Of a stretch of DNA of 64,000 nt, positions 1 through 64,000 are shown one piece after another; the stretch's first letter is position 1; each line of letters begins with the position of its first letter. The stretch comes from Porphyra umbilicalis (lineage: Eukaryota > Rhodophyta > Bangiophyceae > Bangiales > Bangiaceae). The notes under the pieces were generated by a model. The model searched no databases and was not told the origin of the DNA. It worked only from the letters and a program-made list of their open reading frames with translations. The DNA lies in the NCBI GenBank assembly GCA_002049455.2, contig KV918909.1, forward strand, positions 115,542-179,541, written 5' to 3'. The position numbers were made by a program, and so were the translations under genes.

Positions 1-244
1 CTGCGCGAATCGCGCAGATGTGGTCGTCAAGTGTGATCCCGCCAAGAAGCGCGTGTTGAGCGGCAAGGCAAACCCCTTTTGCGACACCATCCTTTCGCGC
101 GGCTTGGGGCCCGTAGGTCCGGAGACTGGGTCAACGATTGCTCCGAGCCGCGCCACCGACTTGCGCATGTGTGACGATTGCGCAAAGACACAGTATTGTA
201 AGCCTGCAAAATTGTGAATGCACACCGGCAACGTCTGTAGTCGA

Positions 245-387
245 CATGTACAGCCGTTCTCCCAAAAGTCCCGCACTGCAACAGTTGCAAAAGAGTTCCA
301 AATCGGCCTCTGCGGGGTCGTAGAGGCCGATTTGGAAGTCTTCTGCGACTGCTAACGTGCGGGATTTTGGGGAGAACGGCTTTATGT
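245..387. repeat. Foldback (imperfect inverted repeat)
   Basis: Two arms of about 65 bp around a loop of about 10 bases. The left arm contains GCCGTTCTCCC and TCCAAATCGGCCTCT. The right arm contains their complements AGAGGCCGATTTGGA and GGGAGAACGGC. Scattered mismatches show it is not a recent duplication. The transcript would form a long hairpin. It could be a foldback MITE or a small-RNA precursor; no coding potential is seen. Confidence 0.85.
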
Positions 388-984
388 AGGACTTAAGGAT
401 CCCAATCACATTGACACATTTTGCAGTTGGGTTCCTCTGAGGAGCTCTGTGAGCGCTCGAAGCCTGTGGCTGACTCTCTGAGCGCCCATCACACAGCGGC
501 GCCCAGCGCCCCACTGCCGGGCAGCTAGGATTTACACCCTGATAAGCGAAGCTTCTAGTAGGGATCCATTCGTGTTCTCAACGCTCAGGCAGCCACGTTG
601 CATGGAATGGATGGCCCTATTCGGTTTGATGGTCACCCTCTGGGCCTTTTGATTGGATGATCCCGTCTACACGTCCAATCAAGAATATCCACGTCTCAGC
701 ATTGGATGGCTCACAATCGTTCTGGTGCATATGGATTACACATGCAAGCGATTACAAATTTCTCCGAAAGCATTTACAGATGCCTTCGGGGAACCCCCAC
801 TGTATACACTCCACACAAAGGCCCAGAAATTGCCAAAAGCGCGCCTCTTTGCGGCAGTATCAGCACTGCGTCTCAGCTCTCTTCCGTCGTCTCGCCATCT
901 CGCCATCGCGCCCCTCCGTCGGGCCTCTCACACCACCACTCCATCGTCGTCATCGCACCGCCATGCTCTCACTTCGACGCGCGC
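388..984. other. No gene seen
   Basis: No open frame here looks protein-like and no repeat structure was recognised. It separates the foldback from the pyrimidine-rich block. Confidence 0.5.
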
Positions 985-1100
985 GCCGAATCCGCTCCTT
1001 CTTTGGTCCCGCGCTCCGCATCCGCCCCTTTCTTTGCCCCCCCCCTCCCCCTTTCTTTGCGCCCGCGCGCCGCATCTGCCATTTTCTTTGCCCACCTCCC
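985..1100 (+). repeat. Pyrimidine-rich imperfect tandem repeat
   Basis: Three imperfect copies of a 30-50 bp unit resembling CGCGCCGCATCCGCC followed by TTTCTTTGCCC. They lie within a longer pyrimidine-rich tract at about 850-1,300. Such tracts can mark promoter regions or polypurine/polypyrimidine DNA. No gene with an obvious start follows directly. Confidence 0.6.
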
Positions 1101-1380
1101 TCCGCCTATCCGCAAGCCATGCAAGTCGCGCTGTACTCACGTTCGCTTTTTTACCCCATGCGTTCCACGTCCTTCCCCGTTCCCCCCCCGGCCCCTGCCG
1201 CAGTGTTCACTCATCTCTTTTTCATTCCTTGAGGCATCTGCCGGCCTCCGCTGTCGACCTCCCCCTGCGTGTGGCGGCGCGCCGAGTGCTGTGCTTGTTT
1301 GCTTTGCTGACCATTGCTTTATACTGAGAACCGTGCGACAAAGATGAAGATATAAAATGGGGACCGACCATGGGGACGCT

Positions 1381-1440
1381 ACAACTGGAGAAGAGAAAAG
1401 GACACAACGACAACTGGGGAAGAGAAAAGGGACCCAACGC
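1381..1440 (+). repeat. Two-copy 29-30 bp tandem repeat
   Basis: The unit starts ACAACTGGRGAAGAGAAAAG and ends ACCCAACG or ACACAACG. Two head-to-tail copies differ at a few bases. Confidence 0.75.
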
Positions 1441-1572
1441 CGTGGTGGTCAGAAGAGCAAAAGGACAGGACGACTAGCCGCCATTACAGTGACGAAGCTC
1501 GGAATTCTATGACAGCACCTGCCACTGTCGCCGCCCCTGGCTGCAGCCGCCCGCGCGGCGGCGGCCACGGTA

Positions 1573-1625
1573 CAGTCATTGCGCATTTATATTGCTGTTT
1601 GCCCAATTTTGTCCGATGCCCAGCG
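1573..1625 (+). mobile_element. Solo mariner-type MITE terminus
   Basis: CAGTCATTGCGCATTTATAT directly follows a TA dinucleotide (1,571-1,572). It matches the terminus of the complete MITE at 17,372-17,755. The inner sequence (GCTGTTTGCCCAATTTT...) recurs inverted at 4,780-4,822, next to the other MITE copy. No matching outer end was located for this terminus, so it is a fragment or half of a rearranged element. Confidence 0.7.
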
Positions 1626-2399
1626 CTTCGTCGGCGTGTCGACCAATTGTACAGTTCAAAATTGCATGAGCGTTTCTGTTCAAAGTGCTCATGCAAGCCA
1701 GTATCAGGCTCGTCTGATTGGTTCAAAGTCAGGATCGGACGTATTTTTCAGATTATTTTCATGAGCACCAGCGGCCGCTGGCACGTCATTACCACAGCTG
1801 TCCTGCTTGGCGCGCATTTGGCTCGGATGCGTTCCTTGACGTGGTCCATGTCATTCCCAATGAGGGTGTCACGAACGGGCTCAGCTGAAAGATGCGCAAG
1901 CTTCTTGGACCTCGCACCCAAACGGAGCCAGCACTGGCCCGGGTTGCAACAAATTGAGTGCCTGCGGCTTGGAAGCGACTCGGAGTGTAGAGAATCTGAC
2001 GGCAGGCGCCTGAATGTGCGGGACAGCGGGAGCAAAGCTTGGCGTCCTGCAAGTGATCGCTCTCGTCGACGGCTTAGCCGCTGCGTCTTGCCAACGCTGC
2101 CTTGCATGATCCACCACTTCTCGTCGACCCCGCCACCGCCCCCTCCATATCCGCCCCCAATCCACCCAGCGCCATCTTTTGAGCCCAACCCCGCCAGCTT
2201 CGTGGTTCCATGACGACCCTGGAGACACGTCGGCGCCTCGTGGAGATGTTGGTGCGTTATAACAACCTCTATATCCCGTCATCACAACAAAGATGGTCCT
2301 CATTTGTAAGCGTCCGGACAAAGAGAACCATAGCCCACCATGCCCTAAAAACCCTCGCGCCGCCACGCCGCTGCGTCGCAAACAACCTCGGCGGCGGCG
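1626..2399. other. No gene seen; flank of minisatellite
   Basis: Several overlapping frames are open because stop codons are rare, but none reads like a conserved protein. The segment leads into the GC-rich minisatellite. Confidence 0.5.
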
Positions 2400-4625
2400 C
2401 CGAAGGCAGCGCCGCTACAGCCCGCGCGCAACAACGGCCTCGCCCTGCCCTCGACAGCACCATCGGCCCCCGAGAATAGACAGCCCCCCCGCGCGGCCAT
2501 GCCGCCGCTTTTCCACCGCCGCTGCGCCGCTGCCGCTGCGCCGCCGCACCGCCGCGGCGACGCCGACCTGGTGCGCGGCGGCGATGGCGCGGAGACGATA
2601 GCACCGCTGCCTCAGCAGCGGCGGCCTCCGCATGCGGGTGCGGCGCCGGGGCGGGCTTTTTCAGCACGCGCCTCGCCGCCCCCGCCGCTCGGAAGCCCCC
2701 CCCCCCCGCCGACGACCGCACCAACAGCCTTCACGCACCAAATTCACACCCGTGCCGTCACGCCGCCACCTTGCTGCCACCGCCTTCCCGCCGCCGCCGC
2801 GCCGCCGCACCGCCGCCTCACCGCTGACCTGGCGTGCCGCGGCGGCGGCGCGGCAATGGGCGCGCCAGAGCCGCGGCGGCAGCGGCCGCCGCATGCGGGT
2901 GCGGCGGCGCGGCGGGCTTCTTCAGCATCCACCCCGCCGCCGCCGTCGCCCGCAACCCCCCCCCTCCCGGCGACGACCGCACGGACAGCCCCCACACACC
3001 AAATGCCCCCCCGCGCCGCCGCGCCGCCGCCTTGCTGCCGCCTCCTTGCCGCCGCCGCCGCGCCTCCGCACCGCCGCCGCGCCGCCAACCAGGTATGCGG
3101 CGACGGCGGCGGGGCAACGATCGCGACGCCGCCATCGAGACGACAGCCGACGCATCTCGAGGGCTGCGGGGGGGCGGGCTTTTTCAGCACCCGTTTCGGC
3201 GCCGCCACCGCTCAGCCCCCCCCCCCCCCCCGCGGACGACATCACCAACCGCCCCCGCGCACCAACGGCCCCCCCGCGCCGCCTTGCCGCCGCCTTGCCA
3301 CCGCCGCCTTGCCGCCGCCACCCTACCGCCGTTCCGCGCCGCCGCCGCGCAGCCGCGCCGCCGCCGCGCCGCCGACCTGGCGTGCGGCGGCGGCGGCGCG
3401 GCGGCGATAGTGCCGCCGCCGGGGCGGTGGCGGCCGCCGCATTCGGGCGCGGCGGCGGGGCGGGCATTTTCAGCACCCAACGCGCCGCCGTTGCCGCCCG
3501 GAAACCCTCGCCCCGACGCCGACGACCACACCGACAGCCCCCACGCACCAAAATCACCCCCTCGCCACCGCGCCGCCACCTCGCTGCCGCCATCTTGCCG
3601 CCGCCGCCGCGCCGCCGCACTGCCGCCGCGCCGCCGACCTGGCGTGCGGCGGCGGCGGCGCGGCTACGATCGTGTCGCCGCCGCTGCGGTGGGGGGCGCC
3701 GCAAGCTGGTTCGGCGGCGGGGCGGGCTTTTTCAGTTCCCACATCGCCGCCGCCGCCACCCAAAAACCCCCCCCCCCACGCGGACGACCGCACCGACAGC
3801 CCCGACGCACTAAATTCACACCTGCGCTGCCGCGCCGCCCCCTTGCTGCCGCCGCTTCGCTGCCGCCGCTGCCACACCGCACGGCCGCCGCGTCGCCGAC
3901 CTGATCTGCGGCGGCGGCGGCACCGCAGCGATCGCGCCGCCGCCCATGCCGCAGCGGCCGCCGCACGTCAGGTGCGGCGGCGGGGCGGGCTTTTACAGCA
4001 CCTGCCCCGCCACCGCCGCCACCCGAAACCCCCCTCCCCCCCGGCGACGACCGTGCTGACATCCCGCACGCACCAATGGCCCCGCTGCGTCGCCGCGCCG
4101 CCGCCTCGCCGCAGCCACCTTGCCGCCGCCACTCTGCCGCCGCCGCCGCGCCGCCGCCACCGCGCTGCCGAACCGCCGCCGCGGCGCCGACCTGGTGTGC
4201 GGCGGCAGCGGCGCGGCGGCGATCGTGCCGCCGCCGCAGCGGTGCCGGCCGCCTCATGCGGGTGCGGCGGCAGGGCGGACTTTTTCAGCACCCACCCCGC
4301 CGCCGCCGCCGCCCGAAAACCGCCCCCGCCCCCGTCGACGACCGCACCAGCAACCCCCGCGCACCAACAGCCCCCCCGCTCTGCCGCGCCGCCGCCTTCC
4401 CGCCTCCGTTTTGCCGCCGCCGCCGCGCCGCCGCACGGCCGCCGCGCCGCCGACCTGGTCGGCAGCGGCGGCAGTGCGGCAGCGATCGGGCCGCCGCCAC
4501 CGCCGCGGCGGCCGCCGCACGTCGGGTGTGGCGGCGGGGCGGGCTTCTACAGCACCCACCCCGCCGCAGGCGCCGCCCGAACCCCCCCCCCCCCCCGCCG
4601 AGGACCGTACCAACAGCCCCCGGAT
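2400..4625 (+). repeat. GC-rich minisatellite, ~262 bp unit, about 8 copies
   Basis: A landmark, GGGCGGGCTTTTTCAGCA with variants, recurs at about 2,651, 2,912, 3,174, 3,460, 3,722, 3,985, 4,275 and 4,537, so spacing is 261-263 bp or 286-290 bp. Each unit has a C-run of 7-14 bases, CGACGACCGCACC-type sequence, and CCGCCGCCG-rich DNA ending in a GCGGCGGCGGCGCGGC motif. The unit is not a multiple of three and stops are rare, so 200-390-residue open frames rich in P, R and A exist in all three plus frames and on the minus strand. I regard these as non-coding artefacts. Confidence 0.85.
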
Positions 4626-4819
4626 GGTAACAACGGCGCCGACGCCGTCAGCCAGGGGCTTGCGACCTGTCTATCTCAAATTTGAGAGCAAATCGTCCAC
4701 ATTCAACATTTGACGCAGTCATCGGAGTTACACGAAAATCAGAAAAGTTATTGTTGAAATATAAAGTCCCTCTGTTGCTTGCGTAGCGCTTGGCATCGGC
4801 CAAAATTGGGCAAACAGCA

Positions 4820-5187
4820 ATATGTGTCCCGCTTATAAGGTACCCTGCTTTGTGAGTGAGCGCAACTCGATCGCTCCGGTGCGGGGCCCACCGCACTTGA
4901 TGGCACTTGAAGTGATGATTCACAGCTGATCTGCGATCGAGTAATCCGCTGCCTCAAGTCTGTCAGAATTTGCCTACCTACCCCCCCAAGAACACCTCGT
5001 GAAGGACGGGGCACAAGTCTTGCCACGCCCTTCCGTGTCTCATTGCACCATTTATGATTAAAGTTCACGATCGAGCGTCATGAGCACCTCGGGTGGTTAT
5101 CGTTTCGGAACAGATTGTCCAATCAGCTGTAAATTCTCACGTGGGCTACAAAGTGCTCCACCCGGCTTTACAAGCGCACAATCGTCA
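4820..5187 (-). mobile_element. Mariner-type MITE, inverted copy with damaged ends
   Basis: This is the reverse-complement relative of the MITE at 17,372-17,755. They share TGTGTCCCGCTTATAAGG, CGCACCGGAGCGATCGAG (as its complement), GAACACCTCGTGAAGGACGG and GCTTTACAAGCGCACAAT with few differences. The left terminus is replaced at ATAT by sequence that, in the fragment at 1,573, lies just inside the terminus. The right terminus reads AATCGTCAG instead of AATGACTG. It looks like a chimera made by recombination between family members. Confidence 0.8.
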
Positions 5188-5202
5188 GCTTTGGGTCGAA
5201 TC

Positions 5203-5330
5203 CCATCAGAGCCCCATCAGGGCCCCATCACCCATCAGAGTGCTCAGATGATGGGCATTTCTGACCCACTTTTGATGTCCATCAACCATCATCAGCCGAT
5301 GGAAATCCCGGCTCGGGCCTTGATGGGGCG
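5203..5330. repeat. Cluster of CCATCA/TGATGG motifs (left)
   Basis: About ten copies of CCATCA(G) or its complement fall within 130 bp, in both orientations, often as CCCCATCAG. A second cluster with the same motif lies at 15,408-15,540. Clustered short subterminal motifs are typical of CACTA-type element ends, where an element-encoded protein binds. A CACTA-like transposase lies between the two clusters. Neither exact terminus was identified. Confidence 0.55.
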
Positions 5331-5653
5331 TCCTGCCAGGTCCTCGTGCGCGCCCGTTTCAGTCTCGCGGCTTCGAGGCAAAGCTGCATTCTGCTGCCTA
5401 GTGATTGGCCGCGAGTCGCTGATCAAATCCTCTTGTGAGCGTTCTTCGGCCGTGACCTGTGCTTACTGTACGAGTTCCTGCACCTGCTTGAGCGCCTTTG
5501 CCGTCACCGCGGCACCGCTTGCTCTTTTCTGCTCTCCGTCGACCCCACCGCCTCCCCCGCCGTGCTTTCGTTGACCCCACACCCCCTATCTTCTCCCGCC
5601 CAACTCGTCTTCTGCACTTTTTTCTCTTCCCCCCCTCCACCGCGCTGCACGCA

Positions 5654-6292
5654 ATGGAGGCCCGACGACTGGCGGCCTACGCCATTCGCTATCCGGGCCG
5701 GCCTGATTTGGCAGCGGCGGAAGCCTCGGACGCCCTGCTGAACTTCTTGCACCGCGAGTACCCGCTGGTGGCGTGCCAGCCGCTTCTGCAGGAGCGCACG
5801 CGGGTGTGCATGATGGACAACCTGTTGGCGATGGACATTGTCATCACTATGATCGAAGACCCCGACGAGCTGGGGAAGGTGCTTGCCCCCTTTTACGACG
5901 GCGTTGTTGACGTGGGCGGCATGCGTTCGGCTTTAGGTAGTTGGGTGCTCCACGAGCAGATTGCAGCTGGCCACCGTGTTGGCTGGGTGCCGCGCGCCGT
6001 CGGGCTTATGTAAACGACTCTGTGCCTGATACCATCTTGTCTCCACTCTTTTTTTGTCCTGGATTGCAGCAGCGCGACCACCCACCGCACGGCGGTGGTA
6101 ACACCCATGATGGAGGTGGGGCAGATGTGCAACACCAGACCGTGTCTGCCACAGCCAGCCACAACCTTACGTGGGGAGAGGGCTTGGAGCAATCGTTCGG
6201 TGGTCGCGTGCCCCTCGCAGCACTTTTCCACGTTTCTGCAGGTCCGCCGTCGCCTCTGCACCGACGTGGACGGTCGCCGCCGCTGCTGTTAG
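5654..6292 (+). CDS. Small hypothetical protein, two exons
   Basis: I do not recognise the family. The ATG at 5,654 opens a protein-like frame (MEARRLAAYAIRYPG...) that meets TAA at 6,011. The last codon overlaps a good donor, ATGTAAAC, and a pyrimidine-rich acceptor ends in TTGCAG at 6,069. Splicing 6,010-6,069 (60 bp) keeps the frame open to TAG at 6,290-6,292, giving about 192 residues. Exon 1 looks like a compact helical domain with acidic patches; exon 2 is basic and cysteine-containing. The upstream sequence is pyrimidine-rich (CTTTTTTCTCTTCC). It converges on the Plavaka-type transposase gene, whose stop is about 140 bp away, and may be an accessory gene of the same element. Without splicing it would be a 119-residue protein. 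Confidence 0.5.
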
Positions 6293-6434
6293 CCGACCCC
6301 GGCACATCCACCGGGAGCCAATCGATGCAAACCGCCGAGCGAAAGCTGCCCCACAGGGAAAGAAGCGTGGGGGCAGAAGACACGAAGGTAAGGAAAACCG
6401 TTTGGTATTCAAAGGCATTGCCGTCACACACTCA

Positions 6435-9400
6435 TCAAACGTCCCACGCGTAGAAGGCATTGAGGTAAAAGCGCATTGCCATGCGCTCCTCGAGGGGTGC
6501 CCCCAGCCCTGCCGGCTCGGCGTCGTAACCACGGCGCGTCGCCAGGTCCCCAAAGTCGGGAACAGCCTGAGCTAACCTACGCACGGCGGATAACGGAACA
6601 GAGCAAAGCGAAACGTCCGATGCCCCCTCCTGCACGTGCCATTGCAGGTGCGTGCAGCCGCGGGCCTGCAGTGGGCACTGTGGGTCTTTGGGCAGAGGCC
6701 GTAGCACGCTGATAATGGCGTGGTCCCCGTCTTCGCGCCGTACGACGGCGCGCACTTGCCCGAGGCGTCGACCATCCGGTTGACCAGTGGGGTGAAAGAA
6801 GACATGGTCATACCACGGCGAACCGCGGTCATCCTCAGTTGCGTGGATACGCTGCTTGCGGACGCCGCCGCACTCAAAGCGCGCGGCAATGTCCACGCGC
6901 TTGGTGACGCGCACCTTGTCGTCGTCGGTCAGGCCGAGGACGGCGCCCACGTTCCGTAGCCCCGGCTGCTTGGCCAGGTCGCCCACCCGCACATTCGAGC
7001 GGTGGTACGGTGTCTTGCCTCGCACGACCCCACCCGCCTCCGCCGTAGCTCCCGTCGCGGTGCGCGCCGTTGCGCTACGTGCCGCGGCCGCAGCCGAGCC
7101 GCCGCCGGCCGTGGGTGTGTGGCCGAGGGACAGCGTCTCGGCCGTCACCATCCCGTTGGCCGCGACCCTGACGCGCTCCTCCTCCTGCCGCTCTGCGTGG
7201 GCGGCACGGCAGTCGTCGTCATCGACCGCATTCTGCTTCAATACCGCCCGTGCTCCGTGCGCGTGCCGGACCAGCTGCCGCGTGAACGTGTCAATCGACT
7301 TGTTGGTGCGCGTGTATTAGGGCTTGTCGTCTTTGTGGCCGCTCTCGTTTGCTGCCGTGTTCCCGTTTTGAATGTTGCCGTGTGCCCTGATCGCGTCGAT
7401 CACGTGGCAGAGTAGCTCGTGCACTTTCGTGCTCAGCATCTTCCCCAGGATGGGGGTCAAGTAGTCCCGCACGAAGGCCGTCGCCTTGTTGCCAATGGCG
7501 ATGCCCTCGGACAGCGTCATGTCCGGCCGGAGAGCGGTGGTGGTCTGCCCAGAGATCATTGCGTACAGCTCCGCGTACTCCGCGAACATGGCCGTCACGG
7601 CCACGTGGATGGGGGTGTCGTTCCATGCGGCACGGTACGCGAGCCAGTCGAAGCGGCAGCCCTTGCCGACCTTGCCGACGTCTTCCTCCCCGTCCGCTTG
7701 GTACCCGTCCGCGTCGACAACCTCGGCGGCCGCGCCGGCCGCCACGCCGTCAACGCCAATGAGCATGCCGTCATCGTCCGTGTCGCCGCCTGTCGAGGCT
7801 TCGAGAGCGGCCAGCACGGGGCCAAAGAGCTTCACCGCGGCGAAGGGGAAGTCAGCCACCGCGTTGCGCTGCTCCCTGGCCGTAAAAGTCGCCTGTTTCT
7901 CCTTTGCTGGAACAAAGTAGCTGGGGTGGACAAAGATAGAGAGGGGGGGAGCCACCTCATGGGTAACACGATGTGACAGGAAGCGCGTGCGGTCAGTACT
8001 ACGGTTCCACACGCGAGGCTGAAGGAAAGTGCAATCACCCACCCACTGACATCAAGCAGTGGAAGACGCCGGAACTCACCCTGGTGCAATCTTGCTCGCC
8101 CTGCTCCGGCGATGCATGTGCTTGAACCTGTTGTTTCCCGAGCGCCGGGTGGCGGCATCGGAGACCGCCAACGGCTTGTGCGGGGCGCACATGTAGGGAA
8201 ACACGGCAATGAGGCGGTGCATCATCATCCTGGTCACGCCTAAGTCCAACACCTGCAGGTGTACCAGTGCCGGCCAAGGGTCGAGGAGCAAAAGAAATGT
8301 ATCGAGGGTCAGCAAACGCCTCACCGACCGAAACAGAAGAGAACACCGGGTCAGAAGCGGGCGAGCTCCATAGGACAACCTAAGAGAAAGGAGTGCGAGA
8401 AAACATACGTGCAGGATATCAAAGCCGATCATCCGGTACAAGAAGCGAGGCGGGGTGCCGAGTCCCGCAGTCCCTGCCAGCGCCGGCACCGAGCTGGACG
8501 TGCTGCCCACCGCCTCGAGCGCCACGCGCCGCCTCTTGAGGCGCTGCCGGCGGTGGTGCTCAACCGCCTCGACTTGGTTGTCGAGCGAGTCCACAACAAT
8601 TCGGTCGTCGGCTGTCAGCGACGTCCCGAGGTCGGCGTGTGTCACCGTGCACGTGCTACAGGGCAGCTCGCACTGTCCGGCCTTAAGGCAGAGCACCGCG
8701 CGCTCCTCTGGGCGGTCTGCCAGGTATAGCAAGACGCGTGTGAAGGCGCGCACGATGCGCCTCCCCAGGCGCACCTTGATACCCGAGTGGCTGAAGGCAA
8801 TAAACTCCCTGAAGGCGGCGTAAAGCGTACGCTGCAGCACCCCGCACCGCCTCATGCGGGCCCGGTCGTCGGCGACCGGCTCCTGTAGCTTGCGCACCAG
8901 CGAAACGTACGCCACCGTCACCCACACCACGTCCCCCTGGATATTTACAACCCGGATCCTGACTGGGTACAACTTGTGCGCTGTGAGAAGCAAGGGGCAC
9001 GGTGCGAAGCGACACACGCAGCAGAGAACGGTTAGGCCATGAACAGCAATACAAAAACGGCACCGCTGTCGAGTCACATCCGCAATCGAGCTCCCTAGAC
9101 GGCCACTCTGCAGTCCCTGCTCTCCTCCACACCGCACGTCACTTACCACCCGACCATGAAAGCCGGCTACTGTCACTGTAGATGTGGATTCCCAGAACCG
9201 CATTGTTGACGCGCCCCCCACTCATCACCTCCGCCTCGTACTCTCGGAAGACGTCCCCGTCCATCGGGGATTCCCGCCGGTCGCTCGCCGGTGCTGGCGC
9301 GGAGCCGCCGCTCCACCAATGCATGGTGTGCTGCTCGGTCGAGCCCACCAGGTCCCGCACGACCCCCATCACAGACCGAAAGTACGCCTCGTACTGTGCA

Positions 9401-10206
9401 CCGTCCTCCTCGAGCACCACCTTTCTCCACCCCGCGTGGTTTACGGCAGCGTCCAGGTCGTCCGCCATGGCGTTGCGGAACTCGTTGGCGTTCTCGAACG
9501 CGTCGCGCAGCGTCTTGTTGTGACCGTCATCGGTCGGCATCCCCGGCTGGGTGCGGTCCCACACGTCCAGGAAGGTGAAGAGGTGCTCCTGCTCCCGCAG
9601 CGACAGCCCCGCGCCGCCGACGCTCAGCACAAAGTTTTGGAGGGCGCGCAACCGACACGAGTTAAACCTTCCCGTGTGGGGACGCTTGCGGCGGAATTCG
9701 GCGAGCGGTGTCGACCGCTGCACGTCCTGCATCTCCTCATAGAGAGCCCTGATGTGCGTGGCGACCGAGGAGTAGGAGTACTCGGGCGCCATCGTCGCGG
9801 CCTCGGCGCCCTGGCTGGCGACTGGGGCGCCGTCCGTCGGAATCGCCGTGCGCGTCATTTCGTACAGCGCGCGGAGCTCCGCCTCCATGGCGGCCGAGCC
9901 CGTTGAGAAGTTGGATGCGTCCGACTGCTCGCCGCCGTCCGACAGGGGGGGCGACTCGCCCGACACGTCGCCCCCGGTTGGCGCAGCAGCTGCACTACCG
10001 ACGTGTTGCGCGGGACCGCTGTTGTTGTGCGCGGGCCCTCCATCGTCAGCCTCCGCACGCGGCCGCTTCAAGCCGACAGGGAGGCCGTCGCCGCCGGCTC
10101 CGTGATGGGCGCTCCGCTGGTGCACCCGCAGTCCAGCAAGAACGAAAGTCTTGAAACCACAGTGGCATTCGACCGCCTTGCGGGCGGGTGGGCGCACATA
10201 AGACAT
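6435..10206 (-). pseudogene. Plavaka/CACTA-type transposase with one internal stop
   Basis: Four exons join cleanly: 10,206-9,147, 8,980-8,409, 8,252-8,080 and 7,920-6,435, with GT-AG introns of 166, 156 and 159 bp. Together they make exactly 1,097 codons. A C2H2-like finger lies at residues 14-34 (C14, C16, H29, H34). The catalytic region follows: YSDSS with D345, then a DxxYPVRIRVVNI-like block, and the motif F-D-I-L-H-V-L-D-L-G-V, which is formed only by splicing (D541, H544, D547). Near residues 788-798 is NTAANESGHK, typical of the C-terminal region of this group. Codon 803 is TAA (7,319-7,317); the same frame then continues for another 293 residues of plausible protein. That single stop is the only lesion found, so the copy is probably recently dead. 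The start at 10,206 (MSYVRPPARK) was chosen because the finger follows directly. Confidence 0.85.
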
Positions 10207-12334
10207 TGCGGGTGCCCGCTGGGTCCAAGAAAGAACAGAGGCAGAAGAACCGGGTGAAGCACGGGGCATACAGTGTTAGGTCAGCTCCAACACCACACAG
10301 CAGTGAAGTCATTGGCGCACCAACCCAGTCAAAAGCACCGCGAAGCAGACCCTCTCCCAGCGATCACGCCCACAGTGCAACCACGAAACACCTACCACTA
10401 CCAAGATGACACGGCGACGCAATAGACGCAAGCTGCGGGCGAGAAGTGGGTGCCACCAGGGTCAGGCGCCACGGCAGAAGTTGGTCTGCGGCTTCTGCTC
10501 GATACTAATGCCGAGAAGGGTACAGACAGAGCGGAGTGTGCTCTCATACCACACATAAGTGCCACCACACAAAAAGGCCACGCAAAAGACGAGGGGGTCC
10601 CGATACGTCAGGAAACTGCGTCAAGCCAGCGTCGGCCGCCACCGTAGGACGGCAATACAAAGGGCTGCTCGCGGCGCCCAACCCCCGCGCATGCAATGGG
10701 CGCTGGCCGTTGACAACCGCACAATCATCAGTGGAGAGGCCGTGACTCTCGCCCCCTTCCAGTCCTCCCGCCGACGCACCCCCTTAGCGGGCCATCGAAA
10801 CGCACCTCGCGACAGAGTCGCCGCATTACATTGCGCATCGCGGAGGGTTCGGCCCGTACCCACCAGGCGCTCATGCAATCCCTCACTGCGGATGACTCGA
10901 GAGAGTGGGCGGGGGTCGAGGGGCACGGTAGAGGGGAGAAAGGCACCCGGGGCGGGGAAGTAGTGGGGCGTTGCTCCAAATCACCCGGGAGGCACGGCCA
11001 TTGCGGCAACGAGGGGCGGGCTCAAGCCCCTGAGACGCGCAGGTCCAACCACAGCACTCAAGGGGGCCCTCTCAAGTGGTGCTGCGACTGGGGGACGGGC
11101 AGCGGCGAGCAGGTCGTGCAAGCACACAAGCGCAGGGGCAGCAGTCCGGGTGCGACGACGGTCAATCTGCTCAGGCCCCATCACCTGATGGGCGCTCGAG
11201 GTGCATGCAAGCGGGAGCCACCAACTGCAAACACGAGCCGTCGAATCTGACAGTACAGCGTAGTTGGCCGGTACTTCAGTGGCATGGTTTCGGAAACGTT
11301 GTTCACAACGACTGTCAGCTTCCGGATTGCCTCCCTTCAGGTGCCGAAGCGCCGCTGTAAGCCGTCAATGGGAACAAGAAATGGGCATCCATGCAATTTG
11401 AAAAACGGCAAGTATGGCAATTGCTCCCAGATCTGAGAGGGGAGCTCGGTTGGCTTCCCAAGCGCCACTCTCCACCCCTGCCTTGGGCGGCGGGGGCTCG
11501 GTACCGTACCGTGAGTGGTGACCACTCACTGTCACACCGTTGCCGCCTGTGCCCTGCTTCTGTTTGCCCCCACACCCTTCGCTCTCTCCCGCCGCATCGG
11601 GGCACCCGGGCGTGTGCGTCCCGATGAGACTTCCACTCTCCGATGCTGCGGTCTTTGGTACGTGTCCACGCCCTGCCTTGGCGGGGCGAATTGACATTCC
11701 TTCGAGCGCACCGCCGACCGTTTGACGGCGCATGCGCATGCACCACCGACCGCTCTTGAGCGAGCAGTCTGCCGTCCTTGGGGCGTGTGCCAACTGTTTG
11801 TGGGCTTGCGAAAGACCTGGATCTGCCCACCTCCGCCGTGTTGGCGCGCGCGGGAGATGCGCGCGGGACGCGTGCATCCCCTGTATGTGACTTGGGTCGT
11901 GCCGCACGCTCAATCCAGGCGTCTGACAATGCGCGCGCTTCTTTCCCGCCCTTATTGCCGTTGACAACCCCCCCCCCGCCTCCCGCGCACCGCACCGGAG
12001 CACCTCCCTGGTTCTCTTCATCTGTACCGCTCTCACATGGTGGCCTGGATGCATCCCGCCTTTTCTACCTCAGCGTTGCCCTGCCCCTGCGCGGGTCGGG
12101 GCCACGTCGGGCGCCTTGCTCGCGGCGCCGCTCGATGCGACGGAGCACCCGCCGGGTGCATTTAAGTGCGACGGGTCCTCCCCACTATGGGAGGATGGTC
12201 GTCGATGCGGTGCCGATGACCGGCTGCCACCACCCCTGCCGTGTCCACGACACCTTGCGGGCTCCACTAGCCTCCTCTCCCTTCCCCCTCCCGCCGTCCC
12301 TCCCCCACCCCTCACCCCCTCTTCTCTTACTGAG
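10207..12334. other. No gene seen
   Basis: About 2.1 kb between the transposase 5' end and the next plus-strand gene. Open frames occur on both strands but none has a protein-like composition or recognisable motif. It may hold divergent promoters for the two flanking genes. The 200 bp before 12,335 are pyrimidine-rich (CTCCCTTCCCCCTCCC), resembling the leaders of other genes in this window. Confidence 0.5.
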
Positions 12335-14860
12335 ATGGCTGGCGGACACCGCACAACCCAACCTGTGGGGTGGCCGTTTCCGCGCCGTGCTGCCGTGATG
12401 CAGGCGGGCGGGGCCCCGGCCGTGCGGCAGGAGGCGGCAGTTCACGCCGAAGCTGCCGAACGTGAGTCGGCAGCCCAGTACGCCGCGGCCCAGGCGATGC
12501 TGGACATGACGCCGCCCGGTGCCTCGCCGACGCCGCCGCTCCTTGCCGGTGCGTGGGAGGCCAGCTGCGACGAGGCGCCGCACGCCGACGACGGCTTCTA
12601 CGCGAACAGCTTCGTGGAGGTGACGGCGACGGCGGCGCATGGCGCTCTGCCCCGCTCTCAGACGATTCACAACGACGATGCCCGTGAGCGGAGCGCCTTT
12701 GCCGCGGAACTGGGTGGCTACACCATGAGCCAGAACGGCACGCGCGCCTCCGCGCTCGCGGGGCCGCTCGGCGGTGGTGCGCCGCCGTCGTGGCCTCCAA
12801 GTCCATCTCCATCGTCGGCGCTACCCCTGGCGCAGAGGCCGGCGCCGTCTCGCGCACTATCGCGGCCGTCGGCGGCGCCCTCTGCAGCGGCCGCGTCGGC
12901 GCTGACGTCGCCGCTCGTGGCCATGACCGGGCCGTTCCAGCCGCCCCCGCGCCGCCGTGCATCAACTCCAACTTCTTGCGGCCCACCCGCTGCATCGTCA
13001 TCTACTGCGGCTCGACCACCGGTCCCCTCTGCACCGCTGGGTGCCGCGGCGGCCGGCGGCAACAAGAACAAGACGCCGCCGGCCAGGCGGGCCAAGCCGC
13101 CGCCGGCCAAACGGATCAAGCAGTTGACGCTGAGCTCCATCTCCAAGGCAGTGACGGCGGCTTCGATGCGCTCGGCCAGGACGGCGGCAGAGATCCTCGT
13201 GTCACCCGAGTGCACGACGGGGAGCTCGGGAACGGCCGTGGAGAGGGCAGGTGCCACTGCCAAGGCCGCCACTGCCGTCAAGAAGGCAAGCGCCGCCATG
13301 GCGCAGATGCTCATCGACAGCCTGGAGCCGCTGTGTGTCGAGGTCGTCGAGTCCGCGCAGCAGATGGAGCGCATGCGGGCGGACCTGAGTCGTTTGGCAC
13401 AGAAGGTGGACACCCAGGGCGTTGGCCACGAGCGGACGGCCAAGGCGGTCATTGACCTGCGCGACTCGAAGAAGACGGAGTCTCCCCGCGGCGCGAGCTC
13501 CACGGTCGGCTGCACCAAGACGGCGTTCGACGACAAGGCCGCGACGGAGGCGGACCTTGTCGCACTCGCCGCCAAGAACAACAGAGAGGTCGAGGTTGTC
13601 CGCAATGAGGTGCGGCAGGTGCTCCAGACGCTGGCGGTCACCACGGAGACGAGTACTCTCGTCCTGGCGGACTCGGGCCGCTACAAGGCCACGTTGCACT
13701 CGACGATTGCTCGTCTGCGCAACATTAGCGCTGAGGAGGCGGCGGAGTGGGCGGCAGGTGGCCAGCTGCTGCCAACGCGCATCGTCAACATCAAAAACGG
13801 CACCAAGACGAAGGTCAAGAACTTGTCGGTGCCGTTAAGCGCCACCGCTGGGTACCTGGTGGCGGACCTAAAGAAGTGGTCGCTCGCCGCGTACTTTGAG
13901 GTGCTTGGCGTCGACTGGCCCTCGGACCTGGCCAAGGGCTTTGCGGAGTTGTGGCTCGAGGACGACGAGTTCCTCACGTCTGAAAAGGGCCAGGCCGCCA
14001 TCATTGCCGGCGCCAAGGCCCTCTTCCGGCGCGGTGGCGCCGCTTCTCGTATCGTCAAGAGTCGGGGCGCCGGCGGCGGCGAGCACGTGACGATGACCGT
14101 GGGACACTACATGCTCATCGGGAGTTTTGTGCGGCACGAGTTGATGGTTGCGGCCGGGCTCCGTTCCCGCCAGCGCCACGGCAAGTCGGAGGGAGCGTTC
14201 AAGCATTGGGTGGTCGAGGTCAACCCCGTCAAGGACTGGCTGCCCAAGGACGCCGCTGTGGCGAACGGTATGAGCCTGGTCGACGGCGCATCGTCGCGCG
14301 ACTTTTTCTACCAGATAGCCGGCACTCTTCCCCCGGCCAACACGCCGGACGTTCCGGGGAGCCAGGCGGCGGCGTCGACGAGCGCTGGGTCCGGGTCCAC
14401 CTCGGGCAGCCAAGCCACCACGGCCGACGCGGCGGGCAGGTTGGTCGCGGGCGCGCCAGGTTGCGGCTCGACGAGCAATGCCGGTGGTGGCTCCGTCGCT
14501 ACGCGCGCGCCGAGCCCGGCGGCCGCCAGCACCACCCGGCGCTGTGATTCCCCTGCGGCTGCGGCGCGCGGCACCGACGGCGGCGATGGGGACAGCGGGG
14601 GTGACGGCGACGCCTTCGGTGACGCGGATCTCTTTCCCGCGGCCACCGCCGGAGCGCAGAAACGGGTCGGTTCACCTGCCGCTCACACTCACAACCGCCG
14701 CAACACGCTGCCTGGGCTAGGTGGGGATGAGGATGAGGACATGGGGGAAGGAGCGGGGGGCGGGGAGGTGAGCGAGGAGGAGGAAGAGGACGGGGACGAT
14801 GAGTATGGCGAGGACGACGATGGGCGTCAGCTGCTGGGTGCCAAGTACCGCTGCGAGTAA
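12335..14860 (+). CDS. Hypothetical 841-aa protein, possible element accessory factor
   Basis: The family was not recognised. The start at ATG 12,335 (MAGGHRTTQP) follows a pyrimidine-rich leader; the open frame extends further upstream without a convincing ATG. The layout is a low-complexity P/A/S-rich N-terminus (about residues 1-250), a basic patch ARRAKPPPAKRIKQ (about 250), an alanine- and charge-rich helical or coiled-coil region (about 310-460), a globular part with YLVADLKKWSLAAYFEVLGV (about 505-700), a G/S/A-rich linker, and a strongly acidic tail (about 795-835). The basic patch plus acidic tail suggests a nuclear DNA-binding or chromatin-type protein. It lies 2.1 kb from the Plavaka-type transposase, divergently transcribed, and before the second CCATCA cluster. 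A TnpA-like role binding those motifs is my inference only. No frameshift or stop was seen. Confidence 0.65.
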   Translation: MAGGHRTTQPVGWPFPRRAAVMQAGGAPAVRQEAAVHAEAAERESAAQYAAAQAMLDMTPPGASPTPPLLAGAWEASCDEAPHADDGFYANSFVEVTATAAHGALPRSQTIHNDDARERSAFAAELGGYTMSQNGTRASALAGPLGGGAPPSWPPSPSPSSALPLAQRPAPSRALSRPSAAPSAAAASALTSPLVAMTGPFQPPPRRRASTPTSCGPPAASSSTAARPPVPSAPLGAAAAGGNKNKTPPARRAKPPPAKRIKQLTLSSISKAVTAASMRSARTAAEILVSPECTTGSSGTAVERAGATAKAATAVKKASAAMAQMLIDSLEPLCVEVVESAQQMERMRADLSRLAQKVDTQGVGHERTAKAVIDLRDSKKTESPRGASSTVGCTKTAFDDKAATEADLVALAAKNNREVEVVRNEVRQVLQTLAVTTETSTLVLADSGRYKATLHSTIARLRNISAEEAAEWAAGGQLLPTRIVNIKNGTKTKVKNLSVPLSATAGYLVADLKKWSLAAYFEVLGVDWPSDLAKGFAELWLEDDEFLTSEKGQAAIIAGAKALFRRGGAASRIVKSRGAGGGEHVTMTVGHYMLIGSFVRHELMVAAGLRSRQRHGKSEGAFKHWVVEVNPVKDWLPKDAAVANGMSLVDGASSRDFFYQIAGTLPPANTPDVPGSQAAASTSAGSGSTSGSQATTADAAGRLVAGAPGCGSTSNAGGGSVATRAPSPAAASTTRRCDSPAAAARGTDGGDGDSGGDGDAFGDADLFPAATAGAQKRVGSPAAHTHNRRNTLPGLGGDEDEDMGEGAGGGEVSEEEEEDGDDEYGEDDDGRQLLGAKYRCE

Positions 14861-15043
14861 GCGCCTGGAGGCTCGCCCGGCGTCCCCGTCGTCGCTGCTG
14901 ATGAACGCTTTGGTTTTGTCGTGCTGTCGCTCGTCTCTTGCCACTTCTTCTCTTGCTTTGCGTCTTATGCTTCTATTCTTGCAACTGCACTCTTCTTTGG
15001 CTGAGCTATTGCTGGTGCCTGCACGCTCCGCACGTCGGTAGGA

Positions 15044-15085
15044 GGCCGCTCGTACGAGGTACGCGGCCGCTCGTACGAGGTACGC
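15044..15085 (+). repeat. 21-bp tandem repeat, two perfect copies
   Basis: Two adjacent identical copies of a 21-bp unit containing the palindrome CTCGTACGAG. It lies about 180 bp downstream of the 841-aa gene, in its probable 3' UTR. Confidence 0.9.
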
Positions 15086-15407
15086 AGCTCGACGTCCCTT
15101 TCTTTGGCGCGCTTCACTTGCCGAACACGGCCCGTGCGTGGATGTACTAGATGCGCAAAAAAATGTGCATTGAGGTTTTGCAAAGGGGATGTACACCTAG
15201 GTATCGACGAGCGTGGTGCGGGTGGATGAATAAAAGCACAGCCGTCGGCTCCAGGCGTGGCTACGGGCTGTCAGCATCCTCCTATTCACTCATCTTGTCC
15301 TCTTATTGGTCATCGGTCCGGGGATACATCTGATGCCTCATTGGCGCGTGAGCTCATGTCTTTGCCCGGCCGTTGAACTCTCTCATGTGAGACGCCAATG
15401 TGCAAGC

Positions 15408-15540
15408 CTTTTCCCTGATGGGGAATCCCCATCAGTCTCTGTCCGATGGGGCTCCCCCAAAATCGCCATCAGCAATCCATCAGAAACCCCTCTTGATGGA
15501 AGATCTCAGCCCCATCAGAGGGCCATCAGAAAGATGCCGT
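15408..15540. repeat. Cluster of CCATCA/TGATGG motifs (right)
   Basis: About ten CCATCA or TGATGG motifs in mixed orientation, including CCCCATCAG and GCCATCAG, within 130 bp. It is the partner of the cluster at 5,203-5,330. Confidence 0.55.
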
Positions 15541-15949
15541 AATGGGCGTTCGAGGCAAATCTAACGATGACTGTACCTGGCTGGCCCCCCCACCCGCAGC
15601 GGCTGCCGCCCTCCCCGGCTGCCTCCGTCCCCCGCTGCCACCGCCCCTGGCTGCCGCAGCCCCCGCGGCGCGGCCGCCCCTGGCTGTATATAGAAAGACA
15701 CTCCGCTGAGCGCGACCACTCGACATGCCTCCAGAGGCTGGAATCGGGGTGTAGAGTAGAGTTCCCTCAATGCGCCTAGGGCACGCTGACAGCACTGGGC
15801 ACACAAGTGTCGACCTCGCTTTCTCAGCCATATAGCGGGGTAGCCCCAACGAATGGGACGACAGAGTGGGACGACCCTCGCTGGAGACTGCGTGCACTTG
15901 TCTTGCCGGTACTTCGTCTCCTTTCCGCAACTCTTTCTCTAACGCTGTG
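15541..15949. other. No gene seen
   Basis: Contains ATGACTG followed by TA at about 15,567-15,574, which fits the outer end of the mariner-type MITE family. Otherwise it is GC-rich DNA with no protein-like frame. Confidence 0.4.
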
Positions 15950-17340
15950 CCAGTTCCCACAGCCGCGATAGGAATAGGGGCGAAACGACAGGCTGGCAGG
16001 GACAGCCCTAGCGAGGCCGGTGGCTGGCGGCGGCCGCCTGCTGACGGCCCTATTGTATGCAGGCGGGTGGGGAAACAGGGATGCGGGAGTTCGGGAGAAA
16101 CCGACAATGGCTGGTGAATGAAAAGGGCGCCGGAATGGCGGGGGAGGCGGCGGGAGTGCGGGGGGGGAGGGGAGGGTAAGCGTGGTGATGGTCGTGCGGC
16201 TCGCGTGGCGCTAGGGCTGCTGTCCACTCGGGGGCAGCGGGAAAACGCAGTGACCACAGGCAACGGCGAAGGGGACGAGGAGCGGTGGGGGGGGGGGGGG
16301 GGGGGAGTGTGGCCAGTGGTGGAATAAAGAGGCGGCCCGCCGGTAGCAAGAAAAGACGAAGACGACCGAGTCACTCGGTCAAAGGGGGGGGCGGCACGGC
16401 CCGGGGGGACAGCGGGCGCATGCGGCTGGAGCAAGCGGCGGGGGTGGAGGGGGAGTTGACGGCTGGGGGAGGACGGCGGCGTTGGGAGGGTGACGGGGTG
16501 CTGCTCGTCGGGAAGAAGGAAGCGGTTCGGAGCTGTGCTTGCCGGAGTTGCTGCAGTGGGAGGACTCTGACGGTCCAAGACTCATCCGTTCAGCCGTGTG
16601 GGCGCGCAAAAGGACGCCTTCGAGTCTGCTCAATCCGTGATATGATTGGCTTAAGACTTGAAACTGTCGCAGTCAATGGTGCTCCGCACTCTGATTGGGA
16701 GACGACCTTGACACAAGCGGGGCACTTTGCGCGGGCAATCAAATCGCCATCAGGGCAAGGTGCCTCCTCGCCTGTCCAACCAACAGGCCACCTTCATCGC
16801 CATCGACGAGTCGAACGGCTGTCCCACGCCCATCCCTCTAACCTCATCTCTCTGCCCCCACGTCGCTGTCCCACACATTCCGTATACTCCCCCTTTGCCC
16901 CCGCAAGCTGTCAACTCGTCCTCCACCCCCGCCGCTTGCTCCAGCCGCATGCGCCCGCCGTCCCCCCGGGCCGTGCCGCCCCCCCCTTTGACCGAGTGAC
17001 TCGGTTGTCTTCGTCTTTTCTTGCTACCGGCGGGCCGCCTCTTTATTCCACCACTGGCCACACTCCCCCCCCCCCCCCCCCACCGCTCCTCGTCCCCTTC
17101 GCCGTTGCCTGTGGTCACTGCGTTTTCCCGCTGCCCCCGAGTGGACAGCAGCCCTAGCGCCACGCGAGCCGCACGACCATCACCACGCTTACCCTCCCCC
17201 CCCTCCCCGCACTCCCGCCGCCCCCCAGTCGTGTCGTCAGTGGGCGACCGCCGCCGCCCAACAGCCTCGCGAGGGCTGTCCCTGCCAGCGTGTCGCTGCG
17301 CAGGTAATCCTAAAGCAGCTGTAGGAACCGGAACGGACGT
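15950..17340. repeat. Long inverted repeat (arms ~320-500 bp)
   Basis: The left arm, about 15,950-16,465, is repeated as the reverse complement at about 16,903-17,340. Shared stretches include GACCGAGTCACTCGGTC, AATAAAGAGGCGGCCCGCCG, CAGTGACCACAGGCAACGGC, a G-run of about 19 opposite a C-run, and GGCAGGGACAGCCCT. The core arms (16,130-16,465 and 16,905-17,230) are nearly identical; outside them identity falls and the left arm has an insertion at about 16,040-16,120. The ~440-bp spacer (16,466-16,902) holds no clear gene. Confidence 0.85.
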
Positions 17341-17371
17341 GAGAGCAGAAGTCGTGGTCAGAGCTCAAGTA

Positions 17372-17755
17372 CAGTCATTGTGCGCTTGTAAAGCAGGGTG
17401 GAGCACTTTGTAGCCCACGTGAGAATTTACAGCTGATTGGACAATCTGTTCCAAAACGACAACCACCCGAGGTGCTCATGACGCTCGATCGTGAATTTGA
17501 ATCATAAATTGTGCAATGAGACACGGAAGGGCGTGGCAAGACTTGTGCCCCGTCCTTCACGAGGTGTTCCTGGGGGGGTAGGCAGGCAAATTTCGACAGA
17601 CTTGAGGCAGCGGATTACTCGATCGCAGATCAGCTGTGAATCATCACTTCAAGTGCCATCAAGTGCGGTGGGCCCCGCACCGGAGCGATCGAGTTGCGCT
17701 CAGTTATAAAGCAGTGTACCTTATAAGCGGGACACATATAAATGCGCAATGACTG
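17372..17755 (+). mobile_element. Mariner-type MITE, complete 384-bp copy
   Basis: Termini CAGTCATTGTGCGCTTGTA and the inverted TATAAATGCGCAATGACTG are flanked by TA on both sides (17,370-17,371 and 17,756-17,757). CAGT...ACTG ends with a TA target duplication are the hallmark of Tc1/mariner elements. The interior has no ORF, so it is non-autonomous. A degraded inverted copy lies at 4,820-5,187 and a solo end at 1,573. No mariner transposase was found in the window. Confidence 0.85.
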
Positions 17756-17757
17756 TA

Positions 17758-18032
17758 CAGTACCAGAATGTAGCCGACATATCGGTTCGAACAATGTCTA
17801 CTGTAAGACCTAGAAACGCCGATTCGCGGCCGTGGATGGCGCGCCTTGGGGGGCTTGCTGGTCCGGCCTGAATCCTGCTGTAAGAGCGTCGACCAATCTG
17901 CGATTCCAGCCCGCGAGGGCAACGCTGCCTTTACGACCCATTGGGGAGCGTTGAGGCCCTTTCGCAGACCGCTTTCGCAGAAGACGGGGCCCGCGATTCG
18001 AAGCTCCTATTGGCTCGTGACGGTCGCCGCGG
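17758..18032. other. No gene seen
   Basis: No protein-like frame and no recognised repeat between the MITE and the palindrome. Confidence 0.4.
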
Positions 18033-18125
18033 GGTGCGCTGCAGCCCGGTGCATCCCCGATTTGTCAACATACGCGGCCGCGCCGCGTATGTTGACAACC
18101 CCGGGATGCACCGCGCTGCACGTAG
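18033..18125. repeat. Near-perfect palindrome with 44-bp arms
   Basis: Centred on ACGCGGC-CGC-GCCGCGT. The arms contain TTGTCAACATACGCGGC on the left and its complement GCCGCGTATGTTGACAA on the right. They extend outward through GGTGCATCCC and GCGCTGCA with a few mismatches. A transcript or single strand would form a stable hairpin. Confidence 0.9.
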
Positions 18126-18959
18126 TTCCGGCGAAGGCGCAAGAGTTGACATCAGTAATTTTACTATTTGAAGATCAATTTGTCTCTATCCAGCCCCCAA
18201 TTCTGTCCCTGTGACCGGCGGCGACCGCATCAGCCCGTCTGACAAACCACTCTCGTCACTTCGCCTCGCGGAACCCATTCTTGTGTCTTGCCCCTACGTC
18301 AACAACATCCCTTCCACCTGTTCACCAACCAACCACAGCCTCTTATATTCCTGCCGAACGGCTGCGGTCGCTGCTGACACAGCAAGGTCTTCCGACAGAC
18401 TGACTGGTACAGCGTGGCGGCGTGCACGCAAAATACTTCACAGATGTCAATGTTGCTACCGCCTCCCCAGTATCACATGGCCAGAGCTGTGCGACAAGAA
18501 TGATATCGCCTGCGATGTGAAAGACAAAAGCTCAAAAAGCCAACCAGGTCGACGACGGCATCCGCTGGCGTGCGCATGGCGCAGGAGCCCTGTCGCGGGC
18601 CTGCACGTCGTCAATATCAGAACGAGTGCGTAAGCCAGGGGATGGAGAGGATAAAACACGCCGAGGACACATGGTCGCAGACACCATATCGACATGCGTC
18701 GCGGAGGCAGTCTGCCAAACGGGCGGGTACATCGTGGTACGAGTCGGTGCGAAGGTGGCCACCTAGAACGTCCAGGCCAGTATTGACAGTATTGATATCA
18801 ATCAATTGGATCGTACTGGGAATATATTTGGCTCGCGTGCCTCGTAAATACAGTAACGCTCTGTCTGGTGCCCGCATGTTCTTTCGCAGATATTGCACCC
18901 CGGTTCTGCGGGCCCCGCGGAACTGCGAAACGTGCTGCGAACGGGCCTGAGTGACCGAG
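18126..18959. other. No gene seen
   Basis: Lower-GC DNA. Frames up to about 140 codons exist but none reads as a known or protein-like product. Confidence 0.4.
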
Positions 18960-20745
18960 TGTCTTTCGGCGCTCCCTGGCTGCCGCCGCTGCCGCCCGAG
19001 GCTGCAACCGCTGCCACCCCAGGATGCAACCGCTGCCGCTCCAGGCTGCCACCGCCGCCGCCCCCAGCCGCCGCCGTCCCCAGCCGCCGCCGCCCCCGGC
19101 TGCCGCTGCCACCGGGTGCGGCCGCCGCTCCCTCCCGCTACCCCCGCAGCCGCCCCTGGCCGCCGCTGCCCCCAGCTGCCGCGACCGCGGGCTGACGCAC
19201 CCGGCCGTCGCCGCACCTCACAGCCGCCGCCGCTGCCCCGGGCCGGCATCATAGGCCCCACAGGCTGACAACGCCACTGTCGCCGCTCCCGGCCGCCGCC
19301 GCCGCCACCCCCGGCCGCCGCCGCCGGCGCCGCCGCCGCCCTCTGCCGCCGCCGCCCCTACGTGCCGCCGCCGCAGCCCCCGGCTGCCTCCGCTGACGCC
19401 GCCGCACCCTGCCGCCTCCACCCCGGGCTGCCGCCGCCCCAGCTCCCGGCTGCAACCGCCGCGACTCCGAGCCGCCGCCGCCGTTGCCGCCGCCCCCTGC
19501 CGCCGCCGCATGTGCGTGCCGCCGCCGCCCATTGCCGCCGCCCCAGCTCCCGGCCGTCGCCCCCTGCCGCTCCGGCCCCTGCCTGCCACTGCCGCTGCCG
19601 CCGCCGCCGCCCCCTGCCGCCTCGGCCGACCGTGCCTGCCGCTGCCCCCGTCGCCGCCGCCGCCGCCGCCGCCCCTACCGCCGCCGCCCCGCCTGCCGCC
19701 GCCGCCCCGCCTGCCGCCGCCGCCGCCGTCCCTGCCTACTGCCGCCACCGCCCCCAGCGCCGCCGCCCTTGCCTGCCGCCGCCGCTGCCCCCTGCCGCCG
19801 CCGCCCCTACCTGGCGCCGCGGGCACCCCCGGCCGCCGCCGTCGCCACCGTTCACTGCCGCCGCCGCCGCCGCCCCTGCCGCCGCCACCGCTGCCGCCCC
19901 TCTGCCGCCGCCGCCTCTGCCGCCGCCGGTGCCGCCGCTGCCGCTGCCACCGCCCCATGCCGCCGCCGCCCCTGCCTGCTGCCAACGCCGCCCCTCATTG
20001 CTGCCACCGACGCCCCCGGCCGCCGCCGCCGCCGCTGCAGCCGGCTGCCCCCCCCGTCGCTGTCCCTCGCTGCCGCCCCCGCCCCTTCCGGCCGCCGCCG
20101 CCGCCCCTTGCCGCCGCCGCTTGTGCCTGCTGCCGCCGCCGCCAGCTGCCGCCGCCGCCGCCGCCCCCAGATGCCGCCCCACCACTCCCGGCGACCACCG
20201 TCGCCGCCCCCTTCTGCCGCCACCGACGCTCCCGCCTCCCGCCACAGCAGCTTACGCCTGCCGCCTCCCCCGCCCCCGCCTCCGCCGCCCGTGCCTTCGG
20301 CCGCCGCCGCCGCTGGCTGCCGCCGCCGCCCCTGTCTACCGCCGCCGCCGCCCCCGACCACCACCGTCGCCGCCACCTGCTGCAGCCACCCCCGCCCCCG
20401 GCTGCCGCCATTGCCGCCCGGGGCTGCCGCTACCGCCGCCCCTGCCACCGCCACCGCTGCTTTCCGCCGCCGCCGCTCCCGGCCGCCGCTGCCGCCGCCC
20501 CCTGTCGCCGCCTCCTCTGCCGACGCAGCCCCCACCTGCCGCAGCAGCCGGCCCCTGTCGCCGCCGCCCCTGCTTTCCGACGTCGCAGCATCCTGCCGCC
20601 ACCGCTTCTGCCTGCTGCCGGTGCCGCCGCGCCTCGCCGCTGCCGCCACCGTCCCCTCCCGCCGCCGCCGCCCCCGGCCGCTGCCGCCGCCGTTCTCAGC
20701 TGCCTCCGTTGCCGCCCCCGGCCGCCGTCGCCTGCGGTCGCCTCT
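18960..20745 (+). repeat. CCGCCGCC-type low-complexity block, 1.8 kb
   Basis: A nearly uninterrupted mixture of CCGCCG, CCGCCGCCCC, CTGCCGCC and CCCGGC units, with extreme C over G excess on the plus strand and very little A or T. All three plus frames are open for 440-475 codons and encode only A, P and R/C-rich sequence, with minus frames rich in G, R and A. I treat this as simple-sequence expansion, not a gene. Confidence 0.85.
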
Positions 20746-22436
20746 GCCGCCATGTCGTCGGCCTCCGTCGCCAGTTGTTTCCGTAACTGCCAGCCCTGTG
20801 TTTCTGTAGTCCCGTCTTTCGGGCTTTACTGAGGGACTGTTACACTCCGGTTGCAGTGCACTAAAACTTCTGGGCCATGGATGGGTATGGCAGGCTGGGG
20901 AGGTGGTGTCGGGTACCGGACACTGTCACCTTTAGAGGGCAGAAACGGTATGAACGAAGCGTTTTTGCAGAAAAAGACTAACAATGCCGTGACCAGCGCC
21001 CTTCCAAGACCCAGAATAGATCCTCTCCAAGAAAGTTGTGTTTTGTCCATGTTTGGCTCAGAAGTGGTCGACGTACCTCACACTCGGGCAGGACTGCACA
21101 AGTGAAGGAAAGTATGAAGCGAGTTCACCTAGCAGCTCTTTTTCTTTTCGCAGCTGGTCAGGAAGCACGCACAACATGGTGAGTGATGCTCAATGGTGTC
21201 TTTTCTTTTGAAAAACCAATGGGCACTGCTGTAGGCAGGTAGGGAAGCGCAAATCGACGATTCCACTGGATTGGGCAGTGTCATCAGCCTAACGTGTGAT
21301 CCACTGACTGACTGGACAACGCAGTGTCAGCGGTGCTACCAAAAACAGAGGTCAGGACGTGACGACAGAGAAGGTCTGTCTCAAGATGTTTTTCTTGTGC
21401 ACACGCCACATTCACCCCTCGCGCCCGCTCGGCTACCACGCCCCAGTAGCCAGCAACACGCCCAGTCAGTACCCCGACTCCACCCCCACCCAGTATTCCA
21501 CCTTGTACCCTACCCAAACCGCGCAGCCCCCCCACCCAGTACGATGCTCTACCTGCACCTCAGTACCAATCCTCCCCCCTCGCCCCGTACCCCACCTCCT
21601 TCACCGCCCACGGCGACACCTCTATGGCCAGCCCAATCCCAATGCCACTTGCAATGAGCCTTCTCAATCATTGTCACCTAGTTTTAGACCGTGGCCGCCG
21701 TTCTCTTTCTCACTCAGCACCGACCCGCACATGGCATGTACGCCGTTGCAGCACCCACGTCCCGATGCTGAGAACCAACTCCCCCAACACACCTACCACC
21801 CGGCAGTGCCCATCCCCACGCCACGCCCAGCACCTTATCATGTCGTCCACTCTTCTGCAACTCCATTCTTCCACCGCGCATCTCCTCAGCCGCGCAACCT
21901 GAACTACCCGTCTGAAAATGACCTGCCCCGCAGGTCGCCCACCGTGTGAGGAACGCAGAGGGGTCGCAGGCAGAAAGGAGGGGGGACGGCGACGGCGGCG
22001 GAGGTAGCAAGGATTGCGGGGGCTGGGACGCTGGCGCCGGAGCCGGTGGCGCGTGGAGCGGGAGTGCTGCCGGCCGAAGAATACTGGGGAAAGCGGAGGG
22101 GAGCGCACAGGAGGGGAAGTGACACGAAGACCTCATGAGGCAGCGGCAAGCACCCCAAACTGCGAGGGCTGACGCAATCCAGTAACATGGACACGACTGT
22201 CACAAGGTCCTAAATACAAAACCAAGTACGTGGCGGCCCCCCCCAACCGGCGAGCCCGCTGACCCCCCGCCCCCCAGAAGCACCGAAATCAGCTTCCCTC
22301 CCTTCCACGTGGCGCGTTCACGGGCCACCCCCCCCCCAACTGCATATTTTGGCAATGTGATCATCACAGCCCCCCCCCCCCTGCCGATGATCGGCATTGT
22401 CGAATCCTCTGCCTCGTTGTCGAGGTCGCCACGCTA
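20746..22436. other. No convincing gene; P/Q/Y-rich frame at 21,359-21,949
   Basis: The plus frame at 21,359-21,949 (196 codons) has repeated S/T-Q-Y-P-like steps (SQYPDSTPTQYSTLYPTQ) and could be a degraded low-complexity coding exon, but it has no clear start or domain. The rest contains C-runs and no recognisable gene. 22,200-22,400 has several C-runs of 8-12. Confidence 0.4.
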
Positions 22437-23417
22437 TCATGCTGCTTGCTCGTCTGGCCCCACTCGTCCTCTATCGTTGTTTTCTTCTTGGAAGCGGTGG
22501 GCCATCATGATGTTGGAGGGCTTTGCGTCGCCCCACACCCTGTTGCTTTTGTGCAGGTGGGCCAGCGCCGAAGCCACCTGCTGCTTCCACCGCCGCGCGT
22601 CAGCCTTGGACGCCGTCGGCACATGGTGGAGAGTGCAGCCCGGCAGAAACGACAGTAGAATGCCGTCAACAAACCCCTGCCGCGGCTGCATCAGACCGCA
22701 CATGGAGACGACCGAGGAGTGATGCGCCAAGTCGCTCAGCATGGCGATCTCTTGGCGGAAGCCCTTCAACCCCTGATAATGGTAGACCTGCTTTAAGACC
22801 ATGGGCATACCCGTCGAATCGACGACCTTAAAGATGTGGCGGTCGAGCACAGCCACGGGCGTCAGCTCGTCGGGTTGAAACTTGCGCAGGGCCGGGTACG
22901 TGTCGATTACCGCGTCAGTAACGTAGACGCACCGCACGTCTGGATGAACGGCAAGCACCTGCCCGCCGCCACTTGTGACGAGCTGGTGCGTTCGGGGTGC
23001 GCCCTGAAGGTAGAGGGGATGTCGCACCCACGACGAGTACTCCCACCGACTCGGCTTGGCCCACACATCTACGTGGCTGTCGATAAAGTCGCGGCACGCG
23101 TATAAGCGCGTTGTCTCGTTGCGGCAATTCTCTTGTATCGGTAGCCTGCGCGTCCACGACGGCGCCGCGTCCAGGGCCTTGGTCTCCCCACAGCTCGTCT
23201 CGGTGGCATTTCGAGACAGCACGATCTCATAGCGGACCTCCTCCCACACCAGCTCAACGACCGCTTGGTTGAAGGTCAGCTTCCAGTCTTTGAGTTTCGA
23301 CTTCCACCGCGGCGCCGCCGAGACAGACGCCGACGAGTCAGACGCCGACGAGGCAGACGCCGACGGCGGCGCAGTGGAGGCTGCGGCCGCTGACGGGGCA
23401 TCGAATTTCGGCGCCAT
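22437..23417 (-). pseudogene. Protein-kinase-like protein, cut short after the catalytic loop
   Basis: The ATG at 23,417 (MAPKFDAPSAAAAS) opens a frame of 326 residues. The N-terminal half is not recognised after an A/S-rich leader. The second half reads as the N-lobe and early C-lobe of a protein kinase: a strand with MVLKQV (candidate ATP-binding Lys), FRQEIAML (candidate helix-C Glu), a hinge-like ILLSFLPG, then ALAHLHKSNRVWGDAKPSNIM. The last holds the catalytic Asp (about D297), Lys and Asn, with WGD in place of the common HRD. The frame stops about 22 residues later with no DFG, APE or rest of the C-lobe. No DFG-bearing exon was found in the next ~1 kb downstream, so the gene is probably truncated. 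It sits just outside the left end of the 26.5-kb composite element. Confidence 0.6.
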
Positions 23418-23594
23418 GACTGCGGGCGACAAAACGCGTTGGGGAGGCGGGGTTGGGGGGCGGCGAGTGGCCAGCTTCTGCTAGGGCAGGTAGGAAACAG
23501 CGGCACGAAGACGCCCGGCCGGCCACAGATAAAACTGGAAGAGATCAGCGCCGAGAAACGCCGACGCCGGCGGCAGCAGCAGCTGTCGAGGCCG

Positions 23595-23626
<32 letters not shown>

Positions 23627-23983
23627 ACGGCGACCAGCCACACCGACACACCTCCTTTCCGCCGCGTGAGGTCACACAACCAAGTCGGTTGTTTCACGAT
23701 GGCAAGTTTGGTGCGAATCCGCACCGGATGGATGGCCTAAAATTCTTGGACTGTTTTCATTTTTCTTTGAATACTCTTCCATTTCGGAAAGATTATCCAC
23801 CGACCGGAGAGTGCGGAAAATCCGGCGGCGCCCGGCAAGTGGGATAATACCAGCCTTGGCTGCTGAGATTCAAAAGCCAAGACTCAAAAGCCAACCCCCC
23901 CCCCCGTGCATGCGTGCAGGTGCACATTCCGCAGCCCTTACAGATAGAGTGCTGACAGAAGCGGCGCAGCGTGATGGACGGAC
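23418..23983. other. No gene seen
   Basis: Includes a short GGCGGCGGC tract at about 23,600-23,625, presumably in the 5' region of the minus-strand kinase-like gene, then lower-GC DNA up to the composite element boundary. Confidence 0.4.
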
Positions 23984-24008
23984 TTCAGAGCAAAGCCAGC
24001 AATGTCGG
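23984..24008 (+). repeat. Left TIR of composite element
   Basis: A 25-base sequence identical to the reverse complement of 50,467-50,491. It contains CAATGTCGG, shared with the termini of the Harbinger elements in this window. Confidence 0.85.
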
Positions 24009-24359
24009 GACTTTGTTGTTAAATTCTTAATTGCGCATGCGACGTGGTGCCCTCCCGGCGGTCTCGAGGCCTGAAATGGACGATATACTCAATAGACTTA
24101 CTCATGAGTAGGCTACTGTCTCGCCGATAGTCATGTTTATCGGTGGGTCGTTTGTGGTCTATTCCAATGGACTGAATCTTAGTGGGATCAGAGAGGCGCC
24201 AGCAAGGCGAGATCCTGATGATCCGTCCGAGATTCCTTTGCTCCCGCTCGTAAATGGTGGCGATCGTCTGCCACGACGCAGACACGAAGCACATACACGA
24301 CGCGAGTGGCCGATCGTGCTGATGTACGACAATCATCTGACACATGGCAGCACCCCAGG

Positions 24360-24430
24360 GAACGTCGGTATTCGCAGCCTTGACGGGATGCAAGGAACTC
24401 GTCAAGGCTGCGTCAAGGCGTCAAGGCAGG
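24360..24430 (+). repeat. Left subterminal inverted repeat (TTGACG motif)
   Basis: TTGACGGGATGCAAGGAACT, then CGTCAAGGCTGCGTCAAGGC. The complement of 49,980-50,045 reads TTGACGAGATGCAAGGATCT, then CGTCAAGGCTTCGTCAAGGC. A weaker match extends outward (GAACGTCGGTATTCG against GAACCTTGGTAATCG). The CGTCAAGG motif recurs several times on each side and may be a transposase-binding array. Confidence 0.8.
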
Positions 24431-24730
24431 GGGGGGGGGGGGTGTGGAGATTGAGAATCTTTGGCGGGGGGGGGCGGGATCTCGGTCGCCGGGGGGGGCA
24501 CTGGCGGGTTTTTGCTCCCCCGGGCGCGGCTGCTCCTATGCTTTAGGACAGGCACCTGCCTCTCATCACGCCGAGCACAGGCAGCCAGATCCAAACCGCC
24601 ACGCGCGCGCCCATGCGCGTCCAAGTCCGCGCGCTCGTGGCCCCGCCGTGCTGGTTCTCCCCCCCCCCGTCCCCCTCTGCCTTGACTCGCAGCCACCTTT
24701 TTGCTTGCAGCAGCGGCTTTGGACTTTGTC

Positions 24731-26838
24731 ATGCTGCCGCTGGAGGACTTGGGCTCGGTCGCCCACGCGTCGTCGGCCATGAGCTACGGCCGAGACACAG
24801 CCGCATTCTGTGCAGCGAAGATGGCGGTGCACGCTTGCGAGAGGGTGTTACAGTCGACACGTGGGGCGCTTGTTTTGTTTCTTATGGCGGCCCCCGCTGA
24901 CGGACAGAGCGCTGTGGTGCTGTACGGCGGACAGGACGCCCAAAACTGCTCGAACTCGGAGCAGAACAACATCGCTACGGGGATGCGCCGTATCATGGGG
25001 AGCCTACGCGCGACAGGGACGGCTCCTGTTTTGGACGCGACAACCCCACCTGGGACCCCCACAAACCCCCTTTCTGCGACGCCACGCCCGCCTACTCCTG
25101 CTCATCGCGACTCGTCGGACACCAGCAGGCGGTCCACTCCATCAAGATCTTCTGACGACCTACAGCGACTGCACCGCGCGGGTGGTTTGCCTCGTTCAGG
25201 GGCTTCGACGGCGCGCCGTCCAGTGTCTCACGGCTCCCTTCCTCGCCGACTTTCGCCAACCCCCCGTACGACCAGGCCAATCGCGTCTTTTCCCGGCCTG
25301 CTCTCTTTTGCGCCTATGTTGGGCCCAGGCTTTATCGACAAAAGCGACGAGCTCGTGGTCACCAGGAGCAACACCGTCACCGTGTCGGCCCAGCTGAGCC
25401 TCTCCTTGTTGGAGCGGCTACGCGAGCTGTTTCCCAATCACCGAGGGCTCTGCAAGCTCTTCCTCCAGCTCATTCGTGTGGCCGTGAACGACTTCTTGAC
25501 GCAGCTGCCGCTTCGCAGCAGCACCTCGACGCAGGCGACCAAGTACCTGCCGAAACTCCCATGGAGGTGACTCACGTCTTCATCAAGTACACCGACGTGG
25601 ATGACATACAAACGGTCATCGCCCCGGTTTTAACAAACACAAGGGACGATGATCCGGTCAAGTTTCTCAGCCGTATTTGCTACATGGTGCACATCAAAGA
25701 CGCCGCGTATACGTGGCTGGTGGAGGAGACTTGTAGCGGCGCCCAGCTGCCTCCGACGGGCATCAGTAAGTCGACAACTGCAGCTGCCGCTGCAAGGCGG
25801 TCCCCAGATACCGGTGGCGGGGCGGCGGGTGCCGGCAATGGGGGCAGCGCCGCGGGGGCGGCCGCTAACAACGCGGCGGCCAGTGCGGCTGGGACGGGCG
25901 GCAACACCCCGGCGGCTGGCGCGTCGGGGACGGGCGACATCACCCCAGCATCGGCCGCGGCGGGGACGGGCGACAACACGCCAGCGGCCGGCGCGGCCGG
26001 GACGGGCGGCAACACCCCGGCGAGCAGCGCGGTGGAGACAAGTGGCCGCCCGCCAGCGGCCGGCATGAAGGGGACGGGTGGCAACACCCTGGCGAGCTGC
26101 GCGGCGTGGACGGGCCGCAGCAAACCAGCGGCCGGCGCTACGGGGACGGGCGGCAACATTCCGACCGGCGGCGTGCCGGGCACGGTCGGCAACACTCCGG
26201 CGAGCGGCGTGGTGGGGACGGGCGGCAACACCCCGGCGGGCGGCGTGCCGGGCACGGTCGGCAACACTCCGACGAGCGGCGCGGCGGGGACGGGCGACAA
26301 CACGCCAGCGGCCGGCGCGACGGGGACAAGCGGCAACACCCCGGCAAGCAGCTCGGCAAGGGCGAGTGGCAACACACCGACGAGCGGCGCGTCGAGGACA
26401 AGCGACAACACGCCAGCGTCGGGAGCGGCGGGAACGGGCGACAACACGTCAGCGGAAGACGCGGCGGGGACGAGTGACAACACGCCCGTGGCCGGCGTGG
26501 AAAGGACGGGCGGCAACAGCCTGACGGCCGTCGCGGGGGGGGTGGGCGGCAACACCCTAATGTCCGCTGTTGGCGCTGCTGGAACGCCGAGTGGCGGCGC
26601 GTCGATCGCGCTCGCTGTTGATGCGACGCAGCTCGTGGGTCAGACGGGTCAGCGGCAGGGGGACCTAATGCCGTCGCGTTCACCGCACCCCCAGCGGACG
26701 TCTCTTTTTTGTCGACAGTGTGCTAGTGGGCTCGGGTGTCCTGCTGCCCGTGCGCTCGTACTGCGGGCGAGATCCTGTGGAACGCCATCTCGTCGTCATT
26801 TGCCAAGTGACAGTGCTCGAAAACCACATGGGCGATGA
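24731..26838 (+). pseudogene. Hypothetical gene with 12-residue repeats, frameshifted
   Basis: Family not recognised. The first part (from ATG 24,731, after an acceptor-like TTTTTGCTTGCAG ending at 24,710) runs to TGA at 25,570 and ends with a convincing helical stretch (LSLSLLERLRELFPNHRG, then VNDFLTQLPL). The second frame takes over around 25,500-25,561 (MEVTHVFIKYTDVDDIQTVI) with no splice signals, so I infer a 1-bp frameshift or sequence error. It continues through an A/G-rich linker into eighteen 12-aa repeats (25,891-26,538) and ends at 26,838; an acceptor near 26,718 suggests the real end is spliced elsewhere. It is the first gene inside the left end of the composite element. No catalytic motif is seen. 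Confidence 0.45.
25891..26538 (+). repeat. 36-bp coding minisatellite, 18 copies (12-aa repeat)
   Basis: Consensus G-T-G-G/D-N-T-P-A-A/S-G-A-A, in frame throughout (648 bp), with substitutions such as GTVGNTPASGVV and RTSDNTPASGAA. It is T/N/G-rich with no cysteine, likely a flexible stalk or linker. The 36-bp period keeps the frame, unlike the non-coding minisatellites in this window. Confidence 0.9.
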
Positions 26839-26943
26839 GAATGGGTTCGTGGTTGCTCCCGGGCACGGGACGGCGACGGTGCCTCTGACATTCGGTACTG
26901 CTGCCCAGAGTGGCAGAGAGCTTGTTTGCAATCGTCATGTATC
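26719..26943 (+). CDS. Probable exon of the upstream repeat gene
   Basis: An acceptor (CTCTTTTTTGTCGACAG) ends at about 26,718 and a donor (GGTAAAT) lies at about 26,944. Between them one plus frame reads VLVGSGVLLPVRSY, then HLVVICQVTVLEN, a balanced and protein-like sequence of about 74 residues. I could not fix the matching upstream donor in phase, so the exon assignment is tentative. Further protein-like sequence follows at 27,173-27,445 (HAAKLQHEVPVVEVVAVCVE) but the join is unclear. Confidence 0.35.
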
Positions 26944-27497
26944 GGGTAAATGGGTGCATCAACTGGCAGGTGTGCGGAGTATACTGTTTTGTGTGCTGTG
27001 CGAGCAGTGCATGATTTTACTGACCTCGCCACTCCGTGCGTCTATTTCTCTCTGTTCTGTGGCTCATGTGCGCCGCAGTCCGCGTTTGAAATTGTGGGAC
27101 AGGCCGACGGACAGCTTCCAGAAAGGCCGCCTACTGGGAACTGCCGTCATCTGACGGTGGGCCATATCCGACGTGCTCATGGAGCATGCTGCTAAATTGC
27201 AGCACGAGGTACCTGTGGTCGAGGTAGTGGCCGTCTGCGTTGAAGACGGGTGTGGAAGGGAGAGGTACACTTTCTCGGCACTGCTCTATCAGTCGATGAT
27301 GTATGAGCGATACAAGGCCGCGCATTTTGGTACTCGGCCAGCTCCAACACATATGGATGGGATGGGGGGTGAGAGGGGCGATGGGAGTGACGGGGCCGTG
27401 ACGCTTAAAGTGGTGCTGTGGGACTATCGATATCTCTCCGAGTAGGCTCTTTGGGTCTTTTTCTATTCTCCACGATTGTCGACGCCTGTACGGAAAT

Positions 27498-29208
27498 CTA
27501 TCCCGCACGGAAAACCCGCTTAGCGCGGACCCGCTCGTACCAAGCCAGTGCATTGGCGCTCGTCTTGACGTGCTCCTTGGTAATCCCACGCACGCGCAGG
27601 GAGGCAAGCGAAATGGCCCTCGACAAAGCCGCGTAGACCAACCCATCCAAAGTCCACTGCGTGCAGGAAAAATCAACAGCCACCTTGAGAATCGTCAGCC
27701 CCTGCGCGCGGGACACCGTCACCGCCCACGACAGCAAAATGGGAACTTGCCATCGACACGCCAGCTCCCTCTACTCCGCGTCCATCACAGAAAACTTCAC
27801 CAACGGCATGCAAAGCGGCTCTTACGCACCCTCAAATTTGCAGCAAACAGACACCCCCGACACAAACGAGGTTAAAATCCCGTGCGCTCCAGTCTTCACC
27901 CCACCGAATGACATCGTGCACACCACCCGAGCACCGACCTTGACACTCACCGTGTCCGCCGCCACCTGGCTTAGTTCCTGCGAGTTCCCTTCGCGGCGCG
28001 ACTCCTTCGCGCCGGTCAACGTGTCCAAGCGCAGCGCCTCCCCCTCGCGGCTTTGCCCCGCCTCAGACTGCATCACCTCGTCACGACAGGTGAACGTGCC
28101 CCTCGCGCTTACCAGCTCCGCGAGCTGCTTGTTGTTGTACGCTTGAGCGTCGCAGCTTTTCGCGCGTAGGTGCTGGAAGCCTCGCCACTCGTCTGCCTCG
28201 TCCACCCACATCGAGATTAGCTGGGTCAGATCCTCTTCCTGGCATTCGCCGACTTGCAGGCGGGAAAGAATGGAGAGTAAGGGTTTCCCCCACGCCTGGC
28301 GGTGCTGTCCGACGAGCTCTACCACATCCCCGTACGTGAAGAAGAAGCTGTAGTCCCATGCCCGCTCCGAGTACGCCCCCTTCTGTGCCGACGTGTCGGT
28401 CATCTTGAAGGCGGGCAGTTGCAGAGGAGCACCCGCAGCCGCCAGAATAAAAGGACCAAACAAAAAGTAAAGAGAAACGTATGGTTAGTCCACAGGCTGA
28501 CATCCATCGTCAACAAAGACGATACCATTTGCATGCAAACAGAATCGCGTCGTCAGCTTGGGATAAGAACAGCAAGAAGCACGTACTAAAATCGGTGCGA
28601 CCGCCGAAAGGTCGGCATTGCATGGTAGGAAGAGCCGTGCGTCTAAACACGTACTCGAGGCCGTCAAACCACCGCCCAGGGATGGTGGGGGCCTCGTCGA
28701 TGACGACGAGTCGGGCGGCTGTAATGGTCTTCTTCGCCTCGGGGTTGGCAAGGATACGCAAAAGTATGCGCTCCTTGCACACATCTCCATATCTCCGACC
28801 AACACGCGCAAATGGGACGACACGGTTTGGCCACCAACGAGCTGGGCGGCCGAGCCCGCCCAAGCAAGAACCACAACAGCACTATACCCCAGCTTCTGGC
28901 GCGCCACGCTCACGATGAGTGACAGTAGAGTGCTCTTTTCGCATCAAGCAGCCCCCACCGCAGCGACATTGCGGCCCTCGAGCACGTATCTAGCTCCTTG
29001 CAGCTGCAACTCATCCAAACTGGGCGCGGAGCTCATCGTTGCGTGTCAGCGACGGGGGGGTGAATGCCTCGATGATCGCTTGGACCGTTTGTCCCCAACC
29101 AAAACGAACCGGCCCAGCGTCGATACTGGAACGGCACTTCGTAGGCGGAACGGAGACAAGAAGGCGGTCGCAACTCGCGTTCCCCTCGAGAAACGTAGGC
29201 GCTCGCAA
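27498..29208 (-). pseudogene. PIF1-like DNA helicase remnant
   Basis: Read on the minus strand, the pieces follow PIF1/RecD-type order. Around 28,960-28,930 is the P-loop G-A-A-stop-C-E-K-S-T; the second Gly codon is TGA (28,946-28,944) and the third is Glu. Next come GGQTVSSHLRVLVGD, the Walker B-like LVVIDEAPTIPGRWFDGLEY, a PLQLPAF motif, VVELVGQHRQ, VGARVVCTMSFGGVKTG, and finally LLSWAVTVSRAQGLTI with YAALSRA. Lesions include a frameshift near 29,022, the TGA in the P-loop, a frameshift near 28,790, an unclear join at 28,450-28,587, TAA at 27,824-27,822 and TAG at 27,773-27,771. The loss of the P-loop rules out activity. Helicases of this family occur as transposon cargo; no Helitron Rep domain was seen. 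Confidence 0.85.
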
Positions 29209-29734
29209 CGCTCACGGTTTGAGTTTCTGAGATGGCTAAGTACGGCCGTTTTTTGACACTCTGGCCACCCCCCCCGTCCACACGGGTGGATCACGCGGTC
29301 GCTGCTTTCGATGCCCAGGGGGTCATCAGGGAACCCTTTCGGGGGCATCCACGAGGCGTCTCTCCGTGCTCTGTGCGTCTGCTCTCGTTTGCTGAGTCCA
29401 CCCTCATCCCCCGCTGCCCCCAAGCCTCAATGAAAGGCACCTTGTGTCGTCCACTTCAACTACCTTCAACGGCCGTACCAAGTATACGTGCCCTACGACA
29501 GTTCGCGTGCTCGGTGTAGATTTAACTGATGTGTGCTACCCGCCCTGCCCCTTCTCACATAGGGTGATTCCACCAATCGACCTCCCTGCGACGCCACCGC
29601 TGCCCCCCCGCGGCCCCCCCGGGATGTCGGGCTTCTGAGATTTCAGCGGCGACTTCAATAGATGCCACAAGTGCGAAATGCCTGCTGCCCCGCGCTTATA
29701 CGAGGGCGGTGAAGGGGGGGACGGCTTGGCATCG

Positions 29735-30870
29735 GAAGCGGCTGTCATGGCCACGCTGGTAGCCGTGGACAACTGGTGGTGGTGGCGGGGGACGGCAAAA
29801 GTGGCGTAAGGGGGGGCGGTCGTGGCGCCGCTGGTGGGCGTGGACCACTGGTGAAAGAGGGGCACGCCGGCGACAGGGGGGAGGCGGGGACAGTTGCGGC
29901 CATGTTGGTGGCCGTGGACCACTCGTGGTTGTGAGGGCCGACGTTGAATATGGCATAGTGTGGGGCGGTCGTGGCAACGATGGTGGGCGTGGACAACTGG
30001 TGGAGGTGGCGGGGGACGGCGACAGTGGCGTAGGGGCGGGCGGTCGTGGCCACGTTGGTGTGCGTGGACCACTGGTGGTAGAGGGGCACGACAGGGACAG
30101 AGGGGAGGCGGGGGCGGTTGTGGCCATGTTAGTGGGCGTGGACCACTCGTGGTGGTGAGGGCCGACGTTGAATATGGCATAGGGCGGGGCGGTCGTGGCA
30201 ACGATGGGTGGCGTGCACAACTGGTAAAAGAGGGGCACGACCGGGACAGAGGGGAGGCGGGGGCGGGTGTGGCCATGATAGTGGGCGTGGGCCACTCGTG
30301 GTGGTGGGGGCCGACGGCGACAGTGGCGTAGGGGGGGGCGGTCGTGGCCACGCAGGTGCGCGTGGACCACTGGTGAAAGAGGGGCACGACAGGGACAGAG
30401 GGGAGGCGGGGGCGGTTGTGGCCATGTTAGTGGGCGTGCACCACTCGTGGTGGTGGGGGACGACGGCGACAGTGGCGTAGGGGGGGGCGGTCGTGGCCAC
30501 GCAGGTGTGCGTGGACCACTGGTGCTAGAGGGGCACGACTTCGACAGGTTGCGTCGGAGGAGGCGGTCGTGGCCACGCTGGTGTGCGTGGACCACTGGTG
30601 CTAGAGGGGCACGACAGCGACAGAGGGGAGGCGGGGGCTGTTGTGGCCATGTTGGTGGGCGTGGACCACTCGTGGTGGTGGGGGCCGACGGCGATTATGG
30701 CGTAGGGTGGGGCGGTCGTGGCCACGCTGGTGGGCGTGGACAACTAGTGGTGGTGGCGGGGGACCGCAGCAGTGGCGTAAGGGGGGGCGGTCGTTGCCAC
30801 GCTGGTGTGCGTGGACCACTGATGGTTGTTGCGGGGGATGGCGACAGTAGCGTTGGAGGGGCGGTTGGTG
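29735..30870. repeat. G-rich minisatellite, ~75-bp unit, about 15 copies
   Basis: GCGGTCGTGGCCACG-type landmarks recur every 73-77 bp from about 29,817 to 30,786. Two unit types alternate loosely: one with GTGGACCACTSGTGGTGGTG and a GACGGCGACAGTGGCGTAGG tail, and one with GAGGGGCACGACAGGGACAG and GGAGGCGGGGGCG. Minus-strand frames of about 280-300 codons are open and rich in P, H, T and R. Because unit length varies by non-multiples of three, I do not call a protein. Confidence 0.85.
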
Positions 30871-31124
30871 CCACATTTGTGGGTGTGGACCAATGGCGAT
30901 GGTGTGGGGTGACAGCCACAGTTAGGTGTATGTGCGAGTAGTAGTGGCGTAGGTCGGCGCTCGCTGCCGCGCTGATTTGCATGGAAAACGAGCGGTTGTC
31001 GGAAGTGACAGCCACGACTGAGTGTTTGTGCAAGCGGGGGTGGTGTCGGTTGTGGAGGCGTGGGAGTTGAAGGCGTTCCTGTGGCTTCCGCAGTGGTCCT
31101 TTCCACTCCCGCAGAAAACCGTTT

Positions 31125-31514
31125 TCAATGCTTTATGGGCAGCTTAAGTGAGGTGTAGAATAAGGTGGAGGGATCCCACAGACCCCGCCATCTGGCTACT
31201 GACGCGAATTCCGGTGGGTTGGTCTTCAGGAGTTGTGTTCTGCTGCGGCCGTTCCCTTGCCCTCCGGATGGCACCAGGCACGTCACGACCACTTCGGATT
31301 CACGGGCAGCTCGCCCCCCGGCCTTCCAACGCGATTTTGCGTAGACAAGCAGCGCCGCCATCTCTTCCATAAAGGAGCGCGTCCCCCCCCCTGGCCAGCC
31401 AGCACTGCCAGCACCACCGCAGACGGTCCCATCACAAAAAAACGGGGTATCAAGCACCACTAGAGCGTCCCCCGCTCGCGCCACGTACGTGTCGCTGAGT
31501 GACAGAGCGCACAC
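31125..31514 (-). CDS. Unassigned ORF fragment
   Basis: A protein-like frame of about 130 codons without an ATG near its 5' end (LSLSDTYVARAGDALVVLDT, later SEVVVTCLVPSGG). It lies between the KDZ-like remnant and the minisatellite on the same strand, so it may be another exon or fragment of the KDZ-like gene or of a gene between it and the helicase. No motif recognised. Confidence 0.3.
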   Translation of the reverse strand: MCALSLSDTYVARAGDALVVLDTPFFCDGTVCGGAGSAGWPGGGTRSFMEEMAALLVYAKSRWKAGGRAARESEVVVTCLVPSGGQGNGRSRTQLLKTNPPEFASVARWRGLWDPSTLFYTSLKLPIKH

Positions 31515-33052
31515 GAGTACGGCGGTCGTGCCGCCAAGGTACGGATGTCACAGGCGGCACCTGAGTCTATGGAGAATCATCTTTGTGGAGCACGTTCTTC
31601 TTCTCGCGTGTCAAGAGAAGTATGACCGTTGGTTGACTCTGCATCGCCCTCCCCTTGGCCACAACCACACGCACATGAAACTCTGAAAAAACGAAAGGTG
31701 GAGAAGTCAAACGCCTCCGGGAGAGCTACGGTGATCGCATCCCGTGCGGCTGCCCGGATGTTGTGCACCAACATTTGGTAGGTGAGAATGCTCGTGTACT
31801 CCACCTGGCCGCTCGCCGCCAGCACACGCTTCAACACCTTGATTGCCCGATTGCGCTGCTCGTAAGGAGCAGTGTTGATGTGCTTGAGCACGAAAGACGA
31901 CGCGGGAGCGAAGAACTTGCTGCACACGTGGTTGATGATGTGTAATGCATCGCTCACCACCGTCGACCTCGCGGGCAGCCACGGCAGCTTTCCCAGCGCC
32001 GACCGTACCGCCCAACACCCGTAGTCGTACACGATGAACCGCGTCAGCTTTGCAAAGCGCGTGATGACGGCGTCAAGCAACGCCGGGGGACGCTCGCGCT
32101 TGTCCAGTACGACAAAGCCAAGCACCTTCGAATAGCTGCACGCGCAGCAGATGATGAAGGCGCCCGGCGAGTGCGGCTTGCGCGCATCTCGATAATTCTT
32201 GGAGCACACTCCCAGCTCGGCCTTTTCCGTCCGCTCGAAGGCCGACGCGCGACACTACGGCCGCCCGCGGAACCACATCCCCGTCAGGAGGGGTAATCGC
32301 TCGCGTCGGGAAAGGCAGACAAACCTGTGCCCGCAACCCCTCCCTTTTCGCCCCCGCAGGGCACCACCGCGACCGAAAAACCGCCGCCGAATCGGGCGCG
32401 AGAGGACACTCTGCGTGATAGAAGATCAAGAAATCGACCATCTTGTCCACGCATGCGGCTGTGGAAGCCGCAAAAGTGGCCCGAAGGTTTTCCATTCTCC
32501 TCAGCGACGTGAGGAAGGCGACACCCATTCGCAGCATTCTCAGCAGCTGCAACAACTCTGTAGACAGGTGCTCGAGGAACAAGTCGCTGATCGGTCCGAC
32601 CTTGACGGCTTCCATCAGCACGACGGGAAAGTCAGCCTCCATGGTCGCGGAGCGGAGAAGGTCCGCCAGCCCGCGGAGCCCCGCCACGTGGTCTAGATTT
32701 AACGCGAACACGACTGGGTCGGTCGCTACTGCGATGCAAAACGAGACAACATCGTGCGCGGCAGTCCTTCCCAACGCCCGGAAGCCCGGCACAAGCACGT
32801 CAAAGGCAGAAATGGGTGCTGGGCGGCGCCCACCCACAGCAGCTGCTGCAGCAGCCGCCGCCGCCACTGGGTTGGGCGCAGGCTCCCCACCAATCTCTGC
32901 AGCGACGCCGTTTATAGCTACGACCGCAGTACCAGCAGCCGCAACCACAGCAGCTGCCTCCGCCGCGGCCGCGACGGCGCCTGCCGCTGCAGCACCTGCC
33001 GCTTCTGCGGCCACCGCAGCTACAAGCTGACCCCCCGCCGCCGCTGGCCTCA

Positions 33053-34360
33053 GAGCATTCCCACCAATGTCGGGCCAACGGTCTGAAACGGTGAAATGAA
33101 ACCGCTACGTGTGGCCCTGCGAGTGGTCAGTTGCCAACGGGCCAACGCGTTGCCAACGGGCAACGTAATGGGTGAAACAGAGTGGGCTACCTTTCGAAGA
33201 TCTGAGCGCCGTTGGCCTCGACGTTGTTGGCCGCACTTCGTGGTTGCTAACGGAGGACACGTATCAGCGTCGTCGCCAGTATCGAAATGAAGAGGCGTCC
33301 GTCGAATACGTGCCGAACATGTCACGGAAAGCGTGTGAACGGAGCCCAAACCGCCCAAATCAAGGCAATTTAGCGAGACACGTGGAGGCCTTTCGGTACC
33401 AATCTGGATCGAATCCGCTCGAGTGCGTGACGTGTGTTGCGGTCGCACCGCCCCAGGCTGTGGAAGGTGTTGGAGCCTGCATCATGGCGGTCGAACCGTC
33501 GCCAGCGGCCACAGTGGCCTGACAAACCGCGCAAACGGGTGGCTCGAGAGCCATGCGCGTGGCACAAGGGCTGCGCCCCTGTGCACCTCTGCTGCGTGCC
33601 TGCCCCCATCTGCTGAGTCAGACGGATTGCACCGCGCAGTCACTCCTCCTGTGACGCCTTGGGTGCCTCCAGAGGGCCGAGGACGGGCCAGAATTGAGAA
33701 ATGGATCGCGCTGGCGGTCTCATTGGCACTCGTGTGTGTCCACCCGAGCGTCCGTGGTGTGTCCCCCGGGACGTGGGGACAAGCGCCAGGGCTTTCGGGG
33801 CGGTGTCCTTGACAGCCTCGTGAACAATATCTCAGTGCGACCGTCCACTCACTCGCGAGTGCGTGATGGCTGACGGCGGGCCCCCAGGTGTCCGGCGCCG
33901 AAATCGAGAGGTACGGTGCACGCCTGTCGAGGAAACCGACCGTCAGCCTCCCTCTGGGTCACGGGTCTCGTGAGGCATCGGGCCTGTCAACGGACGGCTC
34001 GTGTGAGCCTCTCGGGACATCCGATCAGGCAGTCCACGAACGCCGTTTGTGGGGTCCGGCACACTTTTGTGGCCCGGTCGCACCGTTCTGAGTGCGCCTG
34101 GGAGGGCCATTGGGGGCGGTGCCGCAGTCGTCGTTGGCAGGTAGCATGGGGGCAACCAACAATGTCAGTCGACTTAGGTCCTGTGCTTTCGGCTGTTTGC
34201 TTGCGGGGACCGCACGGGTGAAGGTGTACGTTGAACGTGAACGTGCCCGCTCTCTGCGGCCCGTTCCGCAACGGCGGTGCATCCGCCTTTTTTTGCCGTC
34301 GACGGACGGTGTGTCCACTGCTGTCGCTGTGCCGTACGTCTCGCGACACAGCAAGCCGCC
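33053..34360. other. Left subterminal region of the nested Harbinger, no gene
   Basis: TIR, then repeated GTTGCCAACGGGC and CCAACGCGTTGCC motifs, then about 1 kb of DNA without a protein-like frame. It probably includes the promoter of the partner gene. Confidence 0.6.
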
Positions 34361-36783
34361 ATGCCCGACTCCCCCCCTTCAAAGTCGGCCGATGGCGACG
34401 CCTCGCCGTTTCCCCCACTCCCCCCTCTACCTCCTGGCTTTCGCTACCAGCGGGTGCGCAACCCGTTGGACGAGTCTTCTCCCCCCCCTGGGCTCGAGCC
34501 TGCTACGGCCCGTGGCACGGGCGGGGCGGCGCCTCCCGCGGTGCCAGCGGCACTGAGGCTGCCGTCCGCGACAGCAGGCGCCGACACTGCAGCGGCGACG
34601 TCCCGGACGGGCGGGACGACCACGGCTGCCGGCAGCTGCGCGTCGCTGCCTGCGTCGGCAGCGACCACCGGTGTGGACGCGGTAGCGCCGGCCAAGTCTG
34701 GCGCCGCTCTGGGTGGCGGCGACGTTATTGGGGTCGACGAGGCGGCTCCAACCCCTTCGAAGAAGGCGCGGACTGATCGGCGCCCGCACCTGGCGGGCCT
34801 GCGGCGCGCCAGCGACCTCGGTGTCGAGGAGTTCGTCCGGCGCTTGCACGTGTGTCGTGTGAAAGACGCGCTCGCTTTTGGCAAGACTCCTCCGCCCAAC
34901 CCTCCCATCTTGTCTGACCGCTGTGTGCCGTACAAGCCTCGAGGAGCCGCTGCTTCTGGCGCCATTCGTGCTACCTCGGACGAGCGCTCCGCCGGTGGAG
35001 CGGGCCCCGTGGCGCCGACATTGGTGGCCGCCACGCCGGTTGCCCGCGGAAGCGCAAGTGGGTCAGAGGCTGGCGCCGGTGCTGGCGGGGCGCCCGGCAA
35101 GAGCGCACCGGTCGGCAGCGGTCCACAAAGCGACACAGAGTCGGACAGGTCGGGACGTACCCGTGCTCGTGAGAAGCGAGCAGCCGGCACCCGACGGGGA
35201 GTGATGCCGCGACCAACAATGTCGAACCTTGGTGGGGCTGGCGGCGGTGACGAGAGCGAGTGGAACCAGTCTTCGGGCGGGAGCGTCGCATCATCCAGCA
35301 CCGGCGGTGCGCCGACGCCGCAGCACCAAGGGCGCCGCGCGAGCGGCGGTCCTCGCCGCGGGGGTTGCGCAGGCGCCAAGAAGAAGGGCCCAGGCAACGG
35401 CAAGGGAAAGGTGTGGACGGTCGACGAGCAGGTGGCTCTCTGTGAGGCGTTCAAGATGGTGGCGCAGCGGTCGGACATGGGCGCGGACTGGTCGAAGGAC
35501 GGTCACTGGGACACCATTAAGGAGGACTCTGTGCAGCGCATCCCCAAGAGCCCGAAGCCCAGTGACCTGAAGGGCCGATGGAGCGAGCGCATGGCGGGCT
35601 CCATGCAGATGCAGTTTGAGCGCCAGATCGCGCCCAACGTGCAGCGCTTCACACATTCTTCAAGGTGGTGTCCGACAAGAAGCAGCTGACGGGGGGGCTG
35701 ACTGAGGAGGACCTCGTGCGCGCCGCCGCGGCCCTCTTCTCTGGCGTGTCGGCGTACCAAGCCGTGCGGCAGGACGCGTGCTCGGACGACGAGCGCGAGC
35801 GGCAGGGAAAGGCGCGTGCGGAGCGGACCGGTCACGTGGTGACGTGCGCGTGCATCCCGATGTGGCGCGTGCTGAGAGAGATGGTCAAGTTCAGCGGGGC
35901 GGCGGCCGACGCCAACGCCGTCGCCGACCGCTTTCACGGCATTGGTGGTCAGCTGGACGTTGACGGCGGCGATGATGGAAACGGCGGCGGCGACAAGCCC
36001 TCACGCGGGAAACGTCCCGCTCTCCAGCCGCGACCGGACATGGGCGTCAAGGCGGCCAAGCGCATGCGCAACAACAAAGAGGACATGCAAGAGAGCGCGG
36101 GCGTCCTCGGTGTGGAGCTCGTGCGCTCGAGAAAGACGATGGAGGCGATGGTTTCGGAGGCTGCCAAGCGGACGCAGCTCGAGTCCAAGCGCGCGGCGGC
36201 CGCATTCTTCAACTTGGCCGAGAACAAGGGCACGGACGAGGCCAAGACGTTCTTTGAGGCCATGCGGAAGGACATGTTCAACATCGGCATGGCGGCCATC
36301 AATGCCACGGCGCCGGCGGCCTTGGCCAGCGGTGCGGTCGCGGTGCGGGGCGCGTCGCCATCGACCAAGTCGGCCACTGCAGCGGGCGCGAGCGCAGCTG
36401 CGGCCGCGTCGGCCGCGATGGCCGCGGGGGGCGGCAAGGAGCCGGTCGTCGCATCAAGCGACGACAGCGACGCGACCACCAATGTGGCCGAGGCGTCGGG
36501 ACTGGACAAGAGAGGCTCTGCAGAGCGCGTGCGCCTGGCGCGCGGCCGCCACGCGATGGCGGCCATGTCAAAGGTGGGGCAGGCGCGCATCGACAAGAAC
36601 CAGGCAGCCATTGACCTCACTGGGCCGGACGTGGGAGGCGGGAGCAGCGTCACGGCGCCTACCGCGCGTGGCGACATGCGCAGTCGCGGCGCGGGACGTA
36701 CGGTCCGGACGACGGGCGCTGTGTCTGCTCGAACCGGCGGTGCTGTGAACAAGGAGGTCACTGATGATGAAGAGGACGAGTGA
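34361..36783 (+). pseudogene. Harbinger Myb/trihelix-like partner protein, frameshifted
   Basis: ATG at 34,361 (MPDSPPSKSADGD), a P/A/S-rich N-terminus, then a basic stretch and a Myb/trihelix-like segment at about residues 350-425: KVWTVDEQVALCEAF, WSKDGHWDTI and DLKGRWSERMAG. The frame breaks near 35,650-35,656 (TTCACACATTCTTC), where one base is missing or a CA is inserted; the other frame resumes with KVVSDKKQLTGGLTEEDLV and runs to TGA at 36,783. The second part has CIPMWRVLREMVKFSG, helical A-rich sequence and an acidic end. Harbinger elements encode such a DNA-binding partner that brings the transposase to the nucleus and the TIRs. It converges on the transposase gene about 670 bp away. 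The lesion could be a sequencing error. Confidence 0.75.
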
Positions 36784-37454
36784 GGACCTTTGGGGTGCGG
36801 AGGGTTTGACCGCTGGAGTGATTGTGAGACGCATGCCGCAGTACGTTGCTGTGTGTCAGTGACTCTAGTGCGGCGGACGTGCATGTGTGACGAATGGGAG
36901 ACATTGCAGGTCACCCACATTGTCCTTGTTTGGTGTGGTCGCGTGCAGTCGCATGCCTGTGTTGGAGCTAGCGCGTCGCAAGCGGTGCTCCTTTTGTTAG
37001 CTTTGTTGTGTGTTTTCTTGCAGTATGCGCCATCAGTTGCGACGCACTGCTGTTCATCATGGCCGGGCGCGTTCCGCACGTGAGTAAAGCACGGGTAAAG
37101 TCTGTCTTGGCAACGCCCTATGAGATGGAAAGCGCATCAGTTGCGCATTGCAGGTGCAAAACACCTTGCCTGTCATAAGCGATGCGAGGGCGCAGGCCGC
37201 CAGCATTCGAATGAGCCGCTAGTCGTGACTCCGACATGGGAACTTCAATTAGTACACAGAACATGCCATGCGGCTTTGACGAAAGAACAAGTCATTGACA
37301 AACAAACACACACACATATGCACACACACCCACAGGCACGTACGAGCCCTCATTAATCGCCAGCGCGTGACCGCCGTGCCTGTCGGCGAGCCCACGCAAG
37401 TGCAGTGAGATCCTTTCTCAAGTTCATACCGACGGACGGGTCCGTCGCCTGCAC
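36784..37454. other. Intergenic region between convergent Harbinger genes
   Basis: About 670 bp of lower-GC DNA with no protein-like frame; it should hold the 3' ends of both transcripts. Contains a CACACACA-type tract at about 37,305-37,330. Confidence 0.6.
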
Positions 37455-39215
37455 CTAAGTAAGGAGGTCGGAGAAGGAACCGGGGGGAGGAAGCATGCCC
37501 TCGTTAACTTGGAGCGCATGGTCAGCTGGGACACCGTCAGCGGCCCGACCAACACGTCCGCGTGATGGCCCAGACGGACGACCTTGGCCACCAATGTCGC
37601 CGGCGCCACCACCTTGAGCGCCCCCGTAGCCGTCGCCACCATCCCCACTGCCGCCGCCGGCACCACCACCATCGCCGCCGCCAGCGCCGCCGGCGCCACC
37701 CTCCCCAGCATCCTCACCGCCGTCGCCACCATCCCGGCCGCCAGCGCCGCCAGCGTCACCACCGCCCACGGCTGCGGGGCCACCCCCGCCGTGCCCGCCA
37801 CCGCCGCCACCGCCGCCACCGCCGCCACCTCCGCCACCGCCGCCACCGCCGCCGCCGCCGCCGCCGTCACCGCCGCCTGCGCCACCATCCCCGCCGCCGC
37901 CACCGCCGCCGGCGCCACTATCCCCACCATCTTCACCGCCGCCGACGTCACTGCCGTCGCCGCCATTGGCGGCACCGGCGCCCGCGGCCTCACCGTCGCC
38001 CGCAACGCCGCCACCGTGACCACCAATGTCGACATCTGCGCCATGCCGCCGAATGTTGTGGACGAATGATGGCCGCCGCGCCTCCACGACCATGTTGTGC
38101 AAGATGCACACGGCCTTGGCCGTGAGGATGAGGTGCGCCACGCTGTGGTGGCGCGCGGGGTGGAGAGCCACCTTGAATTGCTGGTACATGGTGCCGTACA
38201 GGCGCTCGACCTCCTTGCGAGCGCCTTCTTGTACGGCGTTGAACTCAAGCTCCTCCGGGGTGCCGGGGTTCTGGTGGGGACGAACTAGAAAGGGGTAAGA
38301 GGGATAGATACCGTCGACTAAATAGTAAAGATACGTGTACCTCCGCCCGTTCACTTCAAAAGAAAAGTCACGTGGCGGCCACTCGCCGCGCACGACACGA
38401 GAAAACAAAGGGCTCTGCTTGAGGACGTTGATGTCGTTGCTGCTTCCTGGCGAGCCGGCAAAGACGTGCCAAACCCAATGGTCGTGGTCGCACACCGTCT
38501 CCAGGACAATGGACCGCTTGCCCGACCTGCCCTTGTCCTGTCCCGCCGCCGACTTCGGGCAGCCGTGCCACTCCCAGTGGCTGCAGTCCAAGCTGCCGAT
38601 ACAGCCGGGCAAGCCCCGGTCCTTGTTGAACGCCAGGATGCGCGTGATGTCCTCGTTCGTCGGCGCGCGCAGGTAGGTCGACTCGTCCTTGTTGACGATG
38701 AACTCGATGAAGCTCTTGACGGCGGCATTGGTGGTCGACTTCGACAACCGGACGTACTCATCGGGGCGGTCCGCCGCCTCGCCGTTGCCAAGAGCGCGCG
38801 GCGCGGCGACGACCTTCTGAAGCGGATGCGCCTGGGGTCGCCCGGTGGCGTTGACGCGTTGGCGGAAAAACGGCTCGTCCTTTATGTCATTGTAGACGCG
38901 CATGAAGACAGCGCGTGGCATTCGGAACCGGCTCTCAAAGTCCGCCTCGTCGAAGACGGGCGGCTCCCCGTCCACACCCCAGTAGTCGCGCAAAATGTTG
39001 CGCAGCCCGAGGTTGAAGTCACGCTTCTTGTTGGGCGCGCGCCCACGAACCGACCTGCGGTGCCGTCGCCGCAGGCGCTGACAACCGCGGACCCGCCGCG
39101 CCAACTGCAGCAGCCGAAGATGGTGGCTCACAGCCATCGCGAGGCTCGAGGAGAGGTCGTCCTGGTCCACAGCACCCCCCATGTCGTCGCCGTGCTCCTC
39201 GTCGTGGACGCTCAT
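37455..39215 (-). CDS. PIF/Harbinger transposase (DDE_Tnp_4 type), intact
   Basis: 586 residues from ATG 39,215, which follows an acceptor-like TTTCTCTGTTGATGCAG, so an upstream exon is possible. After an acidic start and an Arg-rich stretch (RRLRRRHRRSVRGR, about 47-59) the catalytic core follows: GSLDCSHW (D210), GSSNDINVL (D261) and KEVERLYG (E337), the D-D-E triad, with HLILTAKAVCILHNMV closing the fold. No stop or frameshift is seen in the core. The C-terminal ~200 residues are G/D/A-rich, with long Gly runs encoded by CCGCCACCG repeats, not usual for the family. It cuts and inserts DNA at its TIRs with a Myb-like partner, here the convergent gene ending at 36,783. It is the only transposase in the window without an obvious lesion. 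Confidence 0.92.
   Translation of the reverse strand: MSVHDEEHGDDMGGAVDQDDLSSSLAMAVSHHLRLLQLARRVRGCQRLRRRHRRSVRGRAPNKKRDFNLGLRNILRDYWGVDGEPPVFDEADFESRFRMPRAVFMRVYNDIKDEPFFRQRVNATGRPQAHPLQKVVAAPRALGNGEAADRPDEYVRLSKSTTNAAVKSFIEFIVNKDESTYLRAPTNEDITRILAFNKDRGLPGCIGSLDCSHWEWHGCPKSAAGQDKGRSGKRSIVLETVCDHDHWVWHVFAGSPGSSNDINVLKQSPLFSRVVRGEWPPRDFSFEVNGRRYTYLYYLVDGIYPSYPFLVRPHQNPGTPEELEFNAVQEGARKEVERLYGTMYQQFKVALHPARHHSVAHLILTAKAVCILHNMVVEARRPSFVHNIRRHGADVDIGGHGGGVAGDGEAAGAGAANGGDGSDVGGGEDGGDSGAGGGGGGGDGGAGGGDGGGGGGGGGGGGGGGGGGGGGGGGHGGGGPAAVGGGDAGGAGGRDGGDGGEDAGEGGAGGAGGGDGGGAGGGSGDGGDGYGGAQGGGAGDIGGQGRPSGPSRGRVGRAADGVPADHALQVNEGMLPPPGSFSDLLT
37620..38040 (-). repeat. Gly-rich coding microsatellite in transposase tail
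   Basis: CCGCCACCG/CCGCCGCCG-type units on the plus strand encode GGGGGDGG-like sequence on the minus strand, after the DDE domain. Expansion of this tract lengthens the transposase tail without breaking the frame. Confidence 0.85.
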
Positions 39216-39429
39216 TGTCTGCATCAACAGAGAAATCAGGATTGCAGGGGAACGCACCGACCAACAATGCCACAGGAGGCACAGAATCGCGGTGACACGG
39301 CACTTCATGTCAGATACTGCATCCCACGTCGAAACCACACTCGCTGGCGTGCTCCCCCGCACAACACCCGGTACACCGCACACACAAGTGCAACGCATTG
39401 TCGAAAACGATTGAATGGGAAACGCACAA

Positions 39430-42010
39430 GTCGGTTAGCAACGATGTGAACCGGGCCCCTGTCCTTGACGACGCTTCTGGTCAGTGGGAGCGGGACCAAG
39501 CACGGCGGGCGGCGCCGCCGCCGGCAGGGATGCGGGCGTTTGTCGGCGGCGGAGCCGGCGGGCGATGCGGCCTTGGTCGGCGGCAGCGCCGACTTGCACG
39601 GCAGCTCTGCTTGGCGGCGGCGGTTGTCTTGGTTGGCGGCGGCGGCAGGGATGGGGGCGTCGGTCGGCAGCGGCGGCGGCGGAGAGAGCCGACGGCTTCC
39701 CCGGCGTCAGCAGCGAGGGCACCGGGTGGGGGGGCGGGGACGGCGTTGGCGGTGTCGGCAGCGGTAACGGTCGGTGCTGGCAGCGGTCGGCGGGGGCGGG
39801 GCCGCGCGTCGGGACGTTGGCGGGGGCGACCGACGTCGTTGGCGGTTGTCGGCGGAGCCGGGGACGGCGTTGGCGGTGTTGCACGGGGCGAAAAAGGTGT
39901 TGGCGGTGTTGACGGGGGTGACGGTCGACGTTGGCGGTGGTCAGCGGGGGCGGTGACGAGGATGGGGGCACAGATGGCCGGTAGCGACCGGCGTCGTCGC
40001 GGGCCACACGGCGATGGCGGGGACGGGGGTCGGTGACGCGACGGCGGGCGGCGAGGGCCGCCGTCGGCCGCGTAGACGGTGGTTCCGGAGGGCGGTGGCG
40101 GCTGCGGCGGTCGGTGGCGCCGGGGAGGTGCACGGCGACGACGGGGACGGAGACGCAGGTGGCAACGGTTGGCGAGAACAGCGGCGATGGGCGGGCGCGG
40201 GGGGGCGAGCGGCAACGACGGACGGTGGTGGCGGCGCGGGTGGCGGCCACGGTCGGCTTGGGCAGCGGCAATCGGCGGGGGCGGGAGAGGCGAGCCGCGA
40301 CGACGGTCGGTGGTGGCGGCGCGGGCGGCGCCAACGGTCAACGGGGGCGGCGGCGATGGGCGGGGGCGGGGGGGGCGAGCCGCGACGACGATCGGCGGTG
40401 GCCGCGCGGGCGGCGGCAACTGTTGGCGGGGGCGGCGGCGATGGGCGGGGGCGGGGGGGGCGAGTGGCGAAGATGGTCGGTGGTGGCCGTGCGGGCGGCG
40501 GCAACGGTTGGCGGGGGCGGCGGCGATGGGCGGGGGCGGGGGGGGCGAGCGGCGACGACGGTCGGTTGTGGCCGTGCGGGCGGCGGCAACGGTTGGTGGG
40601 GGCGGCGGCGATTGGCGGGGGTGGGGGGGGCGAGCGGTGACGACGGTCGGGTTTGGCGGTGCGGGCGACGGCAACTGTTGGCGGGGGCGGCGGCGATGGG
40701 CGGGGGCGGGGAAGGTGAGCCGCGACGACGGTCGGTGGTGGCCGTGCGGGCGGCGGCAACGGTTGGCGGGGGCGGCGGCGATAGGCGGGGGCGGGGGGGG
40801 CGAGCTGTGACGACGGTCGGTGGTGGCGGTGCTGGTGGTGGCAACGGTTGGCGGGGGCGGCGGCGATGTGCGGGGGCGGGGAAGGCGAGTGGCGACGACG
40901 GTCGGTGGTGGCCGTCCGGGCGGCGGCAACGGTTGGCGGAGGCGGCGGCGATAGGCGGGGGCGGGGCGCGCGAGCGGTGACGACGGTCGGTGGTGGCGGC
41001 GCTGGTGGCGGCAACGGTTGGCGGGGGCGGCGGCGATGGGCGGGGGCGGGGGGGGCGAGCCGCGACGACGATCGGCGGTGGCCGCGCGGGCGGCGGTAAC
41101 GGTTGGCGGGGGCGGCGGCGATGGGCAGGGGCGAAGAATTCGAGCCGCGACGATGGTCCGTGGTGGCCGCGCGGGCGGCGCCAACGGTCGGCGGGGGTGA
41201 CGGCGATGGGCGGGGGCGTGGGGGGCGAGCGGCGACAACGATCGGCGGTGGCCGCGCGGGCGGCGGCAACTGTTGGCGGGGGCGGCGGCGATGGGCGGGG
41301 GCGGGGAAGGCGAGCCGCGACGACGATCGGTCGTGGCCGCACGGGCGGCGGCAACGGTTGGCGGGGGGTGGCGGCGATGGGCGGGGGCGGGGGGGGCGAG
41401 CGGTGACGACGATTGGCGGTGGCGGCGCTGGTGGCGGCAACGGTTGGCGGGGGCGGCGGCGATGGGCGGGGGCGGGGGGGGCGAGTGGCGACGCCGGTCG
41501 GTGGTGGCCGTGCGGGCGGCGGCAACGGTTGGCGGGGGCGGCGGCGATGGGCGGGGGCGGGGAAGGCGAGACGCGACGACGGTCGGTGGTGGCCGCGCGG
41601 GCGGCGGCAACGGTTGGCGGTGGGTGGCGGCGATGGGCGGGGGCGGGGGGGGCGAGCGGTGACGACGATTGGCGGTGGCCGCGCGGGCGGCGGCAACTGT
41701 TGGCGGGGGCGACGGCGATGGGCGGGGGCGGGGGGGGCGAGCGGCGGTCGTGGTCGGTGGCGTGGGCGCGGGTGGCGGCAACGGTCGGCGGGGGCGGCGT
41801 CGAAAGCGGCCGGTGCGGGGGGCGGCGGCGATCGGCGGGGGCGGGGGGGCGGACGGCGACGACGGGGACGGTAGCGCGGGTGGCTGCGGCGGTCGGTGGC
41901 GGCGGCGTGGGTGGCGGCAATGGTCGGCGGGGGCGGCGGCGACGTGGGGGCGGCGGCGGGGGTGCCGGTGTGCGCGGGTGGCGTGGTGGGGGGGCAGTAC
42001 GCACGCGCGC
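39430..42010. repeat. 85-bp GC-rich minisatellite, about 19 core copies
   Basis: Landmark GGCGGCGATGGGCGGGGGCG recurs at 40,355, 40,440, 40,525, 40,610, 40,695 and so on, exactly 85 bp apart, up to about 41,800; diverged copies extend to both sides. Units contain CGACGACGGTCGGTGGTGGC, GGGCGGCGGCAACGGTTGGC and a G-run of 7-9. As 85 is not a multiple of three, each frame cycles through all three phases; stops are so rare that minus-strand frames of 452, 687 and 883 codons and plus-strand frames of over 300 exist. The array lies inside the Harbinger, between the transposase 5' end and the right TIR. Confidence 0.9.
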
Positions 42011-42781
42011 GGGACGCGGTGGTGGGTGGTGAAGAGGGCGGTATTTCTGGCCGCCAAGGCGTCTGTGTTGTGTGGGCTGTGGGTTGCTGTGGGGGTCTGG
42101 CGGTTGTCAGGGGTGCCCTGGGGTGCTGTCAAGGGTGGAGGGTTCTGCTCAGTTCACTGCGTGGCCGCAGGTGCGGCCATTTGGCGACCGGGCGCGGGAC
42201 TGTGGCCTGGCCCCGCCTCGTGTGCCCGCACGAGCGCTCCGATCCAGTTGTTTTACCAGTGTCGGTGCGATCGCGCCGCGTGTCCGACAGGCCCGCAAGC
42301 GCGTTCGGCCACACGCCACCGCACGAGAGATACGTGACACACTTCAACGATCCGGGCTCTGGGGTCGAGATGGCATGCGGCCGTCCAGTTCCGAGAGGTA
42401 CAATATTCCATCCGTGGGTGGCTGTCGAAACAAAAATATGATAAATTGGGCAATCTGAGGACAATATGAACTGCCACTTGTCACTCATTTAACCCCGTGA
42501 AACCGCGATGGACCAATCAGAGCACAGAACCCGTTGGCCCCACGGCCAACGAGTTGCCAACGGAGGCTCCGTTGGCAACTCGTTGGCCCTGGGTCCAACG
42601 GCTCCGACCCCGAATCGGGCGCAAGTACATTCGCGTTTTAACTCGCTTGACCTCCGTTGGCAACGCCGCGTGCACGTTCGACATTGTTACCCGCCCCGAG
42701 AACTGGCCAACGGCGAATTTGAGACACGTTTCTGCAACGTGTGCCCAATATGGCGTTGGCCCGACATTGTTGGGAATGCTC
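42011..42781. other. Right subterminal region of the nested Harbinger
   Basis: No gene. From 42,520 it holds several GTTGGCCAACG/GTTGCCAACGG motifs, including CCAACGAGTTGCCAACGGAG with a near-complement GTTGGCAACTCGTTGG directly after, then the right TIR. The motifs match those near the left end and are candidate binding sites for the Myb-like partner. Confidence 0.65.
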
Positions 42782-45110
42782 TTACATGGGCCGGCCGCGC
42801 GGCCAGCCACGCGGACAAAGACGTGACCACTTTCCTCTCCACGGCGTTGTTGGGCTGTGCGCGGTTGTTCGCGTGTGAGGCGGCAATGATCTTGTTCATG
42901 GCTCCAACAATGGCCTTGACGAGCTGCGTGCGCGCCGCTTCCAGCTCCCAGACAACAGAGAGAAGCTAGCGAAGGGCGACAGCGCCCGCTCGTTTTTCCG
43001 ACGGGACCGCGTTCATGTACGATTGCGGTAGGGCCCCCGGCAGGAGCGCAGCTAACGCGAGCACAGCCGCATTTCGCTGCTCCACAGTGACTGCAATGGT
43101 GGCGCCCGGCTCTGTCAGGACGAGCCGCAGGTACCGCTGTACCCACTCGCTGCCGATAATTCTTGACGACGTGAGCAGGCAGGCTTCGGGGTTGCACTTC
43201 TCTGAGTAAGTGATAAAGTGGGTGGCGAGCATCCGATGTAGGTAGCCCAACCAGATCTCATCAGCAGTTATCACGTCAATGTTGTCTCCATCACAGCAAA
43301 AGCCACAAAAACAGAGCCATTCGGGTAATTATATCCCCATCAGACGCAAACCGGCCGAGAGCAGGCGAGCCACCCTGCGGCGACCGATAGCGGAGGAGTT
43401 TGACGACCACACGCTCGCGCGCCGCCGCTGCTGCGCCGCAATCCACCACGTGCGAAATATTTGGGCAAAAGGGTTGCCCTCCACAGCGACTTGCGACGCA
43501 AAGTGTCGCACCAGCATGACAGATGCCGCCGTGCCGGGTGACAGGATCACGAGCCCCTCATTGCGCCCCTCAGCGCACACCCACATGCCGCAGTCCTTGT
43601 TGCTGCAGTTTGAGGCGTCGATCTCCATCTGCCCGATGCACACCGCTGACAGTACGTTGACTTTGGACGGGCCGGGCGGGGTCTCTCCGCGCGACGTGCC
43701 GCCCTTGGGGCACTTGGCGGGTGCGGGCACCACAAAAACCTCGCCATTGCGCGCGGCGTCCATGAGGGCCGTGTCCACGTGCACGCTCTAATTGCAATTG
43801 AAGGTGGACAGCCTGAAGCGGGAGATTTACTTGGTGATCGGCGGTATGGCGGCACCAACTGCGAAAGTGGCGACCATGGCCTCGATCTCGAGCAGGTGGC
43901 GTGTGTGCAAGACGTGCACACAGCTCTTCTTGAGGCTCGTTGCGCAGTAACAGCACGATGTCGTCTTCCGAGCGCACTTGACCGGCGCCGGCACCCAACG
44001 ACGCTTCTCGCCCGCCACGACCACAGCGACAGGAAACCCGCCGGTGGTAAGCACCTCCACTTGCGCTTCCTCCACGTCGCCTGCAGTCTTGCTGACCGCG
44101 GTGCCGTTGATCAACCGAGTCGACGCCCGCCCACGCCGACCACGCCGCGCTGCCGACCCGGCATTGTGACTGCCCGTGCTCGCTGTCATGCCCTCTGCAC
44201 GTTCTGTTCTGGCAAATGGCGAGACAATGCCGTCCGATCCACCCATTCGCGCCACAAACCACCTCGTTATGACACCGCCGCTATCACCAAGCAACGCACC
44301 GACGATGGCAAGAGCATCCGAGAAGAGTCTAGCGTGGTAGCAGTCGTGGTCGAGCGCCGTATCCGACGATACGTCGATGATGGCCTCAATAACGGTGCTG
44401 CCCGTGCACGTGCACTGCACGTCTCCTCGCGGTGCGTTCCAGCACGTCATCAGCTCCTCCTCTTTAAATTCGAGATGATCTGCGTAGGAGATCCCCGCGA
44501 CTGCGCCAAACACCATCTCAAGTGGCCAAACCTGGCCACGGTAGTGTGTTGCGAGGGACGTGTCAATGAAGGAACGCACCGCCGCCCCGCAGCCGTGGTC
44601 CTCGTCCGCGACACCAAACTCCTCTAGCCACTTCCTGACGCCTATCTTGGTGATTGCCATGGCGAACGCCAGGAGGTACCCCTGTAGCAGGTTGGCGCGT
44701 GTGTTGCGTCCAGTGCCCACCGTCCTGCCGCCGAGGGTGTGCCGGGTACCCGGCCGCGACTGGCTGAGGTTCGGGAAGCGGTTCTCGCTCACGCCGGCGT
44801 CGCCGTCCATCGCCGTCTCCTCCATGTCGTTGCCCTCCCCCATCTCCATGACCTTGCGGGTGGCATCCGCGCGCACCTCATGCCCCGCCACGCTCGTGAG
44901 GGACAGAACCGGGTGGTGAAATACAGGGGTAGACGCGGTTGCTACAAAGCAACGAATGTCCTCCCATGTCGGCTGCATACGCGCGAGGCTTCTCAGAGCC
45001 CCACGATCCGAGCGGTGCATGGACGGGCACAGGACCGGGGTGGTTGTCGAGGCGCGCTCCTCGGTGCCGCACACGTACATCTGATGTTGGTCCCGAATCA
45101 GTGGCAGCAA

Positions 45111-46824
45111 TGCGGCATCGACGCGTTGGGGGCTTGCGGCCAGAAGACGAGGTCAACAACGACGACAGACAGGGCTAAGAGACGGTAGCGCCCTTCCATG
45201 CTGCTTGGGGTCTTGACGAGTGATCGCCGTCGCGGGAGGTCGGCGCTTGTGCGTCAGGAAGGCGAAGCCGCCTCGCACGGCGCCGCACAGCTCTTGAAGT
45301 ACCAACACCATGGCGCCGACGAGTTGCTTCGTAAATCAAAAAAAACAAAGGGGGAAAAAGCAGATGCCGGGACGCAGGCCGTGGCGGGGCGGAGACGGGT
45401 GGGGGGGGGGCCTGACCGGTGCATGCAATGCAGATAATGAAAGCAGAGTACGACGGCAAGAAGAATCAGAAAAGTGTGGATGTCGGCACGCGGGTCGGGG
45501 CGGGAGAAGGGGGGGTAGCGACCGAGGGATGCATGATGCAGAACAGGCGGGCGAAACTAAGCCACTTACAACGGCGGGGCAGAGCAGCCGGCGCCGCGTG
45601 CGACGAAGAACGCGGCGTGCGGGGTACGGGTGGAGGCAATTATAACAGTCATCAGTGCGCTGCGGCTGTGCAGGAATGCAGGAAGCTGCTGTTAGACGTG
45701 ATTACGTGATGCACCACTATGCAGTGGAGACCAGAGCAGCACGAGTGACGACGGGCTGCGCGCGGACGGTACAAAGTACGATGCGACAGAAGAGATAACA
45801 GAAATTTGAGAACGTACGGGCTGGGCAGCGGGGTGGTAGACAGTCGCAGGCACCCCGCCTTGGCACGCCAGCGGCGCTCAGCGGCGGGCGCGAGGTGGTG
45901 CGCCACGTGGGTAAAATCCCCGTGGCGGCAGAGAAGCAGCTTCCAATGGCCGGGGGAGCCCCGCGGCAGGCGGGGAGAGCCTCGCGGCAGGCGGAAAGCC
46001 AACCTTAACGGCGGCGGGAACCCGTTCCGTGCGGTGGAAACCCCGCGGCAGACGGGGTGAGGCGCCCGACGGCCGGGGGAGCCCCGCTACAGGCGGGGAG
46101 AGCCCCGTGAAGAGCAGAAAGCCAACCTCAACGGCACCGGGAACCCGTGGCGTGCAGGAGGAGCCCCGCGGCAGACAAGGTGAGGCGCCCGACGGCCGGG
46201 GGAGCCCCGTGACAGGCGGGGAGAACCTCGTGGCTCGTGGGGAGCGGCGACCGACAGCGTGAAATGCCCCACGGCGGGAAGCGGCGCCCCGCGGCGGTAC
46301 ACCGATGGCCCCTAGCAGGTGTGGAGCGTTGTCCAAGCGTCTGATGGCTCGGTGGTGGCGGGCTCAGGCACGATGAATGGGGCAGTGGGGGCAGGCACAA
46401 AGCGGCCGCAGCGCACACAGACCGTCGTGGCGTGCAGCCGCACGTGACCGGCACCGTGCACGACAGCGGCCGCACGCGCCCAGGCGGCACCGATGCAGGG
46501 GTCGGCGACGCCGCCGTCGGGGTTAATCGGGCACTGTCGACCGCGGCTGTGGCGACTTTTTGATGGCGAAGTTATAGGATAGGGGCACCGAGATGAAGCT
46601 CTCCTGTCGGCATCGTTGGGATTCCAACCGGGTCAAGGGGGTCTGAGGAAGAGTTCCTCTCAGAGAGGCTAGCATGTACGCAGATTGATCGAGCATCACC
46701 CAATCATATAGATCTATCCAGGCAGCCTTGACGGCGACAATGCTGCGATTACCCGTCTTGCTGGCGGCTCGCGGGGCATCGCTGCCGCTCGTGCAGCTAC
46801 CACTCATGGGGGCCGCCGTCCAGC
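45111..46824. other. No convincing gene; imperfect repeats
   Basis: Contains an imperfect ~115-bp duplication at about 45,340-45,540 (GGGACGCAGGCCGTGGCGGGG against GGCACGCGGGTCGGGGCGGG, both ending GATGCA-rich), and the ~121-bp minisatellite listed separately. Open frames are short or compositionally biased. Confidence 0.45.
45940..46245 (+). repeat. ~121-bp tandem repeat, about 2.5 copies
   Basis: GGCCGGGGGAGCCCCG recurs at about 45,947, 46,070 and 46,191. Each unit contains AAAGCCAACCTYAACGGC, GGGAACCCGT and GACGGGGTGAGGCGCCCGAC. Shorter GAGCCCCGCGGCAGGCGGGG sub-repeats lie inside. Confidence 0.85.
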
Positions 46825-48534
46825 TCACGCTGCCGCCCTCTCCCTCTGGGTGGCTGCTACCACCCCCCTCTCTGACCGTCTGCCGCCCTTGGCGGCGCGC
46901 CCGTTGCGGCGGCCTGCCCCCCCTATCGCTTCGCGTGCCGCCCCCCGCGGGTTACCGCTGCATGTCGCGCGACCTACCGCTCGCCGCCCGCCCAGCGCGC
47001 CGCCACCGTCGCCGACGCCCGCGCGGTCAGCCAGGTTGCGGGGCGACTCCCCCACTCGCATGGTCGCCGGCGTGTGCCCGGCATGCATGGTGGCAGGCAC
47101 GCCACGGCCGTGGCCGATCGCCGACGTAACATTGCCGCGACACATCGGCGTGCCGCCGCCGAGGGGGGGGGCTCTGGCGCGCGCCGGCGCTACAGCACCA
47201 ACTGCAGCGGCTGCAACGGCAGCGGCGCCGGCGCGGCCGCGCACAGCGCTTTCGCCGCGCGCCCGCCCAAGGCGTGGGACCACAGCGCGCAGCGGCGCGA
47301 CGCCGACACTACGGCGACGCCGCGACGACCGCACCTGCTCACCCACCGTTGCGGCACTGTGGGGCGCTACCGACGGCCGCCTTGTCCGCCGCCGCCGCCA
47401 CACCCGCCACAGCCACCTGGTGCACCGCTGACGTGTGCTGCTGTCGAACGTCGCCGGCGGCGGCGCCACCGTCTCCATCACAACCGCAGACGCCCACCGC
47501 GGGCGGGCGCGACGGCTCGTGGCAGGCGCACCCCCCGCCGCCCCCGCCGCCGGCCGCGGCGGTGCGGCACCGCCCGGCACGGCGGCCGGCCGGTCGCACC
47601 CGACACGCTGGGACAGCCGCCGCCCGACCGCTCGTCGCCAGTTCCATATTTTTCCGTGCCCCGCGCTGCTGCCGCCGCTCTGTGAAGTCGCCGGCGGCCG
47701 CCGCAATGGCGGTGACGGCGGCGGCGACGGCGGCGGCACCGCCACCGTTGCAGCGCCACTCGCGGTGCGGGGGGGGCGAGGGTGTCCGAGGGGCGGATGG
47801 GTATAGGGTGCGGATGGAACCGCCGCCACAGACGGCGACGCGGCGCCCGAGGGCGAGCGGTCGTCGCGCGCGGCTCCACCAGGCGAAGCGCACGGCGCCA
47901 CTGCCGCGCACGTTGCTGCAGGTGCGGTGCGCATTTTCTACGACGCTCCCTCCCGTGGCGCGGCCGTCGCCGCCGAGCTACACACGATGGGGACACGCTG
48001 CTCTGTAGCGTCGGCGGTGGCGTTGGCGGCGGCACCCCCCGCCGTGCCGTCGCCGGCCAGTGGGGAGAGTGGCTGCGGAGGGGGGGGGGCACCGCACGTC
48101 GTGCGGGGCGCGATGGCCACGAAAACACTGGCTGCCATCCCAACATCCGCCTCGCCGCCATCGCGACGGCCGAAGCGGTCGCGGCGCGCGCCGCCGACCG
48201 CCGGCCGTCGGAAGTTTACGGCGGCCGCAGCGCACAATTGGTCGCCCGTCACCCCGTCACAGTGGTGCCACCCTCCCCACCGCTGTCACGGAGGCTGTCA
48301 CGGCGGCGGCGGTGGCAGGTCGCACATGCGTTCGCGCCACCACAGGCCAGCCGGCGGCGTCAGGCGCGTCGGCGCTGTTCTCCCGCGCACCCGCCCCCCC
48401 CGCCCCATCAGCGTGACGCCGTTCACCATGAGGGCCCCCAGGGGCGCAGCGCCCCCCCTCCCGCCCTTCCAGACCTCGGCCGCGACCAGCACCTGCGGGA
48501 AGTGGCCCGCCAAGACGCTCTCTCGCCCGACCAC
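46825..48534 (-). pseudogene. Possible decayed coding region, family unknown
   Basis: One minus frame is open from 48,534 to 46,825 except for two TGA codons at about 48,274-48,300 and a TAG at 47,940-47,938. The upstream part is protein-like (GRESVLAGHFPQVLVAAEVW, ALMVNGVTLMGRGG, WWRERMCDLP, VTGDQLCAAAAVNF); the downstream part is A/P/R/G-rich and may be non-coding. Plus-strand frames here are also open because stops are rare. No family recognised. It is inside the composite element near its right end. Confidence 0.3.
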
Positions 48535-49979
48535 CGTTGGGCACCCCGCCCAGCGCCCCCCTCTTCTCTACGCGGTGCGTGCCGACCGCCGTCCAGAGGG
48601 CGCCGCGCGCCTGCGCATGTGGGGCGGGGGCAGCCGCCGCGGGCACGGCCGACGCGACGGTTACTAGCGGGGGGGGAGGGTTGCGTGCCGCCGCCTTTTC
48701 CGCCGCCTTCGCCCTGCCCGCCTACGTGCCACAGCGGTGGGTGCGGGCGCCGCTCCTCCGCCGACGCCTTGCGCCACCGTCCGCTCATCCCGGCTTCGCA
48801 CACGTTCCAAACTACACTTTGGTTTTGGCCATCTTGCATAGATAGACACTAGTACTTTTGAGTGCCTCCGCCGGACAGAGCTAATTTTACAGGGCGATCA
48901 TGTGTTCAGTAGAAGTGTCCTTCGCGCCCCCCGCAAGAAGCGTATCCTGGGGCCCGTGGAAGAGTACGCCGGAATCGACTGATGCGCGCAAAAAATGACA
49001 GCGCCCGTGTTACATGAGTACAGTGCCCTTGCCTCAGAGCAACCCGGACCTTTTGAGTATGCTGAGAACGATTGTGCTACGGGCAGAGCTCGCACATATT
49101 TTCTTCCTGTTGCTTCCTTCACGATGAAAGATATCGTATCGAAAGTCACACAATGCACAATCGTTGTCGTGACGATGCGCCCGGCGAGGATAGTCCTCAG
49201 CTAGGCGGCTGACTCAAAATAGTTGTCGATCGCAGACGCACGCGCGAGCGAGTGCCCTCCGGTGCGTGCCCAATACCGGCGCCAACCCCACGCGCATCCC
49301 TCTCGCGGACCTCGCCCCGCCCCAAGCCATGGCATGTCAGCCGTGTTGTTGACACTGTGGCATGGCGGAGCGCTGGTAGTGCCGAGTAGCTCTTCATGCC
49401 AAACACCGTGAGCGAGCCGTACACGGCGCGGGTTGCCCCGCCCCGAACTGTCAATCATCCTTCGGCCTTCTGGGCGGTCTGGCTCCACCGGGACCCAAAG
49501 GCACACATACAAAGGTCTCACCATCTCACCACCACAGCAGCACCACTAATACCTGAAGCGTCCGGACACACGCGGCACCAGCTTCCGAGCCTCGTGCACA
49601 ACTTTGCCGCGACCCCTGCCAAAGAGCTGAGTGACAATTGGACGCAGGCAGCGACAGGGGCTGCCGTTCTCGGTAGCATACAAGCAAGCGGTGGAAGCCG
49701 TGCAGCGGCTGCGACCAGCTGGCGTCGGCGGAAAGACAGCGGTACTTAACTGAGGGGGCGGAGACCATGTCAGCGGGGCAGAGGTACGGGCGCGGGCAGT
49801 GACAGCAACGAGGAGGGTACAACAGGTGCCGAGATCACTCCTGCGGCCGAGATGGATGTCTTAACATATACGAATCACTCCTTCAAGGGGAGCACATTCC
49901 CCGTGCCCCCCCAGACCGTGTGAGCCCGCCCACCCACCCCCCTCCAGATTCCGAATCTCCCCTGCCCCAAACCAACATT
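48535..49979. other. No gene seen
   Basis: GC falls after about 48,850. No protein-like frame longer than about 100 codons and no recognised repeat before the right subterminal inverted repeat. Confidence 0.45.
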
Positions 49980-50045
49980 GACGCAGCCTTGACGAAGCCT
50001 TGACGAGATCCTTGCATCTCGTCAACCCGACGATTACCAAGGTTC
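49980..50045 (-). repeat. Right subterminal inverted repeat (TTGACG motif)
   Basis: Reverse-complement partner of 24,360-24,430, with three TTGACG/CGTCAA steps and GATCCTTGCATCTCGTCAA. Inside it both sides have a GATTCNGAATC-like block (24,450 and 49,947). Confidence 0.8.
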
Positions 50046-50466
50046 ATACGTCACGGCGTCTCACGTCGATTGTGTCTGCGTCCGTCGAGGCAGGAAGTGT
50101 CAATTCTTGGGTCACCTGTCGGTCCCAACCTTTGCGTTGAGCAGCGATCGTTTCGCGGTCGTCGTTTGGCGTGGTCGTTTGTCAACAGACACGTTTCTTG
50201 TTGCAACGATTGGGTGTTCAGCCCAATGAGAGGGCCTGTAGCATAGTCCAACGGTCCCGAATAGGGAGCCCGTGCCGCATTTTGGCTTCGAATAGGACAT
50301 GCGCGTTCTTTGTGACACTCGGACTATCGAACCGAGTTGGAATTATCTGATTTCGAGGAGGTGGTTCGACGTTCAATAGAGCACGTTCACATTGACACAC
50401 AGCCGTCTGCGGCCTATTAAGCGATTCAGACACGCTTCACCAATGATATAGACACGTTGTGATAGA

Positions 50467-50491
50467 CCGACATTGCTGGCTTTGCTCTGAA
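50467..50491 (-). repeat. Right TIR of composite element
   Basis: Exact reverse complement of 23,984-24,008. Just outside it, TGTACAGTACTGTACTG forms a small palindrome of its own. Confidence 0.85.
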
Positions 50492-53279
50492 CCCCCTGTA
50501 CAGTACTGTACTGCCGGTGAGATGAGCGCCCATCTGGACGCTCTGCTGTTTCTCTTTCGACGTTCCAATTTCAGCATCCCCGTTCATATGCGTGCTCGTG
50601 GGCGAGAAGATTTCGCCCTTCTGGCCCCGTTCCCCCACGGCTGCCCTACGGGAACAGATGCAGGATAAAACCGGGATCAACGGCACGGACACAGACCCGC
50701 TGGGCCGCGAACGGAACCGGGATAAAATCCGGATCCATTGCAGTTTGATTGGCTCACAATCGCCCTCGCGGACAGCCGACAGCAGCATGGTGCCTCGCCA
50801 TTATCCTCATCATTACAGCCGTTCTGTGACCATATTCAGTACCGTGGTCTTATTTATTGGAACTATACGCAAAGGCCACAAGGGCGGAAGACGGCGACCA
50901 CGGCCACCGCCACGATCACCCACCGCCACTACGACCCCCATATGCACCGTCATCAAGGCGAAGACAGAGCCAAGCCTGTCACTCAGCACCACTGGGACGC
51001 CAACCAACAAGCACTTGGCCCAGACACACTGACTATGAGCCACCACATCCCCCCCTCCCCCCCTCACAGAAAAGCGCCATCCTAATCTGTCCCCCCCCAC
51101 CCCCCGCACCGAGAGGACAAGCCCAGTCGAGCACAAGAAATAAAGAAAGAAAAGAAAGAAGGAAACAGCAACGTGGAACAACAGAGCAAAAGGAAAACGG
51201 TCAGAAGACGTCCTGTTGGAGGCAAGAAATCATGGCACGACCCTGCGCCACATATGACGGCCTGCGTCACCCTCGAGTCCACTGCAAGCTACCCGAGCAA
51301 CACAAGATGCTTCAAACAACCGCCCCCCCATCCTCGTACAAAGGGACGCCACCTTCCCCGCCACATCCTGCACCCCCGCAGGAAGTCAGCAGTCAGACAC
51401 AGGTGGGCAAATTAACATGGAAAAGAGGAAGCAGCCAAGCGCATAAGGTGAATAAAGGAACGGAAGGGGGTGAGTTGCGGGTGGAGAGGGGACCTGCACG
51501 AGGAGGGCGCCGCACTCGAGGCGCGGCCACCGACCGCCGCAAGGATCCGCGCCTCACCCCCCCCCCCGGAAAAGCGACACAAAGATATACCTGACATGTC
51601 ACACACGGTGGGCAGGCAATTCAAACAGCCTCACGCACGACACACAACCACGACGAAGGCAACCGCAGTACGGAGCAGACCTGTTCGTCGTGGACGGGAT
51701 GCCGCGGCGAAGACGTTCAGTTGGCAACTTGGACTCTCCAAGGGTCAATCAACGTGAGCCGACCGACCAATCAGATGTCGAAAAAAGTCCACGCTGTCAT
51801 TCTGTGCTGGAAGGCGCCCAGAAGCACCTGTGGCGAGCATCGCTTTTCTGTGAGCACACAGCACCTGCAATGACTGCTCCTTTCTTGCGGCAGGAGTCCC
51901 CAGATCCTGGGATATCCGCGTTTTATCCTGCATCTGTTCCCATACACTGCGGGTCGGTATTTCGTCGACGGGATAGTTCTAAATTTGCCGGCTTGTAAAT
52001 CTATAACGAGTAGACGCGAAAGAATGTTTTGAGATAGCCATGCAAAGCTCCTGTGAGATGGCCTCAGCATGATTTGGAGGATCATGTGCACAACAGTTCC
52101 GTGTTTCAGCGAAAATCCTACATTTCAGATTGTCTGATTCTCAAGTGACCTCTCTGATTCGGCTGTTCATCACTACAGTTCTGGGCTCGTTCAACGGATC
52201 AGCTTCGGGACTGACTCTGGGATCGTTCCAGAAGTAGTGTCATCCTGACCCACTGATCATCTCGGGCACTGTCATTCGAAAAATATTTGAGGACTTGTTC
52301 AACTGATAGTCTGACTGCCTCTTCCGGAAACAAAATGTCTGCCTATTCCGTCAACAGCGTGAACAAAAACCTTTTGACACTCACTTTGTTCAGATCATGG
52401 CCCATCTTGGAATATGACATATCACTGATGCGCTCGAGCTTCAGGTGCGAGTGCTTCTGATACGTATTGAACCGGGGGATTGCAAGATCGGGACGTGCGG
52501 TGTCATGGCGATAGGGGACAAGTTTGCCACTGAACTGGGAACGAATTCACTACGCGTGAAGGAGACCCAATCATTGATAAATCGGGACTGGGTGCGTCCG
52601 GGACTTCACGGTATTCTCGATGTGCGAGCCGACGCAAGTTTACCCAGTTCCCATCCCCTTTGCGCCGGGAAACAGCGTGTCGGTCACACGACTACCAAGT
52701 CACATTGAGGTTCCCTTTGCATACTTTTTGCGGCCCAGGAGCGACGCCCCATGGGCAGGTCTTGCTCTCTGATAGGTTTCGGCAGACCCTCCTCACGACG
52801 TCACTCTAAGTAGTCTAGGCTATCATCTACGATCGAGTCCTTGAGGCAGGAATCTAGATCAATCTTGCGCACTAGTTCACTCAATCTATGACGACGGTCC
52901 CCAGGTTGATTGTACTCCGACGCCAGGACAGTCCTGAGCACGATCCTCAGGATGATCTTACTCTTACTTCAGGACAGTTCTCAGCAAGATACGCAGAACG
53001 ATCAGAACCAGCGAATCGGAATGATCCTTCATGAGCATGGGGCAGCAACTTCGCCGGACAATTGCCGAATCTGCAGGTGCTGGTGTGAGGATGATTCCCA
53101 CTGAATATCGGTGCAGATGGTCTTCGAGCACTTCTGAACTCCACTGCGGGCTTTGTCTCCAAGACCAACAAAAAGTGGGCATAATTTGATCGCATGATCA
53201 ATGTGCGACTGTTCTGCGAACCGTCGGTGGGCGTGTTCGAATCTGGTAGTTCTCAGTTTTAAGGAATCGGGGACAAAAC
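50492..53279. other. No convincing gene
   Basis: Lower-GC DNA outside the composite element. Frames at 50,592-51,032 and 50,857-51,594 are open, but with P/T/R/K-biased composition and no start context or domain. From about 52,000 to 53,200 even short open frames are scarce. Confidence 0.5.
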
Positions 53280-53610
53280 GCTGTGTAGGGGCTGCCAGCC
53301 GCCCCACGGCTGCCCGCCGCCCCACAGATGCCCGCCGCCCCAGGCTGGGTTGTGGGGCAGCGGAAAGAGACTAGGCGGCCAGCCGATGCGAGGTGGCGGG
53401 CAGCCGCGGCGCGGCAGCCAGCGGCGGGGCGGCCGGCCGGGGCAGCCGCGGGCCGGCAGGCAGCGGCGGGGGGGCGAGCAGCGGCGGGAGAGCGGGGGGC
53501 GGCGCCGCGGCTAGCAGCCTCGGGGCGGGGGGCAGCCATCGGACGGCGGACAGTGGTGGGGCAGCGGACAGGCTGTCCGCCACCCCGCGACTGCCGGCGG
53601 GCGGCTACCC
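53280..53610. repeat. GCGGCGGGC/CAGCCG low-complexity tract
   Basis: Short CAGCCGCC, GCCCGCCGCCCCA and GGCAGCCGCGG units over about 330 bp, open in several frames on both strands. An island of simple sequence in otherwise lower-GC DNA. Confidence 0.75.
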
Positions 53611-55908
53611 TGTAGTGAGGGCCCCCTCCCCATGTGTTGGGGACGCGGAAACATGTTTGAATAAGACCCAGAAAAGCTTTGATTAGGGCCTCGAATGGCC
53701 CACAAAGGGGCCACACGTGGTCGACACCAACGTCAAAATATGAGTCGCCCCCATTTATCCCTAGCACTGCTTTTTATCAAAGTTCATCTCAATGAGTTTT
53801 CAGTATAGATACAATATTTTTGATGAGTTCGAAAATGGTGACGAATAGTTCTGGTGCGGTAAGGTGCACCCAAGACATCGGGGAAGACAGGGGCAGACTT
53901 GATTTGATAGCAGGCGAAGTTCTTTTTCAGCATTATGTAGTTACTACTTTTATAAGCTCGTCGGCAGGGTGTGTGTGGCGATTTTCATTCAGCAGGGCAA
54001 GCTTCACGTCTTCGACCAGCGCGGACGGACAGACAGTGGGCCCGCTGCAGCCGCTGCTGTCACCCGGCCGTGCTGCGCCTGACACAATGATTTCTTATAC
54101 AAGAACGGGTCGGAATCGCACATCACAGCAATTATGCTTATTTGAGAACGGAGTGTTTGGCCATCTGGGAGCCCCTACTTCCATCCTGGTGTCGCCTTCC
54201 ATCACACGAAGGTGCTTGTGGACCGCGCAAGGAGCCTTTGCAGCACAGGACGCTTCGCAGAGGAGGGGCACATGAGTTGTTGGAGTCCCTCTGGTAGCGC
54301 CAGGAGACACGAAGGGTTGCTGAAAACCAGCAATTGAGCAGGGGGCCAGGACAGAGCAGGAGGGAGGGGGGGGGGGAAGACTGCAGGCCGAGGACAGCCG
54401 GTGGAACGGAGGGTGAACGCGTGGGGAAGAAAGGGGGGCGGATGGGAGGGGAGGGGATGGCTGCAGGGGGGTGCAGGGTCTATCAGCTGGATGAAAATAT
54501 GGTGTGTAAGGCTGTGCTGGTACCTACGGCACTGGTACAGACTTGCGCTGTGATGGCTTCAAGGCCGGGGGGTGCGGGGGGCGATGGATAGCCCTAAAAA
54601 CCCCGCACAGAACAACGCGACGGCGAACCTCGGGCCATGGAGCATCTCAGCTGAGATGCTCTAAAGCCTGAGGCATCAGCAGATGTGCCGATCACACCTC
54701 TTTGTTGACCTTGCCCGAGAAACCGACCCACACGGCCACTACGGGGCTCAGGGATGCGTCCGGGTGACCTCTTGTCCGCGATCTTGGTGGTGACCGGGGA
54801 GCAAGACGCTCCGCTCGGAATCACTCCCCAAGGACTTTGTGAACGCCGAATTGCAGCGATTCAGCAAAGTACTTTTCGCTGCTTTTTTCCGGGGTTAAAA
54901 ATAGGCTTTTCTGGGCCAGGACTGCTCCGTTTGAATGGCACAAAGCGTCGTGGGACAGCCGATGAGCTCATGAGTTTAGTGGTTTGACTCAAACTGCTCA
55001 AGAAATCTTTGTTTGTTTTGTAAAAAACGCGTGAACTGCGCTATAGGCGGTTCCGGAGCATCCCCAGGAACCCGATTTCATATGTAAACACTGTGGACTT
55101 CCCACACACGACGGAGTTGCTGAGAACTGGTACCAGTGTCAAGAACAGTAATCTGGCGATTTGGGGCACCGATAGACGTGCACTGAAACGTTCCTTCGCG
55201 CTGCACTTTCGTCCAGCCGAGCCATTCTCACGGACGCCAGTTTCCTTTGGGTGAGATCTGCCCAACGAATCATATTATGAGTGGTTGTGGTTCAATTTGG
55301 AAGCCAATAGTGATGAAACTCATGCTCAATGGGGGCGACGTCTCGCATACGTGTTTTTCATGTGCGGCTCTGGTGCGACGTCATGCGGTCCAATCAAACA
55401 CCGATGCGCATGAAAAGAACCGATTCTATTGGCTGGCGCTAATAGAGATAAGGGGACGCTCCCTTTGGCTGGTAGCAACAGTTATCTTCCCAACACATGG
55501 GACGCTGGCCGTAGTGAGGATAGGTTGCTCACGCGCGCGCCAGGCTAGAGTGCGTGCGCGTGTGCTCGTTCTCCCCCGTGGTAGCCAGACACAGATGAGA
55601 AAAGGGTAAACGCTCTGTCTTCTCCCTTGCGCCTGGGGCTGGCCCCCGAGGCGCGTCCTTATATACCGTCTCAGGCGGCGCCCGCTCTCCTCACGGCACC
55701 CCGCCCCCTACCCACACTCCCCCAGCACGCCCTGCCCGCGCGCCCCGTGCGGGCTCACTCTCCTCGGTGCGGGCCCCCACGCCCGTCCCGGTTTGCATCC
55801 CGCCAGGAGCGGTGCCCAGGCATGGGCGCCGCTTCCCGCGTGAAGCCGTTCCGCGTCTGCCCCCCCGCGCCTGCCAGGACTCCCCCACATCCTGCACTGT
55901 GGGGCTTA
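53611..55908. other. No convincing gene
   Basis: Lower-GC DNA with short frames only. GC rises again after 55,600, before the Harbinger terminus. No domain recognised. Confidence 0.5.
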
Positions 55909-55928
55909 GAGCAATCCCAACAATGTCG

Positions 55929-57092
55929 ATTATCGTAAAAATATGGGCCACGTGTCCCCACGTGTCTAACGTGGCACCATATGCGGAAACTAGCGCCACC
56001 GACAACGTCCCGTATGCAGAACTTCCGCAAACGGGCCAGAAACGATTTACAGCGCCGAGATAAGTCCAACCGGATAACCCAGAGGTGAGTTCGCAGGCAG
56101 TCGCGAATCAAGGGTGGGCGTCCTGATAGAAGCCAGATTTGGGGACGTCAGAGGCCGATTACCGACCAATCCGAACGGGGCCGGCCCGTTTTAGGCGAAA
56201 TGCAGCGCTGTCACTGGCTCAGGAGAGCTCCGAGACGATCGTGATGGTCAACACGTGTGACACTCTTGATCGCACCGTCTGGTTTTGGCGCTGGGCCGTC
56301 GGCGGCCCGGGTGATTCGTGCCCATCACGCGGTGGTGATTCGTGCCCATCACGCGACCGACCCCGGTCAAGTATCAGCCAACCTAAAACTAGTCATCGTG
56401 TGACATCGCAGGCGAGTGGCGTACGTTTCGCTGCCGAGTATCGATCTGTGCAACCAAAATGTTGGACGTAGGGGCCGGACAGGAGCTCTCACTCCAGACC
56501 ACCATCCGACACAGCCTCGTTCAAGGCCGCATAACGGGCCGGAGAAACACCAGCAGGACCACTCTTGCAAGCGTGCCGCGTGCTGTCAACTGACGAGATT
56601 CGCATGCACTGCATGACGGCCCCGTGGAGGCCGGTCGCTCCCAACGCGTCGCCACGTTGTGTCATGCGGCTGGTGGACCTGTTTCTGCTTGTAGTGGCTG
56701 ATCGCCTCTGGGTGGCCGATCGGGTCGAGAGCCTCGCTTTCTGGCCACCAGGGCGCGCAGAAGGGCGCGCAGGAGGGGGTGCCCCCCGCTGTACCCCACT
56801 GAACAGGCCTCATTGGCCAGGTGGAGGGCGGGTCGCGCTCGACGCACCCCCATCACAGTGTCCAAATTGTGGGAATGGCGGTGACAGGGGGCACCACCTG
56901 TCCAGGACGCCTGGGCACGGTATATGCACCGTCAGCCGGCTGGTACCGGGAGCGCTACGCGCACCGCACGACGCACGCCGACGTCGTGTGCTCGACGACA
57001 TGCTCCCGTCGTGGGCACCGTCTTCTTCCCTCTCTCATTTTCCCGTCATCATCCCGCTTTGAGTTTTCCGGCCCGCGCCGGGCCCGTGGATC
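55929..57092. other. Subterminal and promoter region of second Harbinger
   Basis: About 1.2 kb with no protein-like frame. Contains the 24-bp tandem repeat at 56,311 and, before the transposase start, a pyrimidine-rich stretch (CTTCTTCCCTCTCTCATTTTCCC) like other gene leaders here. Confidence 0.55.
56311..56358 (+). repeat. 24-bp tandem repeat of a near-palindrome
   Basis: Two copies of GTGATTCGTGCCCATCACGC plus a GGTG linker, 24 bp apart. Each unit has GTGAT and ATCAC as inverted ends, so it forms a small hairpin or a dyad for a dimeric DNA-binding protein. It lies 400 bp inside the Harbinger terminus. Confidence 0.85.
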
Positions 57093-58601
57093 ATGGACGA
57101 CGATATAGCTGAGGATGAGCTACAGATGGCCGTCGTGCTTGGGGCTCGAGCCACCCTCTCTGTGCGCCGTGCGCTTCTCTCGGTGCGAGCCAGACGCTTG
57201 CACAAGCGCGTTGGAGGCTCCCGTCCAGGCCGTCGCCCGAACCGGCCTCGCGATTTTGACGTAGGTGCGCATGCCATTCTGCGAGATTACTTTGGTGTGG
57301 ACGGGGCGCCACCGGTCTACGGCGAGGACGCGTTTGAGGAGCGTTTCCGCCTGCTATGGCCGGTTTTCAACCGTCTGTTTCGAGCTATTTGCAACGAGCC
57401 CATGTGGAGGCGCACTGTCAACACCACCGGTCGCCCGCAGGCCCATGCCATTCAGAAGGTGTCTGCCGCGTTGAGGGTGCTTGGGTATGGAGAGCCCTTT
57501 GACCACGCTGACGAGTACTGTCGCCTTTCCCGCTCCACCATTGATATGTACACTCGCCGCCTGACGCACTTTATTATTGACAAGTGGGAACCGACGTACC
57601 TGCGGCGTCCCAATGCCGAGGAGCTGGAGCACATCCTCACGCGCAACGCGGCCCGCGGCATGCCGGACTGCATGGGCTCTATCGACTGCACCCACTGGAC
57701 GTGGGCCAAGTGCCCGAAGGCCCTCGCCGGGCAGTACAAGGACCGCAACGGCAAGATCTCGGTAGTGATTGAGACGGTGTGTGACGAGGACCTGTACATC
57801 TGGCACATGTTAGTGGGGTGCCCAGGCGCCTACAACGACAAGAACGTGCTAGCCGCGTCGCCGCTGATGCTGGACGTTAATGATGGAACGTGGCCACCGA
57901 GGATCTGCAACTACACACTGAACGGCCGCTCTCGTCGATTGCTTTTCTACGCGGCCGACCAAGGATACCCCCGATACGCTATATTTGCTCAGCCCTACTC
58001 CAATCCCGACACGCCTCGACGACAGGTGTACAACCGCCTGCAGGAGGCGGTGCGCAAGGACGTGGAGCGCCTGTACGCGGTGTGGTGGTCGCGATGGTTC
58101 ATCACCTAGTACCCGGCACGCTACATGACGCTGCCGCGCCTCATCAACACGGCCAAAGCCGTGGCCATCCTCCACAACATGGCCGTGGAACACCGGCGTC
58201 ACGGCTTTATTGCATCAACGCGCATGGCGGCGGCGGCGGCGGTACGTGGCGCGAGGAGCGGACGTCACGACGGTGACGATCAAGGCGCCAGCGGCGATGG
58301 GACGGCCTTTGTCAAGGACGATGGGCCAACCTGTGGCTCTGAATGGGGCGCACCTGTGCCTGATTTTGACGGTCGACGCAATGACCGTCGTGGCTGTAAA
58401 GGCGCCCCGATGGGAACGGCGAGGTACATGCAAATGGCCGAGAAAGAGGCCAAGGACACGCAAGAGCACTTTTCCTTGCTCCATGACTTGGCAGAGCACG
58501 TGTGGGCCGACCGCAGCAGCCTCTTAGCCCCGTACTTGCGACTGCCAGATGTAGGTGGGTTGAGCGAGGGATCAAGTCGGGCTGAGGACGTGCTTCGTTG
58601 A
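57093..58601 (+). pseudogene. PIF/Harbinger transposase with one in-frame TAG
   Basis: ATG at 57,093 (MDDDIAEDELQMAVV). The same arrangement as the nested copy: a basic stretch (VRARRLHKRVGGSRPGRRPN), RDFDVGAHAILRDYFGVDG, then GSIDCTHW (D198), GAYNDKNVL (D249) and KDVERLY (E325). Codon 339 is TAG (58,107-58,109); the frame then continues with YPARYMTLPRLINTAKAVAILHNM, which is the family's C-terminal block, to TGA at 58,601. So all three catalytic residues precede the stop but the last helices do not. One CAG-to-TAG change would explain the lesion. It is clearly a diverged paralogue of the nested transposase and lacks its Gly-rich tail. Confidence 0.88.
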
Positions 58602-59529
58602 GGGAAAGGCGCCGTGGATCAAAGTTTTTTTTTCCCGCTGGGCAGGGTTTTTTTTCTTTAGAAGCACTCGCCCTACGGTTACATTATGCGCGTGATCGGT
58701 CTATCAGCTGACCGTGGGCGGGTAGCACGTATATTTGTTGACTATGGATGGTATGCGTACAGAAAATGCATCGATTATCTCTTGTTGACTGTGTTGCGAG
58801 CCTGTGCGCCCGTAAACCGTGTACTGCGCGGTAGTCATTGAAAGCTAGCACCCACCCTTTCATTTACTACCGCGCTCCTTGGGCCTCAATGTGCACCCTT
58901 CATGTCCTGGCAACTGTGAAGTAACGATGCTAAGCCTCGCTCTCACAACATTCACACCGGGTTCTTGGTCAGAGCGCATCACAGTGACGGCTATGGCTGT
59001 TGTTGTACGAGCCACCACTTGCGCGATGTTGATGATAAGGCGATTCAGCACATTCTATAAAAAACAAAGATGGATTCCAGATGTGCCATCCTGTCCCGTA
59101 CGTGTATTTGCTGCTTACACAGCGAAATCTGCACGCGTGGGCAGACCGCATGGCGTGCAAGAATGGAACTGCATAGTTTATCACAAGAAGTACCGCAAGG
59201 TCCATCAAAATAGTCCCCAACCCCGAACTAGGCATGTTTGCATCAGCAAGCTACATCGGACGCCAGCACCAAGGTGATTTTTGTTGACTTGGCCGAGCAG
59301 CTGGAGCTGGAGCCAGCTCTGCTCTCAAGGACATGAATATTCGCGGTGCTCTTGTTCATCTTGACGTGCGTCTTGCGACCGATGTGCACACCATGGAGCT
59401 GGTCACGTCGAGGCAAGCTAAGCGTCAATGTCACAGCTGATAAGGTAAAAAACCCGTGACGGGAAAAAAAAACCTTTTCTCATGGAAGCGTGCATGTCAT
59501 GTGCCGTACAAAGCAATCACCAAGCAAAA
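58602..59529. other. 3' region of transposase, no gene
   Basis: T-rich stretch (AAAGTTTTTTTTTCCC, then TTTTTTTTCTTTAG) right after the transposase, and lower-GC DNA without protein-like frames. It probably holds its polyadenylation region. Confidence 0.5.
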
Positions 59530-59709
59530 AGAAAAACACAGCTACATCGCCGATCATCAAGCTTGGCCAAGTCGATGGCCATCAAGACACAAGTTAAGCA
59601 AACAGAGCAACTGAGCAAAAAGAGAGCACACATACACAGTCCATCATCAAGGTTGGCCATGTCCATGGCCATCAAAGCAAAGTTCAAGCAAACAGAGCAA
59701 CAGGATACG
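59530..59709. repeat. 90-bp tandem duplication
   Basis: Two head-to-tail copies with landmarks GCAAACAGAGCAA at 59,598 and 59,688 and TTGGCCAWGTCSATGGCCATCAA in each. About 80% identical by eye. It is in the 3' flank of the minus-strand partner gene, 80 bp beyond its stop. Both strands stay open through it, since 90 is a multiple of three. Confidence 0.8.
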
Positions 59710-59795
59710 CACGCAATCAGTCGGTCCATTATGCCAGTTGCAGGTCCATGTTCTTGGCACAGAAACCAGCGGCCCAGAAACCAGCGGCCGTCCGC

Positions 59796-61571
59796 CTAGG
59801 GCCCCTCCTCGTCGTCACCGCCGCTGCTAGAGTCTCCACCGTCTGTCCAGTTGTCCCAGTCCATAGTGTCCAAGATGCGTGTGTCGACATCAACGCCGGC
59901 GGCGTTGGCCATCTCCTCAAAGCGCCGCCGCTTGGTTGTCTGCGCAGCGCGGCCTCGAGCCAGTGCCACACGGCGTCGAGGCGGCAGCGGGGGGCGGGCA
60001 CTAGAGACGCTGGCGCTCAAGTCGACACGGCTGAGGTCTTGTGCATCGGCTCCTCCCTCCCCTGCTGGGGGCTCACCATTCTCGGCTCCCTCCCCTGCTT
60101 GGGGCTCACCATCGTCGCCTGCCGTGCCATGCACCACGCTCCCGACGTTTTTATCGTTGCCGGTAGTCATGGCTTGCGACGAGATCAGCTCCGCGGCCAC
60201 GCGTGCGGCCTCAATAGTTGTCCTCGGCGGCGACGCCGTCGGCGGAGGCGGCGGGGACGTGCCGTGGTCTGCAGCGCGGTCTGCGGCGCAGGTACGATGC
60301 CTGCGATGAAGGGGGGGGGCGTCGTCTGTGTCTTTGTCAGACTCGGACACCGTCTCCGCCTCCTCGTCGGTGGATGAAACACGCACACTGCGGCGTCCTC
60401 TACGCCCAAGTTGAACTCCACCGCGGCGACCACCGCCGCGAACACGGTAACCTCGGCCGCCATGGGCAGGTACCTCAGCGCATCGACCGCCACGCCGAGC
60501 TCCGCGCTCGCGTCCAACAAAGGCCCCACGCCCTCGGCCACGCCCTCCGCGGCTGCCCCTTGGGGCGACGACTTCGGCCGCAGCTGTGGCCGCGTCAATC
60601 TGTCGTTGCAATACCTCCTCCTCAACATGGTCGGGTGCGTTGGCGTTGGCCGCGGGGGGGGCACGGCCATCAGCATCATGCAACCGACGTCTCATCTCGC
60701 GCTCCCACCACTGACGCCCCTCGACCGAGATGGCAGCGGCAGGGGAAGACCAGAAGGCAATGTCGGCGCGATCAGCAGCCGACCGGGCCAACGCGTTTAG
60801 CGCCACAGTGTTGGAGATGGACTCACGTTGCAGGGTAGCCTCCATGCGGGAAGCTGCCTTGGCGGCCTTGTTTCCGACAGGCCGTTCTTGAAACACGCTC
60901 CTCTTGCGTTGTTGCCGGCCCCGCGCGTACGTAGAGCTACTTGGCCCCATGCTCAGGTCCTCGTCCTCGTCCGTCAGGCCGTCCAGAGGGTCCTCGTCAG
61001 ACAGCTCTGCACCGGATGCACCGTGCACGCCTGCGGCGCGGTGCGACTTTCGCATGGCCGCCACAGTAGCCGCGCCACTAAAGCGGTCCAGTTGTCGCAA
61101 GATCCTCCAGTAGGGAAGCGGAGGGCACTTGAGCGTTGCGACGACCTCGGCCTAGAAGCCCTCGTAGGGGCTGAGGCCGTTCCACTTGGCCACGGTGGCG
61201 TTGATCAGGTCCGCAGGCGTCGGGTTGCCCGTGAGCTTGGCGTTGAGAACAGACATGTACATGTTCTTAAAGCTTTCCACCATGGGGAAGATGTTGTACT
61301 TGAGCTCCTTGTCAATGGCCGGCGTTGAGCGCGCGCGGCGTCGGTCCACTTGCGGCAGAGAGTCAGGCAGCTGAGCGCGGAACCGACCGCAGTAGTCGCT
61401 TTTGAAGGTCTCCATGCGCTGGTCCGTTCCAACCTCGGAGTTGAGAGTTGCCTCCACGTAGACCCCGCAAGCACCTCGCGCCGTCGCGGCTGCTACGGAA
61501 ACAGCCTTCACGGCTCCGAGGTCCCCGCCACCGTCGTTTTCCAGTTCACGCTCAGTGTCGGCATCGGCCAT
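59796..61571 (-). pseudogene. Harbinger partner protein with one in-frame TAG
   Basis: ATG at 61,571 (MADADTERELENDGGG); the frame is open further upstream but without ATG. The first 139 codons contain MVESFKNMYMSVLNAKLTG and ADLINATVAKWNGLSPYEGF. Codon 140 is TAG (61,154-61,152); the frame continues with YWRILRQLDRFSGAATVAAM. Later come an RG-rich stretch (RGSRGGRGRGRGAF), a basic KRRRF motif and an acidic tail near the end. Position, convergent orientation and the small helical N-terminal domain followed by basic low-complexity sequence match the role of the Harbinger Myb/trihelix partner, though a clear Trp-spaced Myb repeat is not visible here. Without the stop it would be 591 residues. 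Confidence 0.65.
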
Positions 61572-63084
61572 GTCGCCAGGCCGCCAAGGTGCCGCGTCGA
61601 CAGAGCAGGATGAGAGAGCGTCATCGCCGCCGTCTGCGCCGGCGCGCCTCAGCGTGGCCGCGTGCGCGGCCACAAGTGTAGCGCGAAGAGCAGTCAGGGG
61701 AGCGTCACCAGCCTCAGAGGGTGAATCAATCTCTGATCGTCAGGTGACGTGCGCTTGAAGGGCTGGGGAGTGCACGCTGCGAAAGGTTGAGAGCACAGGA
61801 GTCCACCTCACAGCACGAGTAGGGCGCAAGCCTCCGTCGTTGGGACGCGAGCATGGTTGCCGACGGGGTCTTGACGGACTGGCTCCTTTTCTGCCGCCTG
61901 CTCCGGCCCGGCGCCGTGCTCCGTGTTTCACACCGACGGGGCCGGCACGTTCGTCGGCAGAAATAGGGGGGGTAGTTGATGAAGACAGGCGCACAGGAGG
62001 GGGGGATGGTGATGACGGGCGCACACGGGGGGCGTTGGTGTCGGAGGGCGTACAGGGGATATCAAATCAATATTGTCATCGTCAAGGCCAGAGGATAGGG
62101 GGGGGTGGCGTCGGAGCCGGCCATGCTTTGGCCGCAATGAATTGGTAAGGGGGAGGGTTTGGCGTCGCTGTTTGGGAGAGGGGAGGGGTTGGCGTCGGTG
62201 TCGGCCATATCTTGGCCGTCTCGTAATGGATCTTGGTCGGGGTCTTGGTCCTGACGGAGTGTAGCGGTTCTAAGCACCACCACGTTGGTTTGTCGTCTGG
62301 CCGAAGTGACCTCTTGATCAGCTCGGTCCGTCGAAGGAACTGCCCCGGAAATCGACCCACAGCCCAGCCTTCCCCCAACGGGAGGAGAGGATCACGGCAA
62401 AGCCCAGGGGGAATCGTAGTCCAAAGCACAGTTGGTTTTATCAAACGGCGACGGGGACGGCGTCCCCGCTGTCAATAAACCCCTCCCAAACCGAACGCCG
62501 GTGGCCAAAGTAGCCACCCCAAATGCGCCAAACAGATAAGTCCCTCCAAAGCGAAAAGTTCAAACAAGTAGTAGGGGGGCTGGGAAAACCACTTGGGAAA
62601 AGCCCCGCCCCCGACCGAATCCAATCTCCCCGAGATCTGGACAGGTCATTCCCTTGCTGGCCCGGATCGGGATATTTTGGGACGGCCCCCGGGGGTGTGC
62701 TGTCCACAGCTGAGGGGCCACGCCCCTTCCAACTGGGGACCCCCGACCGCCACACAGCCCCCTCGTCGCGTGACGTGGCGTCCCTGCCCGTCCCGCGACG
62801 ACCCCTGAGGAGGGGGTTCCAGCCCGGCCCCCCGGCCGGGTGCCGGCCACAACCGCCACCCCCCCCCCCCCCCCCCCGATCCTCGCCCCAGAGGGGTTGT
62901 CGAGGTCGGTCCGCGGACTGGATCGGCCCCACGCCACACCAGCGTGGCGTGGCGCGCGGCCCGCACCGGTGTCTCGCGGCCCCCACACCCCCCGTGACGC
63001 ACGTTGGCCCCACCCCTCCCCGTGGGCCCACACGCACACCCCGGTCTCACCCCCCCACCCACACAGGCAACTCCACGACTCCTC
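61572..63084. other. No convincing gene
   Basis: Includes a ~45-bp imperfect direct repeat (GGCGTCGGAGCCGGCCATGC at 62,106 and GGCGTCGGTGTCGGCCATAT at 62,192) and a C-run of about 18 at 62,859-62,877. Open frames from 62,440 onward are P/R/G-biased on both strands. Confidence 0.45.
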
Positions 63085-63480
63085 CACGCCACCCCACGAC
63101 GTCACCCTCCGCGCTCGTTGCGACGCGGTGTTCGCCGACTCGTTCCTCCGCCCACCCCACGACGTAACCCTCCGCGCTCGTTGCGACGCGGTGTTCGCCG
63201 ACTCGTTCCTCCGCCCACCCCACGACGTGCCGTCCACCCCTCCCCCGTGGCGCCCGCCGCTCCTTGCTTCTGTCGGCCCGCGGGGGTTCCCCCCCCCCCT
63301 TCGCCACACTCAACTCCGCGGCTCCTCCCCACCACCCCGCGACGTAACCCATCCGCGCTGGTTGCGACGCGGTGCTCGCCGACTCGTTCCTCCTCCCACC
63401 CCACGACGTGCCGTCCACCCCCCCCCCCGTGGTGCCCCGTCGCTTCTTGCTTCTTGCTTCTGTGGGTCCTCGGGGGGTCC
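63085..63480 (+). repeat. 63-bp tandem repeat inside a larger ~190-bp repeat
   Basis: Two nearly identical 63-bp copies at about 63,091-63,216 (landmark GCGCTCGTTGCGACGCGGTG at 63,111 and 63,174) and a diverged third at about 63,340-63,405. The following GACGTGCCGTCCACCCC and CTTGCTTCTGT blocks also recur, giving a higher-order unit. In one plus frame the unit encodes 21 residues (HDVTLRARCDAVFADSFLRP plus P), so coding is possible, but the surrounding frame is P/R-rich and unconvincing. Confidence 0.8.
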
Positions 63481-63617
63481 CCCCGCCCCCCCCCTCCTCC
63501 TCCACCGCGAGGTTGCCCCCACCACCCTCGTCGGACCGAGGACCCCGGCGGCCCCCCCCCCGACAACAAGGTGTCCGCGTCTGCGTCGTCCTCCGCGATG
63601 GCCGACAAGAAGAGGAG

Positions 63618-64000
63618 ATGGCGTCCTCCACCGCCGTGGGCCCCCTACCCGTGTTGTCTGACCCGTCGACGTGGGCGCCGGCGTGGGGGCGCGAGGAGGC
63701 CCGCATGGGCGAAGCCGACACGCTGACCCGCGCGACGTTCCAAGGCGTCGACTCGGTGCGCCCCGCCAACCCGTTCGCCAAGCACATCGCGGCCAGGTCG
63801 CACGCCCTCGTACCGTCCCTCGACGACCGAGCCTCGTCGATCACCGTGTTGCGGCGTAGCCGCGAGGTGGGGTACCGTCATTCTCACGTCGGCTTCATGG
63901 ACGACGCCCCCGGGGACTCGCCGTGGGTGCCGACCTTCGCCTACATCTTGACGTCTCCCCCGTTCATCGGGGCGTCCGGCAAGGAAGACCCCACGACGGT
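63618..64000 (+). CDS. Hypothetical protein, 3' end outside window
   Basis: ATG at 63,618 (MASSTAVGPLPVLSDPSTW) opens 127 codons with no stop before the window ends. Composition is balanced and protein-like, unlike the biased frames just upstream: VDSVRPANPFAKHIAARSHA, SSITVLRRSREVGYRHSHVG and DSPWVPTFAYILTSPPFIGA. The frame is also open upstream of this ATG (about 15 codons checked), so the start could be earlier. No family recognised; near an element edge it could be the start of a retroelement capsid-type gene or a host gene. Confidence 0.5.
   Translation, partial: MASSTAVGPLPVLSDPSTWAPAWGREEARMGEADTLTRATFQGVDSVRPANPFAKHIAARSHALVPSLDDRASSITVLRRSREVGYRHSHVGFMDDAPGDSPWVPTFAYILTSPPFIGASGKEDPTT

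Follow-up and report, generated by a model that had tools for sequence, protein, structure and literature searches.

KDZ transposons cut and paste themselves by means of a DDE-type transposase, and the PIF1 helicase family is better known from Helitrons. In Ectocarpus, KDZ elements are generally longer than 10 kb and reach 30.3 kb, containing nested unrelated transposable elements, extra genes and often decayed transposases, according to the available text of PMC12477816, which also refers to a KDZ element of 31.7 kb that is active in Chlamydomonas. Here, we analyze a 64,000-nucleotide window (GC content ~64%) of the Porphyra umbilicalis contig KV918909.1, in which we find a KDZ-type transposon that resembles these giant elements in its size, nested insertions, extra gene and decay. 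Unlike the Ectocarpus elements, for which PIF1 is absent from the main text of PMC12477816 as available and “helicase” occurs only in its references, KDZ-like genes here are repeatedly adjoined by PIF1. Like Zisupton and Dileera, as described in the available text of PMC12730594, the Porphyra elements have an accessory gene and, in the C2 sister described below, an 8-bp target duplication, together with the terminal inverted repeats of Zisupton; the accessory gene of Zisupton and Dileera is a TET/JBP dioxygenase, whereas here it is PIF1. The third KDZ group, Kyakuja, has 7-bp duplications and lacks terminal repeats (PMC12730594, available text). The locus also contains elements with short terminal repeats like those of PIF/Harbinger transposons, which make 3-bp TNA duplications (PMC12477816, available text); such duplications flank other copies of one of these elements, and another has a Plant_tran/DDE_Tnp_4 transposase.

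The 26.5-kb stretch at 23,984-50,491 is very probably a nest of four transposable elements, one inside another. What separates the layers is the comparison with further copies of each elsewhere in this genome (83.8 Mb in 665 contigs). The initial annotation had described the stretch as a single giant element. This reading does not survive the genome comparison, in which related copies of the outer ends stop elsewhere and the ends prove to belong to separate elements: the outer ends are those of a Harbinger-type family that normally measures 1,030 bp, the left inner end is that of a KDZ-type element also present at three other loci (C2, C6 and C291), and the right inner end is that of an independent 3.3-kb family. 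What was claimed as a new giant element is, on this reading, an ordinary nest, a distinction relevant to annotation. The gene content originally proposed is all present, namely a KDZ-like transposase remnant (recognized via relatives), a PIF1 remnant, a nested Harbinger and a frame with a 12-aa repeat. Transposon nests and giant KDZ elements are already known; the notable part of this locus is the helicase pairing.

The window contains an outer inverted pair of 25 nt, exact and just where it had been reported (23,984-24,008 and 50,467-50,491). A second pair inside it is also real (24,360-24,419 and 49,986-50,045; 60 nt, 83%), with its right arm a few bases away from the position first given, 49,980. 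A third, of 29 nt at 97% (33,052-33,080 and 42,754-42,782), marks the limits of the nested Harbinger. The initial argument that such pairs are improbable by chance holds: 10 sequences modeled on the region as first-order Markov chains contain no exact inverted pair of at least 20 nt with arms more than 5 kb apart. The real region has six exact inverted 20-mers and one 25-mer.

The outermost layer is a Harbinger-type element. Comparison with other copies places its true terminal repeat between a GAGC start at 23,988 and a GCTC end at 50,487. This leaves the outer 4 nt of each 25-mer as flanking sequence, in which lie the target-duplication remnants TCA (23,985-23,987) and, unequal to it, TGA (50,488-50,490). 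The left end (23,988-24,359, plus strand) has at least 41 other matches at 73-89% identity and the right end (50,046-50,487, plus strand) at least 40, at up to 91-92%; both counts are lower bounds, with 40 candidates scored per end. Homology to the left end stops at 24,359 in 17 of 18 matching loci (at 24,323 in L064), and homology to the right end begins at 50,043 in 15 of 17 (at 50,046 in L064 and 50,133 in L080). Both ends could be placed for 15 copies, of which 13 are 1,029-1,035 bp long, usually 1,030 bp, and 11 are flanked by equal 3-bp TNA duplications; L064, L019 and L020, each with one end not found, were left out of the duplication tally. The window copy lacks 206 bp of this family. 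Of 29 loci searched, 8 have a transposase homologous to the nested one (59-69% identity) ~1 kb inside a related right end (2.8 kb in L080). Unlike the nested Harbinger, the 1,030-bp copies are too short for its transposase frame (659 aa between stops). We rejected assigning the outer ends to the nested Harbinger, whose own ends, although likewise Harbinger-type, differ from them in sequence.

The body and GAAC end of the 3.3-kb terminal-repeat element occupy 46,760-50,045 (minus strand) and supply the right arm of the second inverted pair. Independent copies of this family occur elsewhere in the genome with their own second end. The window lacks this CAAGAC end, which takes up ~205-225 bp of the other copies. 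Its loss, together with that of ~206 bp of the outer host, indicates that the junctions have been rearranged. A six-frame scan of 46,760-50,045 returned no Pfam domain above chance. Since its ends are similar to those of KDZ elements, it was probably mobilized by a KDZ transposase.

The KDZ-type transposon spans 24,360-46,759 and measures 12,668 bp without the nested Harbinger that interrupts it; both of its recognizable genes lie on the minus strand. Its terminal inverted repeats are present and imperfect (GAACGTCGGTATTCGCAGC.. and ..GCTGCGATTACCCGTCTT). The GAAC-type left repeat (24,360-24,419, plus strand) forms the left arm of the second inverted pair, and the right repeat (46,700-46,759, plus strand) ends in ...ATTACCCGTCTT. 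The left end recurs at C2, C291 and C6, where it is accompanied by a collinear body and a KDZ-like gene; body and gene are also found at C9. The right end is matched over at least 144 bp in C2, C149 (114,166-114,335) and C82. The best-delimited copy is the C2 sister, 11,924 bp long with the 8-bp target duplication GTTGGTTT on both sides. C2 suggests that KDZ elements here would duplicate 8 bp of target; it is the one sister with both flanks read, and the duplication is absent from the window copy, which seems to have lost one flank by deletion. With the C2 element taken out and its flanks joined, the sequence matches the end of a 3.3-kb element continuously through the junction.

The transposase core remnant of the window copy (31,577-32,254, minus strand; 225 aa read) is recognized by its sequence relatives, which include open frames of 1,575 aa at C2 and 1,365 aa at C6. 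Searched against Pfam, the window frame gives no KDZ match even at E = 10 (DUF3700 appears at E = 0.084), and none of the 34 PF18758 places in the genome is at C2, C6, C291 or C9. Relatives of the window frame overlap 24 of these 34 places, including 15 of the 19 that exceed the cut-off, an overlap obtained with 29 of 150 KDZ matches and again, with the same result, with 37 matches on the contigs concerned. By sequence, the layer is probably KDZ-type, with the link to Pfam KDZ running through relatives. The window copy looks dead, with PIF1 in two frames and a shortened transposase frame.

Within it lies the nested Harbinger (33,053-42,781; 9.7 kb), whose 29-nt terminal repeats match at 97% and whose target-duplication remnants, TCA (33,050-33,052) and TTA (42,782-42,784), differ by one base. 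It is a young insertion inside the KDZ element. The four KDZ copies C2, C6, C291 and C9 lack it, and C2 provides a gap-free empty site. Its left 648 bp are matched over at least 500 bp at 88-99% identity in 39 of 42 other matches (40 of 143 candidates scored). It encodes a Harbinger transposase (37,455-39,434, minus strand; Plant_tran, E = 6.3e-59; DDE_Tnp_4, E = 1.2e-11), which was the only protein above cut-off among the 20 searched against Pfam of the 46 open frames of at least 200 aa in the region. A further open frame without a Pfam match (34,241-35,689, plus strand) contains what we take by eye to be a Myb/SANT-like stretch.

A plausible history would begin with insertion of a Harbinger-type element, either a short one of 1,030 bp or something closely related. 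A 3.3-kb terminal-repeat element would have inserted into it, and a KDZ transposon with co-oriented transposase and PIF1 genes would then have landed close to the CAAGAC end of this second element. The 9.7-kb Harbinger would have entered the KDZ element last. A later deletion, with its edge exactly at the KDZ left terminus, would have taken the CAAGAC end together with ~206 bp of the outer Harbinger. The missing sequence is our basis for inferring this deletion and for placing the 3.3-kb insertion before that of the KDZ element. Counting against the nest, target duplications in the window are unequal for the outer element (TCA and TGA) and the nested Harbinger (TCA and TTA) and missing for the KDZ element.

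Other arrangements of the same layers were weighed. The best surviving of these, though improbable, is that the inner pair at 24,360 and 50,045 delimits one unit, a 25.7-kb macro-transposon that combined a KDZ left end with the end of a 3.3-kb element and inserted into the Harbinger host. The two ends are indeed inverted repeats at 83%, and each coincides with an edge of the Harbinger homology. However, no 8-bp duplication flanks them (ACCCCAGG on the left, ATACGTCA on the right), 206 bp of the host are missing, and the KDZ element already terminates on the right at 46,759, in agreement with C2. A single KDZ element spanning 24,360-50,045 is ruled out by the last 3.3 kb, which are an independent family.

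It is very unlikely that the outer Harbinger ends moved the whole 26.5 kb as a composite whose cargo comprised the KDZ gene, PIF1 and the nested Harbinger. The outer terminal repeats are perfect, and these ends have been mobile, because short copies with the same ends carry target duplications. Yet the flanking TNA remnants differ (TCA and TGA), outer-family homology stops at the inner termini, and none of the KDZ copies C2, C6, C291 and C9 lies between outer ends among the matches listed. Among the matches listed, we found no copies sharing both outer ends and the cargo, as a single 23,984-50,491 composite would need, and we reject such an element because outer-end relatives are mostly ~1 kb. 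Equally slight is the chance that repeats were wrongly joined in assembly and part of the arrangement is chimeric, for example at the deletion edge: the repeats are high-copy and duplications are missing or unequal at the junctions, but the joins coincide with element termini, and C2 is an independent case of comparable nesting in which the 8-bp duplication is perfect.

Within the nest favored here, the KDZ layer contains a decayed PIF1-type helicase (27,597-28,764, minus strand), with segments in different frames. The segment at 28,594-28,764 presumably holds the DEA (Walker B) motif and that at 27,597-27,734 the C-terminal motif. Six-frame scans of 24,360-33,050, 42,783-46,759 and 46,760-50,045 yielded two helicase matches below cut-off and one chance-level match (TAL_effector repeat, E = 0.52). 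The window PIF1 segments thus score below the Pfam cut-off, and the corresponding places in C2, C6, C291 and C9 exceed it.

We extended this comparison across the genome by merging 150 KDZ matches (of 182 candidates) and 130 PIF1 matches into 146 and 126 regions, respectively. In 34 of the 146 KDZ-like regions, the nearest PIF1 match within 10 kb is on the same strand and downstream; in none is it upstream, and in eight it is on the other strand. Two of the 34 downstream neighbors score below Pfam's cut-off. Only ~1.1 regions with a downstream PIF1 are expected if PIF1 is evenly spread, an assumption that transposon clustering could break. PIF1 is not universal, as 104 of the 146 regions have no match within 10 kb. 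As a control, none of 77 Harbinger ends has a PIF1 match within 10 kb among the matches listed. These 77 are drawn from 85 outer left-end and nested left-end matches, after leaving out the outer end of the window, four partial or back-to-back outer matches and three short nested ones.

One possible reading, less likely than not, is that a lineage of KDZ transposons with two genes has expanded in this genome, a KDZ-PIF1 class in which PIF1 would be part of the transposition machinery, not chance cargo. The linked helicase would aid the movement or repair of so long an element. We found no description of KDZ or Zisupton paired with a helicase or PIF1 in the literature searched, including the available text of PMC6431247, PMC11258239, PMC12411881 and PMC7473861; studies of red-algal genomes, judged from titles and the opening of abstracts, likewise offered nothing relevant. 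KDZ and PIF1 do appear in one gene-family table of PMC6396904, where, in the text available, PIF1 is labeled “Helicase-possibly TE”. A cut-and-paste transposase repeatedly adjoining a PIF1 helicase is a testable lead. If general, it suggests that very large DNA transposons would use their own helicase for movement or repair.

The KDZ element also contains an array of a 36-bp unit (25,847-26,557, plus strand; 19.8 copies, 70% matches), which encodes the 12-aa repeat of the frame at 25,156-26,838. Most of this array lies where the DNA matches to C2, C6 and C291 are interrupted, and it precedes the match to C9.

Both inverted pairs that led the initial annotation to propose a single 26.5-kb composite element are present: the outer 25-nt pair (23,984-24,008 and 50,467-50,491) matches exactly, and the inner pair (24,360-24,419 and 49,986-50,045) extends over 60 nt at 83%. 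Ten Markov versions of the region contained no inverted pair of at least 20 nt more than 5 kb apart; thus, the exact pair is not expected from chance. The signals are therefore real, and the question becomes one of which elements own the ends. The genome has the 25-mer at three places, of which the window accounts for two. We show that the two sets of ends belong to separate families and that homology of the outer layer halts at the inner pair. The region is very probably an ordinary nest rather than one giant element, and its KDZ-PIF1 pairing is the part meriting follow-up.

The outer layer (ends at 23,988 and 50,487) is a member of a Harbinger-type family. Including the window, at least 42 matches were found with the first 517 bp as query and at least 41 with the last 592 bp, both lower bounds, with 40 candidates scored per query. 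Many of these ends pair into elements of about 1 kb, while others lie 12-14 kb apart. Both ends were tested at 18 loci, three of which were left out because one end was not located. Among the remaining 15 copies, 13 measure 1,029-1,035 bp (the other two, 957 and 2,143 bp), and 11 are flanked on both sides by an identical TNA triplet, described as the classic Harbinger duplication (PMC12477816). The copies without equal TNA are L068, L072, L075, and L079, the last two each lying back to back with another family copy. At L075 (C190:33,305-34,730) and L079 (C650:4,621-6,046), the left ends of the 1,030-bp family stand head to head, 8 bp apart; these contigs perhaps represent one duplicated region. 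The window copy has TCA on its left versus TGA on its right. Identity among ten 1,030-bp copies is 96.5-99.1%, whereas they share only 88.6-90.2% with the window ends. At 8 of 29 loci searched, the transposase of the nested Harbinger has a homologue (59-69% identity) some 1 kb inward of a related right end (2.8 kb in L080). Short repeats at 53,194-53,286 and 62,259-62,378 are ~96% identical to sequence near three outer-family copies (L073, L072, and L082).

Edges of the outer layer were compared between the window and 20 loci, one of which (L081) gave no match to the window. Left-end homology ends at 24,359 in 17 of the 18 loci having a left end (L064, 24,323), and right-end homology begins at 50,043 in 15 of 17 (L064, 50,046; L080, 50,133). 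These limits match those of the inner pair, the first sign that this pair belongs to another element. In a ten-copy alignment, the window lacks 206 bp of the outer family.

Sequence starting at 24,360 recurs at C2:80,126, C291:52,710, and C6:596,261, each with a relative of the window's KDZ-like transposase frame (31,577-32,254) some 6-7 kb inside. In body searches, the order of the KDZ body is common to the window, C2, C6, C291, and C9. Its right end, at 46,759, is matched by C2:91,906-92,049, C149:114,166-114,335, and C82:124,253-124,408, with additional matches at five places over 60 bp. The C2 copy (11,924 bp) carries GTTGGTTT at both flanks, an 8-bp duplication equal in length to that reported for Zisupton (PMC12730594). 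When joined with a single 8-bp copy, the C2 flanks give an ungapped alignment, running through the join, with the end of a member of the 3.3-kb family; the C2 KDZ copy therefore lies within such an element. In the window, KDZ extends over 22,400 bp (12,668 bp once the nested Harbinger is subtracted) and has no flanking duplication, with ACCCCAGG on the left versus GCTGGCGG on the right. A second KDZ right-end fragment (C149:112,546-114,344; 86% over 170 bp) lies just upstream on the same contig, ~1.2 kb ahead of the window start and ~26 kb from the KDZ layer.

The 3.3-kb family (body 46,760-50,045) has long-stretch matches to 46,760-49,850 in C443, C227, C481, C181, C150, C2, and others, and its right end recurs at 85-93% in 12 of the 17 other matches listed. 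Its opposite end, CAAGACGGGTAATCG..., is visible in C443, C227, and C150, where it includes 205-225 bp absent from the window; the KDZ right end stands there instead. No Pfam domain scored above chance in the family body. We infer that the family was mobilised by a KDZ transposase, because its ends resemble KDZ ends. The 3.3-kb element would have inserted first and KDZ after, and a deletion, perhaps from an aborted transposition, would have had one edge exactly at the KDZ left terminus.

A nested Harbinger (33,053-42,781; 29-nt ends at 97%; transposase Plant_tran, 6.3e-59) lies within KDZ, flanked by TCA and TTA. The KDZ copies in C2, C6, C291, and C9 run continuously through the insertion site without it, and joining the two sequences that flank the nested element gives an alignment to the C2 site with no gap. 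Its left 648 bp is matched over at least 500 bp at 88-99% in 39 of the 42 other copies listed, which suggests that it is probably the youngest layer. It contains an 85-bp tandem array (40,161-41,827; 19.6 copies), in a 2-kb bin of 81% GC.

The reading of the window frame as KDZ drew in part on sequence motifs. The frame has no match to Pfam KDZ, even at E 10, and its closest relatives (C2, C6, C291, and C9) are absent from the 34 genome places matching PF18758. Wider relatives (150 matches out of 182 candidates, with E values as high as 5e-4) overlap 24 of these 34 places, and 15 of the 19 above the curated cut-off. This overlap supports, indirectly and via relatives, the assignment of the window element to KDZ.

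A six-frame scan gave two helicase matches, both on the minus strand in differing frames: Herpes_Helicase at 27,597-27,734 (E 1.8e-4, under the curated cut-off) and a weak PIF1 match at 28,594-28,764 (E 0.067). These are credible because corresponding places in C2, C291, C6, and C9 exceed the PIF1 cut-off (52.9, 51.1, 48.8, and 41.7 bits, respectively). Among 146 KDZ-like regions, 34 have their nearest PIF1 match (10-kb limit) on the same strand and downstream (~1.1 predicted from even placement), none has it upstream, 8 have it on the other strand, and 104 have no match at that range; two of the 34 downstream neighbours (C28 and C99:96,023) score under the Pfam cut-off. For the 34 Pfam-KDZ places, the nearest PIF1 is downstream in 21, upstream in 1, opposite in 2, and lacking in 10. 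As a control, 77 Harbinger ends were compared with the list of PIF1 matches, which does not include the decayed window PIF1; none had a listed match closer than 10 kb. Thus, the PIF1 helicase is a recurrent KDZ companion in this genome, for a minority of the KDZ-like regions counted. It may serve in a helper role. We found no description of KDZ elements with PIF1 in the literature searched, in which subscription papers are few, so one may be in print; giant KDZ elements harbouring nested insertions have already been reported from algae (PMC12477816). Between the PIF1 and KDZ remnants lies a 75-bp tandem array (29,740-30,922; 15.8 copies) with several open frames.
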